Shown in pieces: positions 1 to 64,000 of a stretch of 64,000 nucleotides of DNA (positions within the stretch are counted from its first letter, which is position 1; the number at the start of each line of letters is the position of its first letter). The DNA is taken from assembly GCA_963920765.1 (NCBI GenBank), contig OY987251.1, forward strand, positions 5,706,501 through 5,770,500, written 5' to 3'. A model generated the notes under the pieces. That model was given only the letters and a program-made list of their open reading frames with translations, did no database searches and had not been told where the DNA came from. The DNA comes from Ulota crispa (taxonomy: Eukaryota; Streptophyta; Bryopsida; Orthotrichales; Orthotrichaceae). The translations under genes and the position numbers were made by a program.

Positions 1-1233
1 CCTTTGACTCCACAATTGTCCGCTTTTAATAATGATCTTTTTAGCTCCACCATCGTCCCTTCTTGCACACTGCAATTCCTTGAATGACCTTGACCTGGCA
101 ATCAACTCTGCATCCAAACTATCTAGAGGCACAGAGCAAGAGCCAAAGGCGCGGAGGGAGAGCCGAAACACGGGCAGCAACACAAACAGGTGCAGGAGCA
201 ACAAGAACATGAGCGGAGCTAACAAGAGAGACAAAGAGGAAGAGGCTTCACGTTGTTCACTCGTGAACGAGCCACGAGCCATGAGGACCTCCTGAAGGTC
301 CTCATGGGTGGTTCACTTTTGTGACTTCATGTTCACCAATGAACAAAAACTTGTTCAAGACCATTTGTTCATCATTTTTTTGAGATATTTGAAACCCCTA
401 ATGATGTGTCAAATGGGCGTGGACGGGAATTTGTTTGGTGCTTGGAGTTGACTGATGAAGGGAGCCATTTTGCAAACAAGCCACAATCAAAGCTCTTGCT
501 ATGCTAGAAGCTTTGGATATGATGAGGGTGCATTAATTAAAGCTGGCTAATTTAATCAATTAGGTTTAATGGCGATGTTCAAGAATAAATCGTTGCAAGG
601 AATAAACTTCTTTGTTATTTGGTAAAGATCTTGGCCTCTTGGCCCATAACGGGGAGGTCCCAATCTAACAACTAACAAGGCCCTGTCACTATAACTAGTC
701 CTAAGCAGTCGCACCCTTGTGGGGATTTGAGTGACCAACGGTGGCAATGGTTTGACATCAAAGAGTCTTCAAGTAGCATTTGGAGAGAAATTTAGTTTCG
801 GTGGCTAGAATTTGGCATTTCCTGTTTTCAAACAATTTTTTCCAAGTACGCACCGGTCATCTCTATTATAAAGCATCACATGTTTATTCATCATAGGAAA
901 TTAAAAACTCCCTCTCAAAGAAAGAGGAGGTAAAGGGAAGGTGAAAAAAGAAAGGGATAAATAGGAACAATTTGGATAAGACAAATGGTGGAAAGATAGG
1001 GAAAATAGTAGGTGAAACAGCGCACAACGCGGGCAAGGCATTTTTATTTTCTACAATTTTCCTATAATTAAACTATAAAATTTGTTTAATTAGATATCAT
1101 TATGAAAAACCGATTGATTTTTTATCCACTAGTTTCAAGTTTTAAATGCAGTTCTTAGCAATTTCAAAGGGCTGACACACTAAATGTTGGTTTTTCCTAG
1201 TCTGTCTCCAACTCCATATCTCCCCCTTCATTT
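1..1233. other. AT-rich intergenic DNA, no gene
   Basis: No exon-like stretch, splice-flanked open frame or RNA gene was recognised here. A perfect 10-base stem (ATGAGGACCT / AGGTCCTCAT) lies near 280-305. A purine-rich tract lies at about 915-965. Confidence 0.5.
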
Positions 1234-2177
1234 CCTAAAGGCCTACGTGGCCCCTCGAGGGTCAAGTGGGGTTTTGGGCATGTACTTACAGCTAAACTAC
1301 TTTGTGAGATTTTCTGAAACTTTTATACAAGATGAGGAATTCAAAGATCTACGTGGGCGTTTAATCTTTTCTTCATTTTGACATTTATTGAAGAAGTTAT
1401 GCATGCATTTCTAAACAAATAGGGGAAGGCAGGTAGCCCAAAACTTTTTTAAATATTGCATTGAAAAATAAATAAAAATCTGAAATTGATTCTTTAGCTT
1501 TATAGATATGTAGGAAGCTTCAAATTATTCAATTTTGATTAATGGGTGAGAAGTTTTAGTTTGCAGGTAGACATGGGACTCCCAAACCTCCATTCCTTTT
1601 GCCCCTTGCAAATTTTGATGCTCTGCTTTTTTGAGCCCTTTGTGTATTTATCTTTTGAATTGTTTTTTCCAAGTTGTAAGAGACTAAGATTCCTTGGTTT
1701 TCACCATTTGGGTCAAAGTAATTCAAATTTCTAAATCTTACATAAGTCCTCCAATTTTGCCGAGTGTATATGCAAATTTCATGGCCTTACGGCATTGCAA
1801 GATTTTACAAAGTATGATTCACACCTCCAATTTGTTTGAAAATTCTCTTACACTTAGTTAACTTGGTCTTCTACTTGGAAAAAATAAGACTGAACTTTGT
1901 GTAGAGCAATTTTTTTGATATAGGAACGGTCAAAGGCTTCTAAATTTTTTGGGCAACTGGGAAATAAACTTTTTTTTTCACTTCAGATGTCAATATCTCA
2001 CTCCTCTACATTTATAATGAGCTGATTTTTTTTCCCACACATACCTCCCATAGTCTAGGGCAAGAACTTACAATTGGATTTCCAAAAAAAACTGTTTTTC
2101 CTACCTTTCTACTCATTCCCCTAAAGGTGGCAATTTTCAGTGACTTTCACAAAAATAAGGGCTTGGGCCTTTAGGGG
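1234..2177. mobile_element. TTAA element, subgroup a (copy 1)
   Basis: The right end reads CCTTTAGGGG followed by TTAA at 2178-2181. The left end is worn (TTCCTAAAGGCC). The interior matches the copies at 3199, 6458, 28021 and 30760, and runs in the opposite orientation to the 3199 copy. It is non-autonomous, since no transposase-sized frame is present. Confidence 0.7.
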
Positions 2178-2181
2178 TTAA

Positions 2182-3194
2182 GAAACACTGATTCCCAGAA
2201 ATGGTTTTTGTAATTAGCTCAAGCTGCTTAGTGCTCTTCATAAAAATTAAAAATTAAAGATTTAAAGGAAACTATCAAAGATACCCCTTAGTTATTCAAA
2301 ATACCAAAAATTATCATGGCCTTGTGTAAGAATATTAATTATACCCCTTGTTTTCTTTAAGAATATCATTAACATCCCTATTTTTTTGGAAAAATATCAA
2401 AAAATTCTCCTCAAATATTCAAAATATCAAGTATATCCCTATGAAATTTGAAATTTAAAAGTATTTGTGGTTTTGTGTAAGAACATCAATCAAACTAGAT
2501 CATGGGTTATCTTTGAGAATGTCATACATGCCTTTAGTTTTCTTGTGCTTCTTATTGCAAATTTTTGTAAATACTAGGATAAGCTACCTTATGGTATACC
2601 TAGATTTGAGTTCAAAAAAATCACCTTGTGTACATAGCGACGCCACTAGGTATATGGTTGAAATTGGTTATATCTACTTTATTCTCTATTTTGTGCATTG
2701 CATATTTTGTCAACCGCGCAAAAAAACTATTTTTACAAAACCTTGTATATTGCACAAGAAAGCCTTTTCAATACCATGGGTTGCAACAAGAGAGGAATCC
2801 TAGATGCGTGTAAGAAAGTGATGCCACCTTGGATAAATAAGAGGAGCTTGTAAAGTGACAAATGTGGCCTTTGCGCTCCTTCTATAGCTCCTACATTGGA
2901 ATGCGATGGACTTGAACCAACTTCTCAAAGTCGTAAGCGTCAATTTTAGCATAGGTCCACTAATGTTTGGGGACTGTTTGAGCTTCTTTGGTAAAACTTT
3001 TGCATTTCTCATTTCAAACATTTTTTTAGTGCATGTACAAGATACCGCCTATGTACTTGCATTATAATTAGTTTAATTCCAAAGATCTAGCAAATTTTTA
3101 TCTTGGTTGATATGAACTTCAACCAATTCTTTTAATACTTCATTTAGTTGACTTTTCTATTGTTTCTAGATCTTTTTGCTCATTGATACCCACC
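2182..3194. other. Intergenic DNA with remnant of a tandem-phrase MITE
   Basis: The stretch 2265-2450 repeats phrases such as 'caaagatacccc' and 'aaaatatcaa'. It resembles the ends of the Mutator-like element at 60720-61223. The rest, about 2460-3190, shows nothing that I recognise. Confidence 0.4.
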
Positions 3195-3198
3195 TTAT

Positions 3199-4133
3199 CC
3201 CCTAAAGGCCCAAGCCATTTTTGTGTGAAAGTCATTGAAAATTGCCACTTTGAGGGGAATGAGTAGAAAACTAGGAAACAAAGTTTGTTTTGCAAATCCA
3301 ATTGTAGGATCTTGTTTTAGACTAGAAGAGGTACTTGTGGGGAAAAAATCAAGTCGTTCTAAATGGAGAGGAGGGAGATATTTACATCTAAAGTGAAAAT
3401 AAAGGTTTTTCTCCGTGTTGTTCAAAAAAATTTAGAAGCCTTTAACTACTCTTATATGAAAAAAATTGCTCTTCCCAAAGTTGAGCTTTTATTTTTCCAT
3501 GTAGGAGATCAAGTTAGGTATGTGTGGGAGAATTTTCAAATCAATTGGAACTATTCAACACATGGGAAAAAAATAGTAAGTAAAAAGAAGTAGAGAATGA
3601 GTCAAATCGCTAAATTGATAAGAATTTAATTATTGAAATGAAAAATGCTAATCCTAGCGGTCATAATGTTGTGATAAACAATCTACTTCCTTTGGTTTAG
3701 CTTTTTTTTCCAAAATATTGAAAATTGTGGAAAATAAAGGACTTCAAAGCTTATTTTAGAGTAGAGGATCTATAATTGCCCATAAACTAAGACATCTCAT
3801 AATTTTTATCTCATTGATTGAAATTGAATGATTCAAAGCTTCCCACATACAAAAAAAATCTAAAGAACCAATTTCAAATTTTTATTTTTAAAAAACACAA
3901 ATTTTAAAGAAGTTTTTGGGCTGCCCAAATTGCCCTCCCTCCCCTTGGTTGTAGAAATTCTTGCATAACTTCTTTGTCAAATGTCAAAATGAAGAAAAAT
4001 ATAGATGCTTGCGATGCTCTTGGAATTCTCCGCGTTCAATAAAAAATTTCACAAATTTACAAACAATAGCTTATCCAACAGTACATGCCCAAAATCCATT
4101 TGTCCCCCCAGGGGATAGTCGGGCATTTAGGGG
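3199..4133. mobile_element. TTAA-type element, subgroup a, flanked by TTAT
   Basis: The ends are CCCCTAAAGG and CATTTAGGGG. TTAT lies immediately outside both ends (3195-3198 and 4134-4137), so the duplicated target is four bases and not only the palindromic TTAA. This argues against a 2-bp TA duplication. The interior is an inverted copy of 1234-2177. Confidence 0.8.
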
Positions 4134-4275
4134 TTATTTTGGGCATTTGGTGCATGCGGTGAAGGTGCTTTTACACTTCAAACCCTTTCACCAACAACCT
4201 TGGAGTGAATATTTTACACAGTCACTCTATAATTGAGTATAACACACTTGTTGCTTGCTTCCACTATGCAAGTGA

Positions 4276-4740
4276 GTGCCACTTCACATTATGACCAAAG
4301 GTCCAGTGGCCTTCAATTTCCACCAAGATTGCAAGAAACCAAGACTTTAGCCTCTCAACCTTTCACACTAAAGGTCAAAGTTCAAAATTTGTTCCTATAA
4401 AACTAATTACATATCATCAATGTTTTAGCCAAAGCATTATTCTTTAAAAAGGTGTTTGGGTTGAACAAAAATGGAGGTTATGATTGAGAGGTAGTCAAGT
4501 TTTTTTTCATGAAGTAATAAAAATTTGACAAGATCTTGGCCATTAAATTGGAAGGTCTTATATATGTCATGAATTTGGATTTTGGGTTGGGCCTTTGAAA
4601 ACTTCACACTAATGCCGACTAAAAATTTCAAAAAAAAAATTGTTACCTATTTTCCACCTATTTATATGACCTCTTGACAAAATTTGACCACTCAATCCCA
4701 GAGCCTCTCAACTTGGTTGACTATGGTGTGAAGCGGCCCT
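4276..4740. mobile_element. MITE with 'accatagtgtgaag' ends (copy 1)
   Basis: The ends are inverted repeats: GTGCCACTTCACATTATGACC at the left and a worn complement ending GTGTGAAGCGGC at the right. The family recurs at 35109-35742, 49490-49960 and 62784-63288. The superfamily is not assigned because no clean target duplication was seen. Confidence 0.65.
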
Positions 4741-6457
4741 GAAATTAAATATCCTTGAATGTCCTTTGCCAAATATGTCAATCCCAAGGTGCTGTGTGTG
4801 AATCATCCTACCAATCAATACCACCAAGCACGTTGACACACGAGCAATCAGTTCATGCACAATTGCACATTCTGGTTTGTTGGTTTCCTTCAACATACCT
4901 ATTTTTTCTTCCTTTTCTTATGTTGAAAATTTTGCAAAGATACCCTTGTTAAAAAGATCAAGCCGTCTTATTTTGGAGATTTCCCAAAATGCTCATGTTC
5001 GTACCAACTGTCCAAGACACAACTACTCCTAGCTTGACACTTATTGCTTGACAACTTGTGGGCTTAACTCAAAGTTGCAAATTTACAACCTAAAATTCTA
5101 TAAACGCACATACACAAAAAATCAAACTTTTTTCAAGTGAGTTAGAATAGAAGAATTGAATTGAGAGAGAAAAAAAAGAAGATGTGTGCAAGTGTAATTT
5201 CCCTAGGACAATATGTAGTCAACCTATGTAAGGTACCAAAAGGTTGCAATAATTGGTGTCAAGTAATTTTGTGAAAAATTAGTTTGGATGATGCATATAA
5301 TACCCAAAGACATCTTGAGGATTTTTTTTAGAAATGTGAGAGGCCTTTTGATCTTAGGGCAACTACACAATACAAGTCAAGGCTAGTTTTCCAATGTTTG
5401 GCACTTCTAACGTTGACTTTTTATTGGTTGATTCTCTAAAAATGGCCTCAAGGCTTTCACATTAGAAGTCAAGGCCAGACTAACAGATTTTAGTGTTCAA
5501 AATACAATATTTAGCTCTAATTTCAAAGGTTTGAGTCCTCCAAAAACAACAATTCAATTCTTAGCCCTAGGGCCACTATTGGGTTTTCTCAAAAATATAA
5601 TTTTTTGAACAAAAGAAGATATTATTTTGAGATAGTCAACAATGTAGAATGGAATAATGACCTCAATGATGACTCTACTTGGTCTTTTTTTTTAATCCCT
5701 TTTCTCTTGAAATTTTCAAAATTTGTACCAGTGGCCTCAACTTTTTAGGCCTATACAAGTAAGAGAACTGACCCTTGTCATACTCATAATATAATGGGTG
5801 CTTGGGGTTGTTCTTAAGGCCATTTGAACTGAATTTTTGAATTGAATTTTTGATTAAAATGACCCCAAGTTTTCATGGCCTTTAATTTGACTCCTAATGT
5901 AAAGCGGCCGTTATTTTTACAAAATGTTTTGGTTTTTTCCTTAATTGTTTCTATCCAAACTCCAGACGTCAAAGCTGCACAAGTGTCCCTCAAAAGTCCG
6001 ACCATTCCAGCACTGCAAACTCCTGCACATTGCAAGCTCCAAATTTCAAAACAAACAAGGTTTGGCTTGACTTATATGTGAGCTCCATTACCCAATTGAG
6101 CGACAACATCGCCATGGGCCATGGTCCCAGCCCTGTCCTCCTGGTCTCTCAGGCTTAATATTTTGCTGTCTACATTGTGGCCAGCAAGACAGAGTGCCCC
6201 TTACAAGCCTCCATCCCCAAGTACACATTCTTTGAAGCTTTTTTTTTGTATTAGAAAAAGGACTGGGCCCAGTGCGGCGGTCCAATGTCAGAGCTGGGTC
6301 CATGGAGTAAACTCTGTGGGCTGTGGTGGGTTTGAAAACCATGGCCATCCTGATGTGAGCAGCAAAGCTGCGTTGCCAGTCAACGCTTAACCCTTACGGC
6401 CATTTCACACTACACTAAATAGTGCACTAAATAGTGCATTAGCCTTTAAAAGGTTGC
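4741..6457. other. AT-rich intergenic DNA, no gene recognised
   Basis: No coding exon could be supported. The interval 6110-6390 is somewhat GC-richer but has no recognisable protein in any frame. Confidence 0.4.
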
Positions 6458-7545
6458 CCCCTAAAGACCCAAGTGGTCCCTTGGGGTGAAGTGGGGTTTT
6501 GGGCATGTACTTACAATTAAATTACTTTGTGCACTACAAGAAAATTATAGTCAAATCTACAAAAAGTTGACAAAGCTTGTGACCTAATCTACATTATATT
6601 GTAGATTAGGTCATAATATTTGTCAACTCTTTGTAAATTCAACCATGATTTTCTTATAGTGGTGTGATTTTTTGAAACTTTTATAGAAGATGGGGAATTC
6701 AAAAATTGGCATGGTCATCTAGTTTTTTCTTCATTTTGACAGTTATTGAAGAAGTTATGCATGAGTTTCTAGAAAAATGGGGGAAGGCGGGCAGCCCAAA
6801 AACTTTTTTAAAACTTGCATTCAAAAAATAATAATAATTTTTAAATTGGTACTTTAGATTTATGTATATGTGGGAAGCTTTGAACCATTCAATTTTGATT
6901 GATGAGATGAAGGTTATGAGAAGCTTTAGTTTGTGGGTAAGTATGGGACTCCCAAACCTCCATTCCTTTTGCCCCTTGTAAAATTTGGCGCTTTACTTTT
7001 TTGAGTGATTTGTGTATTTGTTTTTGGATTCTTTTTTATTCCAAGTTGTAGTAGACTAAGATTCCTTGATTTTTACTTGTTGGATCACAATAATTCAAAT
7101 TTTTGAACTTTACATATATTCTCCAATTTTGCCTAGTGTATATGCAAATTTTATGGCCTTATGGCATTGCAAGATTTTACAAAGTATGATTCACACCTCC
7201 AATTCATTTGAAAATTCTCCCCACTTACCTAACTTGGTCTTCTACATGGGAAAAAAAAACCTCATCTTTGCATATAGCAATATTTTTGATATAGGAGTTG
7301 TCAAAAGCTTTTGAAATTTTTGGGCAGCATGGGAAAAAACTTTTTTTTTCACTTTAGATGCCAATATCTCATTCCTCTACATCTAGAATGAGTTGATTTT
7401 TTTCACACAAATACCTCCCGTAGTCTAAGGCAAGATCCTACAATTGAATTTCCAAATATAAAAAAAATCCAACATTTGTATTCATTCCCAAAAAGTGGCA
7501 GTTTTGAGTGACTTTCACAGAAAAAAGGGCCTGGTCCTTCATGGG
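6458..7545. mobile_element. TTAA element, subgroup a, interrupted by a CACTA foldback
   Basis: The left end is CCCCTAAAG without a clear TTAA. The right end is worn (CATGGG) and followed by TTAA at 7546-7549. Internally it matches 1234-2177 until 6531, where a 130-bp foldback interrupts the match, and the match resumes after 6664. Confidence 0.75.
6532..6661. mobile_element. CACTA-type foldback MITE, 130 bp
   Basis: It starts CACTACAAGAAAA and ends TTTTCTTATAGTG, the standard end motif of CACTA (En/Spm) elements. It is flanked by the 3-bp direct repeat GTG (6529-6531 and 6662-6664). Almost the whole element is a palindrome. The empty site is preserved in the related copy at 1234-2177. A sister copy lies at 12957-13085. 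Confidence 0.88.
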
Positions 7546-7880
7546 TTAAACATTGTGCAATGTCGTGGATTTAGCAGTTCCCTTGGAAAAAGTCAAGAGA
7601 TATTGGTTTGTGGAAGATTCCTTTCCATCTAACATCCACATAGTAAAAGTTTCTTAGGATAAAATTCCCCCCTAAACAAATTGAACGTCACTTAAATCTC
7701 AACAATTCTTAATTACGTACCAAATTTTACTTCCTCTAATCATTCATCACAACCAACTTTTTGCAAAGATAAACCAAGTACCAACACACTACGTTACCAT
7801 ACATCAAACTGTGTGCAGAACTTTGGATTGGAGGTTACTACACATGGAGCATCAAGGGAGAAAATTCACAAAGAACTTAA

Positions 7881-8842
7881 CCCCTAAAGGACCAAGGGCG
7901 TTTTTGAGAATGAATCTTAAAAACTGCCAATTTTAGTACATTGTTCAAAATTGAAAACAAAAACCTTTTTTCTCAATTCCAACTGCCCAAAAGTGTGTCA
8001 AGTAGATATGTTAACATGTGCAAAAAAAATTCAGCCCGTTTGACAATGCGGATTGTAAGATTATAACGTTGAAGTAAGAAAAATAGCTTTTTTTCATTCC
8101 TGCAAAACAAGGTCAACAAACTTTGAGCCTTCTTAGAGTAAAATTTTTGGTCTGCAGAAATTAGAGCTTTTTGACCATTCACAAGTATATGATGTTAGGT
8201 CCACTCATGAAAATTTTCAAATGCACAGATAGTATCTAGCTTATTCTAAATCACCGTGCACTGCAAGGAGGTGTAGTGAATTGGCAATACATTAGTCATT
8301 CTTTCATGATTTCTTGTGCAATGAGGAAGTCTTTTATTTGAAATTTGAATGGTGAAAAGTTAGAGACAATCATTTGGAATATGAGTAAAAAAATTTCAAG
8401 AGCTTTGTATTTATAAATTGAAAGATAATACTCATAATAGAGCTTGAAGTTAGAGTATTTTTTTATTCTTGAAACTACCCAAACATAGTTAACAAAATTT
8501 GACTCCCTTCTTACAGAGATATGAGAGTTTGATTTTTTTTTTTTTTTTGACAATTGTACATTATGTTTTTGTAGTTACATACTTGCCAAATTTCAAAAGT
8601 TGATGAGGGTTTTAGCATAAGATTCTCCAAAGATGCCCAAATTGTCTGAGCTACCCAAATTCTTTTGGGTAACATAACTTTTGAACCAGGCATCCGATTG
8701 GGGAAAAAATTACATTTCCAATTAAGGGATACATATTTGCACCTTGTGTAAAAATTTTGAGAACATCCAATAAAAATTAACTTCATATAACCCTACCCGA
8801 GTTCTCAAGTGACTATTGAACAACCACTTGATCCTTTAGGGG
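7881..8842. mobile_element. TTAA element, subgroup b (copy 1)
   Basis: The termini CCCCTAAAGG and CCTTTAGGGG are perfect inverted repeats, with TTAA on both sides (7877-7880 and 8843-8846). At 962 bp it has no long open frame. Its interior matches the element at 11017-12027 in inverted orientation. Confidence 0.85.
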
Positions 8843-9213
8843 TTAATGTTATGTTATGACTTCAAGCAAGATTGTCTTTTTTTTAATGACTAGGGGACTC
8901 AACAAAAGGGACTCCAAACATTCAAAGGCTTTTCAGAATGTAATTTCTCTCCATGGTGTTTCAAAATAACTAGCAAAAAAAAAATCCGTGACGTGGTTGG
9001 CTATCCTTTTGAAAACCTGGTTTTTCAATATTTTAGCAAAAGTTTAAGTCTTGACGCCCCCTACTAAACACTAATCCTCCTCAATGAATTTACTGATCTA
9101 TATCATTTTTATTTTATTTGTTTTTCATTGGGTGAGCAACACACATTCTAGAATGCGTGCAGATAAAGTAAAAGTTGGATAAAATCATCAACGTGTGCAT
9201 ATTCATCCTTTAA

Positions 9214-9569
9214 CTCCTAAACGTTGAGGACGACAAAAACGTTCTCCGGCTCCGAAAAAAGATTTTGTGATTCAGAAAAAAGTCATTCTTCATCTGATTT
9301 TTTTCAAAAGTGGTCATAAACACACGGTTCATCATGGAAGACAAAAAATTACCTCTTGGGATGCATTCCTTTTTTTTAAACCCAAATTGTGATAAGATTC
9401 AAAAACATGGTGTTAACTCCCAAGCTGCTCTTCTTGTAATTTTCATGAGGGCACCATGCACTGTTGACTTTTTCAACTTTTTGAAGCAATACTACTGGTA
9501 TCCATGTGCAAAACACTGTAGAATGCTACAGGCAGGACAAGCCATGGTGATCCATCCGTCCTTTAAGGG
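9214..9569. mobile_element. TTAA element, subgroup c (copy 1, 356 bp)
   Basis: The ends are CTCCTAAACG and CCTTTAAGGG, with TTAA at 9210-9213 and 9570-9573. It closely resembles 42118-42475 and more distantly 38780-39112 and 53133-53795. Confidence 0.82.
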
Positions 9570-9873
9570 TTAAAACTAGTATATGCTGATAAATTCCATC
9601 CTCATGTTGGTGCACTTTATGTCTCTTTGAGAAGAATTTGACAATTTCATCCATTCTTTTTAGTGTTGAGGTAACAAGTGGAATACGAGGTATCAGAAAC
9701 AAAGCCTGGCATCTATAGTCCCCAGGCAAGAGAAATCCTTCAAAGTCATGGGTTAGCACATGCCATGTCCCAATTTAGAATTTGGTTGACATGGCAAACA
9801 GCCCCTATGCACGTTTGCCCATGCCCTTGTTTTCTAACCACATTAGGAATACTGTACCAAGGGCTGACTTCTA

Positions 9874-10187
9874 AGGTAGGAGCACCCATAAGCGTCACTG
9901 TCTTCATAACAATTACCTCTTAAATTTTGAAAAATTTGTGGAAATGAATAGATGTAATAACAAGGATGTACAACATGTGAACATGAACTCTTAAAAGTGA
10001 TTATGGGTGCAATGGCAGTTTGCTTTGTAAAAATTCATAATTTATTCACACAATATCCAAATAATACATTTGAAAGTGCAAACTCTCTTTTTTTCTGTTC
10101 CTAATAGGATCCTATAATTTGCTAGTTGTTTATTAATAGTCATCATGTTCAAAACCCTTAGTTTGACGTTTATGGGTGCTCCTACCT
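9874..10187. mobile_element. AGGTAG-end MITE, TA-flanked (copy 1, 314 bp)
   Basis: The inverted ends are AGGTAGGAGCACCCATAA and TTATGGGTGCTCCTACCT, with TA on both sides (9872-9873, 10188-10189). The same ~314-bp element recurs at 34392, 49114, 54546 and 57850. A TA duplication suggests the Tc1/mariner group, but the ends do not match the Stowaway consensus. Confidence 0.85.
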
Positions 10188-10189
10188 TA

Positions 10190-11012
10190 TGTCTGACTTC
10201 CATGTGCCGGCAAAGTTGGGGAAGAGTATCTTCAACATCCTAATAAAATACACAACCATGGAATGGCAACTTTCCATGCTTGATTTGAATCAAAAAGTTG
10301 AGAACACAACAAAGGAGTTGTGGAGTCACACATGGAAATGTGATGGAAAACAACAAAATCCAAAATATTAAAAATTGATATTTTGACAATTTTGTCATGA
10401 GAAGCACAAGAACTTTGAGGATTGAAGTTTTTCAATGTGGGAAAATGTCCCTCATCGTAATCAATTTTGATCAATCATGGAAGTTTGCCGTAAGGTGTGT
10501 ATCATGCTACGATTGTTGCTTGGAGATTTGACAAGTTGGTTCAAGTACATTAGGTGCAACATAAGGAGCAGAAACAATGTATATGTATTGTTATTGTGCG
10601 AAGTTGCTCCTTCTTGTCAAAGGAGACATTATGTTTGCGTAGTCTTGAATTCTTTTGTATTCTTTTGTTGCCGCGCTTGTGGAGTTGACAAAGCCTTCTT
10701 GTGCAACATACAAGGCTTTGAAAATTCACAAAATCTTTCATGTGGAAGACAAACTTTGTTGTGCACAAGACCAAAAAATCAAGTAACACTTTTGCGTTGG
10801 ATTGGCATTTTGGTTTCTGAGGCTTGTGTGTAGCATTTCTTCTTGTTGAACGCCCTCTCCATACATTGTTGCATTGAAGATGTTCTAATGGAACTCTACT
10901 TAAAAGCTAACGTCCATGTGCTAGCAAATGAGTTAAAAGTCTAATGTTTATTGGAGTTGGCAAACTACGTTCCCAAATTGGTAAATAAAATATTTAACTA
11001 ATTATTTCTAGG
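10190..11012. other. AT-rich intergenic DNA, no gene recognised
   Basis: The open frames in this stretch have repetitive composition and overlap on both strands. None carries a recognisable domain or a convincing splice site. Confidence 0.4.
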
Positions 11013-11016
11013 TTAA

Positions 11017-12027
11017 TCCCTAGGTCCAAATGTCCATTCAATATACAATTGAGAACTCAGGTAGGGTCATATGAACTTAAATTTCAATGAATATTCTCAA
11101 AATTTTGACTAGTGATAGGATTTTTCATCCTCATCACAACAAAATAAAACAAAATTCAAATCCAATGATAAGATTTTTAAATAACCTGCCCAAAAGTTTT
11201 TGGGCAAATTGGGCAATATAAATTGACTCAAGTAGGGAGGTTGGGTGGGCAAAAAATCATGCATAGAGGAGCTAACTCACATAGGGCCTCAGTTATCACG
11301 CCCCCAATTCCATGCGGGGCTCTACTCCTTGGAGCTTCCAATGGGCTCTCATGGGTTCTCAAAGACTCCCAAGGGTCTCTTTGGGGTTTTTTTTGTTTGT
11401 TTCTTCAAAATAGAACTTCCCAAATCCAAGAATGTGAGCAAGTAAGGAAAATTTGGATATAATTGGATAGAATCAATAGTGTTCACATGTTCATCTATAA
11501 AATTTACTAATATTGGTTATTTTCACTCAAATTTTGGCAAACTTGGTGTTTGCTTACGCAGGGATTTGATAATTTTGTCTTCTTTTCACCCAAATTTTTG
11601 TGTAATGGAATATAATGATAATTTGAGATTTAGGCAAAAATTTGTCAAGAAAAAGAACTTTGTCTTGCAAGAGCTTGTAAGAGCTTGTAGGTGCTTGGGA
11701 GTTGGGACTCCTAGGTTCAAACCCTTGTCCAAAAATCATGAAGCACTCAACATCAAATTATTCACATGGTTAAAGAGCAAGCAAAATAATAATTTGTTAA
11801 GCATACTCAAATGTACTTTATTTGTTTCACATAACTCCTATAGTATGCAATTGAAGTCATTCATCATGCACACTTTTTTGATGATGGTACTCTAAGGATC
11901 AACTTCCATGCTACGTAAAATCACAAAATTTTAAAACAACAAACAAATTTGCACTGTAATAATATTTGTTGTTTCCAAAATTTCATATGCTAGTGTCAAT
12001 ATGAAAGTTCAAGATTGCTTTTAGGGA
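11017..12027. mobile_element. TTAA element, subgroup b (copy 2, 1011 bp)
   Basis: The ends are TCCCTA and TAGGGA, one base diverged from the family, with TTAA at 11013-11016 and 12028-12031. The left part is the reverse complement of the right part of 7881-8842, including the phrase around 'accctacc..gagttctca'. Confidence 0.68.
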
Positions 12028-12031
12028 TTAA

Positions 12032-12956
12032 AGGCTAAACCTTAGAGCAACCTTAGTGGGCCTGCTATGAAGGCGCTGCAATTGTACTATGGAGGTTGCA
12101 ACCTAGATTTGCAAAAATAAGGGACCCAATAGGAATGGCAAATTGTGCTTGTATATAGTTGAGGCACGCACCAACAAAGATGATTTTGCAACTTGTTGAT
12201 GCGCACGTCAAGTGGGTCAACAAAGCGTAATTACTAACATCACAACAACAACCACACATATATGAGGTTGTTGGTAAAGCCAACAACAATGTTATCTTCA
12301 TAAGTTTAATACACCTATACCATTGGATCCCTCCATTCTAAATTTTGCACTTCATCCTAAGAAATCTAGGATCTCAATCAAAATCTCAATACTACATGCC
12401 TTTTTTATTATGCCCATGTATCATTTTGCCATTGAATATTTTTTAGGAATTAAAGATAAACCTATAGAATATTTGTTAATTTGAGAAAAAGTCTTCTCCA
12501 AAATGTATTTTGGGAATACCAAATTTTACAATTGTGAGAATATTTTGGTGATTTGAAGGGAGTTTTTTATAATCCCTTTAAGATATATTCCATCATTGAT
12601 GTAATGCCTTGAAGAATCATCATAAAATTCACTAAATTCACTCTAGATAACCAAAAATCTCTTAAAAACGTAAAATCTAAAAATCCCAAAATTACTATTT
12701 TTCCCAAATTAACAAGTACGCGTTATAGACTTCCAAAGTGTTGGTTATAAGTGTACCTAACTTTGACCATAGGCTCTCATGTCAAATTAATAAAATATGG
12801 TCTTTGTATTGTTAAAGGTCTAGGAGTCCAATTTGGCTCATTTTTGAGCTGTTTACTAGGGCAGAATTAGTAACATGTGCAAATTTGGTTCCATATTTAA
12901 ATGCCATATGGTGTGTTGTATTGTTCTAATTCATATTTCATAAAGAGTATGCATGT
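12032..12956. other. AT-rich intergenic DNA
   Basis: No gene was seen. The stretch 12699-12732 matches the arm of the inverted-repeat element at 24161-24424 (around ACGCGTTATA), so part of this interval is probably a decayed copy. Confidence 0.4.
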
Positions 12957-13085
12957 CATCACAAGGAAACCATGGTTGAATCTACAAATAGTTAACAAAG
13001 ATTGTGACCTAATCTATAGTACAGTGTAGATTAGGTCACAATCTTTGTCAACTTTTGTAGATTCAACCATGGTTTCTTTGTAGTG
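12957..13085. mobile_element. CACTA-type foldback MITE, 129 bp
   Basis: It is a near-perfect palindrome ending CTTTGTAGTG. The left terminus is worn (CATCACAAGG). Its interior matches 6532-6661 over 'aatctacaaa' and 'gtgacctaatcta'. No clear 3-bp duplication is visible, so it is probably an older insertion. Confidence 0.72.
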
Positions 13086-13803
13086 TATTGGTAATGTTGC
13101 AATGATGATGAAAATTGTTCATTCTTATTAGTTTTTGAAAGAGTTGGCAATGTTGCAATATTCTATGATAGTGGATTGTAAAGCAGTGTAAATTTTTGGC
13201 TCCTTCAAATGTTTCACACAATTTGTGATCATTGGTGCTAAGTCTATCATCACTTCAAATTGTCTCACTAAGTTTATTACTGTGTTGAATTGTCTCACAA
13301 AATCTATTCCTACATGGAGTTGATCTCACTAAATGTATCACTCCTTTAAATTGACCTCACTAAGTCTATTTAACAATGCTTTGAATTGTTCTTATTGGTT
13401 CTTGAAAGAGTTGAAAAGCGCTCTTGCCAAAGTTGCACTCTAGCATGCTTAACGGAATGGTACATTTATTAATCTTCCCATAGAAGAAGATGTTGTTGAC
13501 ATTAAAACTGTTGTTAATACAAGAAATTTCAACCACTTGCTTTTTGGAAGTAATAAGAGGTTCACTCTCTTGCTAAACATTGAGATTGGACCTCCAATTG
13601 TCCTCATCAATCACCCACTTGCAATTCTCGTCAGATGCTCAAACAAGTTGAGTAGTCATTGCATGATCTTGGGAAACAATAAATTTTGATACATCTCTAC
13701 TATCACAATTGGAAGAAAAAACCAACGGTGAAGGCAGAACCAATTGAGGTTGTTTATTTTGAGGCTCATAAAAACTTTGCCCTAGTAATTTGAAAGATTT
13801 TTG

Positions 13804-15405
13804 CTAAGAGATATTACCACCAGTGCCAAAGGCTACACTAGCTATGTTTTGGAGCGCATGCATTTCTATTCCATCTTTGTTTGTGTTGTAATGCATATAA
13901 TCTTCTTGAGAATTGTAATCAGTGAGTCTCATTCCTATTTCACTAGGTGTTTTCCTAACATTCAAGTGGCTCACAATGATAATCCTAGCGATCTTGTTGG
14001 AGAAGCAGCTGACATTACAATCAAGAATGTCTTGCACCATCTCCTTAAGCCACTTAGAGATGCTTTTTATTCCAACTTGTGATTTGGGGTACCACTTCAA
14101 ATACAATTAAGGAATAAAATTAATGCATGGAAGAAACTATTAAGTGGCATTACAAATCAACTACATGTTAGGGAGAGCAAATTGACTCTAGTAAACTAGG
14201 TCTTCTAATTTACTAAAATTGATGTTAAATCAAAAAGCCAAAAATACAAGATTAAACTACTTACAACTTCTAAATCACATAGAATGCCATCTATTGGTTG
14301 CAAGAACAATGGATGAGGCCCTAGCATGTTAGAAAGCCACTTTGGAAGGTGTGCAAAATAGGTATCAAAGGTTAGAACCACATTTGGTAGGTAGCATGTA
14401 ACTAGACGTTGAAGTTTTTTAGGTTGAGAGTGTCTAAGATCAATTTTGTGATTTTTTGATGATTTCTTGTCAAAACAAATGAATATACAAAAGCAATATT
14501 GAGGAAATTCAAGTCAATATCACACCAGCCAATTCTTGTTGAGCTCTCACACAAAATTCCACACTATTAGAAAATGCTAGTTGGAATTGGCAACCACACC
14601 TGTCTTATTTGGATATAGATGCTTGCGCTAAAATGGTTGCATCCGACTTGAGTGTGAGAGCTGCAATAGTCCTTTGTTTATGTCCTATGACAGCATTTCT
14701 AGCATGTTGTGCTGATGAAGTGCATGCAACACAAGTTTTCATGAACCAAAGATCCTCCAAAAATGTAAAATTCTTCCTCAAGTTTGGAAGTATCCAAGCT
14801 TCTCTAGCTTGGCTCTAATAGTTTGACTAATTCCTAGCAAAAGTCAAACAAGCATTTCACCAAGATAAAGCATACTATGTCTGCATTGGACAAAGAAAAA
14901 ATGCTGGCAATTGTTTGTTTAGCAAGGCGCATGAATTCTTGAACATGTCTTTAATTGAATCTTGATTGTTAATGCTAGACATGATCCTAAAATCATTGAA
15001 CCAATTATATTCCCAAGCATCAAGGTATAGAGACTTCTTTTGACCACCCTTGGCAATTAAATAAACCTCTTCTTTTTCATGTTATTTAAATCATTTTTAA
15101 AAATACTCCAAAGTAGCATAAAAAATAGTTTCAAGGACACTAATTGGATGTGCATCAAATGGAGGTTTAGTTATCTCAAAAACATCTTTCTTGCCTTCTA
15201 AAATTTCCGAGACTTCAAGACTCTCTTCTCTGTCAATGAGCCAAGCAAGACCTTTGCCCGACTCAATTTCTTTGACACTATAGTTGAATTCATTAGAAAT
15301 GTGCCACAACCCACAAAGATCATGTGAAGCAAGCTAGAAATCAATAACAAGAAGCTCATCTATTGGTTTGCAAGCAAAACCAATAATCATCCCCATTTGA
15401 CAACA
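13804..15405 (-). pseudogene. Decayed unidentified coding-like region
   Basis: Read on the minus strand, long stretches stay open with few stops and ordinary amino-acid composition. About 15405-14880 reads in one frame with a handful of stops and includes the open 70-codon block 15309-15097. Another open stretch lies at about 14470-14280, and a third at 14106-13804 (100 codons). The frame changes between blocks. I recognise no domain, catalytic motif or zinc finger. A decayed transposase or captured host gene fragment is possible. The alternative is chance openness in AT-rich DNA, so the call is weak. Confidence 0.3.
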
Positions 15406-15632
15406 AAATCATAGGCGTCACGGCTAAGGAATTAGATAAGTCCTCTAACAAAACAATGAATTAACATGGTTGTTGTTCAAGAAGAGCAAGAAATAATTTA
15501 AACAAGCAAGAAACAAATCACACAAAGCGAAATTGCTTGCAAGGACATTAAAAAAACTTAAGAGGAGAAAATACAATTTTCATACATATACATTTCTTAC
15601 TGTACTACCAAAGCATACTCCCAGACCTTTAA

Positions 15633-15866
15633 CCCTTAAAGGACCAAGCTACTATAATACATAGTATGTATGCTGCTATATAACTGACATTTGCTACCAA
15701 CAAAAAGTTCTAATTTGGGATCTTGACTACCTTACTAGAACAGCATTGATATATATTCTAACTTCTTTGTTGATCTCAAACATAATAAAGGTATGAATGC
15801 ACTCCAAATACAAGAAAAATATCTCGTATTGTATTGGTTGCAAAGGGATGCCTTGTCCTTTGAGGG
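15633..15866. mobile_element. TTAA element, subgroup d (copy 1, 234 bp)
   Basis: The ends are CCCTTAAAGG and CCTTTGAGGG, with TTAA at 15629-15632 and 15867-15870. The second TTAA is shared with the next element. The interior matches the copies at 15871, 17810, 18038, 19643 and 52905. Confidence 0.88.
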
Positions 15867-15870
15867 TTAA

Positions 15871-16096
15871 CCCTTAAATGTCCATAGGGCATAGTATATA
15901 CGCTGATGTATAATTGTCATTTGCTATCAATAATTTTTTAAAATTTGGGATCTCAAGTAGCTCACTAGAACTGCATTGATCTATTCTCCAACTTCTTGGT
16001 TGATCTCAACTATAGTAAAGATGTAGATTCATTCCAAATACAAGCAAAATATCCTGTATTGTATTGATTAGAGCGACACTCTCAGACATTTAGGGG
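15871..16096. mobile_element. TTAA element, subgroup d (copy 2, 226 bp), abutting copy 1
   Basis: The ends are CCCTTAAATG and CATTTAGGGG. It is flanked by the shared TTAA at 15867-15870 and by TTAA at 16097-16100. It lies in the same orientation as its neighbour at moderate identity, so the pair is not a recent tandem duplication. Confidence 0.88.
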
Positions 16097-16099
16097 TTA

Positions 16100-16318
16100 A
16101 GGTAGAAGCACCCAATGCTACTCATGCACACAGTGCCGTCAATCTATATACCATGCATTCATTTTGAAACCCAAATGTTGACTTGCCATAGATAGCTTAT
16201 TTTCTCTAATAAGGAAAATAAGCTATTTATGACAAATCAGCATTTGGGTTCCAAAATGAATGCCTGGTGTACAGACTGACAGCATTGAGTGCATGAGCGA
16301 CATTGGGTGCTCCTACCT
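16100..16318. mobile_element. AGGTAG-end foldback MITE, 219 bp
   Basis: The ends are AGGTAGAAGCACCCAATG and its inverted partner CATTGGGTGCTCCTACCT, with TA on both sides. The interior is a long palindrome (arms around 'gcattcattttgaaaccca'). The left TA overlaps the TTAA of the preceding element. It shares its terminus with the 9874 family, but the interior differs. Confidence 0.8.
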
Positions 16319-16319
16319 T

Positions 16320-17055
16320 AATGCCGAATCAGCCCTCGCTTATCGGTTCTTTAGTACGATACGGTTGGGTATGTACGATACACGTACCGTATATGCTTCC
16401 ATTCCAGCAGCTACGGTACACTTCGTTATACTGTAGCATGAATCAGTGGCGCACTCCAGCTGCCCCGAGCTCGGGCTCAATTTCGGCACCACGGATTCGC
16501 CGCTCCTGTTTCCGGTAAGTTATTGACGTAAGCATTTCCGATGTTCAAAATAATCTCTACGCTATTTTTTCTGCAAATTTTTATATTTTTTTGTTGTTGT
16601 TTCTCTTCACTTTTGTGCACATACTCTGTTTTTGTGACTCTGTTTTTGTGACTCTGTTTGAAATGGCGGTACCAGTTTCTTCTCTAACGCAGAATAACCA
16701 GATTCCTAAACTTAATTCTACGAATCAATTTCGAGAACTAAGCTTAAGAATCGTAGTATCTGAAGAGAAACTTTAGTAGCTGAATTTTTTACTTGAAATG
16801 ATGTGTCAGTCAGTTGTCTTCATTCAAAAAAACCTTTTGCGTCGAACTCAATGCCTTATCCTCGGTCTTCGCATTCATTTGCATTAATATTCACTTAATG
16901 AATATTAGTATTTTAAATCTCCTACTCAAGTTGTACTGATTTTGAATTTTTTGTTTCTCGTTTCTGTTCCGCAGGTGCACATTCAAAGATATCTGTGCAT
17001 TTTTCGCATATTTTGCAAATGAAAGGCTGTGAGAACGTTTGATTCTGTATTCCGA
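16320..17055 (+). other. Possible promoter and two spliced leader-like exons
   Basis: A GC-richer island ends in a strong donor (CCG|GTAAGT, junction after 16514). The next strong acceptor is TTCCGCAG| at 16974, preceded by a pyrimidine tract. Joining them from ATG 16438 gives a 44-residue open frame starting MNQWRTPAAPSS and closing in exon 2. This could be a 5' leader of the GH3 gene 1.4 kb downstream, a small separate transcript, or chance. An in-frame TGA just upstream of the GH3 ATG (18434-18436) means no simple read-through into that protein. Confidence 0.3.
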
Positions 17056-17138
17056 AATGCCGAGGTGATAGAGCTAATCTGCAAGTAACTTACTAGTACA
17101 TTGCCTCTTTGAATAATTGTCAGTTTATTTTGTTCTAT

Positions 17139-17446
17139 GGAGCACGACACTTATAACTAACAACTCCTAATTCAAGTGATTAGTCTAAGGCTTTGTCAAA
17201 AAAAAAGTTATCAAAAATTCAAGTCCACTAAGATGAAGCTTAGGGTTTGTAATCAACAACTCTCAATTCAATTGGTTAGTCTAAGGCTTTGTCAAAAAAA
17301 TTATCAAAAATTTCAAGTCCACAAAGATGAATTTTAGGATTTGTCCTACTTGGTGGTGGAATTACTTTTGAACTAATGAGTATATGTGTGGTACTTTAGT
17401 ATTTCTTGTTTGACCAATAGTTGTTGGTTATAAGTGTCATGCATAA
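17139..17446. mobile_element. MITE with 'gtgcatgacac' ends (copy 1)
   Basis: The ends are GCACGACACTTATAAC and its inverted partner GTTATAAGTGTCATGC. The same family lies at 40030-40242 and 41886-42099. In this copy one arm segment ('gtctaaggctttgtc') is repeated, which makes it about 95 bp longer than the others. Confidence 0.75.
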
Positions 17447-17809
17447 TAGATTGTGTTTAAATTCTTGTGCAACGTTGTACTGTTTTTTTTAAGGATGAAA
17501 ATAACAGTACAGTACATGCAATGTGTTGATTGTATAGAGTTGGTTGTTAGGATTTCGGTATCGCCGTTTGCAACGGAGGACGAAAATCAAAGAAAGGTTT
17601 CTGTATGAAAGTGCAAGATTAGGGTTTCCAGCTGATGAGCCATTGGGATTATTGGTGTGTTGCTCCATAGTGACATGGACAATGCTATTTTGTGAGCGTT
17701 TTAGCCATGAGTGGTTTTAACCATAAATGGTGAGTGAAGATTTATGTGAGTTCAAAATTAATGAAAAAACTTAAAATATAGCAAGTTTTTCAAGAGAAAG
17801 AAAGTTTAA

Positions 17810-18033
17810 TCCTGCAACGTTTGAGCGTGTTGCTTGCGATCAGTACAATACAAGGTATTTTTCTTGTGTATTTGGAATAGATTCACACCTTGACTACATT
17901 TGAGATCAACAAAGAAGTTGAAAATATAGATCAATGCAATTCTAGTGAGCTATTTGAGATCCCAAATTGAAAACTTCTTGTTGGTAGCAAATGTCAATGA
18001 TGCGGTAGCATATACACTATGCCCTATGGTTAT
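17810..18033. mobile_element. TTAA element, subgroup d (copy 3), abutting copy 4
   Basis: The interior is an inverted match to 15633-15866. The left end is worn (TCCTGCAACG) but preceded by TTAA at 17806-17809. The right end has lost its GGG and meets TTAA at 18034-18037, which is shared with the next copy. Confidence 0.72.
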
Positions 18034-18037
18034 TTAA

Positions 18038-18252
18038 CCCCTGCAACTAGTACAATACAAGGTGTTTTTCTTGTATTTGGAACAGATTTACACCTTTACT
18101 ACATTTGAGATTAATAAAGAAGTTGAAATATAGATCAAAACAATTTTAGTGAGCTATTTGAGATCCCAAATCCCAAATTGAAAACTTCTTTGTTGGTAGC
18201 AAATGTCAATGATACGGTAGCATATACACTATGCCATATGGTTGTTTAAGGG
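18038..18252. mobile_element. TTAA element, subgroup d (copy 4, 215 bp)
   Basis: It begins CCCCTGCAAC after TTAA 18034-18037 and ends TTTAAGGG before TTAA 18253-18256. It lies in the same orientation as copy 3 and is a very close match to it, unlike the more diverged pair at 15633-16096. Confidence 0.82.
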
Positions 18253-18451
18253 TTAAAATGCATAATTATAAATCCCTATATACACGGTTATACGTGAAAT
18301 TTAATATTTTGACAAAATCCCAGGCTCACAGCTCACGGTATAGCATTACTTATGTCGACATCTGCTCAAGAAGGATAGCGCATTGGTTGAGAACAGCTTG
18401 CATTCAAGAGGGAAATACCGGCAGGAAGAAGACTGACAAAGTGGCTTCAAA

Positions 18452-21400
18452 ATGGATGAATCGAGAGGTGTTTCTTCATATCTCAGAAACCCTAGACCTT
18501 TCTTCAACCCAACTGCATCCTCCTCTGATGAATGCGAGGTATCTGAGGTGGTGGAAGCAACCTTTGATTCGGCTCAGGTTGCTAACATCCGAGCTATGGT
18601 AGCTGAGTTGCTTGTGTTTGGATTTAAGGGAACGTCTCTGAACAACCACGCAAGGAGAATGATTTCAATGGGTGAGAGCTTGTCTTCTTCTTCTATTTTC
18701 TGCCTCTTCTCTTTTCTATTTCTAGACGGCATTCTTCTTTTCAATCTAAGGTTGTGTTCACACTTAATGTTAAGTGTGGTATTACGGAAGGAAAATTAGA
18801 TCCATTTGGACACACCTTTAGATTGCATTCATATTGCTAATACCCTCCTAACATCAAGTGTGAACATACTCTAAGACAAGCACATTTCTTGTTACTTGGA
18901 TTGTGAAAGTTCTCATATGCTTTTGTTAGCAAATAACGGAGAATTCCGTAAGAATACGTTGTTTGGATACCATTAGCAAAGAGTTAGTTTAAACTTGTAC
19001 TGGCAGGTGACTTCATATTGACATAAGTTCTTCTATTGAGGTGGTGTACATTAGGAGTAGTCACACCTTTTTCACCCCATTTTCAATCTTCAAGGAATGG
19101 GAATGGGCACTCTCTCAGTTCCATTCTTTGAAGAATGAGAAGTTTTTTCTCTTCACTTCTAAAGGAGCAGAATGGGTGTGGAGAAGTTTTAGAGCATGAA
19201 GTTTTTACAAATGCATGTCTCTTTTTCATTTTGCTCTTCTTGTTTTCATCCTCCTTATAGTTGGAGATTTTGGTTGAGTGTGTGAATGCAACTTGCTTTC
19301 TTGCTATGTCACCATTTTCTAAGTAAGGTTATTGTCCATTCTCCACCACCCATAAAAGGGGAGTCACACTTTATTCATGGAGAAGTGCTCCCATTGGCTC
19401 CTATTTCCACTACCCCTGTTATCAGAATCATTATCAAATTCATTGTGCAAGATTTATTTGATGTAATCACATGTCGGTACATGTCCCAGTTACTCTTGAA
19501 TAAGCTGAAGATGATTGTATGTGGTGTAGGTGCTGGAGGAGTGATACTTTTCAACAGGAACTTCAAAGACCCTGAGCAGGTCACGCTTTCTACATTTTGA
19601 CTGATTTTTCTATATCAATTTTCTTGAATTGTACTTGTTTAACCCTTAAACGTTTGAACGTGCCACTGTGACCAGTACGATATAAGATATTTTTCTTGTA
19701 TTTGGAATGAATTCACACCTTTACTACGTTTCAAATCAACAAAGAAGTTGAAGAATAGATCAATACAATTCTAGTAAGCTATTTGAGATCTCAAATTAAA
19801 ACTTCTTATTGATAGCAAATGCCAATTATACAGCAACATATATACTGTTGCCTTTTGGTCATTTTAGGGTTAATTTGTACTGAATTTTTTTATTCATCTT
19901 TTAGGTTGCACGCTTGTGTGCCGATCTTAAAAGAGAAGCGGGAGAAAGACCACTTTTGATAATGGTCGATCAAGAAGGGGGTTACGTTCAGCGCTTGGGA
20001 CCTCCATTCACCGTCATACCCCATGCCAGAGTAGTTGGAGACACGTGTGACCCATCGGCAGCTGGAGCAATAGCAAGTGTGATAGGGAAGGAACTTCGAG
20101 CAGTGAACATCGACATGAACTTGGCACCAGTCTTGGATGTCGACACCAATCCTGAGAACACAGTCATTGGCAAGAGGTCCTTTGCAACAACACAGGCTGC
20201 CGTTGCTAACTTCGGGTGAGTGTCTGAAAATCCTTTGTATCTCTATGACAGCATCCAACACAGCTCTAAGCTCTGAAATCTGTTTGATTGTGTACAGTGT
20301 GCCCTCCAACAAGTTCTCAGAGTTCATAATATCTCAGCTAGCCATTATTTCAACTTTGTCAAACGATAACTAGTCCCATAGCACTGCTAGTATTTTTTTC
20401 CATTAATATGATCTGTAAATATGATTTGTAAAATATGTGGTTTGAGATTGCTAGCGTATGGCCTTGTGGGATCTTTTTGATTTCAAAGTGTTCAATTGGT
20501 ATTCTTCATCAGTAGTTACTGCCTAGCTAAGTTTCAAAGAACTTGAGAACTTGTTGGAGGGCGTTGTACACAATTTTTTTTCATCTACAATTGCTGTGTT
20601 TTGCATTTTGAGTGAGTTTAGGGTTGAGGGTTTTGTACGATTATTGTGTTTGCATTTTGAGTAGGTTTAAGGTTTAGGATTTTGTATAATTGATGTGTTT
20701 TGCATTTTGAATAGGTTTAGGGTTTAGGTTTTGTACAATTGACGTGTTTTTTGTTTTGAGCAGGTTTAAGGTTTACGGTTTTGTACAATTGTTGTGTTTT
20801 GCGTTGAGTAGGTTTAGGGTTTAGGATTCAGTACAATTTCTGTGTTTTGCGTTTTGAATAGGGTTTAGGGTTCAGGGTTTTGTACACTGGATGCACACAG
20901 ATTCGCGTTCATAAGGAGCTTGCAGTACGAAGGAGTGGCAGCATGTGCAAAGCATTACCCAGGGCACGGAGGCACGTTCCTAGACAGCCATGAGCACCTG
21001 CCTCTTCTTCCTCACAGCTTGACACAACTCATGAAAACCGAGATTCCGCCCTTCCAGAGAGCCGTGGATGCAGACGTGGCAGCGATCATGGTGGCTCACA
21101 TCGATGCACCCTGCTTCAAGAAGACCTTTCCATCATCAGAACCCAAACCGGCGACGATGTGCAAGGATGCAATTGACTACTTAAGGTAGGAATTCCATAA
21201 ACCGGTTACTCCTCAATAATGGCACAGTGGACTGTTCTGAAACTAACCAACAATAGCTGGCTCTAAAAAAGATTTTGAAAAGATACTATTTTTTTGCATT
21301 TGATTGGTTCACACTTGTTTCGGAACAAGGTTCTAGAGGTAGCCGTTTTAAGTGAACCTATGAAATTAGAATAGGTCCAAATGAAGAATCCACATTTATC

Positions 21401-22415
21401 TACTTATATAAAAGAATATATGAGCGTTTGTTGGTCAAGAGAAAGTTGTGGATAAACTCACTAACTAGATCACTCATTGGGATAAACTCACTAACCAAAA
21501 GATACCTTTATATATAAAAGAATACATGAGCATTCCGATTGGTGAAGAGAAAGTTGTGGATAAACTCACTAACTGTATCACTAATTGGGATAAACTTACT
21601 AACATGGTATCTTTATATATAAAAGAATACATGAGCGTTCTAGCATTGAAGAGAGGGATACATGCATAATGTGGTTTACAGTGAGGCTTTACTTTGAATC
21701 AAGTTGCTAGCATTTGTGAGTTATCTAAATTACATTTTTTTTTACTTTGCCACGTTTTGTGTTTTTTCTTAATTGGCCACATTTTGTGATAATTTTGCAC
21801 CCGTTGGTACAATGAGTACCTAAACTAATATTACATAAAATATTCATTCCTAAGAATTTTTTTTTTTTTTTTTTCATTCTTCCTTAATATCCTTGTCTTT
21901 GCACAGATTGAGCTCAATTTCTCAAGAAATGCCCCATATCTTACAGGCTAAGTGGCTGATTTTAACGGTTTATGATATTTCTACCTTTAAGAGACGCTCT
22001 TCTCTTCGAAGGCGTGGTCGTGTCAGATTGCATGGAGCTGGGCGCTGTTCTGAAGGAGTTTTCCATTGAAGAAGCTGCTACTCAGGCGGTGCTTGCTGGC
22101 GTTGACATGGTGCTCGTCTCGCATACCTTGTCACGGCAAGTTGCCGTTGTGAACAGCCTGGTTCAAGGCGTTTTAACCGGGCGGATTCCTTACCAACGGG
22201 TGATGGATGCTGTTAGTCGTGTTGCAACGCTTAAGCAAACGTATGTTAGACCTGTTTGGAAAGGTGTGACTGAACACAAATTCCGGGATTCTGAGCTGCA
22301 GCAAATTGGATGCAAGGAGCATCAGGATATAATCGCCAACGTTGTTCATCAGTCTGCCGTGGTCAGTGGGAATGGTGTACTTCCAAAAAGGAAATGGCGT
22401 TGGAATCCTTGGTGA
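18452..22415 (+). CDS. GH3 NagZ-type beta-N-acetylhexosaminidase, 5 exons
   Basis: Exons are 18452-18671, 19530-19579, 19905-20215, 20901-21185 and 21992-22415, all with GT-AG introns and consistent phase, giving 429 residues. The enzyme family removes terminal N-acetylglucosamine from chitin- or peptidoglycan-derived sugars. The joined protein follows the NagZ pattern in order: GFKGTSL (57-63), GGVILFNRN (76-84), VDQEGGYVQR (111-120), APVLDVD, then KHYPGHG (211-217). The NagZ-specific Asp-Ser-His acid/base loop is at 222-224 and the nucleophile is Asp301 in VVVSDCMEL. ATG 18452 is chosen because TGA lies in frame 18 bases upstream. No clear signal peptide is visible. The C-terminus is uncertain: homologous-looking sequence resumes in the same frame after two stops (see 22437-22619). 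The family is common in bacteria and some fungi and is not the usual plant GH3 type. Family call is firm; function in this plant is inferred. Confidence 0.9.
18749..18874. repeat. Foldback element in GH3 intron 1
   Basis: Inverted arms around TGTTCACACTTAATGTTA and TAACATCAAGTGTGAACA enclose about 80 bp. It is probably a small MITE. No target duplication could be read with confidence. Confidence 0.6.
19054..19417. mobile_element. MITE with 'agtagtcacacc' end in GH3 intron 1
   Basis: The left end is GGAGTAGTCACACCTTT, and the interior is rich in 'gaatggg' and 'ccattctcc' phrases. Related copies lie at 59303-59974 and 62257-62672, whose right ends read GTGACTAC. It lies wholly within intron 1, just upstream of the 50-bp exon 2. 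Confidence 0.6.
19643..19869. mobile_element. TTAA element, subgroup d (copy 5), in GH3 intron 2
   Basis: The ends are CCCTTAAACG and TTTTAGGG, with TTAA at 19639-19642 and 19870-19873. It fills most of intron 2 and stops about 35 bp before the exon 3 acceptor, so insertion has spared both splice sites. Confidence 0.88.
20587..20886. repeat. Telomere-like ~58-bp minisatellite, about 5 copies, GH3 intron 3
   Basis: Each unit contains 'tgtgttttgc', then one or two TTTAGGGTTTAGG-like heptamers, then 'ttttgtacaatt'. The units run from about 20587 to 20886 and stop 15 bp before exon 4. TTTAGGG is the usual plant telomere heptamer, here embedded in a longer, diverged unit. Confidence 0.8.
21402..21650. 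repeat. ~105-bp tandem repeat, about 2.3 copies, GH3 intron 4
   Basis: Units begin 'ttatataaaagaatac/tatgagc', continue through 'gagaaagttgtggataaactcactaac' and are followed by 'attgggataaac'. Copies start near 21402, 21510 and 21612. They lie inside the 806-bp intron 4. Confidence 0.72.
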
Positions 22416-22436
22416 GAGCATCATTAACCCAAGACG

Positions 22437-22619
22437 GTGGGATTCCGGATTGAGAATTGGCTGCTTCTGCTCCTTTCCCCGTCCAAAATTCTGCAATATC
22501 CTGTCACTCCTGTTGCACATTTTGTCACTGGAGAAAGTCAGTTGAGAGCTCTTGCAAAGAAGCACAATGTGACGTTCAAGTACACATTACAAGAGAAGTA
22601 TGAGGGCATTGGAGAATGA
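22437..22619 (+). pseudogene. Possible detached C-terminal tail of the GH3 gene
   Basis: Starting 22 bases after the stop of exon 5, in the same frame, 60 codons run to a stop at 22617-22619. They include WLLLLLSPSKILQ followed by a plausible small domain that resembles the start of a C-terminal GH3 region. Two in-frame stops (22413-22415 and 22425-22427) separate it from exon 5. The gap is too short for a normal plant intron of length divisible by three. Either an upstream splice site (for example after 22372) restores the link, or the tail has been lost by nonsense mutation. Confidence 0.4.
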
Positions 22620-22779
22620 GCAAATTTGCAATGCAAGGAGGTCATTTTGATGGAGCCCTGTCTTGGTTATGTGTTATTGTGGTTGCTTTGGAGCCTTTAA
22701 AGTACCTCATTCTTCCATACAACTAGCCCCCACCAATAGAAATGAAGTTATAGGTCCATCCAGTGTCTTGGGTTGAGAT
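22620..22779. other. Likely 3' flank of the GH3 gene
   Basis: No coding signal was seen. The sequence probably includes the 3' untranslated region. I could not place a polyadenylation site. Confidence 0.35.
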
Positions 22780-23383
22780 AAGAGCATGCATCTCCAGTGG
22801 TACCGATACAACAAGACTCAAGCTTGTGAATGTGAGCTTGGTGCTTGTGAATGTGAGGCAAAAACAGTCCCGCACCACCAAACAAGCCCCCCAAGCCTCT
22901 AGATGTGAAGCAAAAGAAGTTCCGTAGCAGAGCGGTATGTTCCTCTGCAAAAACCTTGAAGACCAACTTCCCCAAGTTTGACAATTGTCAGGTATGGTTT
23001 TTTGCAAAAATATCATCTTGGAGCATCTGCACCCTTGCATTCAACTTGGAGCTGTCAAAAGCAGGTGTCGAGGGTGCATCCACAATCATAGGTTTGCTCA
23101 AGTCTTGGATGTCCATTGTTGTTCTCAAACAAGAACGGAGATAGGTGTTGAGCTTCAACCGCAAGCCTCCATTACCAACCAACTAGCAAGCCTTGACCGT
23201 CTTGGATTTGGGTGCGCTAACAATTACCCAAACCTTTGACATTTCTTTTGAGTGACAATTGAACAAGCCTTGACTTGCATTCAACATTTGCATGATGAGG
23301 TGCGCCAAGCAAAGCAAGCATGCAAAGTGGTATTTGTGGTATTCCAGGTGTGTTTTGCGTGTAATAGTGCGGATGCTCTTATA
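22780..23383. mobile_element. Probable MITE with AGAGCAT ends
   Basis: The left end is TAAGAGCATGCATCTCCAGTGG and the right end is GCGGATGCTCTTA, giving short inverted repeats of the form AGAGCAT...ATGCTCT with TA outside both. The GC-rich interior gives several overlapping open frames but no recognisable protein. Similar 'agagcatc' ends occur at 30690 and 32096. Confidence 0.5.
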
Positions 23384-24160
23384 TCGTCTACTGCTATGTA
23401 TGTTCAACTCTATGGACTTTGATAAACAGGCCTAATAACAGAAATGACGGATGTGCGCTTTTCAGTGTTGCCCAGGTACTGCAAATCCCGGACATTTGCA
23501 TGCCAGAAAATGGAACTTGGCAAAACCAAAGGCCCACGGAAAGCTCTCTTTGTCGCCCTTCAAAAACGGTTCCAGTGGAGATGCTTTATTGTTTGTATTT
23601 TTGTACAATTTTCTAGAAAGGGAATGTGCTTTTGTGAGCTCGTTGTACAGATTTCAGAGTGTTGTTGTTGATCCGGTCCAATGACTATTAGTCAGTGCAC
23701 CCGCTTTCTCTCTTGCCTGCTTAAGATCTTAGATTGTCTCAAACTCCGAGACATGTGGAGGTACCGAACACCAGGGCTAAAGAGCTGGCAGTTTTTTTTG
23801 TCTCCAATGACTTAGTCTAAATGTTGATTTTTCTTCGATATTACGTGCTTTGGTCTCACTGGCTGGCGTGTTAGGACTTTAATCAACAAACAATAAGGCT
23901 TTTTTTAAACTTTTTGTCTACTTAGTAAAGTATTTGTAGCAAGAAGGGTGAAATGCCAGGTACCCCACACACGAATTAGAAGCAAAGGACTGTTTTTTTC
24001 CTTTGCCAACAGCTTTGCTTTAAACATCAAGATAACAACAAGCAAGAGGCTTTGTCCTTGTAGCAATTTATTTTTCAAGGAAGGTACCTATTCAAACTTT
24101 CTTAGGGTAGCTTTTGTTGATGCAACGCCTCTTTCCTTGTGGTCCAAAGCCAACAAAGCA
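23384..24160. other. Intergenic DNA, no gene recognised
   Basis: Overlapping short frames around 23420-23680 have balanced composition and may be GH3 downstream exon or UTR remnants. No domain could be named and no splice join to the GH3 frame was convincing. Confidence 0.35.
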
Positions 24161-24424
24161 TATAGAACGCGTTATTTGTTAAATTGGGAAAAATGGAGGT
24201 ATCATTTTGTACTCCACCTTAAACCCAAAAGTCACCTTAAATTAGATTTGAAGGTATCAAATTTAGTTTGAGCCACTAAGATTTTTTCCCTCGCAAATTC
24301 CTCCTCTCAAGTGAGGGCACGTGTATCAAAAAAGTGCTGTGAGCTTGGTTTCAGGTGGTCATTTGAAACTTTCAGAAGTCCCAAAATGTATTGTTATTCC
24401 CAATTTAACAAATAACGCGTTATA
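24161..24424. repeat. Inverted-repeat element with ACGCGTTAT arms, 264 bp
   Basis: The left arm 24161-24190 and right arm 24397-24424 are near-perfect reverse complements around ACGCGTTATTTGTTAAATTGG. A single related arm lies at 12699-12732. It is likely a MITE of unassigned family. Confidence 0.65.
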
Positions 24425-24429
24425 GGAGT

Positions 24430-26510
24430 TTTGGTATTGGATCTTGCTTGTATTATGCACACTACAATGTTCTTGGTGGTATTACTAATCCTTATCTTTT
24501 GCAAATTTATGTGGACTAAAATTCTTCAAAGTAATAGAGTCTCTGAGTAGTTCAAAAGTATGTTCAAGCTTTTTTGGAGTAAATTTTTTTAGGATTTGTG
24601 ATCTTGCTTGTCATAGTAATTTGTGGCAATACCCAAAATTGACATGGACCAAAACTATTATTCACTCATAGTATTTGGTGATTTTGGTATAGTGATCCTA
24701 AATGTAGTTCAAGTGGCTAATAACATTGCCATATGTGTTAAAACTTCAAATTTTTAATCTATTTTCATAGATATGAGAAAAAATATGGTGGAAATTTTGA
24801 TAAAACTAGCTACACCTGAAGAACATTGCTATGTTCCATTTCCTTTTTTGGGTTGTGTTTTTTTGTGTCGTGTTTTTTTGTGTCTTACTTCTCAAGTTTT
24901 GTACTTTGAAATTCAAGCATATGATGCAATTTATGGGATTCTATGTTGGCAAAACGGGAGAGAATCTTAGATGATGTTGTGTAGCATTCTAGAGAATTGA
25001 TCATGTGGTTACTTATCATTGAAATGTGAACTTCTATGCTAGCCCAAAATTGGAAGGGCCTTGAAATGGAAGAAACCAATACAATAAACAAGTTTGTTAT
25101 GTAAAACTATTAGTCAACTTTGCGCTTTCCAATATAGCTATCACCATGAAAGTTCACCGCAAGGGCATCTCCACTAGTCCTCACATGTTCAAAGGTTTCC
25201 ATCTATTTTTGAAGGGCCCTCAAACTCCTTGATTCCACCCATGCTCTTCAAAAAGGTGACCTTGCACTTCACTACATGCCCCATAAATAATCATTTGACC
25301 ATTTATCAAACAAAGTATGGGATAAAATTCACTAAACTTGCAATGAATAATGATAAATAGTGTTTTAAAGGGCCCTTGCTAGAAACAATAAAATAAAGTG
25401 TCTTGAGAGGGTTTTGAAAGGACCTTCAGCACTTTCATCTACTTTGGATGTCTGTCATACCCTCGGAGGGCACTGGGATGCCCTAAGTATTTCAAATTTG
25501 ATGAAAGAATTGCAAAAACATGACTAGATTACATATCAAGTGCCTGCACCCAAAATGTATACCCTATAATTGTGCAACTACTTTTAATACATGATATTGT
25601 TGGAGTGGTCTACTTGTACTCTAGATCCTCAAATTAGCATTCATCCTTTGGTGTACCGTTTGTTCCAGAATAATCTTCTAATAACCAAAAAATTTGAGGT
25701 TAAAGTCGTGGCACAATCAAGGTATAAACTTTACTCTTTAACATTCATGAGGAACTGCCTCAATGTTTGTTGAGCATTTTAAAGAATACAGGTTCTTTTG
25801 GCGCACAACCTTGAGCTTGTCACAGAGAATCACAAAAGTTATGATGTTGAGACTGAATGCAACCAATGATTGGGAAGAACCAACTACCAATACAAAATCA
25901 GCCAGTTGGAATGGCAAAATTAAATACAATTTAAATTTGTAACTACTAAAAAAATGGACAAATTTTCCAAAACATCTAACTATAATATATTATGCTATGA
26001 GGAATATCTTGTGCATGAACACAAAAATCCAGTCGAAATTAGGAAATATCAAATTTTTACCGACAAAGCTCAATAATCTACACAAACGTACTGTACAACT
26101 AAGCCTTGTTATTTCGAAAAGAACATATTTGAATCATACTATTAAAATCACAGTGACCTCTGTAATATCAAATCTTCAGTCTCTGTGACCTTTGTAAGAT
26201 CACATCTGACCCAGTAATATCACATTATCAATCTCTAAAATGGGGAGATAGCAGCTAAAGTTGAGGTGATATTAGAGAGGGTGCACATAGTGATATTAAA
26301 GATGTTGTTTTATTGTTTCTCTTTGCATCACACTTTATTACTTTTCAAAATTTTGTGATTTTGAGGAACTTTGGATTTTCATGATTTCACTTTTCTGTTG
26401 TTATTACCAAATATTTGAAACATTTATTAAGTTCAGGCAATTTTGGAGCGGAGCATAGCAAGCCTCAACCACTAGTATAATACAAAGATGAAAAGAAGGA
26501 ATAAATTAAT
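24430..26510. other. AT-rich intergenic DNA, no gene recognised
   Basis: No exon, RNA gene or clean inverted-repeat element was found in this 2-kb stretch. The segment 26150-26300 repeats 'gtaatatcacat' and 'gtgatatta' phrases. Confidence 0.4.
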
Positions 26511-27067
26511 GGAATTGATATGTGCACACTAGGGGTTTGATATATGCACATTGCACACCAAGGGGGGGGCAAATTTTAGATATTTACCATCAACAAGTTG
26601 AATTTGGAAAGTTTGAATTTAGATTTAGCTTTCAAGACCTTGATTTAGTTTGGAACCACAAAAGAAGATACAATTGAATAGTGCCCAGTGAAAAACACTA
26701 CAAGGAAAATTGTCCAAAATGACAAAAATATTTCCAAATCAACATGGCCAAATCTACAGAAATTGTCCGTTTTGACAGTTTTTTGTCATTTTGGACACAT
26801 TTAGTCAATTTGGACATGTCAATTAGGACACAATTTCTTGTAGTTACATTAGATAGGGGATAGATTATTACTTTTACCTTTGTTTGTAAAAAAAACTAAA
26901 AAAAATTCATTGGACATTGTTCAATTGTATCCTCCTTTATGGTTCTAAACTAAATCAAGGTTTCTAAATCCAAATCTAAATTCAAACTTTCCAAATGTTG
27001 ATGATAAATATCTAAAGACTATCCCAGTGTGCATACATCAAACCCTAGGTGTGCACATATCAATTCC
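26511..27067. mobile_element. Long foldback element, ~557 bp, with nested CACTA MITE
   Basis: The arms of roughly 170 bp are reverse complements, starting GGAATTGATATGTGCACAC and ending GTGTGCACATATCAATTCC. The related sequence at about 50100-50240 shows that the family is repeated. The centre is interrupted by the foldback at 26696-26845. Confidence 0.75.
26696..26845. mobile_element. CACTA-type foldback MITE nested in a larger element
   Basis: The left end is CACTACAAGGAAAATTG and the right end CAATTTCTTGTAGT. Internally it is a palindrome built on 'tgtccaaaatgac'. It differs in interior from the 6532 family but shares the CACTA terminus. Confidence 0.75.
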
Positions 27068-27165
27068 CCAAATCAAATGACATCATTTCTTGCCTTAAGC
27101 GCTCAGTGCCTAAGTGACCAAAATTCATCCCATTTTTCATGTACTTTGAGAATTGCCGATAATGA

Positions 27166-27489
27166 GGGGCGGTTTAGACTATGTCCCACGTCCCATGTGA
27201 CAAAGTCCCACGGGAGTGCAAAATCCCATCTTTGTAGGCAAGAAAAGATGAGACTTGGGATGAAAGATGGATCTAGCATTTTGGTGAACTCAATCCTTGA
27301 ATGAAATCTCACTTTTTTTGACACCAAAACTTTCAAAAGTGCTCCCATGTAAACGCCATGTAAGCAAGTGAGATGTGGAACTTGAGGCATAGTTGGCTGA
27401 AATGCGAAGTCCCATCTTTTGCCTCTCCACCCATCAGATTCTCAGATTGAAGTGGGACTTGAGACGTGGGATATAGTCTGAACCGTCCC
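27166..27489. mobile_element. MITE with GGGGCGGTT ends and 3-bp TGA duplication
   Basis: Inverted ends start GGGGCGGTTTAGACTATG and end ACCGTCCC, enclosing 324 bp. TGA lies directly outside both ends (27163-27165 and 27490-27492). The right-end sequence recurs as a remnant at about 42900-42935. The superfamily is uncertain. Confidence 0.7.
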
Positions 27490-27492
27490 TGA

Positions 27493-28016
27493 GTTAAACA
27501 ATAGCTCTATCAAACATTAAATGTCTGAATTTTTTTTCTGGTTGTCATTGACAATGAAGAAGGAAAAACTCTCACAATTGCAAAAGAATGCGCAATCTCA
27601 AAGAAGCACTAGTCAATCACCTCTAGGTCTCTCCCATAATTCTCCAATGACTTCAAGAATAGCATTCTTTCACAAGGAATACTTAGTGCTCTGAGGAAGG
27701 ATTTTCTCTTATTAGGAGTGTCACATAGTGGTTCTTTTGTAGGTGTGTTGCTCCAAGATAAGAAATAGGAATACAAATTGTCCCTTGGAAAAAAAATCTG
27801 GCTCTAAGTGCTAACTATGATTACCAAAACATCACCACACCGTAGATCACCCTAATTTCCAATTTACTTAGCCTAAAGATTTGTGACCTTCATAACTAGC
27901 TTTTCAATTGGCTTTTAAAAACACTCCTAAATGTGCGTAAAATTCAAATTCAACAGTCCGGTGTTCGCAATCAAAAACACATTAGGTGATAATTTTAAGT
28001 AAATATTTAGGCTAAA
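27493..28016. other. AT-rich intergenic DNA, no gene recognised
   Basis: Nothing coding or structurally repeated was identified between the two flanking mobile elements. Confidence 0.4.
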
Positions 28017-28020
28017 TTAA

Positions 28021-28980
28021 CCCCTAAAGGCCCAAGCCCTTTTTTTTGAATGTGAAAGCCATTGAAAACTGCCACTTTTGGGAGAATGAGTAGAATTATA
28101 GGAAAAAATGTTTTTTTTTGGAAATCCAACCTTAAGATCTTGCCTTAGACTATGGGAGGTACTTGTGGGAAAAAATTAGCTCATTCTAAATGTACACAAG
28201 TGAGACATTGACATCTAAAGTGAAAATCAAAGTTTTTTTTCCTCATGCCCAAAAAATTTAGAAGCCTTTGACCACTCTTGTATCAAAAAAATTGCTCTAT
28301 GCAAAGTTCAGGTTTATTTTTCCATGTAGAAGACCAAGCTAGGTAAGTGTGGGAGAATTTTCAAATGAATTGGAGGTGTGGATCATACTTTACAAAATCT
28401 TGCAATATGAAATCTGCATATACACTAGGCAAAATTGGAAGATTTATGTAAAATTAAGAAATCTAAATCACTTTGATCCAAATGGGGAAAACCAAGGAAT
28501 CTTAGTCTATTACAATTTGGAATAAATTAATAAAAAGTCAAAAAATAAATATACAAAGAGCTCAAAAAAGTAAAGCACCAAATTCTACAAGGGGCAAAAG
28601 GAATGTATGGAGGTTAAGGAGTCCCATACCCACCCGCAAACTAAAACTTCTCATAACTTTCATCTCATAAATCAAAATTGAATGATTCAAAGCTTCCCTT
28701 GTATATGAAAATCTAAAGAACAAATTCCCAATTTTTATTTTAGAGAAACATATGTATATATTTTTTGGGTTGTCCCTTTCTCTATTTTCAGTAATTCATG
28801 CATAACTTCTTCAATAAATGTCAGAATGAAGAAAAATTAGATGCTGACGCAAATCTTTGAATTACCCATCTTCCATAAAAATTTCAAAAAATCACATAAA
28901 GTAGTGTAGCTATAGGTACATACCCGAAACCCCACTTGGCCCCACTTGGCCCCACTTGGGCCCTCTTGGGCCTTCAGGGG
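28021..28980. mobile_element. TTAA element, subgroup a (960 bp)
   Basis: It begins CCCCTAAAGG after TTAA 28017-28020 and ends CCTTCAGGGG before TTAA 28981-28984. Near the right end 'ccacttggcc' is repeated in tandem about three times. It is the most complete of the subgroup a copies. Confidence 0.88.
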
Positions 28981-29316
28981 TTAAGCAAAATTAATTAAGC
29001 TAACATTTGTGAATGCTGGTTGAACCCGTGGAAGCAATAGAGAAGAGAGTCAACAGAGCCAAAATCCATCAAAGCTAAGGGCAGGGATAATTGCAATCCG
29101 CAACAGAAACAGAAACAAAAACAGAAACCACCCCTTGTTGTGCACGACAGAAATGAGAGAATCGAGCCAAAAAGGGGCTACAGCCGCAGCAGTCCCGTAA
29201 CCAACTTCTCAAAGCATCGGTAGGAATGATTGATGCAAGCAAGAGCAAGGGGCAATGGCGAGGGCGAGGGTGTCCAATGTGCGAGAAGTACCCGCATTTA
29301 GTTACAAGCTACTGCA

Positions 29317-29702
29317 GGTTGAGAGCAGATTCGGCAGGTCATTGTCGAACTGATTATTTTATGAGAAAAAATTAACTGGGCATTTCATAATTAATCAAGA
29401 TTAGGCATTTTCAAAAAAAGTTGTTATTATTTGGCATTCAACCAATTTTTTTGGTAGAATTAAGCCCTTTTTTAAGCATCTTCCACTTTTTTAAATTAGT
29501 TTTTGATATAAAATTTGTTGTAGATTGAGCCCTCTTGAAATCAACCTTGACTTTCCATTGATAGTTAATCTGAATGACTTTCATAATATTTGGCATTTCA
29601 ATTTTTTGATTTGTTTGACATTGGGCACTTTTGGAGAATAATTTATAGAGTAATTAGGCAAAATTTTGGGGAATTATTTTATGCTGAACCTGCTCTCAAC
29701 CT
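29317..29702. mobile_element. MITE with GGTTGAGAGCAG ends, ~386 bp
   Basis: The left end GGTTGAGAGCAGATTCGGCA pairs with the right end TGCTGAACCTGCTCTCAACC. The interior is AT-rich with 'gggcatttt' phrases. No other full copy is in the window. Confidence 0.65.
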
Positions 29703-29912
29703 ACAATAGTCAGTTGATTTCAAGAATTGTCAAATTGAATTCAAAGTTTAGGAAAAAAATCATCCATTTAAGAGGTAAAAGAGAGAATATTCTTTACTTT
29801 TTATAGGCTTAGTCGAGAGTATACTCTAAACAACTAGCTGGCCCAAGAGAATGTTGGATATTGGCCGGTTAAGCTAAAAAAACTTCCCAGACTGTGGTGG
29901 TGTATGCATTAA

Positions 29913-30141
29913 CCCTTAAGCGCCCCAGCGACGGGATCCTGTCTTTGGGTATTGCAGCTTGATCTTACTTTTTCTCTTGATTGGTACGGTGAAAACGATA
30001 GTGGTTGGTCCCCATCAACAAAGAAGATAGTCCTTTTTCAAATCCTACGGTCACTTTTTCTAAATGTAATTTTCCAAGTTGTGGTGGCCATTAAATCCCC
30101 ATTTTCTCCTAAATCCTAAAATAACTCTGGATGCTCAGGGG
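29913..30141. mobile_element. TTAA element, singleton of ~229 bp
   Basis: It starts CCCTTAAGCG after TTAA 29909-29912 and ends CTCAGGGG before TTAA 30142-30145. GGG and a second TTAA follow at once (30146-30152), like the leftover end of an earlier insertion. The interior is unlike subgroup d although the size is the same. Confidence 0.78.
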
Positions 30142-30148
30142 TTAAGGG

Positions 30149-30750
30149 TTAACCACCTTCAAACCAGTGCAGATTGCGGAGGATCAGAGCTGCGCGAGTG
30201 GCGACAAAGGCGGAGGCCATGTGGAGTTGTCTGCACGGTGTTTGTGTGGCGGACAGACACCGAGAGAACCAGAGAGAACCAGAGAGAACCAGAGAGAACG
30301 AGCGAGAGAACGAGAGAGAACCAGAGAACGAGGGAGAGAAAGAGACAAAGGGGAGGAGAACGCACCTGGTGAAATCAGTTAGGGAGCACATGTGGTAGTT
30401 GGCCATGCTGATTCCTTCCGATTCTCTTCGTCTTCTTTACGTACCACAAGCGCTGCTTGCTCGCTCGTCCAGCGCCTCTCGTCCTTTGGCGACTTTATAA
30501 CATAACTCCAGGGGGAGGGCGAGGCATGGTTCCATCAGTTCCATCAGTTCCATCAGTTCCATGTGTTCCTTGAGCGGCACTCCGCAATCAACCGTCTTGA
30601 TGAGCGCCAGCCAAAAGCTGCTCCTCGTGCCATGTCTCCCTTCCCTTCTGCGCCCGTCTCCATAAGGTAGGAGGCTCATAAATCGACCATCTAAGAGCAT
30701 CTCAACCAGTGGAATGACACGGCATATGGCTGAGCCCGGTCCCTTCATGG
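30149..30750 (-). other. GC-rich island with a possible 5' exon on the minus strand
   Basis: The island has higher GC than its surroundings. On the minus strand ATG 30406-30404 sits in good context (AGCATGGCC) and opens MANYHMCSLTDFTR, followed by a usable donor (ACCAG|GTGCG). No downstream exon could be found. Microsatellites occupy part of it: AGAGAACC units at 30265-30345 and GTTCCATCA units at 30530-30562. It may be the promoter and first exon of a gene, or a captured fragment. A related 66-bp piece lies at 32768-32830. Confidence 0.3.
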
Positions 30751-30759
30751 AGAATCAGC

Positions 30760-31671
30760 TCGTCAAGCCATTTTTTTGCGAAAAACACAGAAAACTACCA
30801 CTTTTGGGGAAGTAAGTACAATAGTAAGAAAAAAAGTTTTTACAAGAATTCAACCGTAAGATCTTATAGTAGACTACAAGAAGTACACGTGGTAAAAAAT
30901 CAGCTCAATCTACACAAAAATGAGTGAGATATTTACATCCGAATTGCAAAAAAAAAGTTTTTTTTGCTGCTGCCCAGAAATTTCAAAAGGCTTTCACCAC
31001 TCTTAGATCAAAAAAATTACTCTACACAAAATTGAGGTTTATTTTTCCCATGTAGGAGACCAAGTTAGGTATGTTTGGGAGAATTTTCAAATCAATTGCA
31101 ACTATACAACACATGGGAAAAAATAGTAAGTAAAAAGAAGTATAGAATGAGTCAAAACACTAAATTGTTGAGAATTTAATTATTAAAATGAAAAATGCAA
31201 ATCCCAATAGTTATAATGTTGTGATGAACAATCTACATCCTTTGGTTTTGTTTTTTTTCCAAAATAATGAAAATTAAGTAAAATAAAGGACTTCAAAGTT
31301 TATTTTAGAGTAGAGAATCTAGAACTGCCCGTAAACAAAAACTCCTCATAACTTTCATCCCATGTATCAAAATTGAATGATTCAAAGCTCCTTGCTTCTA
31401 TATAAGTCTAAAGAACCTATCTTAAGTTTTTATTTGAAAAAAAATGAAATTTTTAAAGAAGTTTTTGGCTGCTCAGGGAGCAACAATTTCCAGATTTTCA
31501 TGCATAACTTCTTCAATAATTGTTGGAATGAAGAAAAAATTACATTCACACGTACATCTATGAATTCCTCACCTTCAATAAAAGTTTTAGAAAATCACAC
31601 AAAGTAGATTAGCCATAGGTACATGCCCAAAATCACAAATGTCAATCAAACTGACAATGGTCCTTTAGGGG
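30760..31671. mobile_element. TTAA-type element, subgroup a, left end lost
   Basis: It is recognised by interior matches to 3199-4133, including 'gggagaattttcaaatcaatt'. The right end CCTTTAGGGG is followed by TTAT. The left terminus is missing: the match begins abruptly at the internal phrase 'caagccattttt'. Confidence 0.72.
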
Positions 31672-32095
31672 TTATAATTTCCGTGTCCACTAGATTGAGT
31701 TTAAGAGGACGTGTTACAAGGTTTGGAATTAAAACTATACCAAAAATAGTTGCAATTTATGGATGCTCCAAGCATCTTTGCCATGGCAGTATGGGATGCT
31801 TTAGGCATCTTTGCCATAACACCATGGGGAGGTCAGCAGTTTAGACTTCAGAGAACTGATGGCAAATAAATTGGGGCCTCACCAACCATCAAGGTAATAA
31901 ATAAAAGTGTCAGAGCCACAATTCAAGCACGCTACAAATGAAAACTACCATTGCAACTGAGAGTGCCCGGAGCCTTCTTTGGCGTGGTTGGGCAAAAATT
32001 TGTCATCAATGTGTCAACGCTAGACACTCTAAAATCAAATACAATCTTAAGGCCAATGTAAATGACAGGCCAGAGCCAACCGGAGTAGATGCTCT

Positions 32096-32318
32096 AAGAG
32101 CATCATCACCCGTCCTACAAAATGCAAGTGTGCTTGTATTATGCAATTTGCAAGTCAGTTTGGAGGCCACCCTTTGGCTTGCAAAAAGTTCCATTTTGCA
32201 AGCCCCTAGAGGTTTTTGGCTTGGCCTCTCAACAAGTTCATCCATTATGCAAGACGGGTGGGGCAATTTTGCAAGCCGGATGGCAACAAGCCATCTGTTT
32301 TTGGGGCCGGGTGGTGAT
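32096..32318. mobile_element. MITE with AGAGCATCATCACCCG ends, ~220 bp
   Basis: The left end AGAGCATCATCACCCG pairs with the right end CGGGTGGTGATGCTT. The interior is rich in 'ttgcaag' repeats. Confidence 0.55.
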
Positions 32319-32321
32319 GCT

Positions 32322-32596
32322 TGAGGCTGAAATTGAATTTTGGGGAGGTGGAACTCCTTGAAATATTTTTCAGTAAATTTTGGCATTTAAGTCAAAAAAA
32401 TTCATATTTTTTGAAACTTTGTGAAATTAGTTATGAAATTTTGAAACTAAAATGGCATAGGGCTCTAAAACCGCATACCTCTTCAAATGTACACTATTTG
32501 TGCATTTAAAAAACCTATGAAAAAAACATGTTAGCAAGGATACATTTGAGAAGGTGGGTGGTTTTAATGCTTGGACGGTTTATGAACCTCCTACCT
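32322..32596. mobile_element. Partial AGGTAG-end element related to 48179-48504
   Basis: The right end TATGAACCTCCTACCT is followed by TA. The interior matches 48534-48800 over 'gaattttggggaggtg' and 'ggctctaaaaccgc'. The left terminus is missing. Confidence 0.55.
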
Positions 32597-32599
32597 TAG

Positions 32600-32935
32600 A
32601 ACAATCGAGAACACCCGAGTTTCCCCCCGTAAAAGTGAAAAAGAGGCGGGAGCTCGTTAAATTTGAAGTGTGACCATATTATTACGGGTGACTGAATTTG
32701 AGCATGCAGATGATGGGTTTGGAGGGTTTCCAGTATTTAAAATTTCTTATTGTTTTATGTCAATGCTGATGAGTGTCAAAGAAAAGCTGCTCCTTGTGCA
32801 TGTCTCCCTCCCTTCGGCGCCATCTCCATACAACAACTAAAAACAATCCCTCCAGTTAAAACAGAAATGAGGTGGGAACTTGTCCAATTTGAAATGTGGC
32901 CATATTATTGCGAGTGACGGAATTTGATTATTTTG
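32600..32935. repeat. Diverged ~235-bp direct duplication
   Basis: The segment at about 32640-32700 ('gaggcgggagctcgtt..gaccatattattacgggtgac') recurs at about 32875-32925. Between them lies a copy of part of the GC island at 30597-30664. Confidence 0.5.
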
Positions 32936-32985
32936 TCTTGTGATCGGTCATGCATGCATACCCGTCCTTTATATCTGTTTTTTAA

Positions 32986-33363
32986 GGAGAAATTATAATT
33001 AGTGGCATGAAAATGAAAAATATTACAAATAGGGGCACAATTTCAAAATAATTTGTCAATTTTTGTTTTTTGTTTTGGTTTGGAAAATGGTTGATTTAGA
33101 CACATCACATTATATGTAAGCGGATTTTCAAAAAACTTAAATGCCTCTCCAAATCAGGCCTAGATGAAGAAATTTTAGTAAGGGGGATGAATTTTTTTGG
33201 AGAGACCTCAAATTTTTTTGAAAGTTGGCTAACATTTAATGTGATTTGTTTAAAAAAACTAATGTCCAAACCAAAAAAAATTACAAAAATTAACAAATTA
33301 TTTTGAAATTGTGCCCCTATTTGTAGCATTTTCCATTTTTGTGCCCCTATTTGTAATTTCCTT
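32986..33363. mobile_element. Inverted-repeat MITE with 'aaataggggcac' arms
   Basis: The arms of about 90 bp, containing ACAAATAGGGGCACAATTTC and its complement, enclose about 200 bp. The right arm carries a partial duplication ('gtgcccctatttgta' twice). Confidence 0.7.
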
Positions 33364-33365
33364 TC

Positions 33366-34388
33366 ATTTTAATTCTTTTTGTGATTCTTGAGCTGCCCCA
33401 CTAAGACCTAATATGTTGTTTAAAAGGGTTAAGACACCCTACAATGCCATAAACATACATCATTAAATAATTAGCAAATAACAACTTTGTAAGTATTTAT
33501 TTATTACTAGTTTACTCACCTGTTGTACCAATGGGTTGATCATTATAAAAAATGTAAAAGGTGCAACAATAGAAAACGTAAAAGACACAACTTGTTAAAT
33601 AAAGAAAATGTAAAAAGTGTAACTTACATAAATGGAGTGCAACTCATAATTGCACTCAAACTCTTTACTTTTCATCCAAAACAACCCATGAGATTCTTTT
33701 ATATATATAGATTATAAGAATGACTCATCTTGTCAACTAATTCATTTTTTTTGCGTAAGAAAGGTTGGGCGGATCAAAAATTCTCCAAAACATTCCCTCA
33801 AGATTCCTTGTTCTCCATACAAATCGTCTTTTTGATAAATGAGTAATAATTTCCCTCAAAATTTTCATATCTGTTTGACTGACACTACTCTTTGAATATG
33901 GTAGTTTTACAAATGCCTCATTATCATCAAAATGTTAAAAGAAAAAGGGGGTTATTTTGAAGTTTTTGTGTTGTTCTTTAAAACACAAATTTGAACAGGG
34001 ATTGATTCTACAAACAAGGATCAATTTTTGAGTGGCAAATTGAGCCCCTTTCATTTTTAACATTTCAAAGTGTGCAAAGAGTGACCTGTTTGGCCTCGTG
34101 TGCGGTTACAAGTCTTGCCCTACTAAGCTTGACCTGCAACCGCTTGTGTGGAAAAATAGGCGGCTCTTTGCACGTTGTGTAGCATAAAGAGATGCATACA
34201 AACAAACAACACAACATGGGGTTTGCAACTAATCACTCTAACACAAAGAGGATGCACTTGAAAGGATACATGAGACAAACTTATACGGGTTTTTCTTTTA
34301 TGTCTTTTTTGGGGCACTTTTTTTACTTTTTTTAATTTAAGTTTGACCGGTCAACAAGTTGGGGGCACATGGAGTGCACATTCATGCC
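33366..34388. other. AT-rich intergenic DNA, no gene recognised
   Basis: Only short low-complexity frames are present. No RNA gene or defined element was seen. Confidence 0.4.
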
Positions 34389-34391
34389 ATA

Positions 34392-34847
34392 AGGTATGTA
34401 CACCCATAATTGTCAGTGTCTTCATACACTAGTAAAAAACAGGTCCTAAATGATTAAATGACAATGACTAAACCACGACTGTACAATCATTTTGTAATTG
34501 TTGTATAGTCATTGTAGTTGTGCTTTAGTCATTGTCACTTAGTCATTTAGGACCTATTTTTTTACTAGTGATAATCGTCACTTGTGAAATCTTGAAAAAT
34601 CTGTGGAAGTGAATAGATGTAATGACAAGGATGTACAACATGTGAACATGAAATCTTAAAAGTGGTTATGGATGCAATGGTAGTTTGCTCTCTAAAAATT
34701 CACAACTTATTTTCACAATATCCAAATAATACATTCAAAAGTGCAAACTTATTTTTTTCTGTTCCTGATAGGATCCTATAATTTACTAGTTATTAATAGT
34801 CATCATGTTCAAAACCCTTAGTTTGACGCTTATGGGTGTACATACCT
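34392..34847. mobile_element. AGGTAG-end MITE (copy 2) with nested CACTA foldback
   Basis: The ends are AGGTATGTACACCCATAA and its inverted partner, with TA outside both (34390-34391, 34848-34849). Removing the 144-bp foldback and one ATA leaves about 309 bp, close to the other copies. Confidence 0.83.
34427..34570. mobile_element. CACTA-type foldback MITE, 144 bp, ATA duplication
   Basis: The ends are CACTAGTAAAAAACAGGTCC and GGACCTATTTTTTTACTAGTG, with ATA on both sides (34424-34426 and 34571-34573). The empty site is seen in the related element at about 9901-9912, which reads 'ttcataacaatt' without a break. Confidence 0.88.
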
Positions 34848-34849
34848 TA

Positions 34850-35108
34850 ATCCTCTAGAGCCTTTGTCTTTGGGGAGGAGCTGGGCTGCAATACAGCTCC
34901 GCCTTGCACTTGATTGAGAGAGGTAAAGGATTGGGGTCAAGTGTGTGCAGGACTACCCACAAGCCAGCCACGTCACGGGGGTAGGGGAGGGGTCAGGCTT
35001 TGCAGGCATCCATGTAAACATTAGAGATTGGCCTGACAAAAGCAAGGACACCCCCTCCCCCTCACACCCACTGCAACCTGCTTCCTAGTAAGGCAAATGT
35101 ACACACTA
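34850..35108. other. GC-richer intergenic DNA without a gene
   Basis: The segment is G-rich, for example 'cacgggggtaggggaggggtcagg', and no reading frame with exon character was seen. Its origin is unknown. Confidence 0.35.
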
Positions 35109-35742
35109 AGGGTGGCCTCACACTATGACCGGCCAAGTCGAGAGGTCGTGGGATTGAGTGGTCAAACTTTGGTGAGAGGTCAACAAAATGGGCTGAAAAT
35201 AGGTATTAAATTATTGTTTTTGACACCTTTGGCTGCCCTTAGTGTGAAGCTTCCAAAGGCCAAGTCCAAAGGTTAAACTCTTAACAATGAGCTTTCATGA
35301 ACTCTCAACTTGAATGGCCATAGTGTGAAGCCTTCAAAGGCCAAGCCCAAAGTCCAAAGTCATAAATTTCATGGCCTCTCAACTTGAATGGCCATAGTGT
35401 GAAGCCTCCAAAGGCCAAGCCCAAAGTCCAAAGCCATAGCATTTATTAGACCTTCCAAATCCAATTGCCAAGATCTTGTAAGTTTTTGATTATTTTATGA
35501 AAACAATGTGACGGCCTCTCAACCATAGTTTGGGTCTCCATTTTTGCTTAACCCAAACTATTGCCAAGAGGCTGTCAACCTTGGATGATAAAGTGCTGCC
35601 ATGTAGACATTTGGAGGATGATGGCCTTTGGAGTTTGGCCTCTAGTGTGAAGGGTTGAGTGACTAGACTCTCGGTTTCTTGCAATCTGATTGGCTCAGAC
35701 CAACAGCCTCTTGACCTTCGGCCATAGTATGAAGCCGCCCTT
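35109..35742. mobile_element. MITE with 'accatagtgtgaag' ends (copy 2, expanded)
   Basis: The left end is GGTGGCCTCACACTATGACC and the right end GGCCATAGTATGAAGCCGCC. Internally the phrase 'atggccatagtgtgaagcc' with 'caaaggccaagcccaaag' is repeated about three times (35270-35440), which makes the copy longer than its relatives. Confidence 0.65.
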
Positions 35743-35743
35743 A

Positions 35744-36153
35744 AGGTGGAAGCACTCATACCTGATAATTTAAGCAATTCTCCAACAAACTACAAATAGT
35801 TTGAAACAAAAAAAAAACAAAAAACAAAAATCGCATGTAGGAAGATGAGAAATATTAGGGTTGCAGATTTTTCGTAATTTAATTTGCAAAATTAAAATTT
35901 TTATGAATTTTGGGAGTCAAATGTGCTTTGAACCCATTGCCAACCTTTAAACTCACGCAATTCTAATAATAGCCAAGCTTCTTTCCGCTCATTACTTCCT
36001 ACTTCACTTTGGGACATGTGGCATGACTTAAGTGGTCTCAACCTTGAAAATGGTAGAAGAACGCATTCCAAAGTACATATCCTTGCTGAGATTGGAAATA
36101 ACACCCTTTACAAGCTGGGTATGGGATATTGTTGGCTATGGGTGCTTCCACCT
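35744..36153. mobile_element. AGGTGG-end MITE, TA-flanked, 410 bp
   Basis: The left end AGGTGGAAGCACTCATA and right end TATGGGTGCTTCCACCT are inverted repeats with TA outside both. It is related by terminus to the 9874 family but has a different interior. Confidence 0.65.
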
Positions 36154-36184
36154 TATCATCCATTTAACCATCTGGCTCTCATGT

Positions 36185-36478
36185 ACAAGCAACATACACT
36201 TTGGTTCTAGAATGTACATTATGTGCTTTGGTTCTAGAGTGTATGTTATGTGCTTTGGTTTTGGAATGTTTGGTTGTATAATGTATGTTATATGCTTTGG
36301 TTCTAGAATGTGTGTAATAAGTTTCGATTTTAGAATGCATGATATTTGCTTCAGTTCTAGAGTGTATGTTATATGCTTTGTTTTTAGGATGTATGTTGTA
36401 TGCTTTGGTTCTAGTGTGTATGTTATATGGTTCTAGAATGTTTGTTGTGTGTTTTGATTTTAGTATGTATTTTGGATG
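36185..36478. repeat. ~28-bp minisatellite, about 10 diverged copies
   Basis: The unit is approximately 'atgtatgttatatgctttggttctaga'. Copies drift to 'gttttgattttagt' at the right. The array keeps one frame open on the plus strand (36032-36436), producing a repetitive 134-codon frame that I regard as a by-product, not a gene. Confidence 0.75.
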
Positions 36479-36660
36479 TGCATGAGGGCAAAATTAAATG
36501 TTGGACAAGACTAGCTATGTTCAAAGCACAGATTACCCTTCAGCTCTTAAACGCGGCCTCACATATGGACATTGCACATTCTAGAACACATATGTGTACT
36601 ACTTATATTGTAAACACATAATTGTTGAACTGGGTGGTGATAGCGTGTGTTCACCTTTAA

Positions 36661-37298
36661 CCCCTCACCGCTCACAGATGTCCCCGGTATCTCAGAATGT
36701 GCTCTTGGATGAACAGAATGGTAACATTTTGATAAGTTGCATTATTTTTTTCAAAATTGTAATCGTACAAATTCAAACTAGATATGTTAAGGATCACATA
36801 GGAAAAGAAAACTATCACTTATGGATTGAAAAATTATAACATTTAATTAAGAGTGTGTTAAATCTGTGAAAGTGATTTGAAGTCTTTCAATACTCTTTTC
36901 ACATCTCAAATTTAAAATCAAGGATATTAGAAAAAATATGAGTATGTAAAGTACAACATGTGCAACCCTAATCAATTCACAACTTCTTAAAATCTACTTT
37001 ACAATTTTTTAAATTAAGTTTCTAATGTGATTGTTTCTCCAAGTTCTAATGTACTTGAGGCTCATTTCCAAAGGCTCTCAACACTAAAAAGTGAAGATTT
37101 GCAATGGACACCCTTGCACAAAATCTTGAATAGACAAATCATAGTCATTCATTTTCAAAATTGGATTTTTGATACTAAAACAAGACTTCAATAAGAATAG
37201 TTAAAAAAATAACCACTGAAATTAATCTTTAAAAAAGGTAAAAAAAATCAAATCAAAAAACATGATGGACATTTTTGGTCCCCTTAGGCGGTGAGGGG
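36661..37298. mobile_element. TTAA element, subgroup e (copy 1, 638 bp)
   Basis: The ends CCCCTCACCGC and GCGGTGAGGGG are perfect 11-bp inverted repeats, flanked by TTAA at 36657-36660 and 37299-37302. The copy at 54958-55595 has exactly the same length and similar sequence throughout. Confidence 0.9.
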
Positions 37299-37686
37299 TT
37301 AACCCCCAAATAGCGCAAGCATCAGTTATATGAACAATGAACGACTTCAAATCTCATTGTAGGAGATGTATGAAACACATGAAGCACATCCAGAATTATT
37401 ATTTTTGTCTATTATTCAATGCATAACTTGTTTGATCATTGGATGATTGGTCACTTTATGCAAGACGTGGAATAAGGTCATTTTGAGATGGAAATAGAAA
37501 GAGTTTGCAAAAATGAAAATCTTATTTTTAAAATCTTCTAAGCTCATGATTGATTTTGCCTCAAGATCTACATGCTTTACTCTCCCCTTCCTCCCGTTCC
37601 CTCCCCATGAGGTTTAATTGTGTTCATTATTCCCTCCAACAATCAGACTCTTTAGTGCAAACACTCAATGACCGTTTGAAACTTAA

Positions 37687-37925
37687 CCCCTAAAGAATGT
37701 TGATGTTTTGTATACGGAATCTTGTGTTGTATGCGGATGGGGCATTTGGGTAGCACATGAATTCCATTGAAGTTATAAATTTCAACCCAAGTTATAAACA
37801 TACTTCTAGTCAATTGGGATTTTTTGAGAAATTTTTCATATTTGTCATATAGTCATTTCTTCAAGTACTAAATGATCCTTGTACAAATACATACAACACT
37901 TTTGGTAAGCAACATCCTTTAGGGG
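37687..37925. mobile_element. TTAA element, singleton of 239 bp
   Basis: It starts CCCCTAAAGA after TTAA 37683-37686 and ends CCTTTAGGGG before TTAA 37926-37929. The interior matches no other copy in the window. Confidence 0.82.
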
Positions 37926-37929
37926 TTAA

Positions 37930-38775
37930 CCTGATGAGTTTCATATTTCCCCCTTTGGTGTAAATGTACGCTTAGAGATTAAGGTAATTCATCTTTTTGC
38001 CATCATTATTTAGCCATTATTCTGTACTGGATGCTTACATTTTTCATTCCTTTCAAATAGTGTTCTTTGTGGTGAATATGGGATAAATTGACTTTATTAT
38101 TTAAGATAACGGTATCCAAAAGCGCAACTACTTCTGGGCAAAGTTATGTTCTAGTTATAAAATCCTCACGTAAGATCTCTTCAACTTTCTGGTCGATTTT
38201 GGCAAGATTGTGCTGTTGTGAAAAAATAATGCTTCTTCATGTGGGAGTTTTTAATTTTAATTTTCCCTGCACCAGTGTTGGCATGATTGAGGAAAACATT
38301 ATATGAGCTTTTTTTAAATTTATCTGTTTACATTACAATATTTTATGACAGCTTATTTTTACAGTTTTTTTCAAGAACACTGTTCAAGTAAGCATAAGAA
38401 ATCAAAGGATTCCAAGGAATTTTTAAAGTGATGAACTCTGTATTTTGGAAAATGTTATACCATTGGTATTGGATGTGATGTTATTCGATGAGCTGGGTGA
38501 TAAAAATAAAATAGCAGAAAATCAACTAAAATTTTGATAAATAAAAAAGGAAGTTGAAACTTGAGTCTATTAAACAAAGTCAATTAAATATACACGTGGT
38601 GTAAAATTATAGTATAAATATTATGCAACATCTTATATATGCAATCAGAAGACCAATTGAAAATGAGAAATGCTAGATTTTTGGCAGTGAAACTCAAAAT
38701 CTCCTTGTTGCAATTAGGACATGGTACTCAAATTGCAAGAGGGTATAAGGTATGAACACCCAATTATGGACTTAC
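37930..38775. other. AT-rich intergenic DNA, no gene recognised
   Basis: Nothing coding or repeated was identified. Confidence 0.4.
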
Positions 38776-38779
38776 TTAA

Positions 38780-39112
38780 CCCATAAACGTTGAGGCTGAC
38801 TCGTTTTGTCTGATGGTTGACAAAAAAAAATACTGTTTTGTTTAAGTGAACAATGAGACATGATCCATCATGGAAGGCAAAAAAAAACAACTTCATTGAA
38901 TGTACTCATGTATTTTTGTATCTTAGACTGTGAAAAGATTCATAGAAACAATGTTAGGTCTCATGTTGTCTTCTTGCAATTTTCATAAGGACAATATTGC
39001 AGTGCTGGCTTTTGCACCTTTTGCTAGTAGTATTAAGTTTTGTAAACACTTTGTTATGTTTGCCATACCATTGTAGCTGGGCAGCCATAGTGACTAGCTC
39101 ATCGTTTAAAGG
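38780..39112. mobile_element. TTAA element, subgroup c (copy 2, 333 bp)
   Basis: The left end is CCCATAAACG after TTAA 38776-38779, and the worn right end (GTTTAAAGG) precedes TTAA 39113-39116. Shared interior phrases with 9214 and 42118 include 'catcatggaaggcaaaaa'. Confidence 0.78.
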
Positions 39113-39116
39113 TTAA

Positions 39117-40029
39117 AGTTGAGACACTTACAATAAGAACTTCAATGGTAAAGGAAAGGTTTGGTAAATTATCATAGTGAGAGAAACCATCAAATATGCA
39201 CTATTTTGTAAACCCAATACTTTATGTGTTCATTGTATTCATTTCAACATCTGTTGTGATTAGTTTTCAAGTGACATTTATAGCCAAAGTTTCATTACCT
39301 CCACTTCGCTAATACTTCTCTTCTATTTGTAAAGAAACACATGCAATTCCTCCTAGTTTGCAATTTTTTCATTACACCTTCATAGGCAACAGTCTAAATA
39401 ACAAACCAAAATAGGAGGTAATTGCAAAAAAGAGACTATACTTTTCTTAGCAACAAATTTTAGACTCCATTTCTCATGGAATGATGGAGTTTTTGGGATT
39501 TTTGCTCATTTTGCTTTCAAGATATTTAGAGGTTAAGTTTCTCAAACTTAAAATGATAAAATTAAAACTCATAAATAGGACAGTAGTGGTTTAAACTAAG
39601 TAAGTGTGCTTGTAGGTGGAAACACTTCAAGAAATATGATCAATGTTTGGACCCATTTTCAACAAGGTTTTTACAAGCTTGCACTAGACATTGCCTATAT
39701 TTTTACTATAACTATATTACTTTCAAAAATATGAGCGGTTTTGTTTGAATATATTCAAAGTTCAACCATTTGATTTTGCCTTATAGCTGGCTAACCATAG
39801 ACTAAATACAAGTTTGCTCCACATACTGTTTGCACCCATAATTTGAACAAAGTGTACACGCAAGGATATTCTCATGTTTAAGTCATTGAGAATGAGGACA
39901 AACTCTCCAAGTAACTAGTGGCGTAAACATGAGAGTGCCCATGTGTGAGACACTTAGCTTGTGTTTAGCAAAAATGACATTATGCAAAGCAACACCACTT
40001 TGTAATTTTCCATTATATTCACAAGCATA
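39117..40029. other. AT-rich intergenic DNA, no gene recognised
   Basis: No exon or clear mobile element was found. Confidence 0.4.
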
Positions 40030-40242
40030 TAGTGCATGACACTTTTAACTAACAACTATTGGCCAAACAAGAAATATTAAGGCACAACACATATACTCAT
40101 TAGCTCAAAAATAATTCCACCATCAAGCGGGATATACCCTAAGCTTCATCTTGGTGGACTTGAATTTTTGATAATTTTTTTTGGCAAAGCCTTAGGCTAA
40201 CCACTTGAATTGGGAGTTGTTGATTATAAGTGTCATGCACTG
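40030..40242. mobile_element. MITE with 'gtgcatgacac' ends (copy 2)
   Basis: Starts AGTGCATGACACTTTTAAC and ends with the inverted GTGTCATGCACT. It closely matches the copy at 41886-42099. Confidence 0.78.
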
Positions 40243-40837
40243 TACGACAACCAAAAATACAAAAAGATTTCATTCAGGTAACGTTGACGTACCTGCAATG
40301 AAACATGGATTAGCAACTTTCATGATTGCTTTGTTTGAAGAAAGTTCTAGGTAGGTTATGTGAATCCCGATATATGCACCACCGTACCTGTATTACCTAG
40401 AAAATCCAGAGAGAGGAAAAAAAACGAGTATCCCAAAACAAATGGCACAACCCCCGATCAAGGTTCAATCAAGGTCTGTGACATTGTTTTTGTTGTTTAA
40501 GAATCATGACAAACGGCATACCGCTTACCCATTGAAATTTATTGGCTTTAGTCAGCAAGGGAGGAGGCTTTGCGTTGGGAGAAGTTACATTGAGGAAGTT
40601 TGAGTAGGTACCTTACTTGAAAAGCATGCTAGTGTTGTAGGAACAAAACCTCTTGTGTAATATTGCTTGTTAAAACATTGACATTAAAGTAACAAAACAC
40701 CACTAATATCCATTACAAAAGTAAGTACGAAGTAAGTATATTGACAAGGGAATTAGTAAAACTAACATCCCAAATTGTTAATTGCACACCCTCAATGTTC
40801 ACTGTGAGCATGCAAATTATGCAAATTGAGAATTTAA

Positions 40838-41746
40838 CCCCTAAAAATTTTTTGTGTTTAGAGGTCCAAAACTGCTTCAATATACTAGTCCCCAAACCAA
40901 GGTCAAAATCTTCATTGAAACTTGCTTTTTCACAAATCCAACCGTAGGATCCTTTAGTTGGCTTGCACAAGTACATTATCCCAAAATTTCAGAATGAATA
41001 TCCCCACCACTTGCAAGATCAATGTGCCTAAACTTCAAAATGTAGGCTTTTCTAGTCCTTCTAGAAGGTGAAGTTTTGTTTTTCAAACTTTTTAGAGAAA
41101 AACACGTATATTGTATTTCTTGTGCAATTTTTGCAATATGTTGGAAAATGGGTTGAAAGCATATATAAACAAATTTAACTAAAAAAAATGGATTCATTTG
41201 TACAAAAATTATAAAGTAAAAGGTATTGATAAATGAAAGATATAACTAATATGCTAATAAGTTTTGGAAGAATTTGAAAATTGCTAATCCCAATGGTGAG
41301 AATGCTCTAACAGACAATTAGTAACTTTGATTTTCATTTTCATTTGAAAATTTTCAAAATTGAGAGTAAAAGATAACTTTATATGTTTTTTCTACCATCT
41401 TCCTACCTTCATTGCCCGCAAAAGAAAACTCCTTGTAACTCTTATCTCATTGTTTGGAATTGAGTAATTCAATTTTTTTTGAGTAGGTATCAATCTATAC
41501 AATTCTACAAAAAATAAAATATATAATTTAGAATATATTTCTTGCTACCCAGTTTGACATTGAAATTGAAAAAACCTTCTAACTTTTGCATTACTTATTG
41601 GAATGACATGAAATAAAGCTTCACGTGTAGGTTATGATGAGTAGCATCCATCCTAAAAATTTCATGAAAAATTTCCAAATTATGAAGTCAATAAAGCCTG
41701 CTTGAGTCTCATAAAGCCCAAAGTGGGCTCCTTGGTCCTTTAGGGG
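40838..41746. mobile_element. TTAA element, diverged subgroup a (909 bp)
   Basis: It starts CCCCTAAAAA after TTAA 40834-40837 and ends CCTTTAGGGG before TTAA 41747-41750. Interior phrases ('aaatccaaccgtaggatc', 'ttgctaatccca') recall subgroup a at lower identity. Confidence 0.82.
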
Positions 41747-41885
41747 TTAACTTTCCACCAAAAATATTTTCAGATTGCAAAATTGGCCTGATTTTTGCAC
41801 AGATGCCATCTTTCCCTTAGATGGTCGGTTTTTGAGCCGACTACATGTGAATTTTAGGATCAAAGTAAGAGAGAGCATTAGACTA

Positions 41886-42099
41886 TAGTGCATGACACTT
41901 GAAACCAACAACTATTGGCCAAACAAGAAATACTAAAGCACAACACATATATCCATTAGCTCAAAAGTAATTCCACCACCCAACAAGACAAACCCTAAGC
42001 TTCATCTTGGTGGACTCAAAATTTTGATAACTTTTTTTTTAACAAAGCCTTAGGCTAACCAGTTGAATTGGGAGTTGTTGGTTATAGGTGTCATGCACA
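41886..42099. mobile_element. MITE with 'gtgcatgacac' ends (copy 3)
   Basis: Starts AGTGCATGACACTTG and ends GTGTCATGCACA. The interior matches 40030-40242 nearly throughout. Confidence 0.78.
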
Positions 42100-42117
42100 A
42101 TATATCCGTATTGTTAA

Positions 42118-42475
42118 CCCCTAAACATTGAGGAGGACAAAAAACATCCTCCAGCTTTGAAAAAACATTATGCAATTCAGAAAAAAGTCATTTTTCATCT
42201 GATTTTTTTCAGCAGTGACCATAAACACATGGTCCATCATGGAAGACAAAAAAATACCTCTTGAGATGCATTCATTTTTTTTGTAACCCAAATTGTAATA
42301 AGATTCAAAAATATGGTGTTAGCTCTAAAGCTGTCCTTCTTGCAATTTTCATGAGGGCACCATGCACGATTGCCTTTTCCAACTTTTTGAAGCAATACTA
42401 CTAGTGCCCATATGCAAAACACTGTAGAATGCTACACGCAGGGCAAAACACGGTTATCCATCTGTCCTTCAAGGG
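42118..42475. mobile_element. TTAA element, subgroup c (copy 3, 358 bp)
   Basis: It starts CCCTAAACATTG after TTAA 42114-42117 and ends TCAAGGG before TTAA 42476-42479. It is the closest relative of 9214-9569. Confidence 0.85.
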
Positions 42476-42582
42476 TTAAATTCATGTTGTTAAGAACCCG
42501 TGAATATGATTGTGGGGCCTCTTTGCTCTAAGTTAGGAGCCAAGTCCACAATTTCTTTTCTTTGCTAAGATTATTTCAAAGG

Positions 42583-42792
42583 AAAAAAATTATGGATACC
42601 CGTGATATTTGCCATATTTGCATAGATACCCCTTGTGCGCACGTTGCTCCTTTTCCATTCTATAGCACTCCTTGCTTTAACATTGGTCATAAAAGAAATT
42701 AGCGTGCATAACAAAAACAAATGCATAAAATTTATGATCCAGGGGTATTTGTGCAAATATGGCAAATTTCAAGGGTATCCATAAAAAATTTC
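42583..42792. mobile_element. Foldback MITE with 'tatggatacccgtg' arms, 210 bp
   Basis: The left arm (AAAAATTATGGATACCCG to ATAGATACCCC) pairs with the right arm (GGGGTATTTGTGCAAATATGG to GGGTATCCAT). It lies about 1 kb downstream of the TIR1/AFB stop codon. Confidence 0.68.
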
Positions 42793-43317
42793 ATTATTTT
42801 AGACCCTTACTTATTTTTTCGTTTTCTTGTTTTAGCATTTCCATTTGCCATTTCGAATCTGACAAAATTAGAAACTGGCATTAGAAAACTGGGACTTGCA
42901 GAATAGAGACGTGGGACACGGCGTGAACCGCCTCCCAAGGCAGATATACACCAGTATCAACAGCAACATTTTGAAAAATTCTCCTATGCCTCGGAAACTA
43001 CGCTAGTCGTACGTACACCAGCGGTGTTAGGTTAGGAATTTGAACAACAAATGACTGACGCGTTTCACAAACAGCAAGACGGGCGAGATTCACGATGTGA
43101 AAGTGGTGATCAGTAGTCACACCAGCCAAAGTGCCAACGTAGATTCTGAAGTGGAGGTGGGCGGACTAAAGATACCAAGAGTAAGTTAAAACTATGAGTT
43201 CAGAAGAGTTTCTGTTTACTGAACGGGGACCACGAGGGGTCACCAAGAAAGATTTGTAGAAGTGCCCAATGAGAGCGCATCGACATCTTGTGCAATCAAA
43301 CTGGACTGGATCCCCCT

Positions 43318-43388
43318 GGGGGGGTAGGATGGGTAGGATGGGTGGGGTGGGTGGGTGGGTGAAGGGAAAGAAGGAAGGGAAGGAAGTC
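43318..43388 (+). repeat. G-rich tract downstream of the TIR1/AFB gene
   Basis: Many runs of three or more G separated by short spacers ('gggtaggatgggtaggatggg', then 'gaagggaaagaaggaag') are present on the plus strand. The composition suits a G-quadruplex. On the transcribed minus strand it would be C-rich. Confidence 0.6.
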
Positions 43389-43746
43389 CAAATTCGGACG
43401 ACATTCTCAAACTATGAAATTGGGCCCCAAAAACAGGCTCGGCCGTGAGAGAGAGCTGCTTCTTCTCCTATTGCCATACACTAACACTACGCTCTGTGTC
43501 CGGCAGCCACTTACAACAGCATATTATGTACAGTATCCAAACTTCCTCAAGCCATGGCACAAAACTCTTTGGAGTCTACCCCCACTTGCGTCTCTCTCTC
43601 TTCCTTTCTCTCTCTCACTCGGTGTCTGTCTGTCTGTGTCGCTCTGTGTCTGTTGATCTCGAGGTTGGTCAAATGGGAAGGAAATGAAAAAAGACTAGTA
43701 GTAAAACCGGAAAAGGGGAGAAAGTATAAGGTTGAGGAATCGCTGG

Positions 43747-46160
43747 CTACAGCGTATCTACGAAAGGAGGGGCATCGCTGCGGTGCCCAGCAAGGGTGCG
43801 GTATACGTACAGTTTTCCAACATGCTCATCAACAGGGTAAGCAGGAGGCTTCTCCGGGTCTGTGATGATTTCCACGTTCAGCAACGGGTTTTTCTGGGCG
43901 AGGAATTGGCAGCCGTCTCTAGTGATGGTGCACGACGACATCCACAGCCCACGCATGGACTCGTACTTGTGGATGCCCGTGAGGAGAGCGTCGTCGCCGA
44001 ACGGACAGTCTCGGACCTCCAGCTTGCGGAGGCGGGGGCAGCCTTCCAGAACGAACTCCATCCCTACATCGCTGTCCCCGACGAACCCTACGGAGAGCAT
44101 TTCCAACTTCTTTGCGTACTGGCCGATGTACTCGAACGTCTTATCCGTCAGGAGCCCCGAGAGAGACAGACGCCGCAGATCCTTGCACAGCCTGCAAACG
44201 GCTCCGAACCCTTCGTCCAGAGGCTCCCTGGTGTCGCAATCCACCTCGTAGATCGGCATGATGCATAGCCGGAAGTGCGTCATTTTCGGACAGTTCTTCG
44301 CGAACATGGCCATTGCGGCGTTCGTCATCTGCTTGCAAAAGTAAAGGATCTTCCGTAACTTGGAACAGCCCTCAGAGATTGCGATGAAGCCCTCCTCTGT
44401 GACGAGGCCGTCGTCTGTGACGGGAAATACGCGAAGCTCACGCAAGTCCTTGCACACTGCTGCTGCCACTTGCAAACCCTTGTCACCTACGTAATCTTGA
44501 ACCTGGTGAAACCAACAACAAATATGATAAGCGCATGAAAACATCCGATAATGAAGATTGTAGCGAAGAACGCCCTCTCACCACAATCAGAAGTAGGCAT
44601 AGCAAAAGCCTAGAAGGTCAGGATTAGGGTTGAGTTTTGCGCATGGATATCATACAGGAAAAGCTTGATCTTAGCGACTGAATGTGGCAACAGCGAAATG
44701 AAGGAACAAACCAGTAGGCGCTGCAGCTTGACGCAATAGGTGATGAGCTTCGAGAAGTCTTGAGTTGAGAGAAGAACATTGGAGAGGTCAAGGCTGGTCA
44801 GCTCCAGACAAACTGGATACATGGTGGGTATGCAGAAGGGGACTACGTCCCAGAGACCCGAGAGACTCCGAAGATTCTTACACCTAACAAGAGAGCCCTG
44901 AAGCTCCTGGAGTTTACCCCATGAGAGGGTTTGGTTATAAATCCCTGTCCCCAATTCTTCCAGTTGCGGCGCTCGCAGAAGCAGCTGCCGCAATTGATCC
45001 AGCGTAATCTCCCTGTTCAGCTTCAACCTCTTCAAGTTCGAACAGCGACTCACCAAAGCCTCCAGAGACTGGAAATCGTTCTCGTCGATTTTGCTTTTCA
45101 CGGTCGCAAAATTGAGGCACTCCAGCGACGTCTGCGTCTCGGGAAACGCCGTTAACCAATCTCCGCTTCGAACATGAATGTCGTTCTCGTGAAGATCCAG
45201 CTCCGCAAGGTTTCTGTGCACAGGGAGTGTTACAGCTTTTAGATCTTCAAGATACTCAGAAAGCACATGTGAAACTTCTGGAATATCCTTAACAATTGCC
45301 ACACTTTCGCTGATTATAGCACACATTCAAACTCAGTTGAAGTAAAGAAATTGACACCTCAATTGGTAAGATTAAAGAGGAATGTAAAGCAATCTACGGA
45401 GAAAAATGCTACTATTTAGTTATTAAATTAACTGTTCAGGAAAGAATTGAAGAAAAACGCTGCAAATGTAACCTGCACAGCGTGACCTTGTATCCAACCT
45501 CGATCTTAGCATACTTACCACCATCTTATCGTCGATACTGACATGCGGGAAGATGAATTGAAGTACTACCCCAGAAGAGGTTGCGAGACCATCAGTAAGC
45601 TACCACCCATACCCATCTCATTTACAGCACAGGAGACGGATTTTTCGTTTCTTTTTTTTGGGTTGATCCCTTTTTTCCTCGCAATGAAGAGCATTAAAAT
45701 ATTACCTGCAGTTTCTGGTGATCTCAGTGATCCCGTCAGTACTGAAGCCATCACAGCTGGTGAGGCGCAAACATCGAAAATTGGAGAAGGCAGCAGCTAC
45801 CATCCTCAAATCCTCATCAGTCACAGTCATGCGCTTCAAGCGAAGCTCTTCAAGACCCGGGTATTGATCCGCCATGACCTCGATCCAAGGCTGGATGGAG
45901 GCACCCCAGTTGGACGGCACCATGCCGAAGTCGGTGAACCTCGGCCGCCCTTTCATGTCCAGACACGTCAGCTTGGGGAACCGCTTGATGAGGATGGCGG
46001 GCGAGACGGCATAGCAATTGCCGACGAAGGCTCTTCGCCGGCTCCATCCCTCGGTCTTGTACCACGCCTTACACACGAGCGATACTGCGTTTCTGTCCTT
46101 GTGCGAGGTCAGAAACACCAACACGTGCTCGAGAACCTCTTCAGGAAAGACGGAGGGCAT
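43747..46160 (-). CDS. TIR1/AFB auxin receptor F-box protein, 3 exons, 570 aa
   Basis: Exons on the minus strand are 46160-45706, 45213-44712 and 44502-43747, with GT-AG introns (45214-45705, 44503-44711) and consistent phase. The product is the substrate-recognition subunit of an SCF ubiquitin ligase that binds Aux/IAA repressors through auxin, in the nucleus. An F-box (about 4-40, FPEEVLEHVL) is followed by leucine-rich repeats. Family landmarks include CDGFSTDG, KLQRLLVQDY, LRELRVFP, FRLCI with Arg397 (equivalent to Arabidopsis Arg403, the auxin carboxylate contact), LRRLSLSGLLTDK, MLSVGFVGDSD with Ser456, and RDCPFGDDALL. Exon number and length (Arabidopsis TIR1 is 594 aa) fit the family. 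Residue 74 is Arg where TIR1 has His78. The start is the only ATG just before the F-box. All expected blocks are intact, so the gene is probably functional. Confidence 0.95.
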
Positions 46161-47700
46161 CTCTGCCTCCTCACCCCCCGGGGATTCCAGGGCTGTAAGA
46201 CTTAGCCTTGCGAGAGAACAAGTTTTTTCTCTTCACACACTCCGCACTGCCCTTTGTTCGCTTCTCTGGATCATGGTCACGGTGTGTAATCGCGAGAGCC
46301 TAGGAGCACCGGTCCATCTCCTGCTACGAGCCGCCTGGGCTGGACAGATGCATCTGTACTGTAGATGAGACCCCTTTCTCTTTCACATCTACTAAGGAGT
46401 CAGGTCTGTAAGGATCCCATGCAATCGCAGTGCATCAGAGACCTGCAAGATACTCCAGTGTCAATGCAGATGGAGCCGCAAGTCCATTTCCCTCAGCTGT
46501 TTCGACAAGACGCCATGCAACACCAGCGTATCGGTGCCTGTCAGTAGTCCTGACGAAGGACAAGACAACCTCCTGGCTAAGTCTCCACTTAACAATGCCG
46601 ACGACGAAGCCCTGGCCAGCCACGGAACTGAAACTTTCCAAGGCGTCATTCACAGCTCTCGTTTCTCCAAGAAACACATATTTCTGCAGCTCGCACTTCC
46701 TTCACCGTGTACGAGGTGCTACTCCTCCTCATCTCTTCTCGCCTGTTAAGTTCCGAGTTAAGTTACAACCAAAGACACAAAAACACAACGACCTCACTAA
46801 GCTTCCAACTTCAACATGCACAGCTCAAGAAACCGCACCACTACTCAACACACTACACGAGCACACGTCCACACTTAAAAACAAAACAAAATTTCAGCAT
46901 AACTCTCGAATACATTCCAGCACATGCCCTAAGAGTCTCACGAACCTAAACACTGCACCATAACAGTCTCTGATGCGCAGCAGGCAAAGAATAACCTCTA
47001 AAGTAGAACAAATACCTCAACTACACTCTCAAACCATAAAACCTTCATAGTGCACTCGCACTAAGCTCCCTACTACCACAATAAACCGTCAAACAACTAA
47101 ACTTCACGCAATTGATGACACTAGCAACAAACCACATGCTTAAAAGCGCTACAGCCTCACTCTCTTTATCTAAACTAACAACAACAAACTCAACTTCACG
47201 TCACTCCTTTTACTCGCACTAACGGCACTACATAAACAGCTCACCAACTAACAAAGAGCCTCACCTAAAAACGTCAAACTTCTCCACCTCAATGAAAACC
47301 TTACCAAAAAAAGATACGCAATATGCACACTCACACGCACACGCACACGCACTCGCACGAGCGCTGCTCTTACTTAAAGAACCGCAAAGCAACATCCTAA
47401 GAATACATAGAAGAAGAACATCCGCTCCAGGTTCTAACTTAGTTCTTTCCCCACTCGACCTCACGTTCGCCGTTCTTCCATTACCGGTGTGGCTCGCATG
47501 TCGGAAAGAGGTAAGCTTACCAGAAGCAAATAGATTAGAGACGCGAGCAGCATACATCTGTTGCGAAGGTTTCTCTTTCGGCGTTGTGAAGAAATTCTCG
47601 ATGCGGCTTCAATAAACGGGGGTTTTTCGTGTTGTAAAGGAGCGATAGCTGGAAACAAGCCGACTGGAGCTGTAGAGTGGAATGACTGAATGTTGTGAAG
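46161..47700 (-). promoter_or_regulatory. Probable 5' leader of TIR1/AFB with a leader intron
   Basis: Upstream of the ATG, about 46750-47300 is strikingly poor in G on the plus strand, meaning poor in C and rich in U/G in the sense direction. A donor CTG|GTAAGC at 47520 and an acceptor AACAG at 46743 on the minus strand bracket this block and would make a 778-bp leader intron. The plus-strand frames here are repetitive-composition by-products. The inference rests on composition and splice motifs only. Confidence 0.4.
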
Positions 47701-48178
47701 AGAAGAGGTTCAGTGGGAAAAGCAGCACGCCATGGCAAACGGCATCATCAGATCTGGGAAGTGGCGAGCTTGCGAGAGAGAGGGGTGGGGCAGGGGAGGA
47801 GGTGAGAGAGACGACCCGGTTTTTCTTTCGGACAAGCGGAAAAGATGGGGAGCCAGGGGAAAGATACCGGGGTCGGTGTGGCGCGGGTAGGCGCGCGCTC
47901 CGCCGGGCCCGGGCTGGGGTGCGGGGTGCGGGGTGCGGGGTGCGGGATTAGGTCGGTGCTGACGGGAGTGGGTGGCCGTGGGGAAGCGATGCTTCGTTTC
48001 GTCGGTTTCGGTCAAGCTTGAGGGGGGGTCAAAGGCAAAGCCTGCGCCGTGCGCGGGGATGGGGGGCAGTTTGCAGATGTGGCTTGATTGCACACGTGTA
48101 GGGGTCATGAGGGGGGCCAGTGGGGTCTCTGCAGCAGTGTGGCGCAATGAACGGGGAGAGCCGAAAAACAATAAGGTA
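47700..48178 (-). promoter_or_regulatory. GC-rich upstream region of the TIR1/AFB gene
   Basis: GC and CpG content rise sharply compared with flanking DNA. The region includes a GGGGTGC array at 47914-47946 (about four units). No TATA box or auxin response element could be assigned with confidence. Confidence 0.4.
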
Positions 48179-48504
48179 AGGTAGAAGGCTCGAAAACCGT
48201 CCAGGCTCTAAAATCGTTCACTCTCCAAACTGTTCTCACTTTGTACATGTGTTTTTTCATAGATTTCTAAAATGTACAGGTGGTATACATTTGAGGAGGT
48301 GAGCAGTTATAGAGTCTTATGCCACTGCAGTTTCAAAATTTCATAACTAATTCTATAAAATTCCAAAAAATATGAAACAATTTGGATTAGATGTTAATTT
48401 TTCTTATCTTTCAAGGAAATTTTACTGAAACATAATTTAAGAAGTTCTACCTCCCCAAAATTCAGTTTCAACCCTTAGATGGTCGATTTTTGAGCCTTCT
48501 ACCT
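48179..48504. mobile_element. AGGTAG-end MITE, second type, 326 bp
   Basis: The ends AGGTAGAAGGCTCGAAAACC and its inverted partner GAGCCTTCTACCT are flanked by TA (48177-48178 and 48505-48506). The first six bases equal those of the 9874 family, but the interior is unrelated. An inverted, partial relative follows at 48534-48800. Confidence 0.78.
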
Positions 48505-48533
48505 TAGTGCGCTTGTAAACCGTTCATCTCAGG

Positions 48534-48800
48534 GTTGAAACTGAATTTTGGGGAGGTGAAACTTTTTGAAATAATCTTCAATAAATTTTCCTTGAAAGAC
48601 TAGAGGAATTGGCATCTATTCCAAGTGTTTTCATATTTTATGGAGTTTTGTGGAATTAGTTATGAAATTTTGAAGTGGAAAGGTCATAGGTGCTCTAAAA
48701 CCGCCCACCTCTCAAATGTTTGTCTCGTGTACATTTTGAAAGGCTATGAACAAGATATGTACCAGTAGGGTACATTTGGGGAGGTGAGGGGTTTTAGAGC
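48534..48800. mobile_element. Inverted partial copy of 48179-48504
   Basis: Begins with the reverse complement of the right part of the neighbour ('gaattttggggaggtg') and runs to about 48800 ('ggttttagagcatgag'). The outer termini are not preserved. Confidence 0.6.
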
Positions 48801-49113
48801 ATGAGCGGAATAAGAGCAGACTATCTTAGAAAGCCAACCAAATGAAATGTGCAAAAATTGATTGAAATTTAAATAAATCGGCTAAAAATTGACCAAGTTT
48901 TTGAAAAAAAATCAATTGTAGTGTAGGTATATGGAGAATAGTCGATGCATCCATTGGAAAAATTAGATGAAAATGAGAAATGTAGGGTTTTAGCTGAAAA
49001 AGCTCAAAATCTCCCCGCACACTAGTGTGGCATTGTGGGGGCTGGGGTGCATGACCAATTATCATTGGGTTCAAGTTAGGGGGTGGAGGACCCCTTAAAT
49101 TATTTTGTTAGTA

Positions 49114-49428
49114 AGGTAGGAGCACCCATAAAGCGTTAGTTTAAGGGTTTTGAACATGATGAGTATTAATAAACAGCTAGCAAATTATAGGATTCTATTA
49201 GGAACAAAAAAATGATGAGTCTGCACTTTCAAATGTATTATTTGGATATTGTGAGAATAAGTTGTGAATTTCTAAAGAACAAATTGCCATTGCATCCATA
49301 ACCACTATTAAGATTTCATGTTCACATGCTATACATCCTTGTAATGACATCTATTCACTTTCACAAATTTTCCAAGATTTCAAAGGTGATGGTTATGGGG
49401 ACAGTGGTGCTTATGGGTGTACATACCT
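49114..49428. mobile_element. AGGTAG-end MITE (copy 3, inverted, 315 bp)
   Basis: The ends are AGGTAGGAGCACCCATAA and TTATGGGTGTACATACCT, with TA outside both. The interior matches 9874-10187 in reverse orientation. Confidence 0.84.
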
Positions 49429-49489
49429 TAAGGGCAAACTTCCATTCTCAACCACGGTGATGAGCATTTTCCAACTTAGGAAAACTTAG

Positions 49490-49960
49490 GGCCACTTCAC
49501 AGTATGGCCAAAGGTCAAGAGGCCGTCAATTTTCACCAACTAAATTGCAAGAAATCAAGATTTTGACCTTTGAATCCTTCATATGAGAGGCCAAAGTCCA
49601 AAGTTTGTCGTCCTTCAAACTTCCTTCACGGTGTCATTATTTGGCCAAAATTACGGCTTTTTGAAAGAAATTTGGGTTGTGCAAAACTGAAGGCCCAAAC
49701 TATGGTCAAAAGGTTGTCAATTACTTTTTAAAAAATAATCAAAAAATGACAAAATCTTGGCCATTAGATTGGGTGGTTTGATAAATGTTATGGATTTGGA
49801 CTTTGGGCTTGGCCTTTGGAGGTTTTAGATTAAGGTCAACTAAAGGTTTCAAAAAAAATGTTTTATTTCCTATTTGCATCCCACTTTTTTGATCTCTCAA
49901 CAAAGTTTGAGCACTCAATCTCAATCTCTCAACTTGGTCAACCATAGTGTGAAGCGGGCT
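49490..49960. mobile_element. MITE with 'accatagtgtgaag' ends (copy 3)
   Basis: The left end is GGGCCACTTCACAGTATGGCC and the right end ACCATAGTGTGAAGCGGGC. It is close to 4276-4740 along its length. Confidence 0.7.
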
Positions 49961-50457
49961 TGAGAAACTCAAAATTCTTATGCTTTTTGTGAAGAAAAAA
50001 AACTCAATTTAGTGCAAAAACATCAATAAAGAGCCATGGTGGAAATGAAATTTGACTTCTCACCTACCAAAAATTATGAGTATAGATATTCCATTAAAAG
50101 ATTGAATTAAGAAATTTTAAATTCACATTTGGATACAAAAGCCTTGATTTAATTTAGAACCACAAAGAAAGATACAACTTTCCATTTCCAATATAGGGGG
50201 CAAATTATTACTTTTATCCTTGTTTATAAAGAGAGTTGAAGCATTCCACCATATATGACCCCATAAACACATACATACAATAGTCCAATCCGTGAAAAAC
50301 CTACCTAACCTCCATTTCCAATTCTTGATTGCAATGTTTTCTAATACATTTCCATGCATGGCTTTGTAACTGGATTGTTGTTTTTGCAATTTCTCCAAAT
50401 TCAATGCAACATTGAAATTGGTCTTAGGTGTCATCTCCTTAATCCTACCCAACTTAA

Positions 50458-51355
50458 CCCTTTAGAGACCACCAAACCATATTTTGGTTGAGCAGAGTGG
50501 TTTTGGCTTATAGAGTAAAATTGCTTAACAATTTAGAAATTGGTCATGAAGAATGCTTGTAATCACAAGAATTTTGCATCCGATCAAAAAAACAACAATG
50601 GACTTGGGTTTGTGAGTTGATAAATAATGGTGTTTATACATCATGGCCTCAAAATACGTATCCATATTTGGTCAAGGATGGATCAAAATATCAACAAAAT
50701 ACATCAAACATCCAAGAAGAATGCCAAATTTCACTTGTGCAATCTTTAAAAAATCCAAATTGCTTAAGGAATACGCTTATATTGTTTCCTATTTGGTAGT
50801 AGGATGATTATAGTATTTGAGGATCTATTGAAATGATGCTATCATTTCATCTCAAAAATTTGTCATCCTACATTTAAGGCCAATTCTTGATTGTTTTCAC
50901 CAATTGGATTTGCCATAGCATTTATCAAATTTCTTGTAAAGCTGTTTTTGGGTAGCAAGTAAGGTGGATTTTTTACTCTATTTCTTAGCTACACCTTGTG
51001 ATTTCTATTTTTATCCATTTTGTGTCAAACTAGTCTTATTGGAAATGTGGGAAACCCCGCTTTCTAGAAATATAAGGCTCTTCTCAAGCAAAGTTTGTAT
51101 GAAGCATTAAAATCCAAAACCACACAAGCATGAAAACTAGAGATTTTCCACCTATGCCTCACTCAATCATTATAATATTTCACCTCCAACGTTTGATATA
51201 GTGGAAATTTTGATACTTTATAGTAAACAAGGTTTTCTTCCCATTTGTACAGTTGGATTATTAAAAGTGAGTCCATATTTTATTCAACGGCACATTTAAG
51301 TTTATTGCCCCAATTTCTAGTGGAATTTGTGAAAATGTGTATGGTCTTTAAAGGG
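50458..51355. mobile_element. TTAA element, subgroup f (copy 1, 898 bp)
   Basis: It starts CCCTTTAGAG after TTAA 50454-50457 and ends CTTTAAAGGG before TTAA 51356-51359. The copy at 63293 matches it closely as far as the window edge. Confidence 0.88.
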
Positions 51356-51359
51356 TTAA

Positions 51360-52900
51360 TCTTTGCTCTTGTATAGTGGGATACAACAAGCATACAAACA
51401 CTCTGTTTTGTAAATCCAAGAACTTTGTATAATATAGAACATAATTGGTAATTTTGTTTTCTTGGCTCATTGATATTGGATTCTTATGCAATCCTAATCA
51501 AGCATAGCAAATTTAGTTCCTAAAAACCAAAACCCCATTTTTGGTGAAATGTTTGGTATAAAATTCATGGTTTTACATGATGATTGATTGAAAAACATTG
51601 GAAATGAATTTTTGAGATTTGGTTAAATAGATATGTAGGAAACATCCATACACACATCCTCCATGCTAAAAAACATCAAAAATTTAATCTACCAAGAATT
51701 TAGTGTGACCTATGTGATATGTCCAAATTTTGTAAAATAGACATTTTTCTATGATTAACAAACTTTGATGTTCAACTCAAACACTATGACTAAGTTTGTA
51801 TTTTTGAACAAGATATTATGTTTACTTAGTGAAAAGTTAGTTAAAAAATAAAAATATGCTTCAGATCTTATTTTTATTTCTCTTAAGGTATATCGATTTA
51901 TACATGCCAATTTACTTCTTTGATACTGATATGTTTGTTGAATCATTGACTCCCGATAATGGCATTTTCATTGATAGAATCTTTCAACCTTGCTAAATAA
52001 TGTGCTAAAGATTACAAGGTAGTAAGAAGAGCCATGTCAAACAAGAAGTGCATAAATTGAAATTGAACGGTATTAAAAGTACTTTTCTGCTTAATTCATC
52101 GAATAATGATTTTTATTTTATTTTTTATTTTTTCTCATATTTTTTGTACGGTTTTTATACGGTTATAATGACACATTCAATTTTTAAAACTCAATGCTTT
52201 ATAATATAGCCAAAAGAAATGATGTCGTACAAAAAGGTAACCTTGGTGTCTTGATGTCACTTTCTTGGGTACAAAATGAAAAAATTAAAGCCTCAAAACT
52301 CCAAGCAATTTAAGAAACTATAAAGCTAGAATACCAAGGTTTATTTCTTGTTTATTTATTTATATTTGATCTTTAGTCTTTTGATTTTTTGCTATGAAAT
52401 TTCATGATCCTGACTTACTTGAAAATCATGCAATTCCTCTCAATCGACAACTATAACTTAGCTCCAAACTCTCTTGACGAAAATCCATTTTCTTCCTTTC
52501 AAATCAAAACAAACATTGAGTAGCACTAGTAGAGGTTGCCCTCCCTCTAAGAGAATGGTGTGGAATATTCCACACCCTTCTTTAACTATGGGGACACTTG
52601 ATTAAATTTGTTAGAGTTTATGAAAGGGAGGTTTAATTCAGTGCACACACGTCGAGGGGGCCTGACGTGTCAGAAATTATTTTTAAAAAAAAGAAAAAAA
52701 AAGAAAAGTCAAGATGAAGTTCATGGATGATACCCGAAGAAAAGGAAAGGCAACCTCTCTTTAGGCTACTGAATGTTATGCACATAACTGCATCACAAAC
52801 AGAACACGTGGTATTTAATAAAAAATTGAAGATGGGGTATTTCAATAATTTTTACCCGCATTTTTACACAAAGTCAAGGGTCATCTTTTTAACTGTCCCA
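51360..52900. other. AT-rich intergenic DNA, no gene recognised
   Basis: No gene was found. A perfect 20-bp palindrome (GGTGTGGAATATTCCACACC) lies at 52557-52576, and a purine tract at 52680-52710. Confidence 0.4.
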
Positions 52901-52904
52901 TTAA

Positions 52905-53128
52905 CCTCTAAACATCTCAAAGACATGTTGCAGCCAATACAATACAAGGAACTTTTTTTCTTGTATTTGGAATAGATCCACATCTTTACTACATTCAAGA
53001 TTAACAAAAAATCAAAATATAAATCAATGCAATTTTAGTTAGCAATTTTAGATCCCAAATTAAAACTTTTTATTGGTAGCAAATGTCAATTATACATCAA
53101 CCTACTATGCCCATAGAGTATCTAAGGG
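52905..53128. mobile_element. TTAA element, subgroup d (copy 6), first of a three-element chain
   Basis: It starts CCTCTAAACATC after TTAA 52901-52904. The right end is TCTAAGGG followed by TTGA, one base off TTAA, where the next element begins. Confidence 0.75.
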
Positions 53129-53132
53129 TTGA

Positions 53133-53795
53133 TCCTTGAATGCAAGTGCAATCATTTTTTGTCCAATGGATGACAAAAAGATAGTCTGCAAGATGTAAGA
53201 AAGCAAAATTTTATTTGTTTTTTTTTATAATTGATCATGAAGACATGGTCCATCTTGGAAAGCAGAAAAGAACCTCATTGAACACACCCATATTTTTAGG
53301 TATCCCAAATTGTGAGAAGATTCACAAAATTAATGTTAAGCCCCATGTTACCCTTCTTACAATCTCCATGAAGGTAGCATTGTATGCTAATTGGTGAACA
53401 ATATATCCCCTGCAAGCGTCATGTACCTTGCTTTGCAATGTGGGGCCAAGGAGAAAAAGGTCCAGTTTTTTATGTTTCAAAAAATCTGAGATTTCAGAAT
53501 TTTACTATCTAAAGGTTGAATTTAAGAGTTAAGAATTTTGAACTGGATTCAAAGACCCAGCTATAGTCTAAGGATCTTTGAGGAGATTATAATTGAACAT
53601 TAAAAAAATAGGGGGAAATTTATTACTGTTACCCTTGTTTGGACATTTATTTGCCACGCAAATATGGCGCAAGTGCTAGCAAGGGAGAAATATTGTGAAA
53701 TATGCTGACTTATGCAACTTTTGATAGTAATATTAAATATTACAAACACTTTGCCACACCATCGTACCAAGTAGCCACAGTGACCAGCCCATCAT
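53133..53795. mobile_element. TTAA element, subgroup c (copy 4), second of the chain
   Basis: The left part matches 38780 ('ggtccatc..ggaaagcag', 'tgtgagaagattca'). The match resumes near 53705 ('aacacttt', 'gccacagtgaccag'). About 300 bp of unrelated sequence interrupts the middle. The right terminus is truncated against the next element. Confidence 0.6.
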
Positions 53796-53799
53796 TTTA

Positions 53800-54445
53800 C
53801 CCCTAAACGACCCTGAGGACATAATGTGTCCTTGACCAACTTTTGAAGTTAAATATAACCTTACCAACTTATTACTTTCAGTAGACTATATTTTTGAAAC
53901 ATATTTTTGAAGTTTAGTTATAGTTTCAACAATCTAATTTTGCAAATGATAGATTATGATTTTTTATTCAATATTTTGTGCACAAGTGATCATTGCAATC
54001 TTGACTTTATGTAGTGTTTAGGGCTCTTGGGAATGAGCCTCAAATATACTAGATCTTTGAGAAAATTTCACGTGAGAAATTCATTTAAAAAAATTGCAGA
54101 ATAGATTTTGAGAAGTCATAATTTGATTGGGGTTATGCATGTTAGGCCCTTTAACCTCATATTATGTTTGGTGACCAAATTTTTAATCTTGACATGTGAA
54201 AAAAAGATTGAAAGATTTCAAATCACTTTCATAATTTTTACACCCTTGTGATCAAACATTATAATCTTTCAATCCATAAGAGATACTGTTGTGTTTTCTT
54301 TTCTAATATAATCTCTGGCATACCTAATTTGATTTTATACGGTTACAACTCAAAAAGAATTGACACAATTTATCAAAATTTTGGCTTTTTTTTCAAATTA
54401 GAGCAAATTCCTAGAAGCTCAAGAAGTTCCAGGGTCCTTTTAGGG
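53800..54445. mobile_element. TTAA element, subgroup e-like (646 bp), third of the chain
   Basis: It starts CCCCTAAACG after TTTA and ends CCTTTTAGGG before TTAA 54446-54449. Interior phrases match 36661-37298 in reverse ('atgagcctcaa', 'tcaatctttcaat'), although the termini are of the common CCCCTAAA type. GGG and another TTAA follow directly (54450-54456). Confidence 0.65.
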
Positions 54446-54545
54446 TTAAGGGTTAAATATCACATCCTCAATCTCCTTGCTCATGTTCCATCTACAGTTG
54501 TCAAAATCCAAGCTGAATATGGGAGGCCAATTACTTCACCCACTA

Positions 54546-54860
54546 AGGTAGGAGCACCCATAAGCGTCAATCTAAGGGTTTTGAACATGATGACTATTAA
54601 TAAATAGCTAGCAAATTATAGGATCTTATTAGGAACAAAAAAAAAATGAGTTTGCACTTTTGAATGTATTATTTGGATACTGTGAGAATAAGTTGCAATT
54701 TTTTAAGGAGCAAACTGCCATTGCACCCATAACCAACACTAAGGTTTCATGTTCACATGTTGTACATCCTTGTGATTACATTTATTCATTTCCATTGATT
54801 TTCCAAGATTTCAGAGGTGACTATTATATAGACACTAACGCTTGTGGGGTATTCCTACCT
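54546..54860. mobile_element. AGGTAG-end MITE (copy 4, inverted, 315 bp)
   Basis: The ends are AGGTAGGAGCACCCATAAGC and a diverged partner GGGGTATTCCTACCT, with TA outside both. The interior matches the other copies in reverse orientation. Confidence 0.82.
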
Positions 54861-54957
54861 TACCACAAAAGAGTAAATAAAAGTATACAACCCTCATGAT
54901 GCTAACAAAAGGAGGAAATTTCACATAGAGTGAATGTTTGGTAAGTGAGCATATTAA

Positions 54958-55595
54958 CCCCTCACCGCCCATGGTACTTTTGAGTATTTCAGAATTTGCT
55001 TGAAAGTGAACAAAATGTTGGCATTTTGATCAATCTTATCCATTTTCTTTGAAGTGCAACCGTAAAAATTCAAAATAGACATGTTATAGGTCACATGGGA
55101 AAAGAAATCACAACAATATCACTTATGGATTGAAAGATTATAATGTTTTATCATGAGGGTGCTAAAATTGCAAAAGTGATTTGAAGTCTTCCAATCCTCT
55201 TTTTGCATCTCAAACCTAAAATTGAGGGTACCAAAAAAATATAAGTATGTAAAGTATAACATGCGTAACCCTAATCAATTTACGACTTCTCAAAATTTAT
55301 TCTACAATTTTTAAAATTGAATTTTAATGTGATTTTTTCTCCAAGTTCTAATGTACTTGAGGCTCATTTTCAAGAGCCTTCAACATTAGAAAGTGAAAAT
55401 TTGCAATGGACACCCTTGCACAAAATCTTGAATAGACAAATCACTTTAATTCATTTTCAAAATCAGACTCCTAATGTTGAAACTAGACTTCAATAAGAAT
55501 TTAAAAATAATAATATCACTAAATCCTAAAAAATATTGTGTATCTTTGAATAAGATTCAAAGAGGCCCAATTTGGGCCCCTTAGGCGGTGAGGGG
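54958..55595. mobile_element. TTAA element, subgroup e (copy 2, 638 bp)
   Basis: The ends CCCCTCACCGC and GCGGTGAGGGG are identical to those of 36661-37298, with TTAA at 54954-54957 and 55596-55599 and the same length to the base. Confidence 0.9.
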
Positions 55596-55599
55596 TTAA

Positions 55600-56288
55600 C
55601 AGGTTACAAGCAATATGCGGTTTCAAAATTCATGGAAAATTTGAGCGCTTTTGCTTCCAAACTTTACAAATGTCCTACTAGACTTCTTTTTTTCTAACCT
55701 GAAATTTGAGGGGAAAAAAAAATTTACGCACACAACAAGAGGTGCAGAAAAGTACAAGCATCACCTCCCCAAAGGCTCTTTGTTGTGAGAAATTACATAA
55801 ACAAACCACCTTGAGAATTCATTGTTCTTGTGCAGCAAAGAGGATGAAGAAAACCATGTCAAATGAAAATGAAATTTGGCAAGCAACTAGCAAAGATACG
55901 AAACCACTCAGTAGTGGTTTCAAACCTTTTGGAAAGAAAGAGAGTTTCCTAAGGTTTTCTTGCAAGAGAAAATAATAACTTTCTCACACTATGTCCCTAA
56001 ATTATTCATGAGAAAATAAAATGAATAATGGATCTAACAAGGTGCAAAATAAAGTGTAAACCTAACAAGGTGGAGAATAAAGTGCAAGCTGATGGGCTCT
56101 CTTGTTTGAGAAAATCAACAAGAAAACAAGCATCACCATCACCACTAGAAATTCATATTTTTCTAAGAAATGGACTGCATTGAAAAAATGAATTTAGCAA
56201 ATAAATGTAGGAACCTTTGCAACCTCCTAACAAGCAAACAACTAAGCTACAAAAAGTGGCTCTATTCTTGTCACATTGGGCTTGCTCT
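55600..56288. other. AT-rich intergenic DNA, no gene recognised
   Basis: The 89-codon frame at 55706-55975 is lysine- and serine-rich and lacks any recognisable motif. I do not call it a gene. Confidence 0.4.
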
Positions 56289-56292
56289 TTAA

Positions 56293-57202
56293 CCCCTAAA
56301 CGCCCAAGGCACCACATTTTGGTGTTCAAAAAACTTCAAGAAACTTTGAAACCCTGTTGAAGGCAAAAAATATATTGTTTTCAGGTGTTTTTTTGGGAAA
56401 ATTGTCTACTAAAGTTAGCTCCACTGTTCAAATTTTCTTTCCTCCATATGTAATTCTAGTTGTTTTTGGTAGAAGCTTAACCGCAAGAATACATTTTGTG
56501 TCATGAATAGTGTCATGAATAGTATTGTGAATAGTATCACAAAGCCTATGACAAATTGCTACATTGTAAAAACGGGCATCAAGTTGAGAAAAAGGTGCAG
56601 ATTTCCCCTGGGCACTCCCTTGGGCAATAAGGGCCCTTTTATTGAAATTTTAACATCCAACAAAATACAAAAGTACTTTTGGAATAATTTCATTTAGAAT
56701 GTCTTTGTTATACAAATTAGAACTCACTCGCCGCTAAATTTTCTCTCATCCATAACAATTTTTGGTCAATAATTGAAGCTAAAAAAACTCTTTGTATTAG
56801 GAAGTTACGCTTTGACAATTGCATTGCGGCTCACTTGTGAAACCATGGTCATGGATTTGGAAGGATGGCCATTAGTTTTGAAGTAATAACAATGAACATT
56901 AAAGCATCCTAAATGGTTGTTTCCCAATTTTGTTTCCACAAGCTACCAATTTGCATTAGAAGTTTTGGGTAGCTCCAAAAAAAACAAAAAATTATGTACT
57001 CATCATCATCCAATCACAAATACCTTAAAATTCGCGTAACCATTTTAGATTATTTTTGGGTAGCGCCATCAAGAAGCCTTAAAATTCAAGATTCAATGAT
57101 CACAATTTTATTTTAATGTTTAATAATGATCTTACAAGAAAAATTCAAGAACTTCAAAACTACCTTTTGAATACAAGAAAAACGCCCTTGGACATTTAGG
57201 GG
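56293..57202. mobile_element. TTAA element, singleton of 910 bp
   Basis: It starts CCCCTAAACG after TTAA 56289-56292 and ends CATTTAGGGG before TTAA 57203-57206. Near 56500 there is a short tandem 'gtcatgaatagt' repeat. The interior is not shared with the other ~900-bp copies. Confidence 0.82.
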
Positions 57203-57431
57203 TTAAATAAGACGCTTGTTTGAACTTCCTCAAGGTGACTACTGCAAAACCTCCTCTCTTTGCATCATAAATCCAACAAACCAAAACCCCTTCTTCTATA
57301 ATCCACTCATGCATCCAAAACAAGAATACGTGTATGTCTATATATATAAAGGGAATTTCTAAATCCACCACATAGCACCATGTTTAGAAGTTTCATAAAG
57401 ATAAAAAGGGTAAATTTTAAATTTTACATGA

Positions 57432-57576
57432 CACTAGAAGGAAATCGTGTCCCAAATGATTGGTTCACAACAAGTGTAAATGTCTTAAATAATTGTAATT
57501 GAGTCATTGTATAGTTGTTTAAAATATTTGCAGTTGTTGTAAATCAATTGTTTAGGACACATTTTTCTTCTATTTG
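57432..57576. mobile_element. CACTA-type foldback MITE, worn, ~145 bp
   Basis: The left end is CACTAGAAGGAAATCGTGTCC and the right end is a diverged GGACACATTTTTCTTCTA. Its interior is related to 34427-34570 ('aaatgattg'). Confidence 0.65.
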
Positions 57577-57849
57577 GATGCCACTTTGTGGTGATGGCAA
57601 ACATATTTGTTTCAAGATTATACATACTTAAAGGAACTTTGTCCACTCTTCCCTTTTTGCTTTCATTGGCTTAAATTCCATAAATTTGAATATATAAATT
57701 TGGAATAAGTATATTTGACATCATCGTTCAATGGCCATTCAATAAATATGAAAATTTCTTGTCTTTTCTTTATAGAATTCCTTGACATGGTGCAATGTGG
57801 TGGATTTACCAAAAAGGTGTGGTGGATTTAGCAATTCCTTGTATGTGTA

Positions 57850-58163
57850 AGGTAGGAACACCCATAAGCGTTAGTGTCCCCATAACCGTCACCTGTAAAA
57901 TCTTGGAAAATCTGTGGAAGTTTTTAGATGAGATTACAAGAATGTACAAAATGTGAACATGAAACCTTAGTGTTGGTTATGGGTGCAATGTCACTTTGCT
58001 CTTTAAAAATTCACAACTTATTCTCAAAGTATCCAAATAATACATTCAAAAGTGCAAACTCATTTTATTTATGTTCCTAATAGGATCCTATAATTTGCTA
58101 GATGTTTATTAATAGTCATCATGTTCAAAACCCTTAGTTTGACGCTTATGGGTGCTCCTACCT
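57850..58163. mobile_element. AGGTAG-end MITE (copy 5, 314 bp)
   Basis: The ends are AGGTAGGAACACCCATAAGC and GCTTATGGGTGCTCCTACCT, with TA outside both. It has the same orientation and length as 9874-10187. Confidence 0.87.
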
Positions 58164-58166
58164 TAC

Positions 58167-59300
58167 ACACATATCCAAAGTGGCGAATGTGAATACCTCT
58201 TGCATTGCCCTTCAAGGATCTGACAGACTTCAAGCATGGATACTAAGTGCTTCTGACCCCTCAAAATACTTGCATGGCGCTCCATCCTAGCATGTCAAGC
58301 AATAGCCTTCAAAACATTACTCATCTTAAGTGGAATGAGCTTTATCCTAAATTTTCCTTGGTGAATGGTCAAAAGACTATATTTACAAGGCATTTTTGAA
58401 GTGCAAGAGTAGAGAACAAGAATTTTTAGGCCCCTTCAAAAACAAATGTAATCTCATTACAAGGGATTTGGACCTAAGAAGAGGCCCTTTCCCCCAAAAC
58501 CATGGGAACTTTGGGAACACCTTCCGCATGGGCAGTCTGCAATAGTTTAACATGGCATCGAGGCGACCACATCAGATAGTATTTTTTAATTGAAAAATAA
58601 AACAAAATAAATAATCAATCTTATTTTTTTCTAAGATTAATTTTTTTTTTTTTCTAATGACAAGCAAGGGATGGTTCCCATTATCAAGAACATCCAAACT
58701 CACAACCCCTTCTTGGGTCCAAATCTCTTCAAATGCCTCTTTGATGCCGGGGCCATACATGCCAAAACAACCCATTTGAAAATGGATAAAGAAACAACCT
58801 ATGTTTTTGAAAATTTGGGAGAATCACTTTTCCAAAGTTTCATCTATTGTTTTACTAAAGATATCCTCTCCATCATTTTAGGGCAAAAGCTTTGACACAC
58901 CAGCTTGTGAACCCTCAAAAACGCCGATTTTGAACAAACCAAGAAAATGGGCGTGAAGAATCAAAGAATCTACTTTTACATATAGAAGTAAACACCACCA
59001 CCTGTTCCTTACAAAACGCCGTTTGGGAAAGCCGGTTTGGGTGTGGCAGTTGAAGTACTACACTGGGGATACTCTGATGTTGAGATTTTGTGCTTCAAAA
59101 GAGAGACAAAAAAGAGAAACCTTCAAACTTTACAAAAGGGGCCACGTTATGGAAATGAAAGACCCCACCAGCAGTCTCCATGCACAGTTGGCAAAAGCCA
59201 AGCGCAGTATGGGGAGCCATGTCAAGTATTTGCACCAGCGGGGATGGGAAGGAAGAAATGGCACATAGTTCCAACGCACACAAATGATGAAGGAATCATG
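58167..59300. other. Intergenic DNA, no gene recognised
   Basis: Several overlapping frames occur around 58670-58895 and 59020-59270, none with a recognisable domain or matching splice sites. Confidence 0.35.
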
Positions 59301-59302
59301 AG

Positions 59303-59974
59303 GGGGTTGTCACACCTTTTGCGCCCCCATTCTCCCATTCTCAATCTTGAGAGAATGGGGACGTGCCCTCTCTCCTCAATTCGTGGAGTCCCCCATTTCT
59401 TTAACCCTTAAACGGCCCTAGAGCCCATTTCTGGCCGTATGTACAGCGGTATATATATAGCTGTATTTGAGTTGCTTTGAGGACTTTTCAAAAAAAATTA
59501 TGCATTCACGATCATACAACCCTTCAATATGTATGTTTGTAACACTTATTTTCCAGCTAATTCAAACTTCTAAATATTAATTGCGACCATATTTGGTACT
59601 GTATCTTTAGAGCCCAAAGGCCCTTTAGGGGCTAAAGATTGAGAGAAGTTTTCTTCTTCACTTTCAAAGGAGAAGAATGGGTGTGAAAATATTTTTGCAT
59701 GAACTTTTTTATTAATATGTGTGTCTTGCTTTTTTTTACTTTCACTCTCACTATAAATTGAAATCTCAATTGAGTGTTGATTTCTTACTACATTATCATT
59801 TTCTAATTTCTAAGTAAATTTTTTCTCCATTCTCCTTCTTCTACCGCCCACAAAAGGGGAATACACCTTTGCCCACAAAAGGGGAATACACCTTTTTCAT
59901 GGAGAGGTGCTCCACTACAAAAAAAAAATCGTTTTTATAGAAGTTTCATTCTCGGAGAAGGAGTGACTACCCCT
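59303..59974. mobile_element. MITE with 'gtcacacc' end, carrying a nested TTAA element
   Basis: It is related to the intron copy at 19054-19417, with phrases 'ccattctc', 'gagaagaatgggtgtg' and 'acaaaaggggaa'. The right end is GAGTGACTACCCC. A 227-bp TTAA element interrupts it at 59405-59631. Confidence 0.62.
59405..59631. mobile_element. TTAA element, singleton of 227 bp, nested
   Basis: It starts CCCTTAAACGG after TTAA 59401-59404 and ends CCTTTAGGGG, followed by CTAA (one base off). The host sequence matches the 19054 element on both sides of the insertion. Confidence 0.78.
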
Positions 59975-60719
59975 ATCAGCATGGACCATTGGAGAATGTA
60001 AATGCCAAATAAGAGAAGAAGAGATATAGAAAGAGATAGAGAGGAAAGTCAAAGAATTTGCATGGGCAAGGATGGGGAAGGGGGTTGGGATTAGATGACG
60101 TGTTGTTTTGTGGGATTAGTGTGGCAAAATCTCAGAGTTTTTCCACCACGAAAAAAGAAAAAAATTCCCCCTATTATGGTGTTGTTAAGTGGTATCCTCC
60201 TCCTGGATTTTAGACTAAATTAGGGTCTCCAAATTAGGATTTGTTACTACCAAAAAAAATTGACTAAATCTTTCCTCAAATTGACATTAGCTACTATAAA
60301 ACTAAAAAAATACAATGAAAATTATGAAATTGTCAAACCCCTTCTCTAATCAGCGCCAAAAATTTTAGATTTTGAATGAAGTTTACTAATATTAGTATAG
60401 TTTATGGATGAACAAGCACACATTAACAATTTTATCCAATTCTGTCCATTTTCTCCTTACTTGCTTGCATTGTTGAGTGCGGGTCGCTCAACCCTTGTAA
60501 AGTGAAATTAAAAACCCCGCTCCAAATCCAAATGTGGATCCAAAATTCCCAAAGCCAATCTCCCAATCAATGTTCTCTAAAATGGCTAAATTTAGCAAGT
60601 TTGCTAACAATTTTTTCTCATATCTAAGAAAAAATGTAAGCTTTCCAGTGTTAAATTTGAAAATTTTAGCTTTTTAGCAATGTTTTTAGCCACTTGTGCT
60701 AAAAGTGAAAATCATATTG

Positions 60720-61223
60720 GGAAAATATCAAAAATGCCCCTCAATTCTTTCAAAATATCAAACATACCCCTGTATTATCTGAAATATCAAAAATACCCCT
60801 AGTTTTGAGTCAAAATATCAATTATACCATTAGTTGTTTTTGAAAACATCTAATATCTTTAGTATTTTGTACTTCTTTAGAACAAATTTTTGTAAATATT
60901 GGGATGCCAATGAAAATTACAAAATCTAGATGCAAGTTGCCCATAAGTAAAATCTTGGAGGCAAGTTTAATATAGGGTTTTTGCATTTAAGTCTATTGTG
61001 GCCATGTATTGACTAATCTTTGTCACTGCCTTTGTACAAATGTAATTTACAAAAATTTAAGTAAAAAGGCATAAGAAGATTAAGAATATTATTTATTTTT
61101 GAAGATAACTAGGGGTATCATTGATATTTTGACACAAAACCAAGGATATTTTTTATATTTCAGACAATATAATGGTATATTTGATATTTTGAAAGAATTG
61201 AAGGACATTTTTTACATTTGCCC
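60720..61223. mobile_element. Mutator-like MITE, 504 bp, 9-bp target duplication
   Basis: The ends GGGAAAATATCAAAAATG and the diverged complement ending ACATTTGCCC are flanked by the 9-bp direct repeat AATCATATT (60711-60719 and 61224-61232). Nine bases is the usual Mutator-superfamily duplication. The long inverted arms contain regular 'aaaatatcaaa..acccc' phrases. Confidence 0.8.
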
Positions 61224-61499
61224 AATCATATTTGGGATCACTGCTCCCAATGATATATGCAAATACTTACATTTCCTGGCCAGTGAAAAAGCCTAAACAT
61301 CTGCCCTGACCTCACAAAACGGCATGCCATCTAACCTTAGCCGAATCCAAGGGCCCTGGAAATCCTGCATGAACAGCAATACGGGGATAAACAAGGGGCG
61401 CTTTTGGGCACGCAAATGGGGGGATCCCCTGCCCCTGCACGCTGGTCACCGCACCTACTCCACCCCCTCTCTACTCCTCTACAGTCTCTATAGTTACTA

Positions 61500-61900
61500 G
61501 ACTCTGGACTTCCTAATAGCAATGTCGACGCAGGAGCCCGCGGCAGCGGCACTGCGGCAGCGTCAGCGTCTGTGGCAGGGCCATAGTGGGGGGCCAGAGC
61601 GGGACCAGAGCGGGGTCAGAGCAACCAGCGTGTGCCGCGGGGAAAGCGCGTGTGTGGGCGCGCTTGCGGCTGATCGTCAAGACCAGCTGGATAACCTGCC
61701 TTTATTACTCGCGCCCGCTGGCCCGGCCCGTGGAATAGTCACACCCTAATCTGTTCTAGCTCCCTCGCGCTGGGACCCGGGCTGGAAGCCTGGGACCCGG
61801 GAAGAAGGTCTTCGTTGCGTGCTGTGGTTGGCTACGACCGGCTATCTCTCCGAGCTGGGCTGGGTTTAACCCTAGTTCTCCCAGCTGGGGCAGTCGGCTT
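61500..61900 (+). other. GC-rich island with an uncharacterised 75-codon frame
   Basis: The island is much richer in GC and CpG than its surroundings. ATG 61522 opens MSTQEPAAAALRQRQRLWQG and ends at 61749 without a recognisable domain. It may be the promoter and first exon of a gene extending rightward, though I could not find a second exon. A promoter island or captured fragment is equally possible. Confidence 0.25.
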
Positions 61901-62256
61901 TGGTGGCTAAATTTAGCACAACGAGGAAAAAAATGGACATCAAGGAACTTTATTTAGGCAGATTGTCGCCACAATCTTCACCTATTTTTGACTCTGGCTA
62001 CTTTAACACTGAATTTTCTTTGATGTGATAGCATTGGATGAAGATGATAATTCTAACATGATTATTAGATGTACCAAAATTGTGGATGAAAATTATTCAT
62101 ATGTGCTGATTTTGCGGATGGAGGTGCACGCATGGATTGTTTGATCCATTTTTGGTTATTTATTCCTGGCCTGCGTGTTTACTTGACCAATGAGAATTCT
62201 AAAGAAATTCCCTGTAGCAGAGTGTGCTAGATTTGGATCTGTAGCACAATTAGCAG

Positions 62257-62672
62257 TAGGGGTAGTCAGGGCACTTTCTTGAGCGAGTGTGAAGAATGAG
62301 AATGTAGATGTGCCGCGTTGTTGGAGGGTGTTGGAGCTTGTTGTTGGTTTAGCGTGCTAAACTTTTCAAAGTTTCATTATTCTCCTCTGGAGGTGAAGAA
62401 TGGAGTGGAGAATGAGTTAGCGTGTGATTTTCTTACCATAGTTTGCTCATTTTCCCTGCTCATGAATCGCTTTTCACTGTAACTCATTTTGCTCCTCCAA
62501 TAGTTGGTCGTGCTGCTTTCCTCTAAAAAACCATTCTCCACTCTCCATCACACAAAAATGGGGTGTTACAGCATCTTCACAAAGAACAAACTCCTATTGG
62601 CTCCTACTTTCACTCAACCAATTCTCAATCTCCATCCTCTTCTCATTCTTCGTGAAGACGTGACTACGCCTA
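62257..62672. mobile_element. MITE with 'gtagtcaggg' and 'gtgactac' ends (copy 3)
   Basis: The right end CGTGACTACGCC and interior phrases 'attctccactctcc' and 'tggctcctactttcac' match 19054-19417 and 59303-59974. Confidence 0.55.
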
Positions 62673-62783
62673 GTGTTTTGGGGCACTAGAGCTAATAATT
62701 GGGAAATTGCATTTGTGGAGTGTGTTGTTCCCTCTACGTTCCCATATCCCCATTGAATTATCACACTTTGCTTTGGGGTGTGA

Positions 62784-63288
62784 CTTAGGTCTCACACTAT
62801 GGCCAACCAAGGTGAGAGTGCGTGGGATTGAGTGACCAAACTTAGTCAAGAGGCCAAAGAAATGGGCTGAAATAAGGAACAAAAATATTGCTTTTGAAAC
62901 CTTTGGCTACCTTAATGTGAAGCCATTGCAATGATTACATAGTAATTTTTGTTATCATTTGATATTTTTAAAAAAATCATAGGAAAGAGGCACAAAAAAC
63001 TAGGGGTATTAATGATGTTTTCAAAGATACTATAGATATAATTGGCATTCCTACACAAATCTAGGGGTATTTTCTATGTTTCAAATAATATATGGGTATA
63101 TTCAATATTTTGGAAGAATTGAGGGGTGTTTTTTATATTTTCCCTACTAGCAATTTGGAAGGCAATAAAACTTTGAACTTTGACCTCTATTGTGAAGGAT
63201 CAAAAGTCCAAAATCTTGATTTTTTGCAATCTCATTGATGGAAAGTAACAGCCTCTCCTCAACCTTTGACCATAGTGTGAAGTGACCC
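62784..63288. mobile_element. MITE with 'accatagtgtgaag' ends (copy 4), interrupted
   Basis: The left end is GACTTAGGTCTCACACTATGG and the right end ACCATAGTGTGAAGTGACCC. The stretch at about 62940-63150 is foreign and resembles the 60720-61223 family ('gaggggtgttttttatattttccc'). It abuts the next TTAA element. Confidence 0.62.
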
Positions 63289-63292
63289 TTAA

Positions 63293-64000
63293 CCCTTTAG
63301 AGACCACCGAACCATATTTTGGTTAGGGAGAGTAGTTTTTAGCCTATATAGTAAAATTGCTCAACAATTTGGAAAATGATCTTGAAGAACGCTTGTGATC
63401 ACAAGAATTTTGCATCCAACCCAAGAAACAACAATGGAATTGGATATGTGAGTTGATAAATAATGGTGTTTATACATCATGGCCTCAAAATACGTATCCA
63501 TATTTGGTCAAAAATGGATCAAAGCAACAACACAATACATCAAACATCCAAGAAGAATGTCACATTTCAATTGTGCAATCTTAAAAAATTTCAAATTGCT
63601 TAAGGAATACGCTTGTATTGTTTCTCTATATGGTAGTAGTACAATTGTAGTATTTAAGAATCCATTGAAAAGATACTATCATATTATTATTATTTTAAAT
63701 TATCCTACATTCAAGGCCAATTCTTGATTGCTTTCACCAATTGGATTTTCCATAGCAATTATCAAATTTCTTGTAGAATTGTTTTAGGGTAGCAAAGAAA
63801 GTGGGATTTTTGACCCTTTTTGTTCACTTAGCTACACCTCGTGATTGCTATTTTTGTCTATTTTGGGTGAAACTAGTCTTGTTGGAGAGGTGGGAATCCC
63901 TGCTTTCTAGAAATGTAAGGCTCTTCTCAACCAAAGCTTGCATGAAGCGTTAACATTCAAAACCACACAAACATGAAAAATAAGAAATTTTCCATATACG
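63293..64000. mobile_element. TTAA element, subgroup f (copy 2), cut by the window edge
   Basis: It starts CCCTTTAGAG after TTAA 63289-63292. It follows 50458-51355 closely to the last base of the window, so the right end lies outside. Confidence 0.82.

Follow-up and report, generated by a model that had tools for sequence, protein, structure and literature searches.

Results

The window, that is the entire stretch of 64 kb that was analysed, contains a TIR1/AFB gene, which is why we speak of a land-plant host, and 25 catalogued elements that together occupy 14,253 of its 64,000 bases (22.3%). Sixteen of the 25 are flanked by TTAA on both sides and one, at 3199-4133, by TTAT on both sides; in the other eight, one flank is damaged, missing or unread. 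Strict left ends (TTAA followed by CCC(C/T)T(A/C)A) occur 13 times and the mirrored right ends 12 times, compared with means of only 0.07 and 0.17, respectively, in 30 random sequences of equal length generated by a first-order Markov model. This confirms the swarm of CCC(C/T)TAAA-type elements with TTAA flanks described in the original prediction, whose figures of about 27 elements, at least 17 of them with TTAA on both sides, and roughly a quarter of the window are close to ours; the single TTAT/TTAT element and the multiple interior families that it claimed were likewise found.

The interiors sort into several families, listed here with the strand where one was assigned. Four elements are incomplete, and the right end of two others is ambiguous by 7 bases. 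Family A comprises 1234-2177 (minus; incomplete, left end eroded, right flank TTAA), the TTAT-flanked 3199-4133 (plus), 6458-7545 (minus; left TTGC, right TTAA), which carries a different, palindromic insertion at 6532-6661, 28021-28980 (plus; TTAA on both sides) and 30764-31671 (plus; incomplete, left end missing, right flank TTAT). The family B elements at 15633-15866 and 15871-16096 have one TTAA in common and, like those at 18038-18252 and 19643-19869, are flanked by TTAA on both sides; two further members lie at 17807-18033 (incomplete, left boundary estimated, right flank TTAA) and 52905-53128 (left TTAA, right TTGA). Family C is represented by 9214-9569 (plus), 38780-39112 and 42118-42475 (plus), and family D by 36661-37298 (plus), with CCCCTCACCG ends, and 54958-55595 (plus), all with TTAA on both sides. 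A D-like interior is combined with a CCCCTAAA-type left end at 53800-54452 (minus; left TTTA, right TTAA; right end 54445 or 54452). Family F consists of 50458-51355 (plus; TTAA on both sides), with CCCTTTAGAGACC ends, and 63293-64000 (plus; left flank TTAA), which is incomplete as it leaves the window. TTAA also borders both sides of the elements of families H (7881-8842), I (29913-30148; right end 30141 or 30148), J (37687-37925) and K (40838-41746) and of element L (56293-57202), while element M (59405-59631) has TTAA on the left and CTAA on the right.

Two insertions have clean empty sites, with a single 4-bp site in all 5 and all 13 of the spanning copies, respectively. Two other cases spanning the junction were judged unclean and left out of the count: the window element at 9214-9569, where the match was weak (75% over 67 bp) and the site read AATA without TTAA, and L036, where a compound insertion includes 7 additional bases. 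Other joined-flank matches mostly aligned one flank plus the start of the element with a neighbouring or similar filled copy and were discarded, not being empty sites. Stowaway and Tourist elements make TA or 3-bp duplications and have mariner or Harbinger partners, and the present elements could in principle be MITEs of the Tc1/mariner (TA) or PIF/Harbinger (3 bp) type that prefer TTAA. The palindromic nature of TTAA means that duplication of TA at T-TA-A should leave identical filled and empty sites, so that empty sites alone do not separate it from a 4-bp duplication. The flanks of the 230-260 bp elements were TTAA/TTAA in 1,217 cases, TTAT/TTAA in 22, TTAA/TTAT in 25 and TTAT/TTAT in 3. 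Inner and outer flank bases therefore vary equally (22 versus 25), and the three concordant TTAT pairs compare with ~0.2-0.3 expected; the window holds another such case. In a local sample, 59 of 61 concordant flank pairs were TTAA, and the two others are at chance level (2.3 expected). Small as these numbers are, the equal variation and the concordant TTAT pairs speak indirectly against the TA duplication of Tc1/mariner and Stowaway elements, and the agreement of four bases at both flanks, TTAT/TTAT included, against the 3-bp duplication of PIF/Harbinger and Tourist. Either duplication at empty sites had been named in advance as evidence against piggyBac; the clean ones display neither, with the palindrome as a caveat. 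On the strength of the flank variants, with three concordant TTAT cases behind them, a 4-bp duplication seems more likely than one of TA.

The PF13843 (DDE_Tnp_1_7) profile matched 120 stretches genome-wide, some genes being in two pieces, with a best E value of 1.3e-73. The matches are spread over contigs C1 to C11; none lies within the 64-kb window and none was obtained in 14 control genomes. By this profile the encoded proteins belong to the piggyBac superfamily. Only 10 of the 120 matches are free of internal stops. Two stop-free frames matched the profile with E values of 8e-60 and 4e-67, and up to an E value of 0.001 their only PDB matches were the 6x67/6x68 transposase and piggyBat (9c0f). 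Fourteen transposases chosen from the 120 matches fell upon alignment into six groups with 28-45% identity between groups. At the catalytic motif positions, all three aspartates are kept in nine of the 14 copies, while L029, L037, L041, L043 and L044 have lost at least one. The copy on C4 is open over nearly the entire domain and has lost the third aspartate. The frame on C7 has, as judged by eye, a tail rich in Cys and His, which may correspond to the cysteine-rich C-terminal domain of piggyBac transposases. Structure prediction from six transposase sequences was poor (mean pLDDT 38.2, pTM 0.26) and was set aside. The open frames at C1:1180709-1181995 (two pieces) and C8:19570986-19572215 were considered as candidates for host-adopted genes, a reading that was dropped; the former is open only from within the domain and has an intron-like break.

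For three of the PF13843 matches, the surrounding element could be delimited; each measures 5.0-8.0 kb, is bordered by TTAA left and right, and encloses the transposase between paired inverted ends. The full-length copy with the same ends encoding a DDE_Tnp_1_7 transposase, which the original prediction had called for, was thus found three times. The first (C3:13130266-13135284; 5,019 bp) has the end type of family D, with no longer sequence in common. The second (C7:11814408-11822432; 8,025 bp) resembles family A at its ends, its right end matching a family A left end (83% over 59 bp) and its left end a family A right end (82% over 49 bp), and holds a nested 0.9-kb element, a relative of the family H element. 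In the third (G000:C5:10867270-10873007; 5,738 bp), the first 15 bases are identical at both ends; it matches element L, which resembles a shortened relative of it, over 582 bp (81%) and 109 bp (70%). For family F only a right end adjoining a transposase, that on C4, was found, and no left end of the C4 element beyond a neighbouring family F copy. Upstream, the C3 and C4 elements have in common a short frame that no Pfam family matched above the cut-off. Tracing yielded no partner with a transposase for families B, C, H, I, J, K and M, and the fetched stretches contained no ends for L030 and no convincing ends for L037.

Inverted ends beginning with CCC, as in piggyBac, are present in the window elements and in the traced elements alike. 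The Kolobok and Sola3 superfamilies also use TTAA, but with PF13843 inside three elements that have these ends an origin from another TTAA superfamily of this kind is very improbable. We give as little credit to a mariner or Harbinger origin, for which an autonomous partner would have been telling: the transposase within the traced elements is a piggyBac transposase. It was also proposed that one transposase acted on many partners. A single piggyBac transposase driving all non-autonomous families would account for the CCC-type ends and TTAA sites common to them all, but this is very unlikely in view of the six transposase groups and of the three end types that the traced elements display together with the right end on C4; these are several deep lineages with different ends.

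Across the 275-Mb genome there are 10,998 occurrences of the end motif TTAACCCCTAAAGGNCC and none of its reversed control. A first look with the family C element at 42118-42475 gave 2,967 candidates genome-wide, 40 of which were scored; the 39 full-length copies among these, the query itself excluded, were 88-90% identical. In two other samples of 100 kb, DNA resembling the window elements made up 5.5% and 11.4%, which are low estimates as the library had been built from window sequences, and a reversed library gave no hits. The window may be denser in these elements than is usual in the genome. Animals, insects above all, are the best-known hosts of piggyBac, and contamination from an animal or fungus might therefore be suspected; the copy number of the end motif, the distribution of transposase matches over C1 to C11 and the position of elements next to the TIR1/AFB gene make this extremely improbable.

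Discussion

The ends, the flanks, two empty sites and three transposase-bearing elements support the piggyBac interpretation originally given to the TTAA sites and CCC ends. We are confident that the window elements are non-autonomous piggyBac-type MITEs, most likely mobilised at TTAA by several distinct piggyBac transposases. These would be encoded by 5-8 kb elements of the same genome and most likely recognise the CCC(C/T)T(A/C)A-type ends of the MITEs, which they would cut out and insert at TTAA, duplicating those four bases. Each transposase lineage probably prefers its own end type, and most of the activity presumably lies in the past.

Like the piggyBac-related MITEs of insects, the present elements are short, sit at TTAA and appear to depend on larger elements; unlike them, they reside in a plant, have several end types and number in the thousands. 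With the Stowaway and Tourist MITEs of plants they share small size, large numbers and inverted ends, but their partner is piggyBac and not a mariner or Harbinger element with TA or 3-bp duplications. piggyBac is rarely considered in plant repeat annotation.

A 4-bp duplication and CC..GG termini are given for piggyBac in PMC10045372, and the present elements agree with the superfamily, including 6x67/6x68 and piggyBat, in these features as well as in DDE_Tnp_1_7, the three-aspartate motifs and the TTAA sites. They differ from it in the short upstream frame of the C3 and C4 elements and in the plant host. The traced elements, at 5.0-8.0 kb (the longest with its nested 0.9-kb element), exceed the 2.23-3.52 kb given for bee piggyBac elements in PMC10140906.

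The statement in the original prediction that piggyBac is generally regarded as rare or absent in land plants calls for a correction. Our literature search returned no paper devoted to land-plant piggyBac elements, and PMC10619864 contains only the word piggybacking, but in recent papers there are passing mentions of piggyBac in plants (PMC10813416, PMC8086355, PMC10140906, PMC12732532, PMC10794571) and three repeat tables that list it, for the fern Ceratopteris (1,230 copies, 122,417 bases; PMC6890710), Stipa (1 copy; PMC8319324) and Dracaena (38 copies, 2,143 bases; PMC6294377). These bear the same superfamily label as the elements described here, but the amounts are small. In the literature searched, piggyBac in plants is little described, not unheard of. 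The proposal of a missed plant branch must be modified accordingly: there is a piggyBac branch in this plant, rich and mostly decayed, but the superfamily is a known one and plants already appear in papers on it. We lean towards the broader view that this land-plant lineage harbours an old resident piggyBac branch of six or more deep transposase lineages, that each of these possesses an end type and MITE families of its own, and that together they occupy much of the genome and have mostly escaped plant repeat annotation.

Although piggyBac is in wide use as a tool for gene transfer, the literature searched says very little about its natural history in plants. The presence of thousands of piggyBac MITEs together with many divergent transposases in a plant alters our view of where the superfamily occurs and adds a missing class to plant repeat annotation, and the natural pairs of ends and transposases in this genome provide material to study how end recognition diversifies within one superfamily.

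Results

The original prediction of a swarm of TTAA-flanked elements was borne out: we catalogued 25 in the window, four of them incomplete, which cover 22.3% of it, 16 with TTAA at both flanks and one with TTAT at both. Strict element ends number 13 left and 12 right in the 64 kb, whereas 30 Markov sequences averaged 0.07 and 0.17. By self-comparison of the window the interiors sort into several families. Family B elements at 15633-16096 and 17807-18252 (the boundary at 17807 is an estimate) lie adjacent, one TTAA being common to both neighbours. The window also holds a TIR1/AFB auxin receptor gene and a partial glycosyl hydrolase family 3 gene, a gene content that points to a land plant as host.

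Across the assembly (274.8 Mb, 157 contigs), in which the window is C10:5706501-5770500, TTAACCCCTAAAGGNCC occurs 5,515 + 5,483 times and its reversed control not once. When exact 8-bp ends flanked by TTAA left and right are required, the genome contains 1,217 elements in the size range 230-260 bp (a length that includes the flanks), and the control gives one. Since window-like element DNA makes up only 5.5% and 11.4% of two other 100-kb samples, the density in the window (22%) may be above the usual.

The piggyBac transposase domain (PF13843, DDE_Tnp_1_7) matches at least 120 stretches of the genome. The count is a lower bound, the scored set being 116 of the 528 first-look candidates, and it includes genes split over two entries. 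All 120 lie outside the window, and 14 control genomes gave no match. The top match is full-length (E 1.3e-73). Two stop-free frames match the domain at 8e-60 and 4e-67, and a PDB search with them to E 0.001 returned only the 6x67/6x68 transposase and piggyBat 9c0f. Among 14 aligned copies, picked chiefly by score and low stop number, nine retain all three aspartates of the catalytic motifs, at least one being lost in loci L029, L037, L041, L043 and L044. Pairwise identity is 28-69%, with 43-69% inside and 28-45% between six groups: L029/L039/L040, L032/L033/L045, L031/L037/L041/L043/L044, and L030, L038 and L042, each standing singly. Some matches occur as pairs (G000:C2:36765124 / 36779670; C7:18203169 / 18223004; C10:676128 / 785346), and their equal or near-equal scores in opposite orientation, 14-109 kb apart, suggest inverted duplications.

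The proposed piggyBac identity was supported by three elements in which paired inverted ends and TTAA flanks enclose such a transposase: one of 5,019 bp on contig C3 (C3:13130266-13135284; ends CCCCTCATCGCC and CCCTTCATTGCC), one of 8,025 bp on C7 (C7:11814408-11822432; ends CCCCTAAAAGCCC and CCCCTAAAGGCCC) and one of 5,738 bp on C5 (C5:10867270-10873007; first 15 bases identical at both ends). Their transposases contain two, two and one stops, respectively. The C3 ends are similar to those of window family D (CCCCTCACCGCC). Two of these transposase-bearing elements have sequence in common with two window families. At its right end the C7 element is 83% identical over 59 bp to the left terminus of a family A copy; at its left end it is 82% identical over 49 bp to the right terminus of a second such copy. 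Element L of the window (56293-57202) matches the C5 element over the right 582 bp (81%) and the left 109 bp (70%), as would be expected of a copy that had lost its middle. Nested in the C7 element is a 918-bp relative of family H with TTAA flanks of its own. A further transposase, on C4, has a family F-like right end (TTAACCCTTTAGCGACC); a left end was looked for and not found. Frames upstream of the C4 and C3 transposases (L029:125-475 and L031:290-661) have a short stretch in common (38% over 45 aa, E 8e-6), gave nothing above the Pfam cut-off, and are possibly an extra exon or a second protein.

For C10:5675864-5676098 and C10:5705061-5705443, both inserted in repeats, the junction could be compared with repeat copies that lack the insert and align over it. 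Read by eye, these copies show a single site in 5/5 copies (three TTAA, one CTAA, one TTAG) and 13/13 copies (four TTAA, nine TTAG), respectively; two other cases were not clean: in one the match was weak and its site read AATA, and in the other the insertion was compound. The single sites agree with the anticipated 4-bp TTAA duplication, but, TTAA being palindromic, they would look no different after a TA duplication at T-TA-A, so that the empty sites alone fit both. The flank variants are more informative. Of the 25 elements whose left flank is TTAT, 22 have TTAA and three have TTAT as the right flank; the TTAA-left/TTAT-right class comprises 25 elements, and the element-adjacent base and the outer base are thus equally variable (22 vs 25). 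Independent mutation of the two sides would predict ~0.2-0.3 TTAT/TTAT elements (22 x 25 or 25 x 28, divided by 2,434 readings from 1,217 elements), and three were observed. This equal variability and this excess favour, on small numbers, a 4-bp duplication over a TA duplication. Concordant flank pairs in a local sample are TTAA in 59 of 61; the remaining two, TTAT and TTTG, are no more than the 2.3 expected by chance.

The window holds other repeats as well. A distinct ~320-bp MITE family with ends TAAGGTAGGAGCACCC...GGGTGCTCCTACCTTA (9872-10189, 34571-34849, 49112-49430, 54544-54862 and 57848-58165; one copy cut short) shows 84-90% identity among copies, and the piggyBac MITE C10:5705061-5705443, just upstream of the window, sits inside a copy of it. 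Near-palindromic elements of 125-130 bp occur at 6532-6661 and 12961-13085; the first splits a family A copy, and the 3-bp overlap of that copy against an unsplit one suggests that its insertion made a 3-bp duplication. A further family has ends like AGGGCCACTTCACA...TGTGAAGCGGCCCT (4275-4742, 35109-35741, 49488-49963 and 62788-63289). A tandem array of a 49-bp unit with TTTAGGG motifs occupies 20586-20893. The element end core CCCTAAA is identical to the plant telomere unit, perhaps by coincidence.

Discussion

The transposases of the larger elements most likely cut and pasted the short ones, each lineage probably serving its own end type. The idea of one transposase driving all families is not supported, since both the transposase lineages and the end types are several.

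No recent burst was seen, the genome-wide test being of one MITE family, family C, with its best 40 candidates scored: 39 full-length copies besides the window copy are each 88-90% identical to it. Family A copies in the window show mostly 72-82% identity. Stops interrupt 110 of the 120 transposase matches, the other ten being stop-free.

Several recent papers place piggyBac-like elements in plants as well as in fungi and animals (PMC8086355; PMC10140906; PMC10813416), and a 2024 review includes PiggyBac in its account of plant superfamilies (PMC10794571). In a 2025 paper a passage calls plant occurrences "occasional" and names red algae (PMC12732532). Repeat tables label 1,230 copies as piggyBac in a fern (PMC6890710), 38 in Dracaena (PMC6294377) and one in feather grass (PMC8319324). 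A literature search of partial coverage found no dedicated account of a land-plant piggyBac population. We rate the Ulota crispa population as a new branch of a known superfamily, one that is unusually rich and divergent.
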